From Panorpa germanica (lineage: Eukaryota > Arthropoda > Insecta > Mecoptera > Panorpidae), in NCBI GenBank assembly GCA_963678705.1, contig OY783223.1, positions 7,286,721-7,350,720 on the forward strand: 64,000 bases of DNA, written 5' to 3'. The position numbers were made by a program, and so were the translations under genes. The notes under the pieces are model-generated. The model had not been told where the DNA came from and did not search any database. It was given only the letters and a program-made list of their open reading frames with translations. Positions 1 to 64,000 of this stretch are shown in pieces; within the stretch, counting starts at the first letter, position 1, and every line of letters begins with the position of its first letter.

Positions 1-248
1 AATATGTAAATAAATCAAAATAATAACCGTTTTAAAAATGGCGTCGCTTGTTTAAAAGTTAAAAAATCTTTGCAATCGGAGATTCAACATCAAAACGAAA
101 GTTATAATATAATTCAAAAACAATTTACAAATGTATTTTTGATTTCCGTTTTGAAATAAAATTGGCTTCATTATTTCTTTTTACCTCTTGAAATCAGAGA
201 ATATTTTATTTCAACTTAAATTAACATATCGTATATATTTCATTTCAG

Positions 249-549
249 ACAACAAATAAACAAGGAGCCCGCTAAAATTCACTTCCCCGGTTCATCTTCG
301 AACAACGAACAATTGACAATTAATTGGCTGACAGAGACAATCAGTGAATTACGTGGGGAGATTAACGAAGTCCAAAGGAATTACAACGCATCTGTAATCC
401 TGCAAGAGAAAGAAGAACTTAAAACAGAAATGAATCTTTTAAAAACAAATTTCGATAATTTGAATAACGACTTCAGGAATTCGAAAATGAAGATCTTGGA
501 ATTGGAGGAGCTTTTGAAAGAAGCACAAGAAGATGTCAAAGAAAATCAG
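249..549 (+). CDS. sca: scabrous-like gene, coiled-coil exon
   Basis: The exon follows a TTTCAG acceptor and ends at CAG/GTAAGA. It begins with one base of a split codon (phase 2 intron upstream) and encodes 100 residues rich in E, K, L and N. Heptads are clear over roughly its last 70 residues (ELEELLKEAQED near the end). An open frame can be started at a TTG (313), but the frame is open back to the splice acceptor, so no translation start is implied here. Confidence 0.75.
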
Positions 550-3500
550 GTAAGAACTTTTTTATTTATCAACTGAAAAACAATCTAGACAACGAATATT
601 GACCTTTTCCTCAGGTCAAATAGTTTTTGCTGGTCTGACCTTATTAAAAATGTGTATTTAGCACTTTTTGCTGAGCGCGCTTGTATGGTATCTTTTCCAT
701 CTCTCTTCTATCGCATTCCAGGTGATATCGTAACACTAATACATAAATGGAAATATAACTTTTTTTATCTTTTATATATTACAAAAAGTAAATTGAAAAA
801 CTAAAGAGATTAGCTTTCAGACAGTCTGGTGAAATGATATAATTAAAATGCCAATCAAGTCAATTAAATGCTAAATCAAGTCTTTCTTGCCGGTATTATT
901 ACAACCACGTTTATCGATTACTCTACTTGGGGTTGCCTGTAAAACTTTCGAACTATCACACAAGAGGTCAGGTCAGAAGTGGGACTTTTAAATGTATGAG
1001 TATACGGTTTCAAAACTAAAGAAAATGAAAGACAAGTTTTTCCTATTTTAAATGATATTTGGCTTTGAGATCATCCGCTTAACATCTACATCCCTTATTG
1101 CAAAATACGACCTCAAAATTATTTAAAAAAAACAGTATTTAATTTTATTGATGAACCCCTGTCAATGAGTAAGCGAGAAGCACTTATAAAAGAACGTGGT
1201 ATAAGAACAAGCGAGACAGGTATATAATTTGGAGTTACTTTGACATCATATTGGAAATGCGTATGATTCAACAATTCAATTTGATTTCACTACAAATGGT
1301 AAAATCACTTCACCTGGCCTCACTACCAGGAAATTGCAAAACAACCATGAAAGTATAATAGAGACAGATATATCTTGTTTCTTTTTCTATGATATTTGAG
1401 TGGAAAAGAATTGATTTCTTGATTGGAACTTCACACTGGAGGTTGACTAAAACCTTGTACATAAAATAAATAACATAATTACTTTCCCAGTAATAATAGT
1501 GATAATGTTTAAAATAATAATGAATATTTTATTACTGTGTGGGTCGTCACAATATATCCAGATTTACTTTACTATATATATATTTCCACAACTGTTTCAG
1601 TTTTAATAACAATTTCTATATTAAAATAAACATAGGGAAACGGATATATCGTTGTCGCTGTCTGTTAACGGCTTTGTTTTGTTAATGTATTTAAACACGC
1701 ATGTGGCGTACCCAACGCCCAACGGCATAACTCGGAACTAGGTATTAATGCATGACATGTTAGGTAGCGGATAGCATGAAATGTTGAAATCCATTAAAAA
1801 ACAACCACAGAAATATATAACTAGGTGAATATAGCGAGAAAATATTACCTATGATATATAGGTTATGGTATTATGTTTCTAAAACTGTGGGAAATAGTAC
1901 AAAATATTATATAATAAAGAGGATGTAAAATTAACTGCTCTGAAAAGTAAAGATTGAGAATATTTGAATTGTATTAATATAAATATACATGTTTGAATAA
2001 CATAAATCTATTACTATGTTTTAAAAACATCGTAAAAATGTAGTATATTACTTTACTTTTGTAAATATCAGACATATATTTTATGACAAATATGGAAAAT
2101 ATATTGCGTACCGCGCTGGTACATCAGTGGCTTAACTAAAAGCGCCAATGTCCTTTAACTTCCCTAAAACCTACAGCGCCGCATTAAGAGGGGGCTAAAG
2201 TCAAATCGTTACAAAAAAGCATATTTTCGTTAATGTTTTTTGACGACACAGTTAATATATAATTATTTCTATAATTACTACATGATAAAACAACATTTGA
2301 AGAATACTTTGTGAAATTTTCATAAATAAATATCAAGAAATGAGGCATTGACAGCGAATCTCCGCTGACGTCACACACTGGATTATTTGAAATCAAAAAA
2401 CCAAAATGATTTCATTAGTTGATAAGTTTCTGCAGGTAACCCTGTCGAGTTTTTCTTTTTTTATTGATTTTTCAATTTTCTACAGGACTTTACAGAAATA
2501 AATCAGAAACTTTGTTATTTTAAAATACGTTAAAATAAAAAAAAAAAATTAAAAACACTCAACAGCGTTACCTCGGCATTTATGTAAAGAAAGAGTGTGC
2601 AAAATTTCAAAAGAATCGGTTCAGTAGATTTTGAGGTAGAGAGGACACCGACTCTGAAAAAGCTATGTGTGAGAAAACGCGTTAAAAAGTTTCAAAGAAA
2701 GACGAAACCAGACCAGAGAGGTGAAGACTTAACACTCTATATCTCCGACAGTTTTACTCCAATCGACTTCAAATTTTTACAGAATAAACTTAATATGTTG
2801 TACATTATTATAAATAAATAAAAAGAATTGAAACCTTACCCCCCTCCCCTCCATAAGCCAGTTTGGGCCGAAAAGCTACATAGCAAACAAGTTCGATTAT
2901 ATTTTTGGAAATGCTTTCTTTTAAATAACTTTTATTTTTCGTTCTCACACGAAATCAATTGTATCTAGTCAACCCTTAATTCTTAACGAGGGGCAATACG
3001 ATAACCCTTTTAATCCTAAGTGTTAGTTCGGTCCTGAAAATCTACACACACGCTATTATATATCTCTATATCAAAAACGGCAGCTGCAATGCGTAGATCT
3101 TCAAGAAACTTTAATAAAAAAAATATCTTTCAACATAGTATATAATTATTATACTCTTTATCAGGGGTGGCCAATCTTTTGGAGCAGACGACCCTTGAAA
3201 CATGAACAACAGTTCGACATCAAATATTTAAAATAAAAACAATATTTACTGACTTAAAAAAAAAATAGAATTTAAGATTAAAACGTTAGGTGGTGTGAAA
3301 CTCTATAACAGACTCTGTGTCCGGTCCTGCCCAGCCCTATGGCACTGGTAAGGTTTCAACTCTTGAACTCATTTTAATTAGGTATCTCGAACTTTAAACT
3401 TTAAGAAAGTTCATAGATATTTCTAGAACTCATATTTCAAGACGCTACAGCTTGGTCGTATAACAATAACTTTAGTAATTTATTCAAAAGAAGTTTTAAA

Positions 3501-6500
3501 GTTTCCAACGAACATCTTCCCACATCGCTGTCTTCCAGTATGTTAAATATTTTCTAATTTTGAACCATCTATTTAATGTAACAGTTTTCTTCAGCTTTGC
3601 TCGAAGCGCTTTCTTATTGTTTCAAAAATTGTAAAGGCAGCGGAAAAACAACAGAAAAATAATTCTAAAGTGTGAGAAACTTGTAAAATAAATGTTTATA
3701 TTAGGGAGCGTCTTTATCGATGTAAGATTTATCGTTATTACCTTAAATAAATACTGGTTGTTGTTAACATTTTGTAGTAGAAAAAGTCTCATCAGTGGAT
3801 TATATATAGATTGCTTAGAAAGATAAGCAACAGTTAAAAAGAAATCGTTGCAAAAGGGAACAATAAATTATTGTATTTGTCTTACCTTCAGTATTTGCAT
3901 TTTTTGTTTTAAAGTCGGTTAAGGGTCATTGAGAAATAATAGCACAGTCGGTTAGGACCCTTTTAGAAATACATGCTCATACATTAATTATAAGCTAATC
4001 CGAATATGTAAATATTTATTTATGTATTTAAATAAATAAATTTATTTTTATCAATGGACAAAAATTACGTTATTGAGATAGTAAAACTAGTTTTTCTTAT
4101 GCCGGTTTCACACCAGAGAGACAATTTTGAAAACAGTTTTGTTTTATTTTAAAACAGTTCCCCTTTTTTGAAAACAGACTGTTCACACTGTTTTTAGTGT
4201 TTTTCTGTGTATCCAATAAAAATTATAAACATGATAAACAACAACTGACAAGCGCAAATGTTCACAAAAAACAAAACTGCGTGTTTAAACTAAGCAGACT
4301 AAAAACAACAACAAACGTGTTTTCTTTTGACCTTACCGACTCCAAATGGATATGTGTTTTGTTTACTAAAACAGCAACAAAAGACAAAAATGTTTTGAGA
4401 ACTGTCTCTCTGGTGTAAACTTTGATGTTTCTGTCGGGTTCTTTTAGCTTTGTCTTTATATGGCGACGCTGCTTTACATACTGCTTGTATACGATAGAGA
4501 GATTAGGAGGGGGTGTGTTTTTGTGGTGGAAAGGGTAATAGAGTGTTTTGCATAAACCAAACATCAAAGAAATTATTATTTATAAAGTTTTACATAATTG
4601 TTATAGCTGGTACAAGAAATAGGAATTGTAAATTTGTAAAATAAATAAAATTATATCCAAGATAGGATTCAAACAAGAAAACGAGTCTTGATAGTGTTAC
4701 CTGATTCGTATTTCAATTATGTGGCAACTCTAAATTTGGTTTTACCTTAAAATATATTTATTTAAAATGAATAAAGATTTTTTGCATACATAAACCTTAT
4801 ATAATGTTACTTATTAAATTATTATATTGGTAAATATTTTTAATATCTTTTCCTAGAACATTTTATGTTAAATATACGTTAGTTTACGTTTTGTGTTTTT
4901 AATTTCCTTCGTGATGGCATCGTTCAACCTATCACCCTGTAATTTGATTATTTCAACTGTTGCTCCAAAGCAGGGTTCAACTTCCTCATCCGGTGTCCGG
5001 TCTGCCGGTATAATTTAACGGTCCAGATGTTATTTTATAAAAGCGGGGGGGCACTCAACTGTGACACGAAAATTTCTATATTTACATTCATGTCTAAAAT
5101 GCAGACTGTAATAATTACGGTTTTTACATTCCGCTTCACCAGAATATTCTTGAACCGGCTTTTGTACTCTACTAATTTTTAATTTTATTTCGGGAGAATT
5201 CGTGGTTCCTTTGGCGTAGCAGTGCCGGATTCTAACGTATAGATTAACTTAAAGGCAATTTAATAATCTCCAACCTCGTTTATAATATATTTATATTAAT
5301 GTACAACATATTAAGTTTATTGTGTGAAAATTTGAAGTCGATTGGAGTAAAACTGTCGGAGATATAGAGTTTTAAGTCTTCACCTCTCTGGTCAAGTCTG
5401 GTAAACGCGTTTTCTCACACTCACGTTTTTCAGAGTCGGTGCCATCTCTAGCTCAAAATCTACTGGACCGATTCTTTTGAAATTTTGCACACTCTTTCTT
5501 TACAGAAATGCCGAGGTAACGCTGTAGAGTTTTTTTTTAAATTTTAATTTTAACGTATTTTAAAATAACAAAGTTTTTTCATGATTTTTTTCATGAAAAA
5601 TCGGTATTTTGACTTTTAAGTGTTGTAAAAAATTTAAAAACCTAAAAAAAAAGAAAAAATCGACATCGTTACCTGCAGAAACTTATCAACTAATGAAATC
5701 ATTTTGGTTTCTTGATTTCACAAAATCGAGTGATGAGTTATGAGGGGCACCGCAATGTTACTTTTGTGACGTCTGCGGAGATTCGCTGTCAATGCCTCAT
5801 TTCTTGATATTTATTTATGAAAATTTCACAAAGTATTCTTTAAATGTTATTTTATCATGTAGTAATTACAGAAATAATTATATATTATCTGTGTCGTCAA
5901 AATACATTATCGAAAATATGCTTTTTTATCGATTTATCGATCCTCATGTTCAATAGAGAAACTTGCTGAAAATTGCTAGTCCACTCTAGGCTAACTTCGC
6001 CTCTGTAACAGTTAGTATTCGTCTCTGTGCAAACCTGACTTCAAGTTCTGCATGACTTCGACATTTTTTAATTGGATAACCTCACATTCCTGCCCCTTTA
6101 CAACCACTTTCCGCTCCCCTTCACCCTCGCTTGCCGACGCTTTTTTGATACTCAGCATACTTCTGGGGCAGATGCTAAACTTTATTATTTATTCCTTTTT
6201 TTATTATTATTTTTATTTTTTATGAATTAAACTCTTATTCGACCACACGGCTGTTTGTCACATTATAATTTTACAACGCTGTTAAATTTTATTTGTTAAA
6301 AATTAGAACGTTGTGCTATATTATTTTTATAGCTACCTTTAAGGTACTTCAAACGTGAAACCACTTTTCGATAGAGTTTCTTAAATTTTTGATAGTTATT
6401 TGCACTTAAGGTGAAACGATACTTGGCCATTTTTTCTAGCGAAATATAGATGGCGATACTATACAGCAGGTTAAATATTATAAAAAAAAAACAATGTTTT

Positions 6501-9500
6501 TTTATGTTTAAATCGTTTTATGTAAGTAACTATAAACGCGAATCAAAATCTAAAGCTGCAATTAGTTAGATGAATAACGTATCTACATTTTAAGCTTTCT
6601 TCCACTAACTTTTAATGAGTTGGAACCGCAAAAATAAGTTTTGAAAATGAATATTGCTATATTTTCTAGTTAAATTCCAATTTTTATAAGACTGGTAACA
6701 TTTCTAAGGGTTTGTCATAAATAAAGGTTATACAATTTTCTTTTAAAATTCTATTTCAAGTACTATTCTATTTCAAGTTCTATTTCCACTATGATGCCAC
6801 TCATTGCATTCTCTGATTCTTTCTTCTATTAGCATGTTTTCTTTGTCTACTAATTGTATACTTCCATTCTTCTATTCTTCTTTCAACTATAACCCATTTC
6901 TTTTTATAAAGCTGTTTTTCTTCTTTTTCTTTTTTCATATTCATGATTATAGCTGCATATAACCAATTAAATCTGATTGTTACCAAAATCTGCATTAATC
7001 TTAATTTTTTGCTTATAGGCTAAGAATAACCTTTACTACTTCAGCCATCTCACCTCCCATTTAAAGCTTACGTACGTCTAACTATTTTCTATTATACACA
7101 AAAAATCTCTTGAAAAAAATTTGAAAATATTTAAGAGACTAAAGAAAAATGTTTTTTAAACATTAAAAATAAATAAATTAACAATTTTTAAACAATTAAA
7201 AATAAATAAATAGCACTTCCCGTTGGTATTCGAGATATAATAATTTGAAACATTATTTTTTAAATTCGAACACGTATGTGACTATACTATACCACGCTGG
7301 AATGTCCTTAAATAGCGCTATTTGCTTTGTCGAAAGGACAAATAGCAAATTATTCAACATTATAGTATTTTAAGTGTTGTATCATTACCCTGTGACGGAC
7401 TGCCATTTGTATATGCACCTGCCCCTACGGTTCTTGGACCACGTTTCTTTATTTTTTATTTTTTAATCATTTTACTTGGCTTCGCTGCCCGCCCGTTGGT
7501 TTCTTTTTCTTCTTCTTCTTCATATGGCTCTCGAAGGTCCCCGATGGCCGTTGTTTTTTAACCGACGTTTCAATGAATGCACACTGATGTTAAATTAATA
7601 CTTACAAAAAGTAAAAAATATAAGCACACACACACAATTATTATAACATTCTGAAACCCCCCTTTTTTTGTGTGTTTGACAGAAAAAACGACATTTGTTA
7701 CTGAATGTCAAGGTTCATGACCTCTGCACGTAATGTAGAATTTATTTTTAGAAAAAAGAAGAAAAGTTGAACGAACGAAGATGTCGTAGACATTGTACCT
7801 TTATTTTTTTGGGGGGATACCACCCCCAGGTCAAAACGATAAAAAAAAATCATATTTTCGATAATGTTTTTTGACGTCACAGTTAATATATAATTATTTC
7901 TATAATTACTACGTGATAAAATAACACTTAAAGAATTCTTTGTGAAATTTTCATAAATAAATATCAAGAAATGAGGCATTGACAGCGAATCTCCGCTGAC
8001 GTCACACAAAAAGTAACATTGTGGTGCCACTCATAACTCATGACTGGATTTTCTGAAATCGAAAAACCAAAATGATTTCATTAGTTAATAAGTTTCTGCA
8101 GGTAACCCTGTCGAGTTTTACTATTTTTATTGATTTTTCAATTTTTTGCAGCACTTAAAAGTCAAAATCCCGATTTTTCATGAAAAAAATAAGAAATTTT
8201 GTTATTTTAAAATACGTTAAAATTAAAAAAATAATAGAAAACTCGACAGCGCTATCTCGGTATTTATGTAAAGAAAGAGTATGCAAAATTTCAAAAGGAT
8301 CGGTGCAGTAGATTTTGAGCTAGAGAGGACACCGACTGTGAAAAAGCTAAGTGTGAGAAATCCCATTTAAAAGTTTCAAAAAGACGAAACCAGACCAGAG
8401 AGGTGAAGACTTAAAACTCTATATCTCCTACAGATTTACTCCAATCGACTTCAAATTTTCACACAACAAACTTAATATGTTGTACAATAATTCCTTAAAC
8501 TGCACTTTTATTTGCTAATATCTCCTATAATATTGCGATTAATTAAAAAGTAACTAGATATCTTTGGTCCTGATAGACTAATTTATAAATAGTGGGTATA
8601 ATTTCAAGGAACTAAGGGCTAAGTAAATAATAGCATTATCCCTTTCAGCCCCAGGGGGTGTTTTAATTGCAAATAAATATATTTTGGGGTTATATTCAAA
8701 GTCCAAAGTTCCCCGACCTCGGAAATAGATTTTATGTTTGTTTTAGAACCTTAAAATAATTAACAAATCGTGAATATATTATAATGTAATAAAATCGATT
8801 AACCTAACCCTCGTTTTACGCGGATTCGAAATAACACGGTTTACAAACAACACTTTTAATATATAAGACAAGAATTTTTGTATATAATATTTTTGTTATT
8901 ACTCCAATACTTAACACACTGTATTTTTACAGAAAACATTGCTTTTAGAAAGGTATTAAAGGAAGCAGGTGTTGCAATATGTTTATTTTTAAGAACCAGG
9001 CTAAGAAATAGGTCCGCTAGAACCTTTTGTATTGTCCATAATGTCCAGCAAACCCATAACGATTATTTTAACGTGAGGGCATATCTAACAAAGGGCTCAG
9101 TAGAGTGTCGTTTCAGATTTTGCAATGCGTAGTTCTCAAAGTGGGTATTCACATACTGAATTTATTATTTATGAGATTTTACTACACAATAGAAATCGAA
9201 ATTCAATCGCATAATATTCTTGATGTGAGATTTGTGAAAATATATTGAAATCAATTCAAAGGTATTGTCAAAAGGTTTTTTTTTTTGTTAATGCTGTGTG
9301 TGATTACCTACATTACCGACTTCAGATATAAGACTTTCAAAAAGAGAGTCTTTATAAGTAGATTTTAGGAACTCCATTAAACTTTTTACCCTTTTCTCAG
9401 TATTTTTGAAAAATCATGTTTTTTAACTTGATGTTTATTTAAATTCATTTCATTAATGTCGGTAATAAATACAGAGGCAGCTTGCGATAGGTTTAAGGCA

Positions 9501-12500
9501 TAACCTTTGATAACGTATAAGTGTTCTGGAATTAAAATTCTATATAACGGAATTAAATTTCTATATAACGGAATTTAAAACTCATAATCTATTAAAAATA
9601 CAAGAAAATGTAATACACAAAAATTGTAGGAAATTGAGTGCTCTATCAGATTGATGATAACTACTTTTATCCTAAGACGCACTGGTTAGGAAATATTGCG
9701 AAAAACGTTTTTAGCCATTTTTTTCAAGATGTAATCATTTCCACTACACTGCTTTAATTTTATTTTGTATTTAATTTAAATTGTATTAATTTTAATTTAA
9801 TTTACTTTTTAAGTTTTCTTAGTTTTTTTAAAACCTTACAAGATCCAATGTTTTAAATTACAAATATGAAATTAAGAAAAACTATATTATATTATAACCT
9901 CCAAAATGTGACAATCTGTCAAAATGCAGTAGGATTTATTTTTAAAAGAAGTTTAATGTCAGTTTTTGAAAAATATAGAAGCGAAAACAATTTCTATTAC
10001 TAATTGTTATTAAAAATAGCAATTTTAATTATTGTCGAACTGTCAAAATTTATATTACTAACGATGTATACGCACCAACTAAATTAACTAAACTTAAATT
10101 AAAACACAAATGTGAAAAGGAATGATTAAACAAAAACCTGAAATCTAGATTACAATATTAAATAAAAACAGTAAATTAAATATCAAAACTTATTTTTACA
10201 TTTCATATATATTGGAGTTGGAAATATTTTTTAATATTCTATTTATATTGTGTCCCTTCAAGCGTGCCGCTACTGGTTTTCTGTCTATTACGTCATCATC
10301 AAATATATAATTTATAGTATACAACATTTCAAATTTATATTACACAGAAATTCAATAGTTGACGTACTTTATTTTTAGAAGAATGTAAAAATAATTGGAT
10401 CAAAAAAAAACCTTGAAATATTGAAGTCAGCTTTAATGACAGATCAATTTCCTAACTAGACAGTTGATTGATCATCATAGCGTATTTTTATATAAATATA
10501 CAGAGTGTTAAATACGACAATGACAATAGTGCCAGACAAATGTGTCGTTCGCTATTTTGTACTTAAGGCGAAACGATACTTGGCCATTTTTGATTCGCGA
10601 AATATAGATGGCGATACTATACAGCAGGTTAAATATTATCAAAAAAAACATGTTTTTTATGTTTAAATCGTTTTATGTAAGTAACTATAAACGCGAATCA
10701 AAATCTAAAGCTGCAATTAGTTAGATGAATAACGTATCTACATTTTAAGCTTTCTTCCACTGACTTTTAATGAGTTGGAACTGCAAAAATAAGTTTTGAA
10801 AATGAATATTGTTATATTTTCTAGTTCAATTCCAATTTTTATATGACTGGTAACATTTCTAAGGGTTTGTCATAAATAAAGGCTATACAATTTTCTTTTA
10901 AAATTCTATTTCAAGTACTATTTCCACTATGATGCCACTCATTGCATTCTCTGATTCTTTCTTCTATTAGCATGTTTTCTTTGTCTACTAATTGTATACT
11001 TCCATTCTTCTATTCTTCTTTCAACTATAAACCATTTCTTTTTATAAAGCTGTTTTTCTTCTTTTTCTTTATTCATATTCATGATTATAGCTGCATATAA
11101 CCAATTAAAGTTGTTTAACTCATTAAAGAGTTCAAACCGCAAAAATAACTTTTGAAAATGAATATTGCTATATTTTCTAGTCCAACAATTCCTATTTTTA
11201 TATTATCTTAATGTTATATTTTTAATTATTAACAAAAATATTAATTTTTGACGTGATACCTACTCTCGTTTCCTACTCTCTTCTCTTCTAATGAATTGCT
11301 ATCTCTGTTACACAACAGACTCCGTAGCTGTCACTTTCGACGCGTGCACATAGAGAACAAATAGAAACATATACCTTTCTCTCTCGCACACATTTAGGAC
11401 ACACTTTTAATCTATAGGAAATATCCATATAACGTGCTCTAAGGAAAAAATATATTTTGACAATTTCCACTATTTTCAATAGTAATATCACTGTGTATAA
11501 CACCCTGTGCATTTATTTGACTTGCTATTCTCCCTGTCATCTATCATTTAGGGCGGTCATATATTTTATCTTCGTATAGAAAATAAATACGGATGCTAAA
11601 TAAAAATTCTTACGCCCTATTTTTAGACGTGAAATAATGGCCTAATCCTTGTCATTGTCAAGGATCAGGGTTCAAATCGAATCATCAATATTAAACAGTT
11701 TCTATATTCTAGAAAAAGTTCTGAATTTTATTTTATTTGTAGGCTCCGTGGTACAGTCGAATTATTTTCACCATAGTTTGTTTTAGGTTTCCTTTAAGGA
11801 GTACAGGACGTACCGGCAATGCAAAAAGTTTATCTCTCGGTAATACAAAATGCAAAATACGAAGTACATGAGGGACGACCAAATATTGGGACTGTACCTT
11901 TGAAAATGAATTTTTCAATTCCCTATTAAACTGCTTTTTACTTGTTAAAATGATTTTTTATGCATATAATAGTTTAATAAATTAAAAATTACCTATAATT
12001 AATATCAAATTTATATTAATTCAATTTAAATACAAATTAAATATTTGGAAAAGGAATAATAAATTTTGCAACGCTGCAAATTTACGTGTGTTGACGCATG
12101 CGTGATTTAGTTCTTTGACAAATAAATTGTTATATTTTATATAATATTTATTCCGATTTTGGATTTCCCCCTCAAATTGGGATTTACAACGTTTCCGGCT
12201 TATAACCTACACTTACTGTTTCTTAAAGGTTTTATTTAAATATTTTCGTATATAGGTATCCTTTTGATAATTTTCTTTTTGCGATAGTTACAGAAAAGTT
12301 TATTTTATATACACCTAGTTTTTGAAAGCCGTGTCACCATTTTTGAATAGTTAAAAGTTATATTATGTGGTGAAATTGAGCTAAAAATTATGATTTGTAT
12401 GGAAAATGACTATTTTTAATCATATATAAAAAGAAAACTATGAACCCTAGGTCTCTAAAATTTAGAGACAGCATGTATTTTAACTATTTGTATTGACCCT

Positions 12501-15500
12501 CCAAATTTCACAACGTTTTCATCATTTACCTTAACGTCCTGTACCTCCTTAATAGTTTTTGCATTTATTTAATGATAATGTAACAGATTATGTTAAACTT
12601 CGGTAAAAAATAAAACGTAAAAAATATATTAAATACTTAATGAATTTACATTTTGTGCAGTTATATTCGATTTGTTACTTTTACAGTTGAAATTTACTTA
12701 AATTCCGTTTGGGAGTGTTTAGCGGCTTTGGCAAGATGCTGACCATGTCAGGGGGGCTCACAGGGGCTTACGACGCACTGCGAGTCGGCTTAACAAGGGG
12801 TATTCAAACTGGTTTCAAGTTACCACATTTCTTTATTAATTACATCTGTTGCATTTCTTATGCATTGTACATTTCTGACTGTTACAAAACTGCAAATTTA
12901 TTTTTTAAATGTTATTTTAGAGTATATGACTGATTGTATTGAGCAATATACAAAAATTTTAGTTTTGAATGAAATGAAATAATATATTATTGATTCAAAC
13001 TAAACTTAAGTGGGGGGTAAGGTCAAATCAATAAAAAAAAGCATATTTTCGATAATGTTTTTTGACGACACACTTAATATATAATTATTTCTATAATTAC
13101 TACATGATAAAATAACATTTAAAGAATACTTTGTGAAATTTTCATAAATAAATATCAAGAAATGGGGCATTGACAGCGAATCTCCGCTGACGTCACAAAA
13201 AAAAACCTCATAGCTCATCACTTAAAAGTCACAATACCGATTTTTCATGAAAATAATCAGAAACTTTGTTATTTTAAAATACATTAAAAAACTCGACAGC
13301 GTAACCTCGACATTTATGTAAAGAAAGAGTGTGCCAAATTTCAAAAGGATCGGTCCAGTAGATTTTGAGCTAGAGAGGGCAACGTCTCTGAAAAACCTAA
13401 GCGTGAGAAGAACGCGTTTAAAAATTTCAAAGAAAGACGAAACCAGACCAAAGAGGTGAAGACTTAAAACTCTATATCTCCGACAGTTTTACTCCAATCG
13501 ATTTCAAATTTTCACACAATAAACTTAATATGTTGTACGTTAATATAAATAAATAAAAAAAAAGTTTAAACTTCAGTCGCATTTTTTTAAGTTATCAAAA
13601 ACTTGTATCAAGAGATAGTTTACGCAATTTCTTAAATTCATTTTAATCAATTACTTACGGTATTAATAGTCGATCTTAATAAAGAACAAGTTAATGATCT
13701 CGAAGTAATGCTCACTACGTAATTTTGCAATGATAATGGTTCAACTTATATTTTTAAAATGTTTTTGGTTATTATATGAAAGTGTTTTGCTTGCGGGTGA
13801 TTCAATATTCTGTAAAAGTGGCTGATAATTGTCGATACCAGTTATTGAATAACCGAATACTGCATACTTGAGTCTGGCTGTCAAATATATGTGACAATAT
13901 ATGACACAGTAAAACTGCCACGTCAGCGTTGTTGATACGTAATCAGAATTTACAAAAATAACGGAGAGACACTGGCATCATGAATGTAGCTTAGTTATTG
14001 ATATTTTGAGGTTCTCAATATCAGGGCCGTAGCGGGGTGATCCTGAACCCCTTGCAGAAAGTCTGAGGTTGCCCCAGCTTGAAAATGGGCTTGTGTCCTA
14101 TGTCTTAATTTCTATAAAAGTGTACTATATATTGATAAAGTGGGTTACTAGAACTTCATATGTTTATGATTAAAGGGATTCAACGTTGGACATATTCCAA
14201 GTGCATGTGACATCACAATCCTTGTGTAAGGTTACCAACCTTACAGCTCATAAATCTCTGCTATATGTATTTATATATCAAAATATCAAATATTATTTAC
14301 AGCTATTTCAAGGAATAATAAAATTTCAATATTATGTCTGCCTTAGCAGGGTTAAATAAAATAAAAACTTATTATTCTTTGACTTGACTTGATTATTTGA
14401 CTACTAACAGCTACAGAACATTACCACAGCACTGACCTAGTCAACAAATAACTGACATTAAAATTCATTTCACGTCTTACAAATATGGTCGACCATTTCT
14501 AACGCTAAAACTACAATTCAAACTTTTAATTGCTGTATCTTGCTGATTGGAAATATTCATTATTATATTTAATTGATTTTTTCAATTTTGCAACCCATAA
14601 ACAAACGGGTTCATAATTTAGTTGCTATTCGAAGCGTGTCCCACATTTGGGAGTGGGACAGTCACTGTTAGCCCTCTCAGTTTTCTGTTTTTCTACCAGG
14701 CCAATGAATACCATCAGGCCGACATGCATCTGTTTTTATTTTACTTCATTTATTTTACTTGATATGCAAATGTACTTTTAAAATGCGCTTCACCGTTGTG
14801 TTTTTATTTTTTATTTTCTACGTGCTTGTTTTATTTATATGAAAGAAACGCTAAAATTATTTATGTCAATAATGAACACTGATGCATTTTACATCATAGA
14901 AACAATAAGGATCGGAAGTGAATAAGATTCGAATACGATATTCTCTAGACAAGACCTAGTATCTGAATCGACAGAGATCGGAGATATTTTAAATCTTAGA
15001 AATAGGCCACACCCCATTTTTTTCGAACTATGGCTTAGAACGTGCTTCGAAAAATCTTAATCAGACATATTTGACATTACTATGATACGAAAAAATGTTT
15101 GTAGCGTCGTATTTTTCTCATTTTATTATTTGAGGTTATAATTTTTGTTCCAAACTGTACATAGAGATGGTGTTGATAACAACTAAAGTCCGTTGGTATT
15201 TAAAAATAATTCCTATGTGAAACACATGTTGTTTTAAAATCAAAATCAACCAGACGAGATGTTAATCTTTAAAAACTAATTTAAAAGATAATATATTTTG
15301 GTAGTATATTATTAAAAATTTTAATGGTCTAATTATTACAGGCATGTGCGAGCATTGCAAAATTAAGGATAATCATAATATATATGTATATGTATATGTT
15401 TACATTATATAATTTTGTAATAATATAGAAATGGAGGGTGCATTTTTAATTAGGTTACAAAAATGCGAAACTCGACTTGAATATTTTTATCTCTATCTTT

Positions 15501-18500
15501 TATAGTCCTCTCTCAGGTTTCAATTTAAATGAGACAGTGCCTTGAATATTAAATTTTTCAAATTATATATACTAGAGTTTACCCCGTTGCAAAACGACGT
15601 TTTTTTAGTGTGTATGACTTGAATCCAACTAAGTAATTCGTATTTTTATTTCATATTTAATTAACTAAAAAAAATATATTTTTTTCAAAACAAAATATAA
15701 AATATTTTCAATTTATTCGTTATTTGACCAACTTTTTTTAAAAATCTGGGATTTTTTTTCGATTTGTTAATTAGGTACCAAAGTTTTTTTTTTTTTTTTT
15801 TTATTTCTCCTATTGTTTCAGCAATCTGCCTAAGTAGGCAATAAGCTTCTTACATGAATAATTAATTAAGACATTCCAGTGAATGCCCTCTTGTTTTTAT
15901 ATACAATAAACTATTATAATATATCATACATTGTACTCTATTCCTTATCGCGGACCTAAAGTTAGGTCTATTGGTTGATATCGCCTTAATCTGCGGGGTT
16001 CCCTGTTGTCACACACGTTCAGTTGATTCGCCAACGCATTGGGATGGTTGATTAATCTATCACTATATTTTGTGCTGGACGAAAGTTAGCCCATATATAA
16101 AATGTTAACTTTCTAGCCCAATTATAACCCTCGGCAAAAACCTACCTGATTCTTACCAGGTCCTCTAATTTTCTAACGCCCTCTTTTCCAATTTTTCAAT
16201 TTCTAATTTCCAAAAAATGTTAGCACCGTAACACACATGCCAAAATGCGAAATAGGTAACTTTTATAAACATGCATGGAACAGTTTTCGAGCCGCGCGAA
16301 TATAAAATATAAACTTTCACTTGGAACATTATAATATAGGACAGGCGCAAGTCGAGTTAAATTTTTTACGCCATTGTTCGTAAATAGAAGCGTCCGTAAC
16401 CCGAGGTACCACAGCATTCAGCCACTTTCTCTGCTTCAGAAATATTACATGTACACCGAAATTATATTAACTCGCAATTAATTTCTATCCAGTCGCAATT
16501 TTAGGATAAGAATATACGCGTTAAGACCTCGGCGAAGGTTTAATCTGGACTTCCGCTCTCCTTCTACCCCTGATCCGGTACTACAAAAAAGCAAAATATT
16601 GCATTTTTAATGCACAAGTTGAGCCCCTTGACAATTTTACGACTTCCTTCTTCCTCCCAAGTGGTGCCTCTACTACACTCAGACGGGGCATAAAGACCAG
16701 CTAATATTTGTTCGTTTAAAAATTAAATAAGAGTTTTTTTGTTCTTTATATTCATCTATTGTCTTCATTAAAGCTTGCAGCGAGAGCGACTCATAATTTA
16801 TATATTGTGCAATGCAGGGGTTGCAAACGATTTAGAAACAGATATTGTGTTTCATTACTAACTTCAGAGTTTGTACTTTGGATTAAAATAAAAATATCAC
16901 CACTTTTCACGGAAATATTACGTTTTCCTGTTGATTTAAAATGACACCTCTTATTGAAATATTCTTAAAATAATAACTCTTTTTCAAAAACCATATATTG
17001 TGAAAGGTTCACCAAATTGAATAATATATTGAAAAATACTTGAAAAAGAACAAACAAATTACAAAATGATATTATAAGTTTTTTAATAAATATTTTTCTC
17101 TTTCTTTTCTTGTTACACAATTGTGTATTATTACATAGCACTATAATAATTAAAGGAATCAAACGTTGTAAAAAAATGTAGTCCCGTGACGTCACTTCAA
17201 TGAATTGCCATCTCTGTTATGTAGTTGAGTGTAAAAAAATAAATAGCTATTATCTCCGTCAACCATGGATATTTAAAAAAATAAAAACACCAATATATTT
17301 CAATCAAAAATTTAAAGCACCGCCCTTAAAAAAATGAGTTCACACGCCCATTCAGAAATTACACCCCCCCCCCCCTTCCGTTTTGAGGTCGAGTACTTGT
17401 ATATAAAAAAAAACATTCCAAAATTTTTTTTAGTATAATGGAACCTTTTCAAAATATTTTTTGTGAGAAAATTTTAATCTATAACAATTGAAAAAAATCA
17501 TGTTAAGGCCCCATTGTATTTGTTTGAAAATAAAGGTGACTACCGGGTAGGTATTTTTTTACAAATTTTATTAAGGTTTCTTTTTCTATTGTTGATTTTC
17601 AATAGACATTTTTATGCGCGCAGTTTTTTTGTTAAAAAACGATTCAGGAATTCTATTATGGAGCTTTTTTTATTCACAAATTTTTGAATATATTTGTTTT
17701 TCAGAAATTCCTATTTTATTTCATTTATAAAGAAATCGGTGCCCTCTGATGTGGAAAACAAATATTAACTTAGCCCTATTGTTAACGTTCTCGAAGAAGA
17801 CAAATTTATAACTAACGTTATTTTAGTATTTTAGTTTTTATAAAAGAAATTGTTTTATAACAGATATTTTCTTTGTTACAGATAAAAATCGCACAGGTTG
17901 AATGGAAATCAACTTTGCAGAATTCAAATTTGGATTACCACAACGTTCAAGCCCCAGGAAGTCACGCAGACATGAGAATTCGTCACAATCGTTACCTTAA
18001 GAAACAAATTCACGATTTGCAAGTAGCAAATCATCGACTTCAAGAAAACCAAAGAGAATTAGAACAGAAGATTCAATCGATTAGCATTCAACCCGAAATT
18101 GAAAACGTAATTGTCGAAAAATTGGAATCTGAGCACAAGAAAATCGCAGAATCGAATTTCAACTTAACCCGACAAGTTGTCGGCTTGGATAAGCTGCATA
18201 TATCAATGTTGGAACTTCTGGAAACTGTCGAAAATTTGGAAAATAAAATAGATAAAAATTTACCAGAATTTAAAAAGGAAATATCAAAATTGGAATTCAG
18301 TAATGCGCAAATTGTGTCCGAACAGAATTTGTTGAAGGAAGATGGTGACAATGTGAAGAATTCTATGAAAGCTGTAGTAGTTAGTGTGTCTAACCTAATG
18401 GACACAAGGGATGTCATCAAATCAGAGATGCTAGCCATTAAAGAAAGTTTGGAAAAATTACAGGCCGGAGAAAGCCATCACAAGGAACGACTTGTCAATA

Positions 18501-20139
18501 GAATCAATAAGGTTAGTAATAATTGAAACACAAACTAAAATAGCTGTAGCAAATATGTGAGCTGAACTTATATTAAAACATAATAAACTGTCACATAGCT
18601 GACTATATTTGATTACAACTTTAAAAAATTGCATTCAATTACAACACAACACGTTTTCCCCGATTACTTTTTCAATTTTTGTATTAAATTAAATGTAGTT
18701 GTTTATGTTGACATAACAAAACTGGGTTATGCTTTCTGTACTACAGTCTGTTTCAAAATCATACAAAAAATAAATTAATTTTTTTAAGATAAATATAACC
18801 TTAAACTTTTAAACAATTACACTTACAATTAAAACATATATATATATATGATAAATGAAATTATCCTTACCTTTTAAGTCTGTTCTATATCAAAGAAAAC
18901 ACTGCACTTTCAAACACTAGCACTGATTTACAACGGTTCATAAAACACTATTAATGATTTAATAACATTAATCTATAACTTAAAGAAATCAATAATTAGT
19001 TAAAATTATAATAACTAAAATATATATCTGTCAATATATTTAATATCAGAACTTTACCTATACTACTGCCATCTTCAAGTTGATAAGAAACTATTGTTGT
19101 TTGCGTCTTTGAATACATATTTCTTAAAAACTATCTTTTAATTAATATTTGTGTTTACATCTTAATTTTATGTTTGTATAATTAAAAGAAACTGAACGTT
19201 TATTTAAACTATTAACTTTATATAGTATAACTAGTATTAAAATGAAGAAGTGTGTGGTTTGCGTCTTTGATGTAAGACAATATTTTGTGAATATATTTTC
19301 TTCTTTCTTTCACTTAAAAATCGTACTTTATCATCTAGGGCTCTAGTCCTTTCTAGAAACATACACTATGCCATAATTTGACTATACTAACAATAGACCT
19401 TTCCTCTTTCCAGATTGAAGAAGATTCAAAACTTGAAAGCGGAATTGCCAGCAAAAATAAGACATCTCCAAGCATTCCTCAACTAGTCCAACAATTGGAA
19501 ACAGTCGAAAGGGAGTATCAAGATATAGTAAACAAGCTCCCCCAGGATTGCAGTGAAGTCACAGGACCTTCAGGACTTTATTTAATATCTCCTGGACCTG
19601 GTCAACCGATAATGACTTATTGCGATTCAAAATGGACGACCATTCAAAGAAGATTCGACGGTTCTGTTGATTTTAACAGAAATTGGGAAGAATATTCGGC
19701 AGGTTTTGGTAATCCTTCCACGGAATATTGGATAGGAAATGAAGCTTTGAACAGATTGTCATCCAATAACTGTTCCACGTTGAAAATCGTTATGTCCGAT
19801 ATCTACGACAACATTTGGACAGCTGATTATAAAGAATTTAAAGTTGGCAACAAGGCAGAAGGTTACAAAATTGAAATCGGAGAATATAATGGCAACGCCA
19901 GTGACGCTTTGGATTACCAAAATCGGATGCAGTTTTCTGCTATCGATGATGACAGGGATATTTCGAACACACACTGCGCGGGTAATTATGAAGGGGGCTG
20001 GTGGTTCTCACATTGTCAACATGCCAATTTAAACGGCAGATATAATTTGGGTCTAACATGGTTTGATTCCGGAAGAAATGAATGGATAGCTGTCAAAAAT
20101 AGTCACATGATGGTAGGGAGAAAAGATCATTGTCACTAA
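249..20139 (+). CDS. sca: scabrous-like secreted fibrinogen-domain protein, 3' three exons
   Basis: Partial gene; the 5' exons, including start and signal peptide, lie left of the window. Visible exons are 249-549, 17882-18511 and 19414-20139 (stop TAA), giving about 551 residues in one continuous frame. Introns after the first two visible exons are phase 0. The first two exons encode long heptad-rich coiled coil; the last ends in a fibrinogen-related domain (FReD). In Drosophila, Scabrous is a secreted Notch-pathway modulator that spaces neural precursors and ommatidia. I chose scabrous over other FReD proteins because of the architecture (long coiled coil, C-terminal FReD), the huge intron, and a C-terminal half that closely resembles remembered Scabrous FReD sequence. 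A tenascin- or angiopoietin-like FReD protein is the alternative. The 17-kb intron is packed with repeats. Confidence 0.75.
550..2187. other. intron sequence, mostly unrecognised
   Basis: AT-rich intron DNA of the scabrous-like gene. The only recognisable piece is a decayed family D copy at about 1215-1335, which shares the run from the CTTTGACATCATATTG-like segment to the ACTTCACCTGG-like segment with copies at 41.8 and 58.2 kb. I see no exon, RNA gene or inverted repeat elsewhere in it. Confidence 0.5.
2188..2844 (+). mobile_element. family B non-autonomous element, copy 1
   Basis: About 657 bp. The left end reads GAGGGGGCTAAAGTCAAATC, and the right end read inward reads GGGGGGTAAGGTTTCAATTC, so the tips form an imperfect inverted repeat around GGGGGTAAGGT. 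The interior shares two strongly conserved blocks with five other copies in the window: one near the left end (GCATATTTTCGATAATG to TCTCCGCTGACGTCAC) and one near the right end (AAAGAAAGAGTGTGCAAAAT to the AATATGTTGTACATTA region). This is a MITE-like DNA transposon of unknown superfamily. Both blocks carry short open frames, discussed under findings. Confidence 0.65.
3172..3205 (+). mobile_element. hAT-like terminal fragment
   Basis: The sequence CAGGGGTGGCCAATCTTTT resembles the tip typical of hAT transposons of the Charlie type (CAG-x-GGT-x-GCCAA-x-TTTT). I could not find a matching inverted tip nearby, so this is a fragment or a chance match. Confidence 0.3.
4105..4420. mobile_element. 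316-bp inverted-repeat element (MITE)
   Basis: The tips are near-perfect inverted repeats: GTTTCACACCAGAGAGACA at 4105-4123 and its complement at 4402-4420 with one mismatch. The interior is rich in AAACAGT-like subterminal repeats on both strands. The overlapping open frames on the two strands (4197-4418 and 4262-4567) come from this repeat and are not genes. No target duplication could be assigned. Confidence 0.65.
5283..5942 (-). mobile_element. family B element, copy 2 (inverted)
   Basis: A reverse-orientation copy of the family at 2188-2844, carrying both conserved blocks. The outermost G-rich tips are degraded. Confidence 0.6.
6405..6985 (+). mobile_element. family C repeat, copy 1, with internal insertion
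   Basis: Begins GTGAAACGATACTTGGCCAT and matches 10561-11110 closely over its whole length. It matches 31871-32155 only up to the CCAATTTTTAT segment at about 6690. The part after that (ACTGGTAACATTTCTAAGGG onward) is therefore either an insertion or a longer element form. The minus-strand frame at 6801-6995 is low-complexity K/E/R-rich sequence within this repeat. Confidence 0.6.
7387..7570 (+). mobile_element. possible solo-LTR fragment
   Basis: A compositionally distinct stretch, more GC-rich than its flanks, that begins TGTGACGGACTGCC, as many Gypsy-type LTRs do. No second LTR, primer-binding site or internal coding sequence is visible, so this rests on the start motif and composition only. 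Confidence 0.2.
7822..8494 (+). mobile_element. family B element, copy 3
   Basis: A third copy of the ~660-bp family, with both conserved blocks and a G-rich left flank (GGGGGG at 7811). The right tip is lost. The minus-strand frame at 7698-8030 is the copy's conserved left-block frame extended into flanking DNA. Confidence 0.6.
8495..10560. other. intron sequence, no gene seen
   Basis: AT-rich intron DNA. At 8808-8845 the run CCCTCGTTTTACGCGG resembles the tips of pogo/Tigger elements, but no partner tip is evident. At about 9530-9570 a ~21-bp unit ending TTCTATATAACGG occurs twice in tandem. Nothing else recognisable. Confidence 0.4.
10561..11205 (+). mobile_element. family C repeat, copy 2
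   Basis: A near-identical partner of copy 1 over 10561-11110. At its right end (about 11120-11200) the block ending GAATATTGCTATATTTTCTAG, already present at 10800-10825, appears again in degraded form. The extra segment is therefore bracketed by two copies of the same family C block. Confidence 0.6.
11206..12680. other. intron sequence, nothing recognised
   Basis: AT-rich DNA. Short antisense frames at 11288-11512 and 11733-11918 have no domain, codon pattern or splice context I can support. Confidence 0.4.
12700..12830 (+). other. GC-rich exon-like island, unidentified
   Basis: After a TTTTACAG-type acceptor (about 12680-12687) there is a stretch with much higher GC than its surroundings. 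One frame reads GFGKMLTMSGGLTGAYDALR and continues with further Gly-rich residues before returning to AT-rich sequence. It could be an internal exon of an unknown gene, a decayed retrocopy or a mobile-element piece. The other five frames have stops. I do not recognise the peptide. Confidence 0.2.
13012..13562 (+). mobile_element. family B element, copy 4 (internally deleted)
   Basis: The left tip is well preserved (GGGGGGTAAGGTCAAATC) and defines the inverted tip together with the right end of copy 1. The segment between the two conserved blocks is shorter than in the other copies. Confidence 0.65.
14085..14560 (+). mobile_element. family A element, truncated copy
   Basis: Begins with the family A tip ATGGGCTTGTGTCCTATGTC and continues through the shared interior to the TAGCGCTAAAACTACAATTC-like block, here mutated. 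The right-hand tip is missing. Confidence 0.65.
14600..17150. other. intron sequence, nothing recognised
   Basis: AT-rich intron DNA with a poly-T run near 15783-15806. Scattered short frames lack coding character. The run GCAGGGGTTGCAAACGATTT near 16815 is reminiscent of a hAT tip but has no visible partner. Confidence 0.4.
17155..17345 (+). mobile_element. decayed family A fragment
   Basis: Pieces of the family A interior (the AAAGG-x-ATCAAACGTTG region, CTATTATCTCCGTCAACCAT, then a degraded tip with CACACGCCCATTC) remain in order but strongly mutated, marking an older copy. Confidence 0.4.
17882..18511 (+). CDS. sca: scabrous-like gene, second coiled-coil exon
   Basis: The exon lies between TTTGTTACAG and AAG/GTTAGT and has 210 complete codons. 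After a short linker with HADMRIRHNRYLKKQ comes a long heptad-repeat coiled coil rich in E, K, L, N and S over roughly residues 40-205. Such coiled coils mediate multimerisation in FReD proteins. The antisense frame 18088-18438 is a shadow of this exon. Confidence 0.8.
19414..20139 (+). CDS. sca: scabrous-like gene, fibrinogen-domain exon with stop
   Basis: After a CTTTCCAG acceptor, the last exon encodes 241 residues. The first ~40 are linker and the end of the coiled coil; the FReD runs from about residue 43 to 235. Visible hallmarks are the first cysteine pair region (C46, C70), WTTIQRRFDGSVDFNR, YWIGNE, a calcium-site region FSAIDDDRDIS, and the closing pair C188/C201 around NYEGGWWFSHCQHANLNGRY. 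Secretion and extracellular protein binding follow from the family. No AATAAA was seen close to the stop. Confidence 0.85.
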   Translation: MEEDSKLESGIASKNKTSPSIPQLVQQLETVEREYQDIVNKLPQDCSEVTGPSGLYLISPGPGQPIMTYCDSKWTTIQRRFDGSVDFNRNWEEYSAGFGNPSTEYWIGNEALNRLSSNNCSTLKIVMSDIYDNIWTADYKEFKVGNKAEGYKIEIGEYNGNASDALDYQNRMQFSAIDDDRDISNTHCAGNYEGGWWFSHCQHANLNGRYNLGLTWFDSGRNEWIAVKNSHMMVGRKDHCH

Positions 20140-20421
20140 TCTTAAGATATTATTTATTTTTAAGTTGTGTTACCAATTTTTTTGAACAATGCATATCAGA
20201 TTTTTGTGGTAGTATAACCTAAATTAAACTTGGCACACATTAAAGGCAAAACTTGCAAGAGAAAAGAATTTTTATTGGTCAATGTCAATGATAAAACTAT
20301 CTTAAGACCGTCGTGGTTCCAGTGTGTGCTAAGGCTAATACATAGATGAAAAATATGTATGTTTTATTATAGGTTTCACAATACCAGCTGATTTTTTAAT
20401 TTCATTTTCGCAAAAATTTAA

Positions 20422-20936
20422 ATGGGCTTGTGTCCTCATTTTTTCTCTATAAATGTTGACGAAGATATAGCAATTAAAAATTTGAATTGTAGTTTTAGCG
20501 CTAGAAATGGTCGGCCATATTTGTATGACGTGAAATGCATTTTAACGTCAGTTACTTGTTGCTTAAGTCAGTGCTGTGGTAATGTTTTGTAGCTGTTGGT
20601 AGTCGAAATAATCAAGTCAAGTCAAAGAATAATAAGTTTTTATTTTATTTAACCCTGTTACGGCAGACATAATATTGAAATTTGATTGTTCCTTGAAATA
20701 GCTGTAAATAATATTTGATATTTTGATATATAAATACATATAGCAGAGATTTAAGAGCTGTAAGTTTGGCAGCGGTTGTGATGTCACATGCAGTTGGAAT
20801 GTTGTACAACGTTGAATCGCTTTTATAATTAAAGAGACAAAATTACATTTTTAATTGTTAATATCTCTTAACATATAGTTATTAAAAAATATAAAGTACA
20901 CTTTTATAGAAATTAAGTCATAGGACACAAGCCCAT
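20422..20936 (-). mobile_element. family A element, complete ends
   Basis: Both tips are present (ATGGGCTTGTGTCCTCATTT at left, AGGACACAAGCCCAT at right), so the element is bounded. It lies in inverted orientation relative to the copy at 38475 and has lost interior sequence next to its left tip. It sits 283 bp after the scabrous-like stop codon and may fall in the 3' UTR. Confidence 0.8.
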
Positions 20937-21859
20937 TTACAAATATCAGTTCATATAAAAAAGCGCGGGTTTTTCGAACATGTACTTTGAAAGTTAGTTA
21001 AACTTTAAATTTGGTGATTAGGAGGGAGTTGTTAAACCTATAATAAAAACAGAACATACTATGCCCCTGTTTTGTAATTATTAAACTGCACGCCTGTTAA
21101 ACATTTTCAAAATAGGGGCCTAAAAATATTTTCATAAATTGAAAATTAAAAAAAAGAAATTTAATTAAGATATATTTAATATAAATTTGTAAATATTATA
21201 CATAATAATAATAAATTATTATTATAAATTTGATAGAAATCAAATTTCTTATCATACTTGCAAAATTTTGTAATTATATATATATGTGTCCGCCCTTTTT
21301 GTATAAATTTTTTTTAGTTATAATTATTTATTATTAATTTAATAATGCACGCTGATTATTTACCATTGTAACCAGTTATTATGCCAAAGATTTTTGTTAA
21401 TTAGAATTATAAATAAAAAAATTGATTAGAGTTTGAAGAAGTTGTGTCGACCATCACTTTGATAATTATCTATAGCGAAATTCTGTTATCGATTAAGTCA
21501 GGAAACCAACCTGTTGATCTCGACACCTCTACTTGGTAAAGAAACGCGCTAAGATATATGTAGAAGCGCTGAGATAAATTGTAAAATAGAACCAAACAAT
21601 GAAAGATGTGTTTATAATTAGAATTACTTTGCTTGCCATACACATATCACTCAATAATTAATTAGTCATCAAAGATTATATTGTTAATTATTAATTTAAT
21701 GAAATAATAATAATAATTACATAATTTAAGACCATTTGTATTATATAAAATAAAACTTAAGATAATCGCATTTAATAAATAAACAAATTTAATTTATGTG
21801 TTTCTTTTTATTAAGTTTATTTATCTAAACTAACAAAAACATTTCTACTTCTTCTAACA
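20937..21859. other. AT-rich spacer, nothing recognised
   Basis: Intergenic DNA between two family A elements. I see no coding or inverted-repeat signal. Confidence 0.4.
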
Positions 21860-22342
21860 ATGGGCTTGTGTCCTCATATTTTAGTGGTCGATTTTTCAAT
21901 TGTTGATTGAAATTGATGTTAATAAATGTGTATTGGCGTGTCTATTTCATTAAATATCTAAATGTTGACGGAGATATAATTAAAAGTTTGAATTGTAGTT
22001 TTAGCGCTAGAAACGGTCGGCCATATTTGTTTGACGTGAAATGCATTGTATACGTCAGTTATTTGTTGAGTAGGACAGTGCTTTGGTAATGTTTTGTAGC
22101 TGTTGGTAGTCGAAATAATCAAGTCAAGTCAAAGAATAATAAGTTTTTATTTTATTTAACCCTGCTAAGGCAGACATAATATTGGAATTTATTGTTCCTT
22201 GAAATAGCTGTAAATAATATTTGATAACTCTTAACATATAAGGAAATATTAAAAAATAATCGAACATTTGAGGTTCTAGTAACCCACTTTATCAATATAT
22301 AGTATAGTTTTATAGAAATTAAGACATAGGACACAAGTCCAT
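21860..22342 (-). mobile_element. family A element, both tips present
   Basis: Bounded by ATGGGCTTGTGTCCTCATAT and AGGACACAAGTCCAT. It is in the same inverted orientation as its neighbour at 20422 and lacks part of the interior. The frames at 21907-22089 and 22152-22334 are repeat-derived. Confidence 0.8.
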
Positions 22343-22726
22343 TGTGATCCTAGCGGATCAAAGTATACAAAACAGGATTCTTCAACAGGTGATAAACTCA
22401 AGGAGAGTTATAATTACGACCTTGTTGAATAAAACATGCAAAGGAAAACATCTGCCGATTGGCTTATAAATTCATTAAAATATAATAATCTCATAAAAAT
22501 ATTGAAACTTGTTTATAATACAATCATAAATAAAAACAAGTTTATAATAAAAAGCAAAGTTTTTAAGTTTTAATGTCGGAATCTGTATTACCAGCATAAT
22601 CTTTTGACATTTAATAGTCGACAAAACAGTTTTTAGTTTATTTAAGATGAATTAATTTCAGAAATGTTGCTGTTACTAGTTTGTTTTTATTTATTTAACT
22701 AAAAATTTAAAAAAAGTGTAGAAATA

Positions 22727-25700
22727 ATGAAGTCATTAATTAATAAATCAGTTATTCGTTGCTATATTTATCCGAAACACATCATTTATATTAAACGAAG
22801 TATTAATACATCACTGCAGAATAAATTTAAAGAAAGAGGTTAGGATTTTATTATAATTAAACAATCTTAGATGTCGCTAATATTAAAGTATGAATAAACT
22901 TTTAAAATTCAAATTATTTCAATAATTATTAGAATTTGGTTTTAATTATTTACAGATTTAAAAACTGGATATAAACCTTCAGAAGTTGAAGCTAATAAAG
23001 ATATAAGTTGGGAGAAAGATGAAGCGTTTTCAAATAATAGAAAAGAGTATAAAAAGGAAGAGATTTTTAGTTTAGTACTTCCTCCTCCTAATGTTACCGG
23101 ATCGTTGCACCTAGGACATGCTTTAACAGTGACAATACAAGACGTATTATGTCGCTGGTATGTTTTCTTTCACTAATTAAATGAATATTTTCAATATAAA
23201 TAACGCAACATGATTAATACAGGCACAAAATGTTAGGCCATGAAGTCGTATGGGTTCCAGGAATAGATCATGCTGGAATTGCGACACAAGTTGTTGTAGA
23301 GAAACAACTGATGAAAGAAACTGGCTCAACTAGACATGATATTGGCAACGAGAAATTTGTGAAGAAAATTTGGGAGTAAATTGAATGAAGCTAAAATCGT
23401 TTATCCTTATTTTGATTTTTAATAAATATATTTTAAATGTTTTACAGTTGGAAACATGAAAAAGGTGACACAATAACAAAACAATTGAAAAGAATGGGGC
23501 CATTATTAGACTGGAATCGAGAAGTCTTTACAATGGATCAGGTATATTTTAAAATGGGCTTGTGTAGTCTATATATAGACGACACATTGATGTTGAACGC
23601 TAGACTGCTATCTCTTCGAGTTCCATCCTCGGACCAATGTTATACTTTCTGAGTTCAGTTATTATTAAGTTAAATTGATTATGTATATACATCATAAACT
23701 TATTAGGCTATAAAATACTCAGAGATGTGCACAAATGCTTTTCAAAAGCATTTAAATACAAAATGCAAATACCTCGTTATTTTCCTATTTCAAATACAAA
23801 ATAAAAAATAAATTTCATGTTAGTATTTAGTTTACTTTTGAGAAAATAGAATACTCTTTATGTTACTAATATAAATGTTATTTTTTAATAATTATGAGAA
23901 TTATCTTAAAAGATATTTAAATAGATATTTACTATTTTGTATTTCCATTTTGAGTATATGTATTTGAAAAACGCACATCTCTGAAAATACTATATTAGTT
24001 GTTTAATGTTTTTTAGAATCAATGCAACGCTGTTCAAGAAGCATTTATTCGCCTTTTTGAACGAAATTTAATCTACCGTGCCGACTCATTAGTTAATTGG
24101 TGCTGCCATTTACAAAGTGCGATATCTGATATTGAAGTACAAAACTTAGACATAACAGGACCAACAAAACTAAATATTCCAGGATATGAAAAACCGGTTC
24201 AATTTGGTGTAATGACTGATTTCGCATACAAATTACATAATATGGGTAATTTTAATAACAAATTCATGATTAATTTCGATATTAAATATAAATAAATTGT
24301 GTATTTTCGTAGATGGTGAAATTGTGGTATCGACAACTCGCCCAGAAACTCTACTCGGAGATGTTGCTGTTGTTATTTCGCCAAATGATAGTCGATATAC
24401 AAATTTCAAATCACAAAGAGTCTGGCATCCATTTCGCCAAGAAACATTACCAATTATTTGCGATGATTACGCAAATCCTGAATTTGGTACAGGTATGATG
24501 TTGATACTATTATCTTATCCTGAAGACCAGTCGTTGTATTTAAATATTCTCAGGAGCTGTGAAAATATCTCCGGCACATGACCGCAACGATTTCGAGTTA
24601 TCAAAGCGTCATAACTTGCCATCAATCTCGGTCATAAATGAACAAGGTAATATGACATCCCAATGTGGTGAGTTTGCTGGGTTCAAACGTTATCAAGCAA
24701 GAAGTATGATAATCGAGAAATTGAAGCACTTTAATCTATACCGAGGACAACAAGATCACGCCATGTCTGTACCACTGTGCAGCAGAACTGGTGACGTTAT
24801 AGAATTTCTTTTAAAACCACAATGGTTTATCAGATCTGAAAAATTGGCAATGCGTGCTGTAGAAGCAGTAAAGGATGGTACTTTAAATATTGAACCAAGC
24901 AGTTTTAAAAAAACTTGGTTTCAGTGGTTAGAAAACAATAGGTAAATCAAACTTTTAATTAAACATACGTGAATAATTTTATTAATCGAAAGTTTCCTTC
25001 TTTCAGAGATTGGTGTATATCGCGTCAGTTATTGTGGGGCCATCAAATTCCTGCATATAGTTGCAGCTCTAATAACTCACCAGATAAAAGCACTTGGATA
25101 GCTGCTAAATCTGAAAAAGAAGCGATAAAAAAGGCATCCATAAAGCTGAAAGCATCTGAATCAAGTATAACAGCGATACAAGATACAGATGTGCTGGATA
25201 CTTGGTTTTCTTCAGCTTTATTTCCATTTTCTGTTCATGGCTGGCCAGAAAAGGTTGTAATAGAAACGTTGTTGAAATTTTATGTTAATATATACTACAT
25301 GTTGTTTGTATTTATTTTTAGACAAAATCTTTTTCTCGTTATTACCCATTAAGCCTCATGGAAACTGGCCATGATATTTTATTTTTCTGGGTGGCACGCA
25401 TGGTAATGTTAGGAACCGAATTAACTGGTGTTTTACCATTTGAAAACATCCTCCTCCACGGTATTATTTGCGATGCTAATGGACGAAAAATGTCGAAGAG
25501 TTTAGGAAATGTTATTAACCCTGAAGACGTTATTAATGGCATTTCACTTCAAGTAAATATTTTCTTTAAAAAAAATATTAATAAAGTCATAAAAATATAT
25601 TTAATCATATTCTATTTCAGGATCTCCATAATCAAGCTGAAAGTTCGTTTAGTACTGGTATTATAACAGCAGAAGAACTGACTAAAACTAAAGAGGGACA

Positions 25701-27053
25701 GTCTAAAATGTATCCGAATGGAATCCCAGAATGTGGGACAGATGCTTTAAGGTTCACTTTATGTAGCCATAATATTAAATCACATTTTATAAACTTCGAT
25801 GTTAATGAATGTTACATAAATAAATTATTTTGCAATAAAGTATGGCAAGCTACCAGATATACAAAGATTCTTATAGAAAATTGTAAAGAAGAACAAGTAT
25901 TTAATAAATCTATAAGTTGTGATAACTTGGAATTAATGGACATTTGGATTATCAGCAGACTGAGTGAAATGATCGACAGAGTTAATAATTCCATTAATAA
26001 TAAAGAGCTTCATAACGCAACTGCGGCAATTAAACAATTCTTTTACGGCGAATTTTGTGATATTTACGTAGTACGTACACATTCACTAATTATACTTACA
26101 GTGAAAGAATTAAATAAATGATTATCTTTCTGACGCAGGAATCAACAAAACCAGATGTAAGAGTTTATAATCCGCACACAATTGTATCGTGCCACACTCT
26201 TATAGCGTGTCTGCAATTAGGGCTTCATTGTTTAACACCATTTATGCCATATTTGTCTCAGGAACTCTTAGGCGCTTTACCTAAAATTCAGTATTTGGAT
26301 ATTGAAGTTCAGGATCTTAAGTTTCCTACAGATGAGGTTAGTACATTATCTATTTGCGCGGAAATACTCAACAAATAATGTATAATTAAATTTAAACAGC
26401 TAGCATCTTGGAGAAATTTGAAAGCAGAAAAAGAAGTGGTGTTTTTATTGGAAGTTGTTGGAACTATTCGTCGAATTAGAGTAACTAATAAGATCCGAGA
26501 AAAAGAAAGTTATAAAGGTAATATTACTGCAAATAATCGATGAGGAATTTACAATAATCTAAAATTGAATGATAACAAATGTTTTTTAAATCTTTAGTTT
26601 TTATACAAGTAATGAATAACAACTATCTTACTTCGTTGGTAAAAGAACATCAAAAAGTGATCAGTACATTAACTAACTGTAATTCAATTTCACTAACTAC
26701 CGATAGCTTGAAATCGAAAAGTCTATTTGATACAGTGAATTCTTCATGTTCTGTATTTCTGGTACCTGAAAAGTCACTTGAAGAAAATAATTTAACACTT
26801 TCGAAGAAATATGAAAAGTTGACAAAAGATATAGAAAAATTAAAGAATGTTGTTTCAAATCCTGGCTATAAAGAGAAAGCTTCTGCAACTGTTCAAGAGA
26901 ATCATTTGAAAAAGGTAATATTAAAATTTACTTAAGTATTAGATCTTAGGTTATATCGTTCTGACAGTTCTAAGGACGTTGTTCTGTTTGCAGATTCATA
27001 GTCTTGAGAAGGAGCTCAAAAAAATTGAACAGTTTCAGAACATGAAGCGGTAA
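22727..27053 (+). CDS. VARS2: mitochondrial valyl-tRNA synthetase (class I)
   Basis: Attaches valine to mitochondrial tRNA-Val. Fourteen exons: 22727-22838, 22956-23157, 23223-23375, 23448-23541, 24017-24245, 24313-24492, 24554-24941, 25007-25253, 25322-25552, 25621-26070, 26139-26336, 26400-26517, 26598-26914, 26994-27053. They sum to 2979 nt, or 992 residues with no frame break. The N-terminus ([20 protein letters not shown]) is basic without acidic residues, as in a mitochondrial presequence. The HIGH signature is [13 protein letters not shown] (HLGH about 89-92). The editing domain has [11 protein letters not shown] (about 270-280). KMSKS is at about 591-595. The anticodon-binding region follows, and a C-terminal coiled coil covers roughly the last 70 residues. 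The length fits the mitochondrial enzyme, and no cytosolic-type N-terminal extension is present. Intron 4 carries a hAT-type MITE. AATAAA is at 27106. Confidence 0.93.
23720..23983. mobile_element. 264-bp hAT-type MITE in VARS2 intron 4
   Basis: The tips are inverted repeats CAGAGATGTGC at 23720-23730 and GCACATCTCTG at 23973-23983. The element is flanked by a perfect 8-bp duplication, AAAATACT, at 23712-23719 and 23984-23991. An 8-bp target duplication and a CAG-starting tip are hallmarks of the hAT superfamily. The interior is AT-rich and non-coding. Confidence 0.88.
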
Positions 27054-27144
27054 AATGAAAGAGATGATATTAAACAGTATAATGTATTTATTATTTGAAC
27101 ACATAAATAAAACTAACTACAAATATGTTATAGTGTAATTACAT

Positions 27145-27708
27145 TTATTCACCTCTATGTTTTTCCAACATATCTTCCTCCAGTTTTTGATTCTTAAACA
27201 ATTCCAGCAACTTTTCTGTAGCTGATTGACTTTGTTCAAGCGGCATTGATAAATCCTTTTGTGGAAAACTAGCTAGATTCAGCTCTGGATTACGATGGGT
27301 AAATGGAGTCCATGGTCCTTGAATTGATGGATGATCTGTATGCCACATTTTCCTGAGTCTTAATGCTTGAGAATCTCCATTTTGAGACTTTAAAAGATTT
27401 ATCCATTTTCCGACATCATCACGAGTGTAATTTCGACAACTAATAAGTTGCTTATCACCATTCAAATATTCAGCAGCCAAAACAGCACCTCTATGACGTC
27501 TAGGTTTAATATAAACAACTATACCTGGATTACTTTTTGCAAAATCTAATAAATCATTTTCAATAAAATCTCGAACACCTCTACTAGAGCCATGGCTTTT
27601 GCAGAATTTAATTGTTACGCGTTGTAATTGGCAAACATACCGCCCTAATCCATTCTGGAGAGGAGCTCTTGGAAATCCTGACTTTAAGAACAAATGCGAA
27701 TTGGACAT
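27145..27708 (-). CDS. mRpL43: mitochondrial ribosomal protein L43
   Basis: A component of the large subunit of the mitochondrial ribosome. Single exon, 187 residues, ATG at 27708. The conserved core is clear: [20 protein letters not shown], then a [20 protein letters not shown] segment and [19 protein letters not shown] (L43/S25/CI-B8 thioredoxin-like domain, about residues 20-125). A divergent C-terminal tail with [11 protein letters not shown] follows. The gene converges on VARS2, with only 91 bp between stop codons, and its own AATAAA (complement at 27087-27092) lies inside the VARS2 3' region, so the two 3' UTRs probably overlap. Confidence 0.93.
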
Positions 27709-27936
27709 ATTAATATTTTTATTTTAGTATATTAATTACAATTTCAAGAGATTATAAATATTTAAGGTTATGTGCACTTCAGTATAGTAGTTCTAATGAT
27801 TTAACGTGACATAAGTAAACAACTTAACGTAGTATACATAAACCGCGAATTTTAAATATAATATTTAAAAACAATTCGAAGCACTGCATTAAAGTTAATT
27901 AATAAAAATAATGTGTCTGGTCCGCAAAAATGTAAT

Positions 27937-28563
27937 TTAGGTTGTAGATGATTCATCAATTTCAACTACTCCCATCATATCAATTAAATCTTCGTAACAT
28001 ATGTAGTCATATACGTCTCCCTGTGTTTTCTTTAATATGCAGTCAACTTCTGCATCAGTTGAGCAATGCTCTCCAGGAAATGTTAACACTACACGTAAAT
28101 CAGCAGATGAAATAAAACCGTTGCCCTCCCTATCAAAAAGTTCCAAAGCTTTTCGAAATTTTTGTTCTGCATCGTTTTCTTTTTCATAGATAGCCATCAT
28201 GTCACAGAATTTCTCTAAATTTACTAAATTCATACTTACAACTTTATTGTTTTTGGTAACAATCATTTTTCCAGCAATATTTCTCACATGGTGTAGTTCT
28301 TCTTCTGTAGGGTGATATCCTAGGTGTCTCATCAACATTGGTACTTCTTTTTGTGAAATATATCCATCTTTATCACGGTCAAATAATTCAAAACCTTTCT
28401 TAAAATGGTTAAGCGTTGAATATGAAAAAGTTTTTTTTTGTGTTAATATCCCTGAATAATGAACTCGAATTGCACATGGTGTTGGCAGCGTACTAGCTAA
28501 TAATCTTGGTGGAGTTGAACGTCGTTGTAATAAATGTTTTTCTGCTTGAACGCCGTGTTTCAT
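27937..28563 (-). CDS. EF-hand calcium-binding protein, calmodulin-like
   Basis: Single exon, 208 residues. Residues 1-48 form a basic extension without obvious homology. A calmodulin-like body follows. The first EF-hand loop at 62-73 is canonical (DRDKDGYISQKE). A third loop at 144-155 (DREGNGFISSAD) ends in Asp instead of Glu, so calcium binding may be weak. The second and fourth hands are degenerate. The spacing and the GYHPTEEELHHV segment recall EFCAB2/DRC8, a dynein-regulatory-complex subunit of motile cilia, but an essential-light-chain or orphan calmodulin-like identity is also possible. The gene diverges from Rpn1 across 333 bp. Confidence 0.75.
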   Translation of the reverse strand: MKHGVQAEKHLLQRRSTPPRLLASTLPTPCAIRVHYSGILTQKKTFSYSTLNHFKKGFELFDRDKDGYISQKEVPMLMRHLGYHPTEEELHHVRNIAGKMIVTKNNKVVSMNLVNLEKFCDMMAIYEKENDAEQKFRKALELFDREGNGFISSADLRVVLTFPGEHCSTDAEVDCILKKTQGDVYDYICYEDLIDMMGVVEIDESSTT

Positions 28564-28896
28564 TTTGAAGTAAAAACTATTTTCAATTTAAATTAATAAT
28601 AGTTATACACAAAATTTTAATACATTACTTATAGATAAAGTAATCTAATACTGAAAATAAATTTTCTATACATTTTGTTTTTACCGCTTCAAATTGAACT
28701 ACGACATCTTTAGCTAATAATATATATTGAATCAATGGAGTTGGTAATATAGAAAACCTTAATTGCTTCCAAAAAATTTAAGATGACGGCGCATTTATTG
28801 TCAGTGAATTTGTGAAATAGAGGCCCGGTTATTAAGCTTCATAATTTTTCTATATATATTTGTAAGTTTTATAAATTGTAATACAACTAAATAATT
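28564..28896. promoter_or_regulatory. bidirectional promoter spacer, EF-hand gene / Rpn1
   Basis: The 333-bp spacer between two divergent start codons must hold the 5' UTRs and core promoters of both. No TATA box stands out at a convincing distance. AAGATGACGGCGC at about 28778-28790 resembles the YY1/Pho-type AAGATGGCGGC element found near starts of many housekeeping genes. Confidence 0.4.
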
Positions 28897-31800
28897 ATGG
28901 TTCAGGAGTCTGCCCCAGTTGTGGATAAAGCTGCGAATAAAAAAGATGTGAAGGAGGAAGAAAAAATTGATGCAGAATTGGTATGTTTTGAAAAAGAGGT
29001 TATTGTTAGTCATTGTTTTATAATGTCTAATAAACGTTTACTTTCATACATTACAAACAGTCTTAATTATGCTTACTTTAACTTATGTATAATACTTATT
29101 TCATGCATGCGTTTGTATATACGTCAATTCTAACCTGAAATGTCAAAAGTGATAATCATGCTATCCATATAAAGCAATTACAATTTCTTTTGCAGTCTGA
29201 TGAAGATAAGCAGCTGCAAGATGAACTCAATTTACTTGTTGAGAGACTCCAGGTTTGTGTATAGAATAATTTTTACATAACATATACATAAATGTAGTTT
29301 AACGTTTATAACAATTTCTTGTTGTTAGGGTCCTGACACAGCTTTATATTTGCCATCATTGGAAAATCTTCGTAGTCAAATTCGCGCAAGTACAACCTCT
29401 ATGACCTCAGTTCCGAAACCTTTAAAATTCATGCGTCCTCATTATGCTGCAATGAAAGAAATCTATGATAAAATTACTGAGGAAAGAACAAAGGAATTTT
29501 GTGCTGATGTTATATCAGTTCTTGCAATGACAATGGGCGAAGGTAGAGATTGTTTAAAATACAGATTACTTGGATCTGCTGATCAGATTGGCGAATGGGG
29601 CCACGAATATGTTCGTCATTTGGCTGGTGAAATCGCTGGAGAATGGGCCGTTCTACCAGAAACGGGAAGTGAGAGTGTACAAGAGAAATTAATTCATCTC
29701 GCTTGTCAAATTGTACCGTACAACATGGCTCATAATGCTGAAGCCGAAGCTTGCGATTTGTTAATGGAAATAGAGCATTTAGAACTCTTGGAGCAATTTG
29801 TAGATGAAGGTGCATACCCTAGAGTATGTTTGTATCTCACCAGCTGCGTTCCATACGTAGCAGACCCAGAAAATGCAAATCTGTTACATACAGCGTTAAA
29901 ATTGTTCAGAAAATTTAACCAGTACCCCCAAGCTCTTCGTTTAGCTATGCAATTAAACGACCACCCATTGATTGAAGAGATATTCTTATCATGCACTGAT
30001 CTATCCATCAAGAAACAGTTAGCGTTTATGTTAGGCAGACAACAAATCTTTTTGGAACTGAATGAAAATAGCAGTGATTACGATGATCTTGTTGAAATTA
30101 TGTCTAACTCAAATCTTAACAATCATTTCCTTAGTCTCGCACGTGAGTTGGATATTATGGAGTCAAAAACACCAGAAGATGTTTATAAATCACATTTGGA
30201 AAATTCTAGACCACCATTTGGTGGTGGGCAAGTAGATTCAGCACGTCAAAATCTTGCTGCTAGTTTTGTTAACGGTTTCGTTAATGCAGCATTTGGTCAC
30301 GATAAACTATTGTCTGAAGATGGACAGAAATGGTTGTATAAGAACAAAGAACATGGCATGTTAAGTGCAACTGCTAGTTTAGGATTGGTCCTGTTGTGGG
30401 ATGTTGATGGGGGTTTAACTCCTATTGATAAATATCTTTATTCTGCCGAAGATTATATTAAATCTGGTGCATTGCTGGCTTGCGGTATTGTAAACTGTGG
30501 TATTAGAAATGAATGTGATCCTGCCTTAGCTTTGTTGTCTGATTATGTTCTACACAACACTAACGTCATGAGAATCGGTGCTGTTCTTGGATTGGGGCTC
30601 GCCTATGCTGGTTCCAATCGTGACGCAGCTCTAACTCTGCTAGCACCAGTATTCAGTGATTCCAAGTCCAACATGGAAGTCATAGGAATGGCAGGCTTAG
30701 CTTGCGGTAAACATTATAAAATATAAGATAATAATCATCTTACATAACGACTTATTTTGAATATTTTCATTAGGTATGATTGCTGTCGGTTCTTGTAACT
30801 CTAAAGTGGCTGAATTAATAATGCAAACTTTGATGGAAAGAAGCGAGGCTGACTTGAAAGATACGTATGCTCGATTTTTGCCATTGGGTTTGGGTCTTGT
30901 TTACTTGGGCAGAAAAGAAGCCGTCGAAGCTGTTACAGCTGCACTAGAAGTGATTCCAGAACCGTTTAAATCAATGGCCGTGACAATGGTAGATGTTTGT
31001 GCTTACGCTGGAACTGGAAATGTTCTTAAAATTCAACAACTATTGCATATATGCTCCGAACATTATGAATCCAGCGAACCTGAAGAAAAGAAGGACTCGA
31101 AAGATAAAGATAAAGACAAGGTAAAAAATTTACGTTGTAATATTTCCTAATTTATTTTAAATGTATAATCTGATTATGTTCACCAGAAAGAGAAAGAGAA
31201 TAAAGAGAAAGAGGACAAGGAGAAAGATTTATCTGCTCGTCAAGCAGTTGCTGTTCTTGGAATCGCATTAATTGGAATGGGTGAAGAAATTGGCAGTGAA
31301 ATGGCTTATAGAACATTTGGGCATTTGGTATGCATTTATTTTTCACAATATTTCAATAGTTGCTAAATATTTGTTATAATTTTAATATATTTCAGCTCCG
31401 ATACTGCGAGCCCGTAATTCGACGATCCGTACCATTAGCTCTCGGGCTTATTTCAGTTTCTAATCCAAAACTAAATATCCTTGATACTCTTAGCAAATTT
31501 TCTCACGACAGTGACGCTGAAGTAGCTCATAATGCAATTTTCGCAATGGGATTAGCTGGAGCTGGAACTAATAATGCAAGGTAATTAGTTATATTCCGTT
31601 CTGTGCCGAATTAAGTTAAGCATTTATTTTAATTGTGAAATTAATTTCCCAGGCTAGCCGCTATGCTTCGTCAATTGGCACAGTTCCACGCTAAGGACCC
31701 AAATAATCTCTTTATGGTCAGAATTGCACAAGGGTTAACACATCTTGGAAAAGGAACGCTGACACTCTCACCGTATCACAGTGATAGACAACTCATGAGC

Positions 31801-32584
31801 CCTGTTGCACTATCAGGACTTTTAGCTACTCTTGTAGGATTTTTAGATGTTAAAAATAGTAAGTAATAGTTTTAAGGTGAAACGATATTTGGCCATTTCT
31901 GATTCGCGAAATATAGATGGCGATACTATACAGCAGGTTAAATATTATCAAGAAAAAACATGTTTTTTTTATGTTTAAATCGTTTTATGTAAGTAAGTAT
32001 AAACGCAAATCAAAATCTAAAGCTGCAATTAGTTAGATGAATAACGTATCTACATTTTAAGCTTTCTTCCACTGACTTTTAATGAGTTGGAACCGCAAAA
32101 ATAAGTTTTAAAAATGAATATTATTATATGTTCTAGTTAAATTCCAATTTTTATATCCTTCCCAATATACAATCTGCATATTTTTCATTTGTTAATCGTT
32201 CTATTTCAGTTATTTTGGGCCGTTCTCATTATCTACTCTACACATTGGCTACAGCCATGCAACCAAGAATGCTGGTCACTTTCGATGAAGATCTTAACAC
32301 ATTAGCAGTTCCCGTTCGCGTTGGAATGGTAACTCTTTTTCTAGACGACTCCCTTCCTGGTGTTATGGTTATAGAGTTTCTTATTTATATTTATTTTTCA
32401 GGCGGTTGATGTTGTAGGCCAAGCTGGCAAACCTAAAACTATTACAGGCTTCCAAACGCACACGACGCCAGTTCTTTTGTCACTTGGCGAACGAGCTGAG
32501 CTCGCTACAGATGAATATTTGCCATTGACACCTATCATGGAGGGCTTTGTTGTCCTTCGCAAGAATCCTGACTTTAATCCTTAA
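28897..32584 (+). CDS. Rpn1: 26S proteasome regulatory subunit Rpn1 / PSMD2
   Basis: The largest-class non-ATPase subunit of the 19S base; it docks ubiquitin, UBL shuttle proteins and Ubp6. Nine exons: 28897-28980, 29196-29252, 29329-30706, 30774-31120, 31187-31327, 31396-31580, 31653-31858, 32210-32328, 32402-32584. They total 2700 nt, or 899 residues, close to human PSMD2 (908). An acidic/lysine N-terminus leads into an alpha-helical rod. Proteasome/cyclosome repeats rich in Gly and Ala cover about 400-780 (e.g. [35 protein letters not shown]). A lysine/glutamate KEKE stretch at about 605-636 is split by an intron. The C-terminus is NPDFNP. A family C repeat lies in intron 8, and AATAAATAAA follows the stop by about 65 bp. 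Confidence 0.96.
31871..32155 (+). mobile_element. family C repeat, short form, in Rpn1 intron
   Basis: Starts TTTAAGGTGAAACGATATTTGG and matches the first ~285 bp of copies at 6405 and 10561, ending at the CCAATTTTTAT segment. It occupies most of the intron between 31858 and 32210, and the flanking splice sites are intact. Confidence 0.65.
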
Positions 32585-32680
32585 ATTTTATGATTGTGTT
32601 AATAATGTTTTATGTCATTCACTAATTTCTAATTATAAATTTAAGTAATAAATAAATTTCATAAAAATATTGAAGGGTAT

Positions 32681-32762
32681 TTTTCGTTGTCATCTTCACT
32701 CCTTCGTTGTCCTTTTCACTCCTTCGTTGTCATCTTCACTCTTTTGTTGTCATCTTCACTCT
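32681..32762 (+). repeat. 20-bp minisatellite, four units
   Basis: The unit CCTTCGTTGTCATCTTCACT is repeated four times with one or two changes per unit. It begins about 100 bp after the Rpn1 stop codon and directly abuts a family A fragment. Confidence 0.85.
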
Positions 32763-32764
32763 TT

Positions 32765-32983
32765 AGAGATAGCAAGTAGCGGTTGTGAGGTCCCATGCAT
32801 TTGGAATGTTGTACAACGTTGAATCCCTTTAATAATTTAAGAGACAAAACGACTTTTTTAATTGTTAATATCTCCTAACATATAAGGAGTTATTAATTGA
32901 ACAATTGAGGTTCTAGTAACCCACTTTATCAATACATAGTACACTTTTATACAAATTAAGACATAGGAGACAAGCCCATTCTT
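32765..32983 (-). mobile_element. family A fragment, one tip only
   Basis: Contains the family A interior from AGAGATAGCAAGTAGCGG onward and ends at a tip reading AGGAGACAAGCCCAT. The other half is absent. Confidence 0.6.
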
Positions 32984-33463
32984 GCACGCTGTTCTATTAT
33001 TGGCGGCTATAATCTTACGGGTAGCATGTAAATAAAAATAACGCTTTTAGTAATAACTATTTGTTTTAATAATATTTACAATGTAAGCCCTTATCAATTA
33101 ATATTACATACTATTATTTTTATATATAAAATAATTTCCAAATCGTTTAATTCAAATTTCAAATATATTCAGTCTTATTATGTATTTATTTCGTAAAAAT
33201 CTTAATCTAGTAACAGCAAAAATTTAACTCAAGTTTTATTACTTATAAGATATATTTACAAAAAATTATTCGGTTGGTATCCGTGATAAATATAATTATT
33301 TTCGATTCAAATAAATTTTAATATATGTATATCGGCGTTTTTATTTTGTTTAAATATCCAAAAATTGACGGAGCTATAGCTATATCAAATTTAATACATC
33401 ACGTCAGCTTCGTAATATAAACTTTCATGGGATACACAATGCAGCTGTTAGTAGTAATGGTCC
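32984..33463. other. intergenic, nothing recognised
   Basis: AT-rich spacer with a very degraded family A piece near 33330-33400 (ATTGACGGAGCTATAGCTAT). Confidence 0.4.
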
Positions 33464-34071
33464 AAGATCCCAGAGCCATCTGACATAACTTATTTTCAAA
33501 AGCATAGAACTGTCGGTTCTAAGTAGTCTCTACATGTACTTTTAAATACCTGCGTATTTGTGGAGTTCGTGTTTATTTGTATGACTGATTTTTAAATATA
33601 TTTTGTAGAATGTTATTCTGAAGTAAAATTAAAAGTGTCAGACGCTTTCCATGGGCCAGAACTTTTGTCAGACGCTTTAAAGCAAACACAACTACACTGT
33701 ATACTATATACTGTATATAATACGGTGTGCGCAATAGTATATACGCATCCACAATAGACTGAAACAGATTGTGAGTTTAAGAAGGGGAACCGAGTCACCA
33801 TGGATGTCTCACTCGCTCTTATTTTTTACAGAGCTTTAAAGCGTCAATTTTACTTCAGAATAACATTCTACAAAATATATTTAAAAATCAGTCATACAAA
33901 TTTAAGTAAAGTAACTCTTATTTTTAGTTACCTTTCTCACCTGGTACCTGCCCAGGTGTCACCGAGCGAACTCCACAAATACGCAAGTATTAAAAGTACA
34001 TGTAGAGACTACTTAGAACCGAAAGTTCTATGCTTTTGAAAATAAGTTATGTCAGATCGCTCTGGGATCTT
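33464..34071. mobile_element. 608-bp foldback element with long inverted arms
   Basis: The outer ends AAGATCCCAGAGC (33464) and GCTCTGGGATCTT (ending 34071) are complementary. Complementarity continues inward for over 150 bp, through the GACATAACTTATTTTCAAAA, CTACATGTACTTTTAAATAC and GAATGTTATTCTGAAGTAAA blocks. The right arm carries an extra ~60-bp segment (about 33907-33965) absent from the left. No target duplication is evident. The frames inside have no coding support. Confidence 0.75.
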
Positions 34072-34335
34072 ACTCTATAAATAACATATCACACGCACAC
34101 TCGTGTCTGTTTTATAAAAGAGATGGCAATCGTGCATTGGAATTTTCTAAAACTCAGAGACAAAATATGACTATAGTACTGGAAAGCCTTTTCTAATTCT
34201 ATCTAAACCTCAAACCTTATTCGGTATTCAATCCAAGAACAAATAGTTGCAGCATTTTAAGAAAATATAATATCAAGTATATCTTTTATTTAAGACTAGA
34301 AACAAATATCAGTTGTTTTTTATAAGACATTTTGC

Positions 34336-37300
34336 TTATGTGGCACTCGTGTCGTTCAGTGTGTATGTCCAGTGGGGCCATGTTTTAATTTCTTCAAATA
34401 ACGCATCACCAGGGCTTAAAGATGGTATAAGTTGTCGATGGCCGTATAGTTTATAATCTTTTGAAAGTTTTCCTTTTGCTACGCCGGATTCGATTAATTT
34501 TCTAGCGGCATTTATCTGTCTCTGTGGTGGCTTTACATTATTGAAAGTCCCTATGAAAGCTATTGCTATAGATTTCTTATTAAAACCTGAAAATAATTTA
34601 AAGTCATTATTAATATCTTGGTGAAGCAATATGAAAATCAAATTAATGGGCTTGTGTCCTCATTTTTTAGTGGTCGATTTTTCAATTGTTGATTGAAATT
34701 GATGTTAATAAATGTGTATTGGCGTGTCTATTTTATTAAATATCTAAATGTTGACGGAGATATAGCAATTAAAAGTTTGAATTGTAGTTTTAGCGCTAGA
34801 GATAGTCGGCCATTTGTATGACGTGAAATGCATTTTAACGTCAGTTATTTGTTGAGTAGATCAGTGCTTTGGTAATGTTTTGTAGCTCTTGGTAGTCGAA
34901 ATAATCAAGTTAAGTCAAAGAATAATAAGTTTTTATTTTATTTAACCCTGCTAAGGCAGACATAATATTGTAATTTTATTGTTCCTTGAAATAGCTGTAA
35001 ATAATATTTGATATTTTGATTGATATATAAGGATTGTGATGTCACACGCACTTTGACTGTGTACAACGTGGAATCACTTTAATAATTAAAGAGACAAAAT
35101 GACTTTTTTAATTGTTAATATCTCCTAACATATAAGAAGTTATTAAAAAATAATTGAACATTTGAGGTTCTAGTAACCCACTTTATCAATATATAGTACA
35201 CTTTTATAGAAATTAAGACATAGGACACAAGCCCATTATGATTTATGGTTTGTATCTTAGATAACATTTACCTTTGGTATGAGATCCTTCTGCGTCCCAC
35301 CCTCGTCCTTCATACACCGACCCATCACCACCCACCAGAAAATTATATGCTATATCCCACCAGTGTTTCGATTCTATATGAAATGATTGAATATATCGCA
35401 CATGAAATGTACACGTTGCCTATAAATACAAACAATATCATTATTAAGTTATAAGTGTAGCTATCAGATAATTCGTAGGGGTATTTCAAATATTAGATTA
35501 TAATTTACCTGATCAAAGCAAAAATCTGTTGCTGTGTGAGTTATTATGACTTTAGTTGCAGGAAGTTCTAATGGTGTTGAACCGTCAGGTGGCTGCGCTA
35601 ACCATTCTAGTCGCGTCACTATTCGAAGTTTATCGCCTTGTGACAGAATTGTATCACCTGTAATTAATAAATCAATTATAATTGCGTATGTTATTAGTTA
35701 TCAAGTAACTTGAATATTATAAATAATTTGTTTATAGAAAAAGGGGATTTCTATAAACCCCGCTGATAGTTTATGCGACCTCTAAATCAAAACAGCATCT
35801 TTATCTTAAAGTGGGGTCAAAGTTCTGCAATTATTAAAAGTCTAATACAATTTTTATATTACAACGTACAAACTAATGCCAAAGTATTGGCATGATCAAT
35901 TGTAGACTATTATGAAAATATATAATATATATATATAAATAAAATAGAAGTTGTGTTTTCCAAATATGTTGTTAGAGTTGCAAAAGAGCATGAAACTAAA
36001 TTTAACAAACTGTTACAAACAAATTTAGGTACATTTAGACTTTTTCTTTATATAAAACTATTAGAAAAGTGTAGGTTAGATTAAATGAAAGTGACCACAC
36101 CACTGGAGAACAAAGAAACAAACCTATTGAAGTCTCAATGGGGGTATTGACATTATCATCTTCACTTAAAGTGTTAGTAGTTGCACTTGTCGTACCTTCA
36201 TACGGCTTCACGGTCAGTATTGTAATCAATGTTATAATCATTATTATAGCTGTAACTGCAGTAACAATTAAAGACTTCTTCCGAAGATTCCATGTCTTTT
36301 GAAACCATTTTACACCTTGAATTAAAGTTTTAGAACTATTAGAATATAATAAATATTAATGAAAAGTGTAAATATCATTTCCTGTGTTTTATGGATTAAA
36401 TCTTTGCTATAAAAATGTATAATCAGTTTTTATTCGTGCAGTATTATTTCTTTTATACTTTAGAAGACCTTCACATATGACGTTTAGTTTTATTTTATTT
36501 TTTATGTACAAGGTGAGCAAGAGGCCACACATGAAATTGTAAACTGCGTATGTACCACATCTTAATTTCTATAAAACTGTGCAGTATATTGACAAAGTTT
36601 ACCAGAACATCAAATGTCTAATTATTCATCCAATTAGTCATCTCTTTTATACAACAGATCATAAAAGAGATAGCATACTTAACACAGAAACCCTTAATAG
36701 TGCGACATGTTACGTCATAAATATGGCCGACATCAGTAGCGCTAAAACTACAATTCAAACTTTTAATTGCTATATCTCCGTCAACATTTAGATATTTAAT
36801 AAAATAAAAACGCTAATATACATTTATTAACATCTATTTCAATCAACAATTAAAAAATCTACCTCTGGAAACTGAGTTTACAAGCCCAGTATGTATTTAT
36901 AACATTCTACCGTTTGATTCGTATTGATTTCATTCTATATCACCCTGTGCATGTTTTTGCGTGTGTATTTTATACTCGGACATGATTCTTTATGCATTAT
37001 TCCGTGAACAGCGTATTGCTAATCATTAAAACCGCGAAACACAACAAGTAAATAATATAAATAATACAAAAGATTCGTGAAATAATTTACATAAACAATA
37101 TTAAAAAAATATTACTGGCCATGTGTAATTTGTAATATCACGTTTCAGGTCCAAATGTAGATAAAACCAATAATGTTAACAAAATATTTATACTATGTTC
37201 TCATAGTGTAATAATAAATTATGTTTTCAAAGTAAAAATTAAGGTGTCAATTTTGTAACTGCTTATCTGACGTCTGTTAACCTGACGATTTTTCAAAGGC

Positions 37301-40300
37301 CTATATTTTCTAAGCTAAACTACGTAAGTTTACACAAAACTATCAGAACACATTAAATAAAGACCAAAATGGATCCCATACTTTGAAACTGGCATAACTA
37401 GACTAATTTGTTAATTATAGGGCTTTAAAAAATCGTCAGAAGGTAACAGACGACAGGTAAACAGTTACAAAATAAGCCCCTATGTTAGGTTCCTTCCATT
37501 GTGATATTTACCCTAGAATCGAACCAATATTTACGGTATTTGACCATTTTCAAAATAAGGTTGTAATCACTTCTTTTGTTTATCTTAAAAACTGTAAATC
37601 TGACAGAAATGTTGTAATAGGTTTCTTTGTAAATTTTGTTAATCATTTTCACTTGTAAGTTTTAAAATAAAAAAGTTATGAATAAAAATAAATCTTAAAT
37701 TAAACAGACTGTATTACATTTTTGCATGTACCACTTTTATTGTAAAAGTTATAACAAAAAGTTGTTAACAAAAGTTGTAAATAATATTATTATCTACAAA
37801 AAAGCTCTTTACTAAATTTTTGTTGGAGTGATAGTTTTCAAAATAAACAAAGAACTGTCATTGAGCCCCGATAATTGTAAATTAAATGCAGTGAATTTGT
37901 CTTTTAACTCTGATTTTAAACGTAAAAAGAGATTGTGTCTGTATTACGCCAAGCCTTTGCCTTTACCTTGTGACCAGACAACTGATTTTTAAAGTGATTT
38001 CCTATTCCCATTGACATTATGCTTTCTTGGAGTTTGACCTGTACCGCTTCAAAATATAACACATATTAGTTTGCATGCGGTAGTATTTCGGCAATTATTA
38101 CGAATCTGAATAACATGTCTATAATCTTGCTCGTTGCTGTTCTTGGTATTTGTTGTTCAAGGAAATAAACAAAACAACTAATATTTCTACTTCGTTTGGT
38201 ATTAGTACATTTTTTTATTTAACTATTTGAAATTGACTCAATATCAAGGTGACATTTGATATTGTTGTTCAATTTAAGTTATAAGACTAGCGGAAATGAT
38301 GCTATTGATAAAAACTTCGGCGTTTTTGTTTCATATAATTAATTGTTGCATTCGTTTTGCCCTTTTTTATGATCTGCCGAAACACAGGACGTTATTTTTA
38401 TCAATAAAACACGATAACGATTAGAAGTCGATACAGGACTTTTTGTTACATTCCAAAAAGATCCGCCTAAATAAATGGGCTTGTGTCCTATGTCTTAATT
38501 TCTATAAAAGTGTACTATATATTGATAAAGTGGGTTACTAGAACCTCAAATGTTCAATTATTTTTTAATAACTCCTTATATGTTAAGAGATATTAACAAT
38601 TAAAACAGTCATTTTGTCTCTTTAATTATTAAAGGGATTCAACGTTGTACACATTCCAAATGCATGTGACATCACAACTGCTGCCAACCTTACAGCTCAT
38701 AAATCTCTGCTATATGTATTTAAATATCAAAATATTAAATATTATTTACAGCTATTTCAAGGATCAATCAAATTTCAATATTATGTCTGCCTTAGCCAGG
38801 GTTAAATAAAATAAAAACTTATTATTCTTTGACTTGACTTGATTATTTGACTACCAACAGCTACAGAACATTACCACAGCACTGACCTACTCAACAAATA
38901 ACTGACGTTAAAATGCATTTCACGTCAAACAAACATGGCCGACCATTTCTAGCGCTAAAACTACAATTCAAACATTTAATTGCTATATCTCCGTCAATAT
39001 TTAGATATTTAATAAAATAAACACATTTATTAACATCAATTTCAATCAGCAATTGAATGAGGACACAAGCCCATTATAATTCGCATCAACTTTATCTTCA
39101 TTTGTGTTCCGACAGGTGGAGTGGCTTCGCCATTTGTAGACGATAAAATAGACATTTCACATGTACGACTATGAGAAACTGAACTCTTTCATGACAAAAG
39201 AATCATACGCTTCTTCAATATGATGGCAACTCCAAAATGTTTACTGGTTTTTTTCTAACAATGTGTAATTATTTATTTCGGGACGAGTTCTGTAAATATT
39301 GGTTTGTTTGCTATGCAAATTAAATATTAGTCATAGGTACGGTTTTAAAATTATTTCCTTTTCTCAAACCGATAAGAAGATTTTGGAATTAGAAGTAGTA
39401 GAGTCTGATTACAATATATTACTGATAAGAAAGGCTTACAACAATTAGTCTGATAATTTATAAACTCAACATTGTTATCAAAAAATGGCGACATCATTAG
39501 CAAAGCTAGTATTTTTAGAAATTAGGTTTAAGTGTATTCAAATATGATGTAACCAGGTGAAAAATGTTGCAGGTTACAAAAAATAAAAATTTATAAGTTT
39601 CGGTAAATAATAAAACGTAACGTTAGGTAACATATTTTACATAAAATTATACATATATTAAAATTTTGTTTTTATCAAGAATATTTTGACATAGTTTGAA
39701 AATTCTTTTTACTTTGTAATTAATAAAATATTTTAATTACAAATGGTATCACTTCATTTAAAACACCATGCTTTAGTCTTTTCAGAGTTTGGTCTATGTG
39801 CAGGTGGGTTTTTGCCTTGATATGCTAATCAGCGATTACTCATTATCGTTAATTATTATTTGCACATTCCTTGTTAATTATTTTATGAGCTATTTCTAAC
39901 CATTTTGCATTTTGTGCACCATAAAGACATATCTGTTTATGACAATAGATAAATATAGAATTACTTAAAATTATGACGCAAAATGCATTTAAAATTAAGT
40001 AATAGTTTTTTACAAGTGCTTTATCTCCAGTATAGCTTATTTTTTGTAAGGCTGTCGCACACTGCAAAGGATGGCGAATTCGGGCGTAAATCGCCGGCTA
40101 AAACTCTCACAGTAAGCCGACTCCTGCGTTCTTTGCAAAAATAATTAATTAATTAATTGTTGTTTATTGATCGCCTTTCGGCTTTACAATCTACATTCTT
40201 AATACATTTCATATACTTCAACTTACAATTAAATTTACATTATTCTAGACCTTTTTATTTCCAACAGTACTTTCTGCTTCTTCTTCTCTTGTGCTCCCTC

Positions 40301-43066
40301 TTCCTTCATTTTTCCTAGTCTTCCTTCTGTACAGGTCTATTCCCTAGTCTATTTTTCTGGGCTGAAGTTTAACTGTTTCCTCGCTACTTCTTTCTTTCTC
40401 CTGCTTCCCTTCATTGCCTCTTTTAGTACTTCCTTTCTCTTCCTGTTCCTTGTGCAACCCAGCCACCAGCTTATTTATTCTCCTGTTTTTTCTTTCCTTT
40501 TTACTATTTCTGCCATCCACCTCTTTCCTTCACTGCCTCCCTTTAATAGCTGGCCAATATTCCTTTCGCTCGCTACTTTTTCCTTACACTCAAACTTAAT
40601 GTGCTCCAGTGTTTCGTCCTCCGCTCCGCACAATCTACACTTTCTTTCCTCACTACTTTCCCAGTATCTGTTTCCTTTTTCCTCATTTTCCAATCTAAAC
40701 CTTGCTGTTGTGTCACAATACATACATACCACGTACCGATACGACAGTACGCCAAGTCAAACTTATTCGGACAAACATTTACAGGGTTCGTATAGGTAAA
40801 GCGTAGTAGCGCGTATACACCTGTAAAAATACACTTGCAGTGTGCGACAGGCCTATGGTGTATAACTACAGAGTACAGTTTTGTTACTATATGTTTTAGG
40901 AAGAATCAGAAAGCGATTTATCGCGTGCAAGCCTCACGCACGTATTAGAATAAGATCACAGCGCCCCAGGCCTATGTCATTGTTTTAGCAAAGCTGAAAT
41001 TTCGGGAATAAATAGTGTAATATGTAGTTATAAACGTATGCGTACTTGCTAGCTTGAAAGTAAGGTCCTCTTACAGGTAGTAGATGCAAAAGGTACATAA
41101 AAATGTCCCTCACCTATATGAAAGTATATGTTTTGCAGAATATTGTTAATTATTCCGCCAGACGCTTTAAAGCTCGCAGTTTCGGCATAAAAATGTATTA
41201 AATTTTCTAATTGTTCAGTGTATATAATAAATAACACGTCGGCCATTTTGTGAATCTGCTTTGAAATACGATGACGCGTTTGTTATTTGTTTTGCTTCTA
41301 TACTTTTGATTATTTTTATGTTAAATAAGTTTAAATGTTAACCAAATATTTAGACAAGATGTTGGGCTTGCGAATATGCGGAATTATGTCAACAAATTTA
41401 ATTTGACTAATTTTTATATGAATTTCTAGTTTTTATTAAAATAATGTAAATTTATAATACTAAACAAGCTAGGATAGAGGTGCCTGCAAGGTTATTTCTA
41501 TCTATCGTATTGGAATGTTGGAAAATAGTGCTTAGGTGCAACAAATTACACCCGTTACACATAAAATGTTACCTTACATTACGTAATATTTTACTTAAAC
41601 AAAACCTAGTAATATTTAATGTAAAAGAATCTTTTTTATAACTATTTTAAAAACTTATAATCATTAAAATGTTATTTTTAAGATCATATAATCGTTAAGA
41701 AGTTTTATGACTATGTTCACAAATAGGTAATTTTTGTTTTGTTACATAAACGTAAAATACACGTAATTCTTTTATCTAAAAAGATGGTTTGCTTTTATGA
41801 TTTTAAGGTTAGAAACAGATTCAAAAGTTACACCCAGTAAACATTTTGGACTCACTTTGCCATCATATTGAAGATGCGTATGATTTTTTTGTCATGAAAG
41901 AGTTCAGTTTCTTACAGTTGTTCATATGAAATGTCTATTTTATCGGCTACAAATGGCGAAACCACTCCACCTGTCGTAATACAAATGAAGATAAAGTTGA
42001 TGCGAACTATAATTGAAGTGCAATAGTGATAGAAACGTTACAAAACAAGACACTTCATCAAATTGTTTTACGAGTTTATTAATTCAAACAAGAATTTTTG
42101 AGCTAGCTAAAAAGAAGTCTAAATTTAGGTATTATATTATATGTAAAGGTAATTTAATTATTTTATTAAAGATAAGGAAAAATAAAAGGTATTCTCATTG
42201 TTTTATTATCCTCTTACTTAGTAATCCCCATTATTGAAGGTCGGTGATGAACAGGGCCGAATTATGTTAGAATCGAATTCGAAATGGGGCATTCGAACTT
42301 TGTTGTAGGGCGCCTTGACTTCTGAGGTGGTTTTTAAGGTTTTAAGATAAGGTATTGTACTTCAAAACCGCCGTAAAACGGACCGTGATCGACTGCAAGC
42401 TTTTGTAAAGCATTTTCTCTATTAATTATCTAAAAAAGACTTAGATAAAGAAATAATTGCACATTTGAGGTCCTGATAGCCAACTTTAACAAATATAGTA
42501 CAGTTTTATACACATTAAAGTTTAGGCCCCCGTTTTTGATTTAAACGATTTTTAAAGTCCCTCAATAAATTTAAAACATATATCTTACCTTTAGGACATA
42601 CTCCATTGTCAATATCCCCCCCATTTTGAACCCCCCCGTTGACCACAGTTTTCGTTTTATTATTATTAACTTTGTCTCTATCCTCACTAAATGTTACGTC
42701 ACAAAAATCATCAACAAATCCTTTATTATCGTTCTGCGCACCCCCAGAACCTTCTAGAGCACCCGGAGTAGGTGCCCCATAAAATTGTTTTATAACTACA
42801 GGCCCCTGATAAAAAGTTTTATTTCCAAAATGAACATCTGTAGAATTTTGAACAGCTATATTTCCAAAAGTTGGCCTAAGCTGATCCTGTTTTGGAATTG
42901 GTATTGCTACTGCGCCATCTGTTGTTAATGTCAATTGTTTATCATTGTCACTATTTTCTGAATCACTGTCTTGCCAGTCTGAGTCCAAAACACTTTCAAC
43001 ATCACTGTCCTGCAACTCTATTTTAACACTTACTTTCTCGGGTAGTTTTTCGGTTTGTGTACCCAT
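34336..43066 (-). CDS. PGRP-LC: PGRP-LC-like membrane peptidoglycan receptor
   Basis: Putative IMD-pathway receptor. Exons on the minus strand: 43066-42589, 36315-36124, 35657-35509, 35419-35272, 34586-34336, giving 405 residues in frame. The cytoplasmic part (1-172) has acidic repeats and a cRHIM-like motif at about 70-95. One membrane span lies at about 174-195, preceded by a basic stop-transfer-like run (RKKS), which fits a type II receptor. The PGRP domain is about 232-395, with ITHTA (H264), YNFLVGGDG, YEGRGW and YGHRQ (H372). The position of the third zinc ligand, Cys in amidases, is Ser380 (SLSPG), so it should bind but not cleave peptidoglycan. The start at 43066 was chosen because the upstream frame has no ATG before a stop. 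Introns carry family A and other elements. Confidence 0.85.
34646..35236 (-). mobile_element. family A element, 591 bp, in PGRP-LC intron
   Basis: A full-length inverted copy with both tips (ATGGGCTTGTGTCCTCATTT and AGGACACAAGCCCAT). It fills most of the intron between the last two PGRP-LC exons (34587-35271), starting only 59 bp from one splice acceptor and ending 35 bp from a donor. Confidence 0.85.
36550..36870 (+). mobile_element. decayed family A copy
   Basis: Preserves CTTAATTTCTATAAAACTGT, then the TAGCGCTAAAACTACAATTC block and TTGCTATATCTCCGTCAACA in order. The tips are mutated and the centre is shortened. Confidence 0.55.
36871..38474. other. PGRP-LC first intron, nothing recognised
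   Basis: AT-rich intron DNA without usable frames or clear repeats. Confidence 0.4.
38475..39074 (+). mobile_element. family A reference copy, 600 bp
   Basis: The most complete copy. The left tip is ATGGGCTTGTGTCCTATGTC and the right tip is ATGAGGACACAAGCCCAT; AGGACACAAGCCCAT is the terminal inverted repeat. The interior has no coding capacity. Flanking bases allow only a short, ambiguous target duplication (2-3 bp of A/T). The family occurs in the window as about eleven substantial copies plus several fragments, in both orientations. Confidence 0.88.
39079..39250 (+). repeat. family D repeat copy
   Basis: Runs from ATTCGCATCAACTTTATCTT to CCAAAATGTTTACTGG and directly abuts the family A element. 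It is shared with copies at 41835-42030 (inverted), 58145-58365, 59145-59265 and, decayed, 1215-1335. The nature of the family is unknown; it may be part of a larger element. Confidence 0.6.
40054..40848 (-). mobile_element. family E inverted-repeat element with nested insertion
   Basis: The tips are CTGTCGCACACTGCAA at left and TTGCAGTGTGCGACAG at right. It shares interior blocks (ATACCACGTACCGATACGAC, CGTAGTAGCGCGTATAC and others) with the ~300-bp copy at 50543-50844 in opposite orientation. It is larger because a non-LTR fragment sits inside it (40141-40706). Confidence 0.75.
40141..40706 (-). pseudogene. 5'-truncated non-LTR retrotransposon, 3' end
   Basis: The minus-strand frame encodes RFRLENEEKGNRYWES then CRLCGAEDETLEHIKFEC, the zinc-knuckle (C-x2-C...H-x4-C) tail found after the reverse transcriptase in R1/Jockey-group elements. 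It then continues to a 3' tail of (AATT)n, seen on + as AATTAATTAATTAATT at 40143-40158. The catalytic reverse-transcriptase core is absent, as in a 5'-truncated insertion. The upstream residues of the longest frame belong to the host family E element. Confidence 0.7.
41835..42030 (-). repeat. family D repeat copy (inverted)
   Basis: Reads CCCAGTAAACATTTTGG through GATAAAGTTGATGCGAACTA and on to AGTGCAATAGTGATAGAAAC. It is the reverse complement of the copies at 39079 and 58145. Confidence 0.6.
42252..42330 (+). mobile_element. hAT-like end fragment
   Basis: Begins CAGGGCCGAATTATGTTAG and continues with GGGGCATTCG and GGGCGCC, a layout seen at the ends of many hAT-type elements. No partner end was found. 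Confidence 0.25.
42430..42510 (-). mobile_element. decayed family A end fragment
   Basis: Contains CACATTTGAGGTCCTGATAG and TATAGTACAGTTTTATA, recognisable as the family A left end in inverted orientation. Confidence 0.4.
42589..43066 (-). CDS. PGRP-LC: PGRP-LC-like 5' exon with cRHIM-like motif
   Basis: Encodes residues 1-159 plus one base, with a donor at AAG/GTAAGA. Residues 20-45 are a Ser/Asp-rich acidic stretch. Around 70-95 lies QNSTDVHFGNKTFY followed by QGPVVIKQF, which matches the pattern DV-x2-G-x2-T-x-Y-x-GPV-x-I-x-Q-[FY] also present in the PGRP-LA-like first exon. In Drosophila the corresponding cryptic RHIM motifs of PGRP-LC, PGRP-LE and Imd form amyloid-like signalling assemblies. 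The antisense frame 42945-43184 is a shadow. Confidence 0.8.
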
Positions 43067-43657
43067 TTTTGAAACAAAATTGTACACTTTGGAGTCTATA
43101 TTTTGTGGTAATCCTGTCACATTTTACAGCTCCTGCGCCATACTTTTGCATAAAACACATAAACTGACATATTTACGTATTTAAAATACATGTTTATAAC
43201 TAAATACACATTTTTAATATATTTAATACACTGTTTAACTTTATTTTGAAACTGTTTTGACACGACAGCGGTAAAAGCAACTACAACGAACAAAGAATGC
43301 GTTTACATTTGTTGAATTTTACTTATCAACTTGTTCTATCAGTGTCACAATAAGTTCAAATTGAATGCAAGCAAAATGTATGAACGTAGTGTCATCACAT
43401 GTAACCACAGTTTGAATCACACACATCGACGACGACCAGTAATGGCCGACTGAGTCGTGTTCAACGGTTCAGTTGAACCCAGATTCTTCGAATGCTCAAG
43501 GACATTAATGAAATGTTTGTAATATATCATAGAAACTATACACGAATATAGATCGTACGCATTTCATAGTTTATTGAGAATTATAGAGTTGTTTACTTTA
43601 ATAAAGAAAACGTAGAAGAGAAAGAAAGTGAGAAGAACAGCTTAAAGCTTTCACTTT
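43067..43657. promoter_or_regulatory. PGRP-LC-like upstream region
   Basis: Contains the 5' UTR and presumably the promoter of the PGRP-LC-like gene. I see no convincing TATA box or kB site in it. Confidence 0.3.
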
Positions 43658-44280
43658 ATTTTCGATAATGTTTTTTGACGACACAGTTAATATATAGTTA
43701 TTTCTATAATTACTATATGATAAAATAACATTTGAAGAATAGTTTGAGAAATTTTCATAAATAAATATCAAGAAATGAGGCATTGGCAGCGAATCTCCGC
43801 AGACGTCACAAAAAAGTAACATTGCGATGCCACTCATAACTCTTCACTGGATTTTCTGAAATCCAAAAACTAAAATGATTTCAGTAGTTGATAGGTTTAT
43901 GCAGGTAACCTTGTCAAGTTCTTTTTATTTTATCAATTTTTCAACTTTTTGCAGCACTTAGAAGTAAAAATATCGAAACTTTGTTACTTTAAAATTTAAA
44001 AAATAGGTAATTATTCGATATAGCTCGACAGCGTTACATCGTCATTTATGTAAAGAAAGAGTGTGCAAAATTTCAAAAGAATCGGTGCAGTAGATTTTGA
44101 GCTAGAGAGAACACCTACTCTGAAAAAGCTAAGTGTGAGAAACGCGTTTAAAGTTAAGACGAAGCCAGACCAGAGAGGTGAAGATTTAAAACTCTATATC
44201 TCCAACAGTTTTACTCTAATTGACTTCAAATTTTCACATAATAAACTTAATATTTTGTACATTAATATAAATAAAGAAAA
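43658..44280 (+). mobile_element. family B element, copy 5
   Basis: Carries both conserved blocks (ATTTTCGATAATG through GAATCTCCGCAGACGTCAC, and AAAGAAAGAGTGTGCAAAAT onward). Its plus-strand right-block frame is still open (44063-44299). The tips are degraded. Confidence 0.6.
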
Positions 44281-44997
44281 AGTTGCATGTTCTATTTAGA
44301 AGCGTGCGTTCAATGATTTTCTCTTGCAGCACATTATGACGTATCACCTGTTTGTGTAATCACGTGACTGACACTTGTTGATATTCAAACACACACACAC
44401 ACACTAAGATACAGCACGCAAAGATACGTGAATTGTAAACAAATATCCTCAATACATTATCGGAGTCTGAAAAAGCAAATATTACAAGCTTGGGTGCGTT
44501 CAGAGGGGGAACGAGGAGCCCCCTCGTCCCGCAGTTGATAAATTAACACTGGATATATATAGTTTGAAGAATTTGAAGAAAACCGCAACGATTAGTGTTC
44601 TGGAAGATTTTCTTAGGACGCCTCTGATAACAGGTAAAGTTACTTTCGACGGTGACGACAATTGGGTAGATTCGATACGTATTCTGAGAAATTCCAGCGT
44701 TTGGAACGCAAATTAAAACTAAAATTCATTTCCTTGTAAATGGTTTGGACTAAATTCGAGTTCTTTTTGATTTTAAACCACTGAACTTCAGTGAAGAACC
44801 TGTTTCAGTAATTATACATGTATTACACTTCCTCTTTCCTTGCAATATTTCCTGCAGACTTAGGACTACTGTCATTAGTAGGTTGCATGCAAGCTTTAAA
44901 TAAAGCCAGACGTATTTTGCATCTCAGTTCTGTTCACGTAACGTCATACAAGCAAATAGGGTCATTTCTCTGAAGTTTAGCATTGGTTTCATTGGGA

Positions 44998-45260
44998 AAA
45001 TGTCAAGTGATGAAGAAGATGTGATTATAGCATACGCTTTTATTAGAAGACGACGAATCAGACGTAGAATGTATTGGCTTCATCCATACATCGAAAAGAA
45101 CATTAACCGCAGATTGTTTGTTGCTGCAAGAGAGTTATCAGAGGATGATTCAGTATTTCAATCAGTATACCGAATGACTGTTGTTCAATTGACTGCCGAA
45201 TTCGTCATTTTAAAAGAATATTACGTCTATGCGTCGTGCAGTACGCTAGAGCTATGACAT
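44998..45260 (+). pseudogene. PIF/Harbinger transposase N-terminal remnant
   Basis: The frame from the ATG at 45000 begins MSSDEEDVII, followed by RRRRIRRRMYWLHPYIEKN and RLFVAARELSEDDS-x3-QSVYRM. This is the conserved N-terminus of HARBI1/ALP1-type Harbinger transposases. After VYRM the frame degenerates; shifting frame recovers MRRAVR, a motif expected further along, which points to a deletion or frameshift. The DDE nuclease core is missing, so the gene is dead. Confidence 0.65.
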
Positions 45261-45543
45261 GTTGCAGCTCCGTTGACAGAGCATCCTTTTGATCAAATGT
45301 TTTTAATCAAAATGTTGGACGCCCAGTATATTGATAATATATGTGATAAAATTGTATTCATTTCAGAAACAGGGAGGCCCCGTCTTAATATTATTCCAAT
45401 GAACGATTCATGATTATATGATAGATACAAAAATACTCAACAGGTTTTTAAAAACAAAAATGTTTGAATTTAACAGAGGCGGATTAACACGTAGTGCTAT
45501 AAGTTTTAGAGATATATTCTTAACAGAACTCTGACAAGTTACA

Positions 45544-45966
45544 GGTTACCAACCTTACAGCTCATAAATCTCTGCTATATGTATTTATATATCAAAATAT
45601 CAAATATTATTTACAGCTATTTCAAGGAACAATCAAATTTCAATATTATGTCTGCCTTAGCAGGGTTAAATAAAATGAAAACTTATTATTCTTTGACTTG
45701 ACTTGATTATTTCCACTACCAACAGCTACAAAACATTACCACAGCACTGACCTACTCAACAAATAACTGACGTAACATGCATTTCACGTCATACAAATAT
45801 GGCCGACCATTTCTAGCGCTAAAACTACAATTCAAATTTTTAATTGCTATAACTCCGTCAATATTTAGATATTTAATAAAATAAACACGCCAATACACAT
45901 TTATTAACATCAATTTCAATCAACAATTGAAAAATCGACCACAAAAAAATGAGGACACAAGCCCAT
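45544..45966 (+). mobile_element. family A element, left end missing
   Basis: Starts inside the family at GTTACCAACCTTACAGCTC and runs to an intact right tip (AGGACACAAGCCCAT). It lies just downstream of the Harbinger remnant. Confidence 0.75.
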
Positions 45967-46377
45967 TTTAAACAAATTGATTTTCCGTGAAGTAAGGTTA
46001 GTTTATATAAGCTGCTTATTCCGCCTCTGTTTCTAATCAGCTTACTAGTGAAGTAATGACGTTCATTGCCAGGCTGGAAAGTCCAGATCTCGCTGTGCTG
46101 AAGCTGACTGGAGGTGGATCTGGACCTGCAATGACGCAAGTGAACGTGAAACTAAACTATGGAACGATATTGGATGCTGTAACCTGTTTGATTATTACAA
46201 AATACTTTTTAAATCATTAATTAAATTTCAATTTGATTTTAAAATGGGTTTTTCTTAAATTAAATGCCACGGAAAGGTAATTAATTAAAGGTAATAGTTC
46301 AGATATCTAATACTTGCATTATCTATTACGTTTGACGGAAATAAACGAGTTTCGACGAGTCTACTTAAGGGGTGAGA

Positions 46378-47025
46378 GGGGGTTAATCTATTTATATTCT
46401 TGTACAACATATTAAGTTTATTGTGTAAAAATTTGAAGTCGATTGGAGTAAAACTGTCGAAGATATAGAGTTTTAAGTCTTCACCTCTCTGGTCTGGTAA
46501 ACGCGTTTTCTCACATATAGCTTTTTCAGAGTCGGCGTCCTCTCTAGCTCAAAACCTACTGGACCGATCCCTTTGAAATTTTGCACACTCTTTCTTTACA
46601 TAAATGCCGAGGTAACGCTGTCAAGTTTTTTTAAATTTTTTAATTTTAACGTATTTTAAAATAACAAAGTTTCTGATTTTTTTCATGAAAAATCGGGATT
46701 TTGACTTTTAAGTGCTGTAAAAATTGAAAAATCAATAAAAAAAAGAAACACAAAAAGGGTTACCTGCAGAAACTTATCAACTAATGAAATCATTTTGGAT
46801 TTTCGATATCAGAAAATCCAGTGATGAGTTATGAGTGACACCGCAATGTTACTTTTTTTTGTGACGTCTGCGAAGATTCGCTGTCAATGCCTCATTTCTT
46901 GATATTTATTGATGAAAATTTCACAAAGTATTCTTTAAATGTTATTTTATCATGTAGTAATTATAGAAATAATTATATGTTAACTGTGTCGTCAAAAAAC
47001 ATTATCGAAAATATGCTTTTTTTAT
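46378..47025 (-). mobile_element. family B element, copy 6 (inverted)
   Basis: The right-end block comes first (ACAACATATTAAGTTTATTG), and the left-end block ends near GAAAATATGCTTTTTTTATC. The G-rich flank GGGGTGAGAGGGGG at about 46371 probably represents the degraded tip. The frame 46887-47090 is its conserved short frame. Confidence 0.6.
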
Positions 47026-47712
47026 CGGAAAAACAAGACAAGCCCATTCTTTACTTTATAATTCAGCTACAAGGAAATCATAAAAATTGACTTCTATTTT
47101 AGCATTTTGGTGTTTTTATCACACAGTTATGTATTATACTGTTTATAATTAAATTTGATTAAATTAATAAAACAGATGACTGCATCATGCAGTGACGTAA
47201 CACTTGAAAAACCCAAACAAGATGGCGGATTAGTGAATGTGGCATAATTATAGTAGAAGCTATGCAACAGAGGTTTTAAGACATTCTGGTGAACCGCAAT
47301 GATAAAACTAGTACAGCTACATTAAGGAACATTTATTCAGATTAGTCAACGTTTAGAATCGTTAAAGGATTTCACTGAATGATTTATTCAATTTCTGTAT
47401 GCATGTATTTGTGTTGTAAATTAAAAATATAAAATTAATGTGAGCTCATTATGCATCTAAATATTGTCAGCAGAGAGGGAAGAGAGCACTAGACAGCTGT
47501 AGATTAAAATTATCGCAATTGGCGGATGTGACAATTTAGAGATTAATAATAATTCTCTCAATTCGCAAACAAACAATAAAATAATTTATTTCCATTACAA
47601 AATAAAGTATATTTTCGATAAATAATAATCCGAAACCCCTAGAACAGGCAACACCTCTTACATTAATAATTATATACATACATATTAGGTAAATCATTAG
47701 ATATAATACTAA
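47026..47712. other. spacer 3' of PGRP-LA-like gene
   Basis: AT-rich. Holds the probable PGRP-LA-like 3' UTR; a poly(A) signal complement (TTTATT) lies near 47585-47590. Confidence 0.4.
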
Positions 47713-50700
47713 TCAATAAGCAGTAGTCCATACAGGAGGCCAATTAACTTCAGCACCACATGTAACATTTCCTTTAGAGCTGCAGTTATACCAATGAGGC
47801 CATTTTACAATTTCTTTATAAAGGTTTGGGCCTGGGCTAAGTGTAAAAGTTGTTTGGTTGTGTCCTATCAATTTATAATCAGTGCTAAGTTTTCCAAGAT
47901 TCACACCTAAATCTATTAATCTCTTTGCAGCATCTAATTGAGCAGGTGTTGGATCTATTTTTGAGTAATCTCCACTAAAAACAATGACTATGTTATAATT
48001 TGCGTGATGATTTGTTGCATCCCAACCTCGACCAACGTATACATTAGAATCACCACCAATCTGTAACATAAAACAGAAATTAGTTGAATATTTTAGGTTA
48101 TGTTATTTAGCAAAGATTTTGTAGTTTACCATAAAGTTCTGCCCGACATCTGGTGAGCCAAATCGAATGTAGTGATCACTCTGCATATTCCTCATTTGTA
48201 TTTCACAAGTTTTTTCATCTTCGCATCTGGGGGTTAAGCCCCCCATGTGTGATATAACTACATACGGTGTAGGGTGAACTAGCGCTCTTGTTGCGCGAGG
48301 CTCTACTCCGCCCCAAACATCCCTATAAATCAATTTGTGACCTCCACCAATGCTTTGGTTCGTTTCTCGGCCGTCACTGATAATATCTGGAAACTCATAT
48401 GCATATACACTCTTGCCTTTGCGATCTTGCAGCGGTTCTATAACTTGAAAGTACACCACCACGGCGACCATGCAGAACACAAGAGCTGTCACTGTCACAA
48501 TTAGAATTATTGTGGTTTTTGTTAATGTGCAAAAGTTGTTGCCGCCGTAAGGCGTTAGTTGTTGAGATTCTGTTGGAGATGGATTGTTTGAGAGGGTTGA
48601 AGTCTTCGATCGACGAGCTGAAATATTAAATTAGGTTATGTTTATAAAATAAATTATAGCTTCCAAATTCGGGCTGATGTAAAAGGGTACCTTTCTTATA
48701 TATTAGGAGATATTAACAAATAAAAAAGTCATTTTGTCTCTTTAATTATTAAAGGGATTCAACGTTGTACAACATCCTAAATGCATGTGACATCACAACC
48801 GCTAGTTGTTATCCCTTTTATACGACAGAGCGTAAAAGAGATATATTCTTGACAGAACTCTGACAAGTTTACAGGTTACCAACCTTACAGCTCATAAATC
48901 TGTGCTATATGTATTTATATATCAAAATATCAAATATTATTTACAGCTATTTCAAGGAACAACCAAATTCCAATATTATGTCTGCCTTAGCAGGGTTAAA
49001 TAAAAATATTTCGACTACTAACAGTTACAGAACATTACCACAGCACTGACCTACTCAACAAATAACTGACGTATAAAATGCATTTCACGTCATACAAATA
49101 TGGCCGACCATTTCTAGCGCTAAAACTACAATTCAAATTTTTAATTGCTATATCTCCGTCAACATTTAGATATTTAATAAAATAGACACGCCAATACACA
49201 TTTATTAACATCAATTTCAATCAACAATTGAAAAATTGACCACTAAAAAATGAGGACACAAGCCTATTATTAAAAAATAGTTGGACATTTGAGGTCTTGA
49301 TAACTACCCTTATCAACATAGTACAGTTTAATAGAAATTAAGGCATGTTTCACAAAGCTATCTACATTAGAATGCATCTCTTTGCAACTCTTCTGTCCCA
49401 AGTGTGCGCCATTGGGAAATTTCATAGAATTTGGGAATTGTTTCAAACTTGCAAATGACGAATTGTCATTAGTACGTCATTTGTTGTTTCCGCCCACGTA
49501 CAGATAGCGCTGTGGTCAGCGTCACGGGGTTATTAGAGTGGCGTATGACTTATCCAGTGACCGCTACAATGTAACGAGAATGTACCTATGGCTGTTGTTT
49601 TAAAATTGCTCCCAATTAAGTGTAATTCCAGTGAAGGTAACACGTTGATAACATTCCTTTATACGCAATAGAAAAATGTGCAAAGAACTTTTTGAATTGT
49701 AAATTCCCAGTAAACAATTTGGTGAAGTGTCCTGTTTTGTGACGTTTCTATCACTATTGCACTTCAATGGGCTTGTGTCCTATGTCTTAATTTCTATAAA
49801 AGTATACTATATATTGATAAAGTGGGTTACTAGAACCTCAAATGTTTAATTACTTTTTAATAACTCCTTATATGTTAAGAGATATTAACAATTAAAAATG
49901 TCATTTTGTCTCTTTAATTATTAAAGGGATTCAACGTTGTACACATTCCAAATGCATGTGACATCACAATCCTTGTGTAAGGTTACCAACCTTACAGCTC
50001 ATAAATCTCTGCTATATGTATTTATATATCAAAATATCAAATATTATTTACAGCTATTTCAAGGAATAATAAAATTTCAATATTATGTCTGCCTTAGCAG
50101 GGTTAAATAAAATAAAAACTTATTATTCTTTGATTTGACTTGATTATTTGACTACCAACAGCTACAAAACATTACCACAGCACTGACCTACTCAACAAAT
50201 AACTGACGTTAAAATGCATATCACGTCATACAAATATGGCCGACCATTTCTAGCGCTAAAACTACAATTCAAACTTTTAATTGCTATATCTCCGTCAACA
50301 TTTAGATATTCAATAAAATAGACACGTCAATACACTACACAATTGAAAAATCGACCACTAAAAATGAGGACACAAGCCCATTATGGGTAATTAACGTTCT
50401 GATACGTTCACACTGAGCATTATAGGTTATGTTTTAATGTCATAGTCGTCAACGCACGTTTTGAGATTGAAAATGGTCATCTTCGTGTAAGGATTTGCCA
50501 AAAGTTTGCGAATGAGCATGAACTTTGCAACTATTGTAAAGTCTGTCGCACATTGCAATCGTATTTATGCGAATTTTGACCGGACGTATACGCGCTACTA
50601 CGCTTTACCTATCCGAACCCTGTAAATGTAATGAAGCTCGCACAGTGCAAGCGACAAAGCCGTCTCTTTCATAACAGTGGTGTACCGATAAAGAATAAAG

Positions 50701-53700
50701 TAAAAGTTTGCTCTCATGGTCAATTGTGTTAGTGCACGACAAGTTTGACTTGGCGTACTGTCGTATCGGTACGTGGTATGTATGTATTGTGACACAACTC
50801 ATGCAAAGAACGAGTCGGTTAAATACACTTGCAGTGTGCGACATGCCTAATGCATTGATTAAATAAACAAGACACACCTGCTAGAAACCTGTACTTCTGC
50901 CTGCTTTTAGAATTAACACGTAAAAGTAATTTCATATTAATTAAAAAACTAAAACTTGTTTTATATCTTTGGGATTCCCCTTTTTAAATATTTAAAATCA
51001 ATCACAACTCTATTTATTAAATTCCTGTAAGTGTGAGTAGGATAGCACTATTTTTAATAACCTCTTATCACTATTAATTTAATTTTATAGGTATTTAAGA
51101 AACACAGTTGCTTGATTAACGTATTACGAATCGACAATGAAAAAAATCGTCGTGGATTCATGTTGTTTAATCGCTGGAAGCTGCGTATTCAAGCTGAATA
51201 GTTTAGAGACCATTTTGTGTTAGTAATTTTAAATTGTTTATATGATGACACAGGGTGTTTAATAACAATCGTGTAAAATATGACAGATAAGACTTTAAAT
51301 ACGTTTGAACTAGAAGGTTCTGTTCAACAATGGGTTTGTATCCTCATTTTTAGTGGTCGATTTTTCAATTGTTGATTGAAATTGATGTTAACAAATGTGT
51401 ATAAGCGTGTCTATTTTATTAAATATCTAAATATTGACGGAGATATAGCAATTAATAGTTTGAATTGTAGTTTTAGCGCTAGAGATGTCGGCCATATTTG
51501 TATGACGTGAAATGCATTTTAACGTCAGTTATTTGTTGAGTAGGTCAGTAGGCTATGGTAATGTTCTGTAGCTGTTGGTAGTCGAAATAATCAAGTCAAG
51601 TCAAAGAATAATAAGTTTTTATTTTATTTAACCCTGTTACGGCAGACATAATATTGAAATTTGATTGTTCCTTGAAATAGCTGTAAATAATATTTGATAT
51701 TTTGATATAGAAATACATATAGCAGAGATTTATGAGCTGTAACGTTGGTAACCTGTAAACTTGTCAGAGTTCTATCTTGAATATGCTATCTCTTTTACGC
51801 TCTGTTGTATAAAAGAGATAGTAACTAGCGACTATGAGGTCACATGCATTTCGAATGTATACAACGTTGAATCCCTTTAATAATTAAAGAGACAAAATGA
51901 CTTTTTTAATTGTTAATATCTCTTAACATATAAGGAGTTATTAAAAAATAATTAAACATTTGAGGTTCTAGTAACCCACTTTATCAATATATAGTACACT
52001 TTTATAGAAATTAAGTCGTTTTTTCACCAAGGAATACCCCCTTAACATGAGAACGCGTAGTCACCTTGTGCATATCTCATCACAGCCTTCCGTCCATGAA
52101 GCAAAGACACAAACCAATAGAACATTGCCCCTCTTTGGTTGCAACAAGAACTAACAGTTAGAGAAATAGAGACGCCGCTATATATTAGAGAGAGATACCT
52201 TTACTTAAAAGCAATGTTAAATTGAATAACCTCCAGTTCTGAATCTAAATTAAGCACGTAGTTATCATCATTTACAGTGTGTAGGTGTATTAGACTATCT
52301 GTAATATATGCATGTACAGTGTGGTCTATATCTTTGACAGGCCTGTAATGTTGGTTTTAGCTGTTTTAATATCTTATTACCCACAGCGTGAAGTTATATA
52401 CAGAGTGTTTGAAAAGGTTACAGGGAAAAGTTTGTTAAATCTGTAACACATTGAATTTTACTTAATTTGACATCATTTCTAAATAACTGTACTATATATT
52501 GATAAAGTGGGTTACTAGAACCTCAAATGAGGTTAAAACCTTAAATTAAAACTAGAAACAGTGACTGCGAATGAGGCTTAAGCACGTTATCGTCTTACAA
52601 TATAATTCAAAATTTAAGATTAAATAAAAAGTAAGAAATAATTTTTGTCGAAGTCTATAAAAACCAGTGGCGAACCGAGGCTAATTTTGCACAAGGGCGG
52701 TACTCTATATGGGACCCTTATTTTTCTATTCTTAACAGTAGTTCTTTTGCTTTAGTTCCCATGCGAAATAAAGTGAATTTGGTCAAAATTGAACCGAATT
52801 TTTGGAAGAATATGCTTTTTGTAGGTTCGTTCAATAAGAGCGGTAATTTAATGAATGTTTCAATAAGAAGTGTTTAAAAAAGGCCTATAGAAAAGCTTTG
52901 GGTACTCTATAATCATTTTTAAGTTAGTAGGAAAAATTGGTCAAAATTCGGGTTACTTTGTAAAATAAGAAATTGTCCAAAATTTAAGATATATTCTAGC
53001 AAGTGTCATACCATTTTGGAATCCTTATTAAATGCGCCAACTTTTCATGTTATTTGCCAAACTCGCATAGTACATTTTTTTTTCAGTACCGTCACTCAAA
53101 GTTGGACGAAGAATTAATCCTGATTATTTCGTTGGAAAAAAGTGTCAATATATTCCAAGTTGAAGCAGTTGGCTTTACATTTTAGGCAAGACTTTATAGA
53201 AACATTATTCAGGATCACATAACAATTTTTTTTAAAAAAGTTAAGAATTGTAGCAACGGGAGTGAAAAGACTGTCACAGGGTGCATATTTTCTCGATTTT
53301 TTTGAAATGCTATTAATTTTTAAAATATTCAACTTAGAATTTTTTTAATATTTTTCTGATAACAATAACGTCCACTTCCGGCTTGACGTCGATTTCTGGG
53401 ACATTTTAGTTTTAAAGTTTTTTCTTACTTTTATTATAATAGAGACTTTTAATATTTATAACTATATTCTTTAAATATATTTATTTAATCATTTACGTGT
53501 GCAATTTAGCGTGCAGTATTTAAATTCGCAAGAATCTTGAACAAGACTTGGTGCACCTGGTCTGTTAGCGATTGAGACGACTCAAACTTGCTAAGGAGCT
53601 GTGCAAATACCAGACAAGAGAGTGTAATTAATCAATTAATACTACGTTAAGTTCCTACTCAGAACCTCGCGGTTGTCAAGGTCAACATTACCTCCATAAA

Positions 53701-56700
53701 ATGAGAAAACAAAATCTTGTTTTACACAACATTGATTTTCTGAAATTTTGTGTTTCTTTGCGAATTATTTCTGAGCAAACGTGTAACGATTTTTTAATTT
53801 TAATTTTTTTATTTTAAAGAGTATGGTTTTAAGTATCTTTCACAATTTTTTTTATTGAGAAATACTTATAAATGTGAAAGATGTAAGAGTTTCAGCAAAC
53901 TGCAGCGCGCTTTTTGAAATCGTCTCTTGAGATAAATAGATTAAATTTTTTGCATGAAATTTAGTAAAGCTTAACTGAAGGATTTAGTAAAATATTAATT
54001 TGAAAAAATAACCGTAGTTTAAAGTAAAAATATCTATTCTATTTGATAAAATAAAACCCTTCAGAATGTTTAACAGAAGCTTGTCAAATTTGAACTTGAT
54101 CACCGAGTCATTTTGAGAAAAACGTTTAGTAATGAAAGTAAATAAAAGTGAGGTTATGACAGTGATTTGTTCACTATAACATAAATACTGGACAAACATT
54201 GTTAATTATGGGTAACAAACGTTCTGATACGTTCACACTGAGCATTGTAGGTTATGTTTTAATGTCATAGTTGTCAACGCATACGGTATCACGATGCTCG
54301 TCTTCGTATAAGGATTTACAAATATTTGCCAAATGAGCACGAACCTTGTGTTTGCGTGTAGGCGAACACGTACATGTGAACCTTATAAAAATATAGGGAT
54401 TGAGAAACATGACTTTGACGCCAACTACCGAGAAAAATGTAAAGCAAAGTGGTGGCAAGTGGTATAGAAAACAATAAGGAATTTGTTAAATTAATAATTT
54501 TTTTAATCTAATCGAAATAATTTTAAGTAATGTCTTCTTCAAAAGTATCGTGCTGTATCCGTGGCTGTTTCAATATGCCATATAAAAACAAAAACCAAAA
54601 TACAAGTGTGAAATTTTATCGTTTCCCTGCGAGTACTATGGATAACCTTTAAACGTCAACAATGGATAAATGCAGTGAAAAACTATGTGTAAGTAAATTA
54701 TTTTAATAAAAAAATTTAATTAATCACAATCAAATTTGAAAAGCTAAGTATTATAAAATAGAATATTAAACTATATAATAATTATTTTATGAAATAAATA
54801 AAATAGTATTAAGTAAAAGTAAAATTTAAAAAATTTGTGTTTCAGAAAATATCTAAAGGATTGGGAACCAACTAAAAATACACGCATTTGTAGTGATCAT
54901 TTTGTGAATAATCAAAAGTCAGAACATCCTCGGCATCCTTCATACACACCAACAATTTTTCCTGGTAAAGTAAATACCAAAAAATCCACTCAGTCATTTG
55001 AACGTTTCGAACGATTACGGCAACGGAATGTACGAAGTGAAATGAATATCATTAATAATAATAATAATAATAATAATGAAATTGAAATTCAAGAGGATAA
55101 TTATGTAGATATTGAAACACAGAGCGTTGAAGATCATTATGCTTCTGATGCTACTCCACAAAAAACAACTCGTAGTATAACATGTCAAACTGATGAAATT
55201 GTTGATGAAAGTGTTTTACATGAACATAAGTATTTTTTTTGTAACATAAATTCCCGTGATGGTGTAACTACTGCAGAAGTGCAAGTAAACATTCCAATAT
55301 TATAATATAATTAATTTGCCGCTTTTACGAAAGAATGTTGAAGATGTTGGGTGTGATCCAATTACTCCAGATCCTATTAAATCTGATTATCAAGGTTTCA
55401 ATGGAATTACTTCTATTCATGATGACCAATCGTTAAGCAGTTTAACAGGTGTTAATTTTTCAATATTTGCATTTCTATTGAATATGCTTCCCGACATAAA
55501 ATCTACCAAAATAGATAAAAAAACGAAATTACTTATCACTTTGACAAAATTGAAAACTGGTCTGACATTTACAGCATTAGGAGTCTATTCTGCATCCACA
55601 GAACTTCAGCACAAAAAATATTTATCAGTAACTTACAAAAACTGAATATTTTATTGAAAAATTTTATAGTTTGGCCTTAATTTAATTATTTTTTGCATTA
55701 TTTATTTATATACTATTCTATGCATATACTATTTCTACGCTGTTTACATCACAATCCTTTACATTTATGACACCAGAGCGCTCCACTTTCGGCAGTAGTG
55801 CTGCCTCTACAGTTCTTTCTCAATCCCTATAACATAAATATTAGGCAAAAATTGTTAATTATGAGTAATAAACGTTCTGATACGTTCACACTGAGAATTG
55901 TAGGTTATGTTTTAATGTCATAGACGTCAACGCATGTGTGTATAGTATCACGATGCTCGTCTTCGTATAAGGATTTACAAATATTTGCCAAATGAGCACC
56001 AACCTTGTGTTTGCGTGTAGGCGAACACGTACATGTGAACCTTATAAAAATATAGTTACCGCTTAATTGACAAGGATGTCTTTTAAAATAATAAACCGGC
56101 TGCACCGAGCCCCACGCTATGTGGTCCAAATCGGAAACAGCTGCAAAAAGAGTTTATGAAAAGTGAAATTCATTTTCCTGTTTGGTTAAGTTTTGTAAAT
56201 GTGGCTCAAATGTAAGTAAGTTGTGAAATCATGCGTTGTTAATCAGTAATATACTTCAATTAATAATTATTACTATCGCTATTTAATATAATTTATAATA
56301 TTTAACATAATTACTTGTATATCTTTATACTTTTCAAACAGAAATTTAGATTTAAGCTAACTCAAAACTAACTAAAACTCAGTGAGTGGGAATGGGGCTT
56401 TAGTGTATATATACATTTGTAATAAGACGTCTTATTTTTTTACGTCTCTTCATTGACCACAGATTTGATTTACTATAATTATTTGGGGAATTAAAAATCC
56501 CCAACAAGTCCAGTTTTAAAACGAGTTATAAAAACAACGTGCGACGCGCTCTGTTAAGGCGAAGGTCACCAACAAACAAATGCAAGTACATAGCAAGGCA
56601 GGTGACCTTTCATTTTGTTCCTGTCGTTGTCAGGTTCGTGCGGTGAATTGATTGTTGACTTTGCAGGTTATCTTCTGTGATTTTCTTAAAAATCTTTTAT

Positions 56701-57813
56701 TTATATGTTTTTATTAATAAATAATTCAGGTGTTTTTTGTGAGAAAAAAATACACCGGCATTTAACAAACTGTGAAGGAATAAATGATGGAATGAGTGTA
56801 CTCATTTGCGTGTTCGATTAATCGTGCTGTTTGCGAATATTGAGCGAACCACCTGTTTATACCTATTCACACAAGCTTATTAAAACGTGGTGCAAAACCC
56901 CATGCGATGGGCTTGTGTCCTATGTCTTAATTTCTATTTATATGTTAGAAGATATTAACAATTAAAAAAGTCATTTTGTCTCTTTAATTATTAAAGGGAT
57001 TCAACGTTGTACACATTCCAAGTGCATGTGACATCACAATCCTTGTGTAAGGTTACCAACCTTACAGATCATAAATCTCTGCTATATGTATTTATATATC
57101 AAAATATCAAATATTATTTACAGCTATTTCAAGGAACAATCAAATTTGAATATTATGTCTGCCTTAACAGGGTTAAATAAAATAAAAACGTATTATTCTT
57201 TGACTTGACTTGATTAATTGACTACCAACAGTTACAAAACATTACCACAGCACTGACCTACTCAACAAATAACTGACGTTAAAATGTATTTCACGTCATA
57301 CAAATATGGCCGACCATTTCTAGCGCTAAAACTACAATTCAAACTTTTAATTGCTATATCTCCGTCAATATTTAGATATTTAATAAAATAGACACGCCAA
57401 TACACATTTAGTAACATCAATTTCAATCCACAAATGAAAATTCGATTCTATTTCAAATTAAGCTGAACGTATTTAAATCCATTCATAAAAATTGCGTCAG
57501 TAAGTATAGGATTAAGATAATCGCAATACTTTCTGTGTACACACATAAATAACCCAAGTCGTGCAACGGAAACTCGACGACCTTGAAGAAGGACGACAGA
57601 ATAACAAAGGGTGTATTTAGGTTTATCATCTTAGTGTGTCAATGTTGCATAAAATATATCCAAATGACTCTTTTGCAACCCTGATGCATACTGGTTTGTT
57701 AAATACAATGCAACTGCAAAAAATGGATTTTAAATCTATAAATAAATTCATTCTAGTAGTATATAGTAAGGGTAACAAGTTATTTATAGTTTTACTAATT
57801 CATAAATAGTAAA

Positions 57814-57878
<65 letters not shown>

Positions 57879-59885
57879 TAGTCCAAATCACAGGAGTTCG
57901 GCGGCGACTTATACTTAAAAGAGGTTATAAGAGCGGTATAAATCTGTAATACGATAATAAATTTTATCTTATTCGTTTCTATATACTTTATAGAAAAATA
58001 AGTGAGTCAGTGCTTTCTAGTTATATCGGAAGTTTATACCCCACAACTTGTTTTAAGTATGAGTCGCTGCTTAAGTAGTGATGAAGAGATTTATTTTACA
58101 GTTTTATAGTTAGAAGAAAATAAAGTGAACTTTGCAAGTGTTCGTTGGATTGTTTTGTGACGTGTCTATCACTACTGCACTTCAATTATAGTTCGCATCA
58201 ACTTTATCTTCATTTGTATTACGAAAGGTGGAGTGGTTTCGACATTTGAGCCGATAAAATAGATATTTTATGTGAACGACTGTGAGAAAATGAACTCTTT
58301 CATGACAAAAAAATCATACGCGTCTTCAATATGATGGCGAAGTGATTCCAAAATGTTTGCTGGGCAGCTCCACGAGGTAAATTATTACGAGGATTAAGTA
58401 GTGCAAGTAAATCATTGCAAGACACACTTAACAATTTAGTATCAGGAATAAATCTGCTAAAATCTTTAAACAGGGGCCTCAAAACGGAATTGCGCGTTGT
58501 GCCTTTTAAGTGCGCAAAACCGCCACTGGTAGGAGCCTTATAGTTTCTAAGCACGACACTGGACTAAGTTCAGGTGATTTTCAAAGTCATGAATAAACAA
58601 ATTACGCAAATCGTATAAAACTTATATCTTTTATATCTATAAGAAACAGGTATTTGAAAGACAAACTGAGAACTCTGTTATGTACTTACAATACATACAC
58701 ACACAATATTGACAGGAGAGAGCAAAACTACAGAACATTTTATCCAGTGTAACTTTGTCATCTAGTTTTAATTTCGTTTTATAAAATTGTATTACACAAC
58801 GTGTCTATCATATTTTGGGTATTGTAAAATAACAATTTATGAAATATGGTTCTTGTTTAGAAATAGTACGTATTATCTTTTTTTGTAGCTAGTTTTCCTG
58901 GAGTATTATACCATTTTGGAAAACTGAAGAGTTGCGCCAATTTTTAAAAAAACTTGCCATAGTAGTGTTCATACTTTTTTTTTACACCACGATGAGTTAA
59001 AGTAGACTGAAAGTAAATTTCTTTAAAAAAATTAGGGAAAAATATAGCTTGGATTGATTTTTGTGTAAAAACTACTAGCATTCTGGGATTTTTAATGATT
59101 GTTATGGATAGCAGTGCTATTTAGGTTGCCGATACAAAAAAGTGTAGCCGATAAAATAGACATTTCATATAAACGACTGTGAGAAACTGAACTCTTTCAT
59201 AACAAATATATCATACACATCTTTAATATGATGACAAAGTGACTCCAAAATATTTACTGGGCACTTATCGTTGTATATTAATAGAATTGTTTATTAAACT
59301 TCAATTATTACTTTATAAGAATATTAAGACATTGAAAATCCTTGAAAGTGAAATATTTACAATAGCTGGTGTAGCTTCACCAATGTTATGTGTAGCTAGG
59401 ACTGAGAAACAAAGGTATCAATGAAGCTTTGCAATAAACTATGATTCATCGGCGACTGAACTCCACTGGAGAACATATAAGTTTGACATCTTAAAAACTG
59501 TCGTTCGTAATGTGACTAGTATTGGAAAAACCCGCGAGTAAAGCAAAACAAAAAAACAATTACCATCAGTGACGGCAGCAAGATTGTTCCTCAAAACTTG
59601 GTCCAGCTGATGATTGCTCTTCTCCAATCCAGATTTATCGGAGCTATCTTCACTATTTAAATACTGATATATTGTAACCGGGCCGTGATATTGTGTAAGC
59701 GGACCTATGACTACGTCACTTGAGTTATTCATATTAATTGTTGGTACCCCGTACCGTCCAAACCCGTCCACCATATTTACGACCCCCATATTCGCGTTGG
59801 ATTCATTCACGGGCTGAGGGCCTCGGCCTACCACTGTTGTTTGCATTGATTCCTCGGAAACCTCCATTTTTATGTAAAAACACAT
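47713..59885 (-). CDS. PGRP-LA: PGRP-LA-like membrane PGRP
   Basis: Exons on the minus strand: 59885-59564, 48617-48130, 48060-47713. They total 1158 nt, or 385 residues in frame (379 if the second ATG at 59867 is used). The cytoplasmic exon carries a cRHIM-like motif (about 44-69 counted from MEVSEE). A membrane span lies at about 142-166 (TIILIVTVTALVFCMVAVVV). The divergent PGRP domain starts near LIYRDVWGGVEPRA, continues through ISHMGG, VYVGRGWDATN and LIGHNQ, and ends in SPGPNLYKEIVKWPHW. The amidase Cys is Ser and the catalytic Tyr region (DI-x-YNF) is replaced by DVGQNF, so no enzymatic activity is expected. This matches insect PGRP-LA, a non-catalytic modulator of IMD signalling. The first intron is ~11 kb and full of repeats. 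Confidence 0.85.
48690..49267 (+). mobile_element. family A element in PGRP-LA intron
   Basis: The left end is missing (starts near ATTAGGAGATATTAACAAAT). The right end has an intact but slightly changed tip (AGGACACAAGCCTAT). It begins 73 bp from the splice acceptor of the membrane-anchor exon. A further family A end piece follows at 49268-49345 in opposite orientation. Confidence 0.75.
49695..49766 (-). repeat. family D fragment beside family A
   Basis: CCCAGTAAACAATTTGG followed by TGACGTTTCTATCACTATTG are both family D ends, joined by an internal deletion. The family A element at 49767 starts immediately after. Confidence 0.5.
49767..50381 (+). mobile_element. family A element, 615 bp, both tips
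   Basis: A full copy in the PGRP-LA first intron (ATGGGCTTGTGTCCTATGTC to AGGACACAAGCCCAT). The right half is slightly shortened near AATACACTACACAATTG. Confidence 0.85.
50383..50530 (+). repeat. third copy of the THAP-flanking direct repeat
   Basis: Starts TTCTGATACGTTCACACTGA after a short lead and follows the repeat found at 54175-54395 and 55828-56054 through TTATGTTTTAATGTCATAG, then diverges. It directly follows the family A tip. Confidence 0.6.
50543..50844 (+). mobile_element. family E inverted-repeat element, uninterrupted copy
   Basis: Tips CTGTCGCACATTGCAA and TTGCAGTGTGCGAC. It contains CGCGCTACTACGCTTTACC, GTCGTATCGGTACGTGGTA and GTATTGTGACACAAC, the same blocks as the larger copy at 40054-40848, without the retrotransposon insertion. 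Confidence 0.75.
51330..52016 (-). mobile_element. family A element, one tip degraded
   Basis: An inverted copy starting ATGGGTTTGTATCCTCATTT and running the full interior, including a palindromic segment around CTCTTTTACGCTCTGTTGTATAAAAGAGAT absent from several other copies. It stops at TAGAAATTAAG without the final tip. Confidence 0.8.
52487..52533 (+). mobile_element. short family A end fragment
   Basis: ACTATATATTGATAAAGTGG then GTTACTAGAACCTCAAATG match the family A left end exactly. Nothing of the family lies on either side. Confidence 0.6.
52534..54174. other. PGRP-LA intron, nothing coding
   Basis: AT-rich. The segment near 52980-53110 resembles 58900-59000 (ATACCATTTTGGA, GCGCCAA and TTTTTTTT-CA-like blocks in the same order), suggesting an old shared repeat. 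No gene seen. Confidence 0.4.
54175..54395 (+). repeat. left 221-bp direct repeat flanking THAP element
   Basis: Runs from TATAACATAAATACTGG to CCTTATAAAAATATA. It matches 55828-56054 along its whole length, including AAACGTTCTGATACGTTCAC, ATGCTCGTCTTCGTATAAGG and TGTAGGCGAACACGTACATG. Both copies start and end at a TATA, where the transposon sits. Confidence 0.85.
54395..55828 (+). mobile_element. THAP-transposase DNA element, defective
   Basis: Terminal inverted repeats AGGGATTGAGAAA (from 54395) and TTTCTCAATCCCT (to 55828), with TATA on both sides, consistent with a TA or TATA target duplication. It encloses the broken THAP transposase gene. Element size is 1.43 kb, too short for the full transposase, so it is internally deleted. 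The superfamily is uncertain; the THAP plus winged-helix layout and TA target recall ISL2EU/Harbinger-related groups. Confidence 0.75.
54530..55645 (+). pseudogene. THAP-domain transposase remnant
   Basis: Exon 1 starts at the ATG at 54530 with the THAP zinc-finger half CCIRGC...VKFYRFPAS, but an extra T in CTTTAAACG breaks the frame; after it WINAVKNYV resumes. A GT donor at 54689 and acceptor before 54846 rejoin KYLKDWEPTKNTRICSDHF, which completes the THAP C2CH and its helix. A linker with an (AAT)n asparagine run follows (about 55054-55078). After a stop at 55303-55305, a second frame carries the transposase helix-turn-helix region (LTGVNFSIFAFLL, then KKTKLLITLTKLKTGLTFTA). The DDE catalytic part is absent. 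At least two disabling changes mean it is not functional. Confidence 0.75.
55828..56054 (+). repeat. right 227-bp direct repeat flanking THAP element
   Basis: The partner of 54175-54395, in the same orientation, beginning TATAACATAAATATTAGG and ending CTTATAAAAATATAG. It starts at the base where the transposon ends. Confidence 0.85.
56055..56906. other. PGRP-LA intron, nothing recognised
   Basis: AT-rich with no usable frames. A family A copy begins at its right border. Confidence 0.4.
56907..57445 (+). mobile_element. family A element, right tip missing
   Basis: Starts ATGGGCTTGTGTCCTATGTC, lacks ~90 bp near the left end, and ends within the ATCAATTTCAATC-like segment before the final tip. 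Confidence 0.75.
57817..57874. repeat. (TA)n microsatellite, about 29 units
   Basis: A pure TA dinucleotide run; its length is likely variable between individuals. Confidence 0.95.
58145..58365 (+). repeat. family D repeat, longest copy
   Basis: Runs from GTGACGTGTCTATCACTACT through TTATAGTTCGCATCAACTTT to CCAAAATGTTTGCTGGGCAG. A second partial copy lies at 59145-59265 in the same orientation. Confidence 0.65.
58366..58554 (-). other. unidentified ORF fragment
   Basis: The minus-strand frame beginning MLRNYKAPTSGGFAHLKGTT and ending NPRNNLPRGAA spans about 63 residues, up to the family D border. Composition is balanced and unlike the AT-driven shadow frames nearby. It could be a piece of a mobile-element protein or a retrocopy. 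I do not recognise it. Confidence 0.2.
59145..59265 (+). repeat. family D partial copy
   Basis: From GCCGATAAAATAGACATTTC to CCAAAATATTTACTGGGCA, matching the second half of the copy at 58145-58365. Confidence 0.55.
59564..59885 (-). CDS. PGRP-LA: PGRP-LA-like 5' exon with cRHIM-like motif
   Basis: ATG at 59885, with a second in-frame ATG at 59867 (MEVSEESMQTT). It ends at GATG/GTAATT with one spare base (phase 1). The motif NNSSDVVIGPLTQYHGPV then TIYQYL fits DV-x2-G-x2-T-x-Y-x-GPV-x-I-x-Q-[FY], the pattern in the PGRP-LC-like first exon. The rest is low-complexity, polar cytoplasmic sequence. The frame beyond the donor (59439-59563) is intronic. Confidence 0.8.
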
Positions 59886-60042
59886 AAAACTTTGAAAACA
59901 AACACGCTATTTATTTAAACCGACCATTGCATCGAGTTACCAACTTAACACTGAACGATTGGCTAATCATAATATTGTTATATACTTATAATGCATGTAT
60001 ACAAGTGTGTGTGTCTTACGATATGTTGTTCTTTCGCCGGCC

Positions 60043-60052
60043 GGGAATTCCA
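60043..60052 (+). promoter_or_regulatory. kB-like site upstream of PGRP-LA-like gene
   Basis: GGGAATTCCA, 158 bp upstream of the start codon, fits the general Rel/NF-kB pattern GGG-R-N-N-Y-Y-C except for the last bases. It is palindrome-like and sits in an otherwise AT-rich region. This would fit induction by Relish or Dif/Dorsal, but it is a single short match. Confidence 0.4.
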
Positions 60053-60388
60053 CAAATTATTACAACATTAATTGTTCTTGGATTTACAAAGCTAGAGACA
60101 TCTATTGGAAATACTATAAAACATATTAATGAGGTGTTCTAATAGCGTGCATCGATTACGCGAAGAAAATTTAAAATTTGTGTACAACTGTGTAAAGTGT
60201 AATTAGTGTTGCATATTGTCTAGGCGTTCTTCATTTTTAAATAAAGTGTAACTTTTCTAAGGCTAAATTTCATATTTTCAAAATGTTTTGGATGTCGCTA
60301 CACATTAAATTTACAATTTATACGCTTTTAAGACTTCTTTGACAAACTTTTCTAAATCCATAGTCTTTTTTTTTTCAAAAAAAAAAAA

Positions 60389-60640
60389 TGCACATTTTCT
60401 TGAAATTTTTTATGCAGTTATGTTCGTCATACTTTAAAATAAAAAACTGCTTCATTACTTTTTAAATATCTACGCGATTTTAGCTTTTAAGCGACCTTTT
60501 TTATTTTAATGGACATTTTCTTTCTAAAAGTAAAAATGCATTTTCTTGAGATTTTTTGATACAGTTATGTTCGTTATGCTCTAAAATAAAGAACTGCTTC
60601 ATTACATTTCAAATATCTATGATTTTCTAGTTTTTAAGCA
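60389..60640 (+). repeat. tandem duplication of a ~105-bp unit
   Basis: 60389-60492 and 60537-60640 align along their length: TGCA-x-ATTTTCTTGA, CAGTTATGTTCGT, AAAATAAAAAACTGCTTCAT/AAAATAAAGAACTGCTTCAT, AAATATCTA. The copies have diverged noticeably. Confidence 0.65.
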
Positions 60641-61516
60641 AATAATAATAAAGTTAAAATATAAACTTTATAATGTTGATTACTTGAAAACTGTAAGAGA
60701 TAATTGAAAATGATTTTCATTTTTGAAATCAGCATTAAAATCTACGTTAGAAAACATGTATCAAGTGCCAAAATAAAATTAGTTCTTTTTGTGAAAAGTA
60801 AGAAGACTATACTCTTGTTACTTTTCATCACGTCCATCTGTTTTTTAATTAAAATATAACTTTTATAGATAATTATTAACAGAGATAGTGGTGTCGTTGC
60901 CTCATATATGTGAACTACACCGCTGCCTAGTAAGTTTATCATTAGGTATGTACATAAAGAATTTATCTTAATAACAACCAAACGCAGAAAATAAAACTGG
61001 TCTAGTGATTGAACCTGAAGACACAGATCAGTCTAGTGTCAAGCATCAATGCTTTCGCCCACTATCTCGACTTATAGCTATTTAAAATAATGTTTTACCG
61101 TTTAATTTTTAGTCAAATTTTTGACGACTTAGAATTAATATTAAATTCTGTAGAACTTGTTTACCGCATTTATAATATCAAAATATTATGTGTTGCTCGA
61201 GACATCTGTAGATTAGCAAACGACCATGACGTCAAAAGATTAAGTGACTTTAATAGTTAAGAAGACAAAAATGACTATTTTAATTGTTAACATCTCCTGT
61301 CCTTCCTTTAGAAATACTTAGTGCAGATTTATAGAAATAAATACGTGGTCCTCAAGACCATCTCATCTTAAGATAGACTTGTCGCTAGTGACAGTAGTGA
61401 AACAATTTAAAATCTAGTGGCAGTGCACTAGGTCGTCTGTGATTGGTCGGTCAAGTTCCTATTGTTGTCAGTAATATACCTAGCTGGCTCGATACCAAAC
61501 GAAAACAAAAGCTAAT
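60641..61516. other. intergenic, decayed family A piece only
   Basis: Between the PGRP-LA-like gene and the secreted-protein gene. Near 61235-61330 ATTTTAATTGTTAACATCTCC and neighbours match a degraded family A interior. No gene seen. Confidence 0.4.
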
Positions 61517-61517
61517 T

Positions 61518-61530
61518 TATATTTTATAAA
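61518..61530 (+). promoter_or_regulatory. putative TATA box of secreted-protein gene
   Basis: TATATTTTATAAA lies about 75-85 bp upstream of the ATG at 61604, a spacing that allows a ~50-bp 5' UTR. Confidence 0.35.
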
Positions 61531-61603
61531 ACATTTATTTTACATTCGTTCATTTTTTATATTATTTTCATTTGATATACTTATTTATTTTGGAGTATTT
61601 AAA

Positions 61604-62164
61604 ATGAATTTTATTAACGCATTGTTTTGTGTTTTAGTTTTGACGGTTTGGATGAGTGAGGGCAGACAAATACATCACGGGACTGCAGAAAAATATCAGG
61701 AAATGGACAAGAACAAAGAATATGATGTATCCACAAATGAACGACAGAGTCTGGAGTCTTCTTATTCCATGGACTCTACGCAAGAACAAGATTCTGATTC
61801 TACAAGTTCTAGCGAGTTCGACGAGTCACATGAGCTTAGGGGGAAGTCGCCCCGTGTGAATACCGAAAGGAGTAAATCACGAGCAGAGGAAGTTACTTAT
61901 TACGATAACTGTGGGAAGGACGTAAATAGCGTGTGCTGTGTCGAGAAGAAAAATGATAAAAACACAGATGAAGTAGATAACCCTGGAACATCCGATGGCA
62001 CTCCGTGTTCTTGTAGATGCAGCGAACCCGTTGTGAATAGTAAGGGTAATCCCCTCGAACCAACTGAAGCAAAATATTGTCCAAAAGGACTAGGATCTTG
62101 GCCTAATCTTCTGCCCAATGATGGAAAGAGGAAGCATCACAAATCCAAATACAAGAAACCCTAA
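61604..62164 (+). CDS. small secreted acidic/Cys-containing protein, unknown family
   Basis: Single exon, 186 residues. Residues 1-20 are a signal peptide (MNFINALFCVLVLTVWMSEG), probably cleaved before RQIHHG. Residues 40-80 are acidic and rich in Ser, Asp and Glu (TQEQDSDSTSSSEFDE). Residues 103-159 hold seven cysteines: C103, C111, C112, then CSCRC at 135-139, and C159. The tail is strongly basic (KRKHHKSKYKKP). It is markedly more GC-rich than its flanks, supporting real coding sequence, and polyadenylation signals follow (AATAAA about 62225 and 62289). Function unknown; an extracellular, possibly mineral- or matrix-binding or glandular product would fit, by inference only. Confidence 0.7.
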   Translation: MNFINALFCVLVLTVWMSEGRQIHHGTAEKYQEMDKNKEYDVSTNERQSLESSYSMDSTQEQDSDSTSSSEFDESHELRGKSPRVNTERSKSRAEEVTYYDNCGKDVNSVCCVEKKNDKNTDEVDNPGTSDGTPCSCRCSEPVVNSKGNPLEPTEAKYCPKGLGSWPNLLPNDGKRKHHKSKYKKP

Positions 62165-63362
62165 TTGAACAAAGCAAGTTCCAAATTGTCAGTGAATTTC
62201 ATAAACCGGTAATTAATTAATTCAAATAAATTGTTTAATTAAAATTCTGAATTTCTTATGCATTGTAATTTCAAACGAATAATTTTCAATAAAACTATAA
62301 ATTGCTGTTCATAAAACTTAATTATTTGTTCCTAATTAATATACAGGGCTATTCTGTAACTTTACAGAACTTAAGATGAAATAACAAATATAAGATTAAA
62401 TTTAAAGATGTAATTTGGTTAAATAAATAGTACTATAAGTTCTTAAGGGTGCAATGTAATTGTGTCAACTTTCTTAAATATTGGTGATTGAATAATAATC
62501 ATAATTTCTTTAGCATTGTATTTATTCAAGTATAACCTCCGCCGTCTTTGATTATGTTTTTTCCAAGATCCCAAAATTGACATTTAAAGTTTTATAACAA
62601 AATAGCATTTTCAACGTTTAATTTCGTTTTTGTTGAAGTTTGTGAAAATTAATTTGATTTAATTAAAAATATCTAATTGTATATTTTAATGAGTGGAGTA
62701 GATAGCAAGTAAGTTGCATTAACTGAAGTAAAGTTCTTCATAAGATGCAGCGATGCAATGTATCTTAATTGTAAGTATTGCATAAGAAAGCATAATTGTT
62801 AATTACCGCCCGCTAATTAGTCAAAGTGAGTCAAAGTGCCTAATTCATGAATGACCTTGTAAACCATTTCTAGATTTCTATAAACCTGTACTACAAATTG
62901 ATAAAGTTGGATCTGAAGACCTCAAATATCCAAATATGTTTAAAAACGACGTATTAACAATTAAAATAGTTATTGTTTTCCCTTTAATAATTAAGTGAAT
63001 TAAAATTTATCAAAAAACTCGTATCCCTCGATGTAATGATGCCCGTTTCCTCTTTCCTTCTAAAGAAATGTCATCTCTGTTATACAACAGATGTCTCGAG
63101 CAGCCCACAAAGATTTGATATTATAAATGTGGTAAATAAGGTTCAGTAATATCGACTGCTTTTTATTCTACAGACTTTAACAATAATCCTGTGTTATTTT
63201 ACATTTAATTTAGTTAACGTCGGTCTAGTTGCGGTGCTAAGTCCTATCACCGACGACCTCCTACTATGTTGACAGTATCTATGAAGTGGGCTACACCGAA
63301 ATGCGTACCATCTATTAACAAATAGTTATAAACACACCGGTTTGAATCTCGGCTTATCTCAG
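62165..63362. other. intergenic / upstream intron of nocturnin-like gene
   Basis: AT-rich. A degraded family A end lies at about 62868-62995 (TTCTATAAACCTGTACTACA, AATTGATAAAGTTGG). The part left of 63362 is at least partly intron of the next gene, because the first visible exon opens in mid-codon. Confidence 0.5.
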
Positions 63363-64000
63363 CTCTTGGTCAGAGCAACGACGGGTTTGTACGTTGTCCT
63401 GCTGATGCTTTGGATTGGAGTTCCAGAAAATACAACATTGTCCAGGGCATCGTGGAGTACAGCCCTGATATTATATGTCTGCAGGTACGTACAAACAAAT
63501 TTATTTATGTAAAAATAGTTTGTTTATTTAATTTATAATAATTTCTTTAATAACCAATAGGAAGTGGATCATTTCAACTTCTTCCGTCGCATGTTGGCGA
63601 CCCAAGGATACGAGGGCGTGTTCTTCCCTAAACCAGACTCCCCTTGCTTATATATTGATGGCAATAATGGACCCGACGGATGCGCTATTTTTCATAGAGT
63701 TGCTAAATTTGATTTAGTTCGAGTGGAAACTCGAGTTTTGGAAGTTTGGAGAGTTAAAAGCAATCAGGTACGTGGATTGATACTTTACAATAACGAAATA
63801 ATAGGATACTACGCAAAAGAAACACGTGCACTTAAATTTAAAAGAGAAATAGTTGCTCGTACTTCGCGGATTGAATCTTTGCTAAAATTTAACAGTTCAT
63901 ATTTATTCCAGGTTGCCATTGTAGCTCTTTTACGGTCAAAAGAAACAGGGCAAGAAGTTTGTGTAGGCACCACTCATCTTAAGGCTCGATCTGGCGCTCT
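63363..64000 (+). CDS. noct: nocturnin (curled-type) phosphatase, partial
   Basis: Three exons in frame: 63363-63484, 63561-63767 and 63912 to beyond the window. They encode part of an endonuclease/exonuclease/phosphatase fold. Landmarks are LGQSNDGFVRCP, then DIICLQ/EVDHF with the magnesium-binding Glu at the exon junction, FFPKPDSPCLY, NNGPDGCAIF and TTHLKARSGA. Nocturnin was described as a deadenylase and is now known to remove the 2'-phosphate of NADP(H). In Drosophila the gene is curled. The 5' exons and the C-terminal catalytic Asp/His lie outside the visible part. Other CCR4-family members lack the NNGPDGCA context. Confidence 0.88.

What the first reader, a model, noticed from the sequence alone, without database searches (positions are those of the whole stretch)
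34336..59885. Tandem PGRP-LC/PGRP-LA pair, each with its own cRHIM-bearing first exon
Two same-strand membrane PGRP genes have an identical plan: a remote cytoplasmic exon with a DV-x2-G-x2-T-x-Y-x-GPV-x-I-x-Q motif, a membrane-anchor exon, and a PGRP domain with Ser in place of the amidase Cys. The motif is seen directly in both genes. That cRHIM motifs drive IMD signalling, and that LA, LC and LF cluster in Drosophila, is established knowledge. The pairing suggests two non-catalytic sensors that could co-assemble through matching amyloid motifs.
Basis: partly seen in the sequence, partly recalled or inferred. Interest (0 to 1): 0.7.

Follow-up and report, generated by a model that had tools for sequence, protein, structure and literature searches.

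The report
Scorpionfly PGRP-LC and PGRP-LA genes
This stretch of scorpionfly chromosome carries side by side what look like the insect's versions of two fly immune receptors (PGRP-LC and PGRP-LA), an arrangement already known from flies and mosquitoes, and the same genome holds further receptors that seem built from the same signalling piece.

Summary
Two minus-strand genes can be spliced in frame: gene A (34336-43066, 405 aa) and gene B (47713-59867, 379 aa). Each has a cytoplasmic exon with the cRHIM-type motif, a membrane span and a PGRP domain lacking two amidase zinc ligands. The genome matches Panorpa germanica, Mecoptera. A is LC-like and keeps five of six PGRP-LCx binding-site positions checked. 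B carries marks published for PGRP-LA: +2 residues in the beta2-alpha1 loop, -4 in beta4-beta5, a two-Cys tail, and a place beside LC. B has probably lost peptidoglycan binding, so "two sensors" is too strong. RHIM motifs in LA and LC and their clustering are published for Drosophila and tsetse, and the clustering for mosquitoes. This is a new member of a known kind. Beyond the finding, chromosome 13 holds two further cRHIM-like exons beside membrane PGRPs and four PGRP-LE-like places, and an LC-like paralogue without a visible cRHIM exon lies about 1.65 Mb away. In A, B and the chromosome 13 genes a phase-1 junction between cRHIM and membrane exon can be drawn. No RNA data were available, and no PGRP-LA sequence was at hand for a tree, so B stays unplaced there.

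The parts
42589..43066 (-). Gene A (LC-like) exon 1, cytoplasmic, cRHIM-type motif at 42838-42785
   Evidence: GT donor phase 1; motif regex; whole-genome protein search
36124..36315 (-). Gene A exon 2, transmembrane span LIVTAVTAIIMIITLITIL
   Evidence: AG/GT borders, acceptor chosen for frame, phase 1; Kyte-Doolittle 2.84
35509..35657 (-). Gene A exon 3, PGRP domain N-terminal part
   Evidence: AG/GT borders; PDB alignment
35272..35419 (-). Gene A exon 4, PGRP domain middle
   Evidence: AG/GT borders; PDB alignment
34336..34586 (-). Gene A exon 5, PGRP domain C-terminal part and stop; Ser for the amidase Cys
   Evidence: Pfam Amidase_2 2e-09
59564..59867 (-). Gene B (LA-like) exon 1, cytoplasmic, cRHIM-type motif at 59717-59664
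   Evidence: GT donor phase 1; motif regex
48130..48617 (-). Gene B exon 2, transmembrane span IILIVTVTALVFCMVAVVV and first half of PGRP domain
   Evidence: AG/GT borders, phase 1; Kyte-Doolittle 3.15
47713..48060 (-). Gene B exon 3, second half of PGRP domain, two-Cys C-terminal tail and stop
   Evidence: Pfam Amidase_2 5.7e-09

Best explanation
Gene A is the scorpionfly PGRP-LC: a membrane receptor with its N-terminus inside, whose outer domain binds DAP-type peptidoglycan and whose cytoplasmic cRHIM starts Imd signalling by amyloid formation. Gene B is PGRP-LA: a membrane protein with a cRHIM of its own but an outer domain that has probably lost peptidoglycan binding, so that it tunes the Imd pathway (as co-receptor, helper or brake) rather than sensing alone. 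The pair is the LA-LC cluster of flies and mosquitoes, kept in Mecoptera. Shown here: gene structures by splice frame, motifs, lost zinc ligands, binding-site residues, indels, adjacency, and an Imd-like gene with an IQVG core in the same genome. Inferred: transcription, membrane orientation, ligand binding, amyloid formation and the regulatory role.
For: Splice-compatible frames and hydrophobic spans. Among 33 PDB sequences listed, A's PGRP domain is closest to Drosophila LF-z (1.3e-55) and LCx (2.9e-52), then LE (1.1e-46), and with its paralogue C it groups with LCx and LF at 87/91 in a 12-row tree. A keeps T366, H388, W394, Y399 and R413 of LCx; G393 is His. B has T366 to Met, W394 to Ser, Y399 to Gln, two inserted residues in beta2-alpha1 and four missing in beta4-beta5. 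PMC3724876 (its section on the PGRP domain read) reports these two loop changes, and changes at 366, 388, 394 and 399, for fly PGRP-LA, notes two Cys in the LA C-terminal sequence as in B, and places LA at the 5' boundary of the LA-LC-LF cluster; B lies upstream of A on their common strand. An Imd-like gene (L040; IQVGPTYTI; joined exons give Pfam Death 1.2e-09) and a FADD-like death-domain gene (Death 2.3e-10) are present.
Against: No transcript data. B's branch is very long and its place unresolved; holding it with the LC/LF group is neither supported nor rejected (p-AU 0.47), and no LA reference could be included. A's group with LCx/LF is below the starred level (87/91 without B, 70/88 with B) and is not seen in the 17-row tree. 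B keeps H388, which fly LA has lost. A has His for G393. A's exon 2 acceptor is weak and was chosen for frame. PMC3724876 cites mutation studies in which RHIM motifs of LC and LE were not needed to bind Imd but bound Pirk, and finds that fly LA is not required for systemic antimicrobial peptide induction; in tsetse, LA knockdown did not change attacin.
Confidence: 0.85

Rival explanations
1. The two genes are a recent scorpionfly tandem duplication of one receptor and not the old LA and LC lineages.
For: Same strand, same general plan, adjacent.
Against: The PGRP domains are 42% identical over aligned columns, whereas a clear paralogue of A (gene C, about 1.65 Mb away) is 77% identical. B has indels A lacks, and exon structures differ.
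Confidence: 0.05
2. The cRHIM exons work as shared cassettes: alternative splicing also joins B's cRHIM exon to A's body, so this is one complex locus.
For: Both cRHIM exons end in phase 1 and both membrane exons can begin in phase 1. B exon 1 joined to A's body reads 347 aa without a stop. In fly PGRP-LA no described isoform carries both RHIM and PGRP domain.
Against: A's exon 1 lies downstream of B's body, so ordinary splicing could only make B-exon1/A-body. No RNA data either way.
Confidence: 0.12
3. B is a degenerate or dispensable gene whose cRHIM is a relic.
For: Very long branch; changed binding-site residues.
Against: Open frames, AG/GT splice borders, an intact motif, and LA-type loops and tail argue for constraint.
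Confidence: 0.04

Closest known systems
Drosophila PGRP-LC (with PGRP-LF)
   Same: Cytoplasmic cRHIM-type motif, one membrane span, non-catalytic PGRP domain; five of six LCx positions checked are kept in gene A; group at 87/91 in a 12-row tree
   Different: One PGRP domain seen at the gene and no LF gene seen beside it in the window; an LC-like paralogue with a signal-like first exon lies about 1.65 Mb away; His for G393
Drosophila, mosquito and tsetse PGRP-LA
   Same: RHIM-type motif (described for fly and tsetse), membrane span, PGRP domain with +2 and -4 loop changes, two-Cys tail, next to LC
   Different: Here one reading frame can carry motif, membrane span and PGRP domain together, as drawn for tsetse; the three fly isoforms described do not combine RHIM and PGRP domain. 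H388 is kept here and lost in the fly.
PGRP-LE
   Same: RHIM-bearing non-catalytic Imd receptor; LE-like copies occur on chromosome 13 of the same genome
   Different: Full-length fly LE is cytoplasmic; genes A and B have membrane spans

Membership tests
PGRP-LC | PGRP domain closest to LC/LF | tested here: met
   PDB ranking; tree 87/91, below the starred level
PGRP-LC | Membrane span and cytoplasmic cRHIM | tested here: met
   linkage by splice frame only
PGRP-LC | LCx residues in and around the tracheal cytotoxin site kept | tested here: met
   5 of 6 positions checked. Numbering fitted to T366, H388, W394, Y399 named in PMC3724876; G393 and R413 as contacts are recalled. The paper speaks of 10 contact residues; the rest were not checked.
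PGRP-LC | Binds DAP peptidoglycan and activates Imd | not testable with these tools
   Bench assay needed
PGRP-LA | Two-residue insertion in beta2-alpha1 and four-residue deletion in beta4-beta5 against LCx | tested here: met
   against the description in PMC3724876
PGRP-LA | Loss of LCx binding-site residues | tested here: met
   T366, W394, Y399 changed; H388, lost in fly LA, is kept, as are G393 and R413
PGRP-LA | Two Cys in C-terminal tail; place beside LC | tested here: met
PGRP-LA | Groups with known LA sequences in a tree | not testable with these tools
   No LA chain among the PDB matches and no insect collection on hand; B unplaced
cRHIM | Four-residue core like VHIG, IQIG or VQVG | tested here: inconclusive
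   VHFG in A, VVIG in B: similar, not identical, to the cores named in PMC9531809; no fly cRHIM sequence was on hand to align. The Imd-like gene has IQVG.
cRHIM | Forms amyloid and triggers Imd signalling | not testable with these tools
   Bench assay needed

The most novel reading that the evidence does not exclude
Scorpionflies have enlarged the set of cRHIM receptors: LC and LA on chromosome 20, at least two more membrane PGRPs with cRHIM-like exons on chromosome 13, and several LE copies. The membrane ones are assembled from a movable cytoplasmic exon with a phase-1 junction. Four of the five membrane PGRPs examined (B, P3, P4, P5) lack the Trp that stacks on DAP, so one or few true sensors may seed mixed amyloids with many non-binding partners that set the threshold of the Imd response.
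Probability: 0.3. Interest if true: 0.55.

Novelty: new member of a known kind. Interest (0 to 1): 0.3.

Why it matters
It extends the LA-LC pair, each with a cRHIM-type exon, to Mecoptera. In this species a single reading frame can join LA's cRHIM to its PGRP domain. The wider set of cRHIM-like PGRP exons in the same genome would let one ask whether non-binding members co-assemble with LC.

Tried and rejected
The exon 2 acceptor of gene A at 36335 broke the frame and was replaced by 36315.

The Lipoprotein_11 family, tried as a mark of Lepidoptera, gave nothing, in the controls too. The species came instead from matching chromosome lengths to a genome note.

A FADD-like gene was first taken as an Imd candidate. 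The Imd-like gene was then found at a death-domain hit under the family's cut-off (E 3.24); its two exons joined pass the cut-off (1.2e-09). The FADD label is mine: Pfam sees Death in its second piece (2.3e-10) and nothing in its first.

A 17-row tree left A and B open because of long rows. Smaller trees dropped P3, P4, P5 and LB (13 rows) and B as well (12 rows). No Rfam match at gathering scores in the window. The bacterial promoter scan does not apply to an insect and was not used. Structure prediction was not run, because spliced proteins are not letter-for-letter readings of the DNA as its rule asks.

Full report
What is there. Two minus-strand genes fit the finding. Gene A has five exons from 43066 to 34336 and encodes 405 aa; gene B has three exons from 59867 to 47713 and encodes 379 aa. 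Each begins with a cytoplasmic piece holding the motif (A from residue 77, B from residue 51), goes on to one strongly hydrophobic span, and ends in a PGRP domain (Pfam Amidase_2 at 2e-09 and 5.7e-09 on the last exons). There is no RNA evidence. The link between exon 1 and the rest rests on splice signals, frame, strand, and the same order in known relatives. Ten minus-strand ORFs of 70 aa or more lie in the two long first introns; I gave six of them to Pfam (50605, 53114, 54252, 58300, 39849, 40475): five matched nothing and one gave matches under their cut-offs, best zf-RVT at 0.0007. A plus-strand ORF at 54823-55305 in B's first intron has a THAP match under its cut-off (0.029).

Chance. 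The strict motif occurs twice in the six-frame translation, only at these two places, and never in 200 simulated windows. The pattern was written from the two sites, so the second figure is the useful one.

Species. The chromosome lengths of the held genome match table 2 of the Panorpa germanica genome note (PMC11464959, passages seen). The paper has 254 scaffolds and the held copy 249 contigs. The window is on chromosome 20.

Gene A. Its PGRP domain is nearest to Drosophila LF-z and LCx among 33 PDB sequences listed, and 51% identical to LCx and 50% to LF-z over aligned columns. In a 12-row tree it groups, with gene C, beside LCx and LF at 87/91, below the starred level; with B added the support is 70/88, and in the 17-row tree the group is not seen. 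The zinc ligands His and Cys are Thr and Ser. Of six LCx positions checked, T366, H388, W394, Y399 and R413 are kept and G393 is His. The numbering was fitted to the residues named in PMC3724876, which calls T366 a residue shaping the crevice and not a contact; G393 and R413 as DAP contacts are recalled.

Gene B. Against LCx it has two extra residues in the beta2-alpha1 loop and four fewer in the beta4-beta5 loop; T366, W394 and Y399 are Met, Ser and Gln, while H388, G393 and R413 are kept. PMC3724876 (section on the PGRP domain read; other passages) names the same two loop changes for fly PGRP-LA, lists changes at 366, 388, 394 and 399, concludes that LA is very unlikely to bind peptidoglycan, and notes two Cys in the LA C-terminal sequence; B's tail has two. 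B's branch is long and it stays unplaced in the tree, where no LA sequence could be included; a grouping with LC/LF is not rejected (p-AU 0.47).

What is already known. [quoted passage not shown] The tsetse paper PMC13160434 (passages seen) describes LA beside LC with a RHIM-like motif, and finds that LA knockdown does not change attacin. PMC9531809 (passages seen) describes ThT-positive aggregates of mosquito LC, LE and Imd. A search for Mecoptera with peptidoglycan recognition protein listed four papers, none of whose titles concerns scorpionfly PGRPs; only the held open library was searched.

The rest of the genome. With A's motif as query, two further matches lie on chromosome 13 (8.6e-4 and 0.012), each in an open exon upstream of a hydrophobic exon and PGRP exons (P3 and P5). 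They match each other at 4.9e-13. B's motif found only itself. A further membrane PGRP (P4) between them has no cRHIM exon that my patterns found, but it could splice to P3's. The four cRHIM exons (A, B, P3, P5) have phase-1 donors, and phase-1 acceptors are available at the five membrane exons (A, B, P3, P4, P5). For P3, P4 and P5 other AG sites in other phases exist nearby, P3 having six candidates, and A's site was chosen for frame, so the common phase is a reading and not proven. The outer domains of P3 to P5 lack W394, and P3 and P5 also lack H388, while T366, Y399 and R413 are kept in all three. The same chromosome has four LE-like PGRP places near 5219070, 5221526, 5225939 and 5229079. 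At each, among 17 PGRP domains used as queries, the two best queries are the 5229079 gene's own domain (P2) and Drosophila LE. P2 is closest in PDB to Drosophila LE (3e-47, next 3.7e-37) and joins it in three trees (99/94, 95/91, 97/91). Gene C at about C20:8.998 Mb is 77% identical to A's domain and has a signal-like first exon found by eye; no cRHIM exon was found by pattern in about 33 kb upstream, although hydrophobic ORFs are present there, so a membrane form is not excluded. The Imd-like gene has an IQVG core. PGRP counts from this exon-by-exon search are lower bounds; matches on chromosomes 11, 15 and 17 were not studied, and the gene on chromosome 4 keeps the zinc ligands His, His and Cys.

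Verdict. The pair is an ordinary, conserved insect arrangement seen in a new order. B is more likely a non-binding partner than a second sensor. Co-assembly is plausible but untested and would have to be considered for a larger set of receptors.

Noticed in passing
G000 C13:5233424-5233724 and C13:5251986-5252298 (loci L010, L011, L020, L022): Two more cRHIM-like exons (VHFGNK..APITV) upstream of membrane PGRPs; a third membrane PGRP between them shows none of its own.
   Followed up: partly
L024:3531-5217 (C20 about 8.997-8.999 Mb): LC-like PGRP, 77% identical to gene A's domain, with a signal-like first exon, five of six LCx positions kept and two zinc ligands lost; possible soluble decoy or helper.
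   Followed up: partly
G000 C13:5219070-5230244: Four LE-like PGRP places in tandem, two of them with the same visible protein letters; one gene has an N-terminal exon with a GPVHIVIGPEY stretch.
   Followed up: partly
L040:1279-1831 (C1:30280530): Imd-like gene with an IQVG core like mammalian RHIMs, and a death domain split by an intron.
   Followed up: partly
window 14331, 20648, 22155, 34941, 45645, 48975, 50082, 51627, 57152: Nine copies (up to 2 mismatches) of one interspersed repeat core in 64 kb; 34941 lies in an intron of gene A and 48975, 50082, 51627 and 57152 in the first intron of gene B; a like sequence is in gene C's first intron.
   Followed up: no
window 19357-20139 (+): Fibrinogen-C domain gene (1.3e-46) some 14 kb from the PGRP pair; possibly another immune lectin-like gene.
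   Followed up: no
window 54823-55305 (+): Weak THAP-domain ORF (under cut-off) nested on the other strand in gene B's first intron.
   Followed up: no
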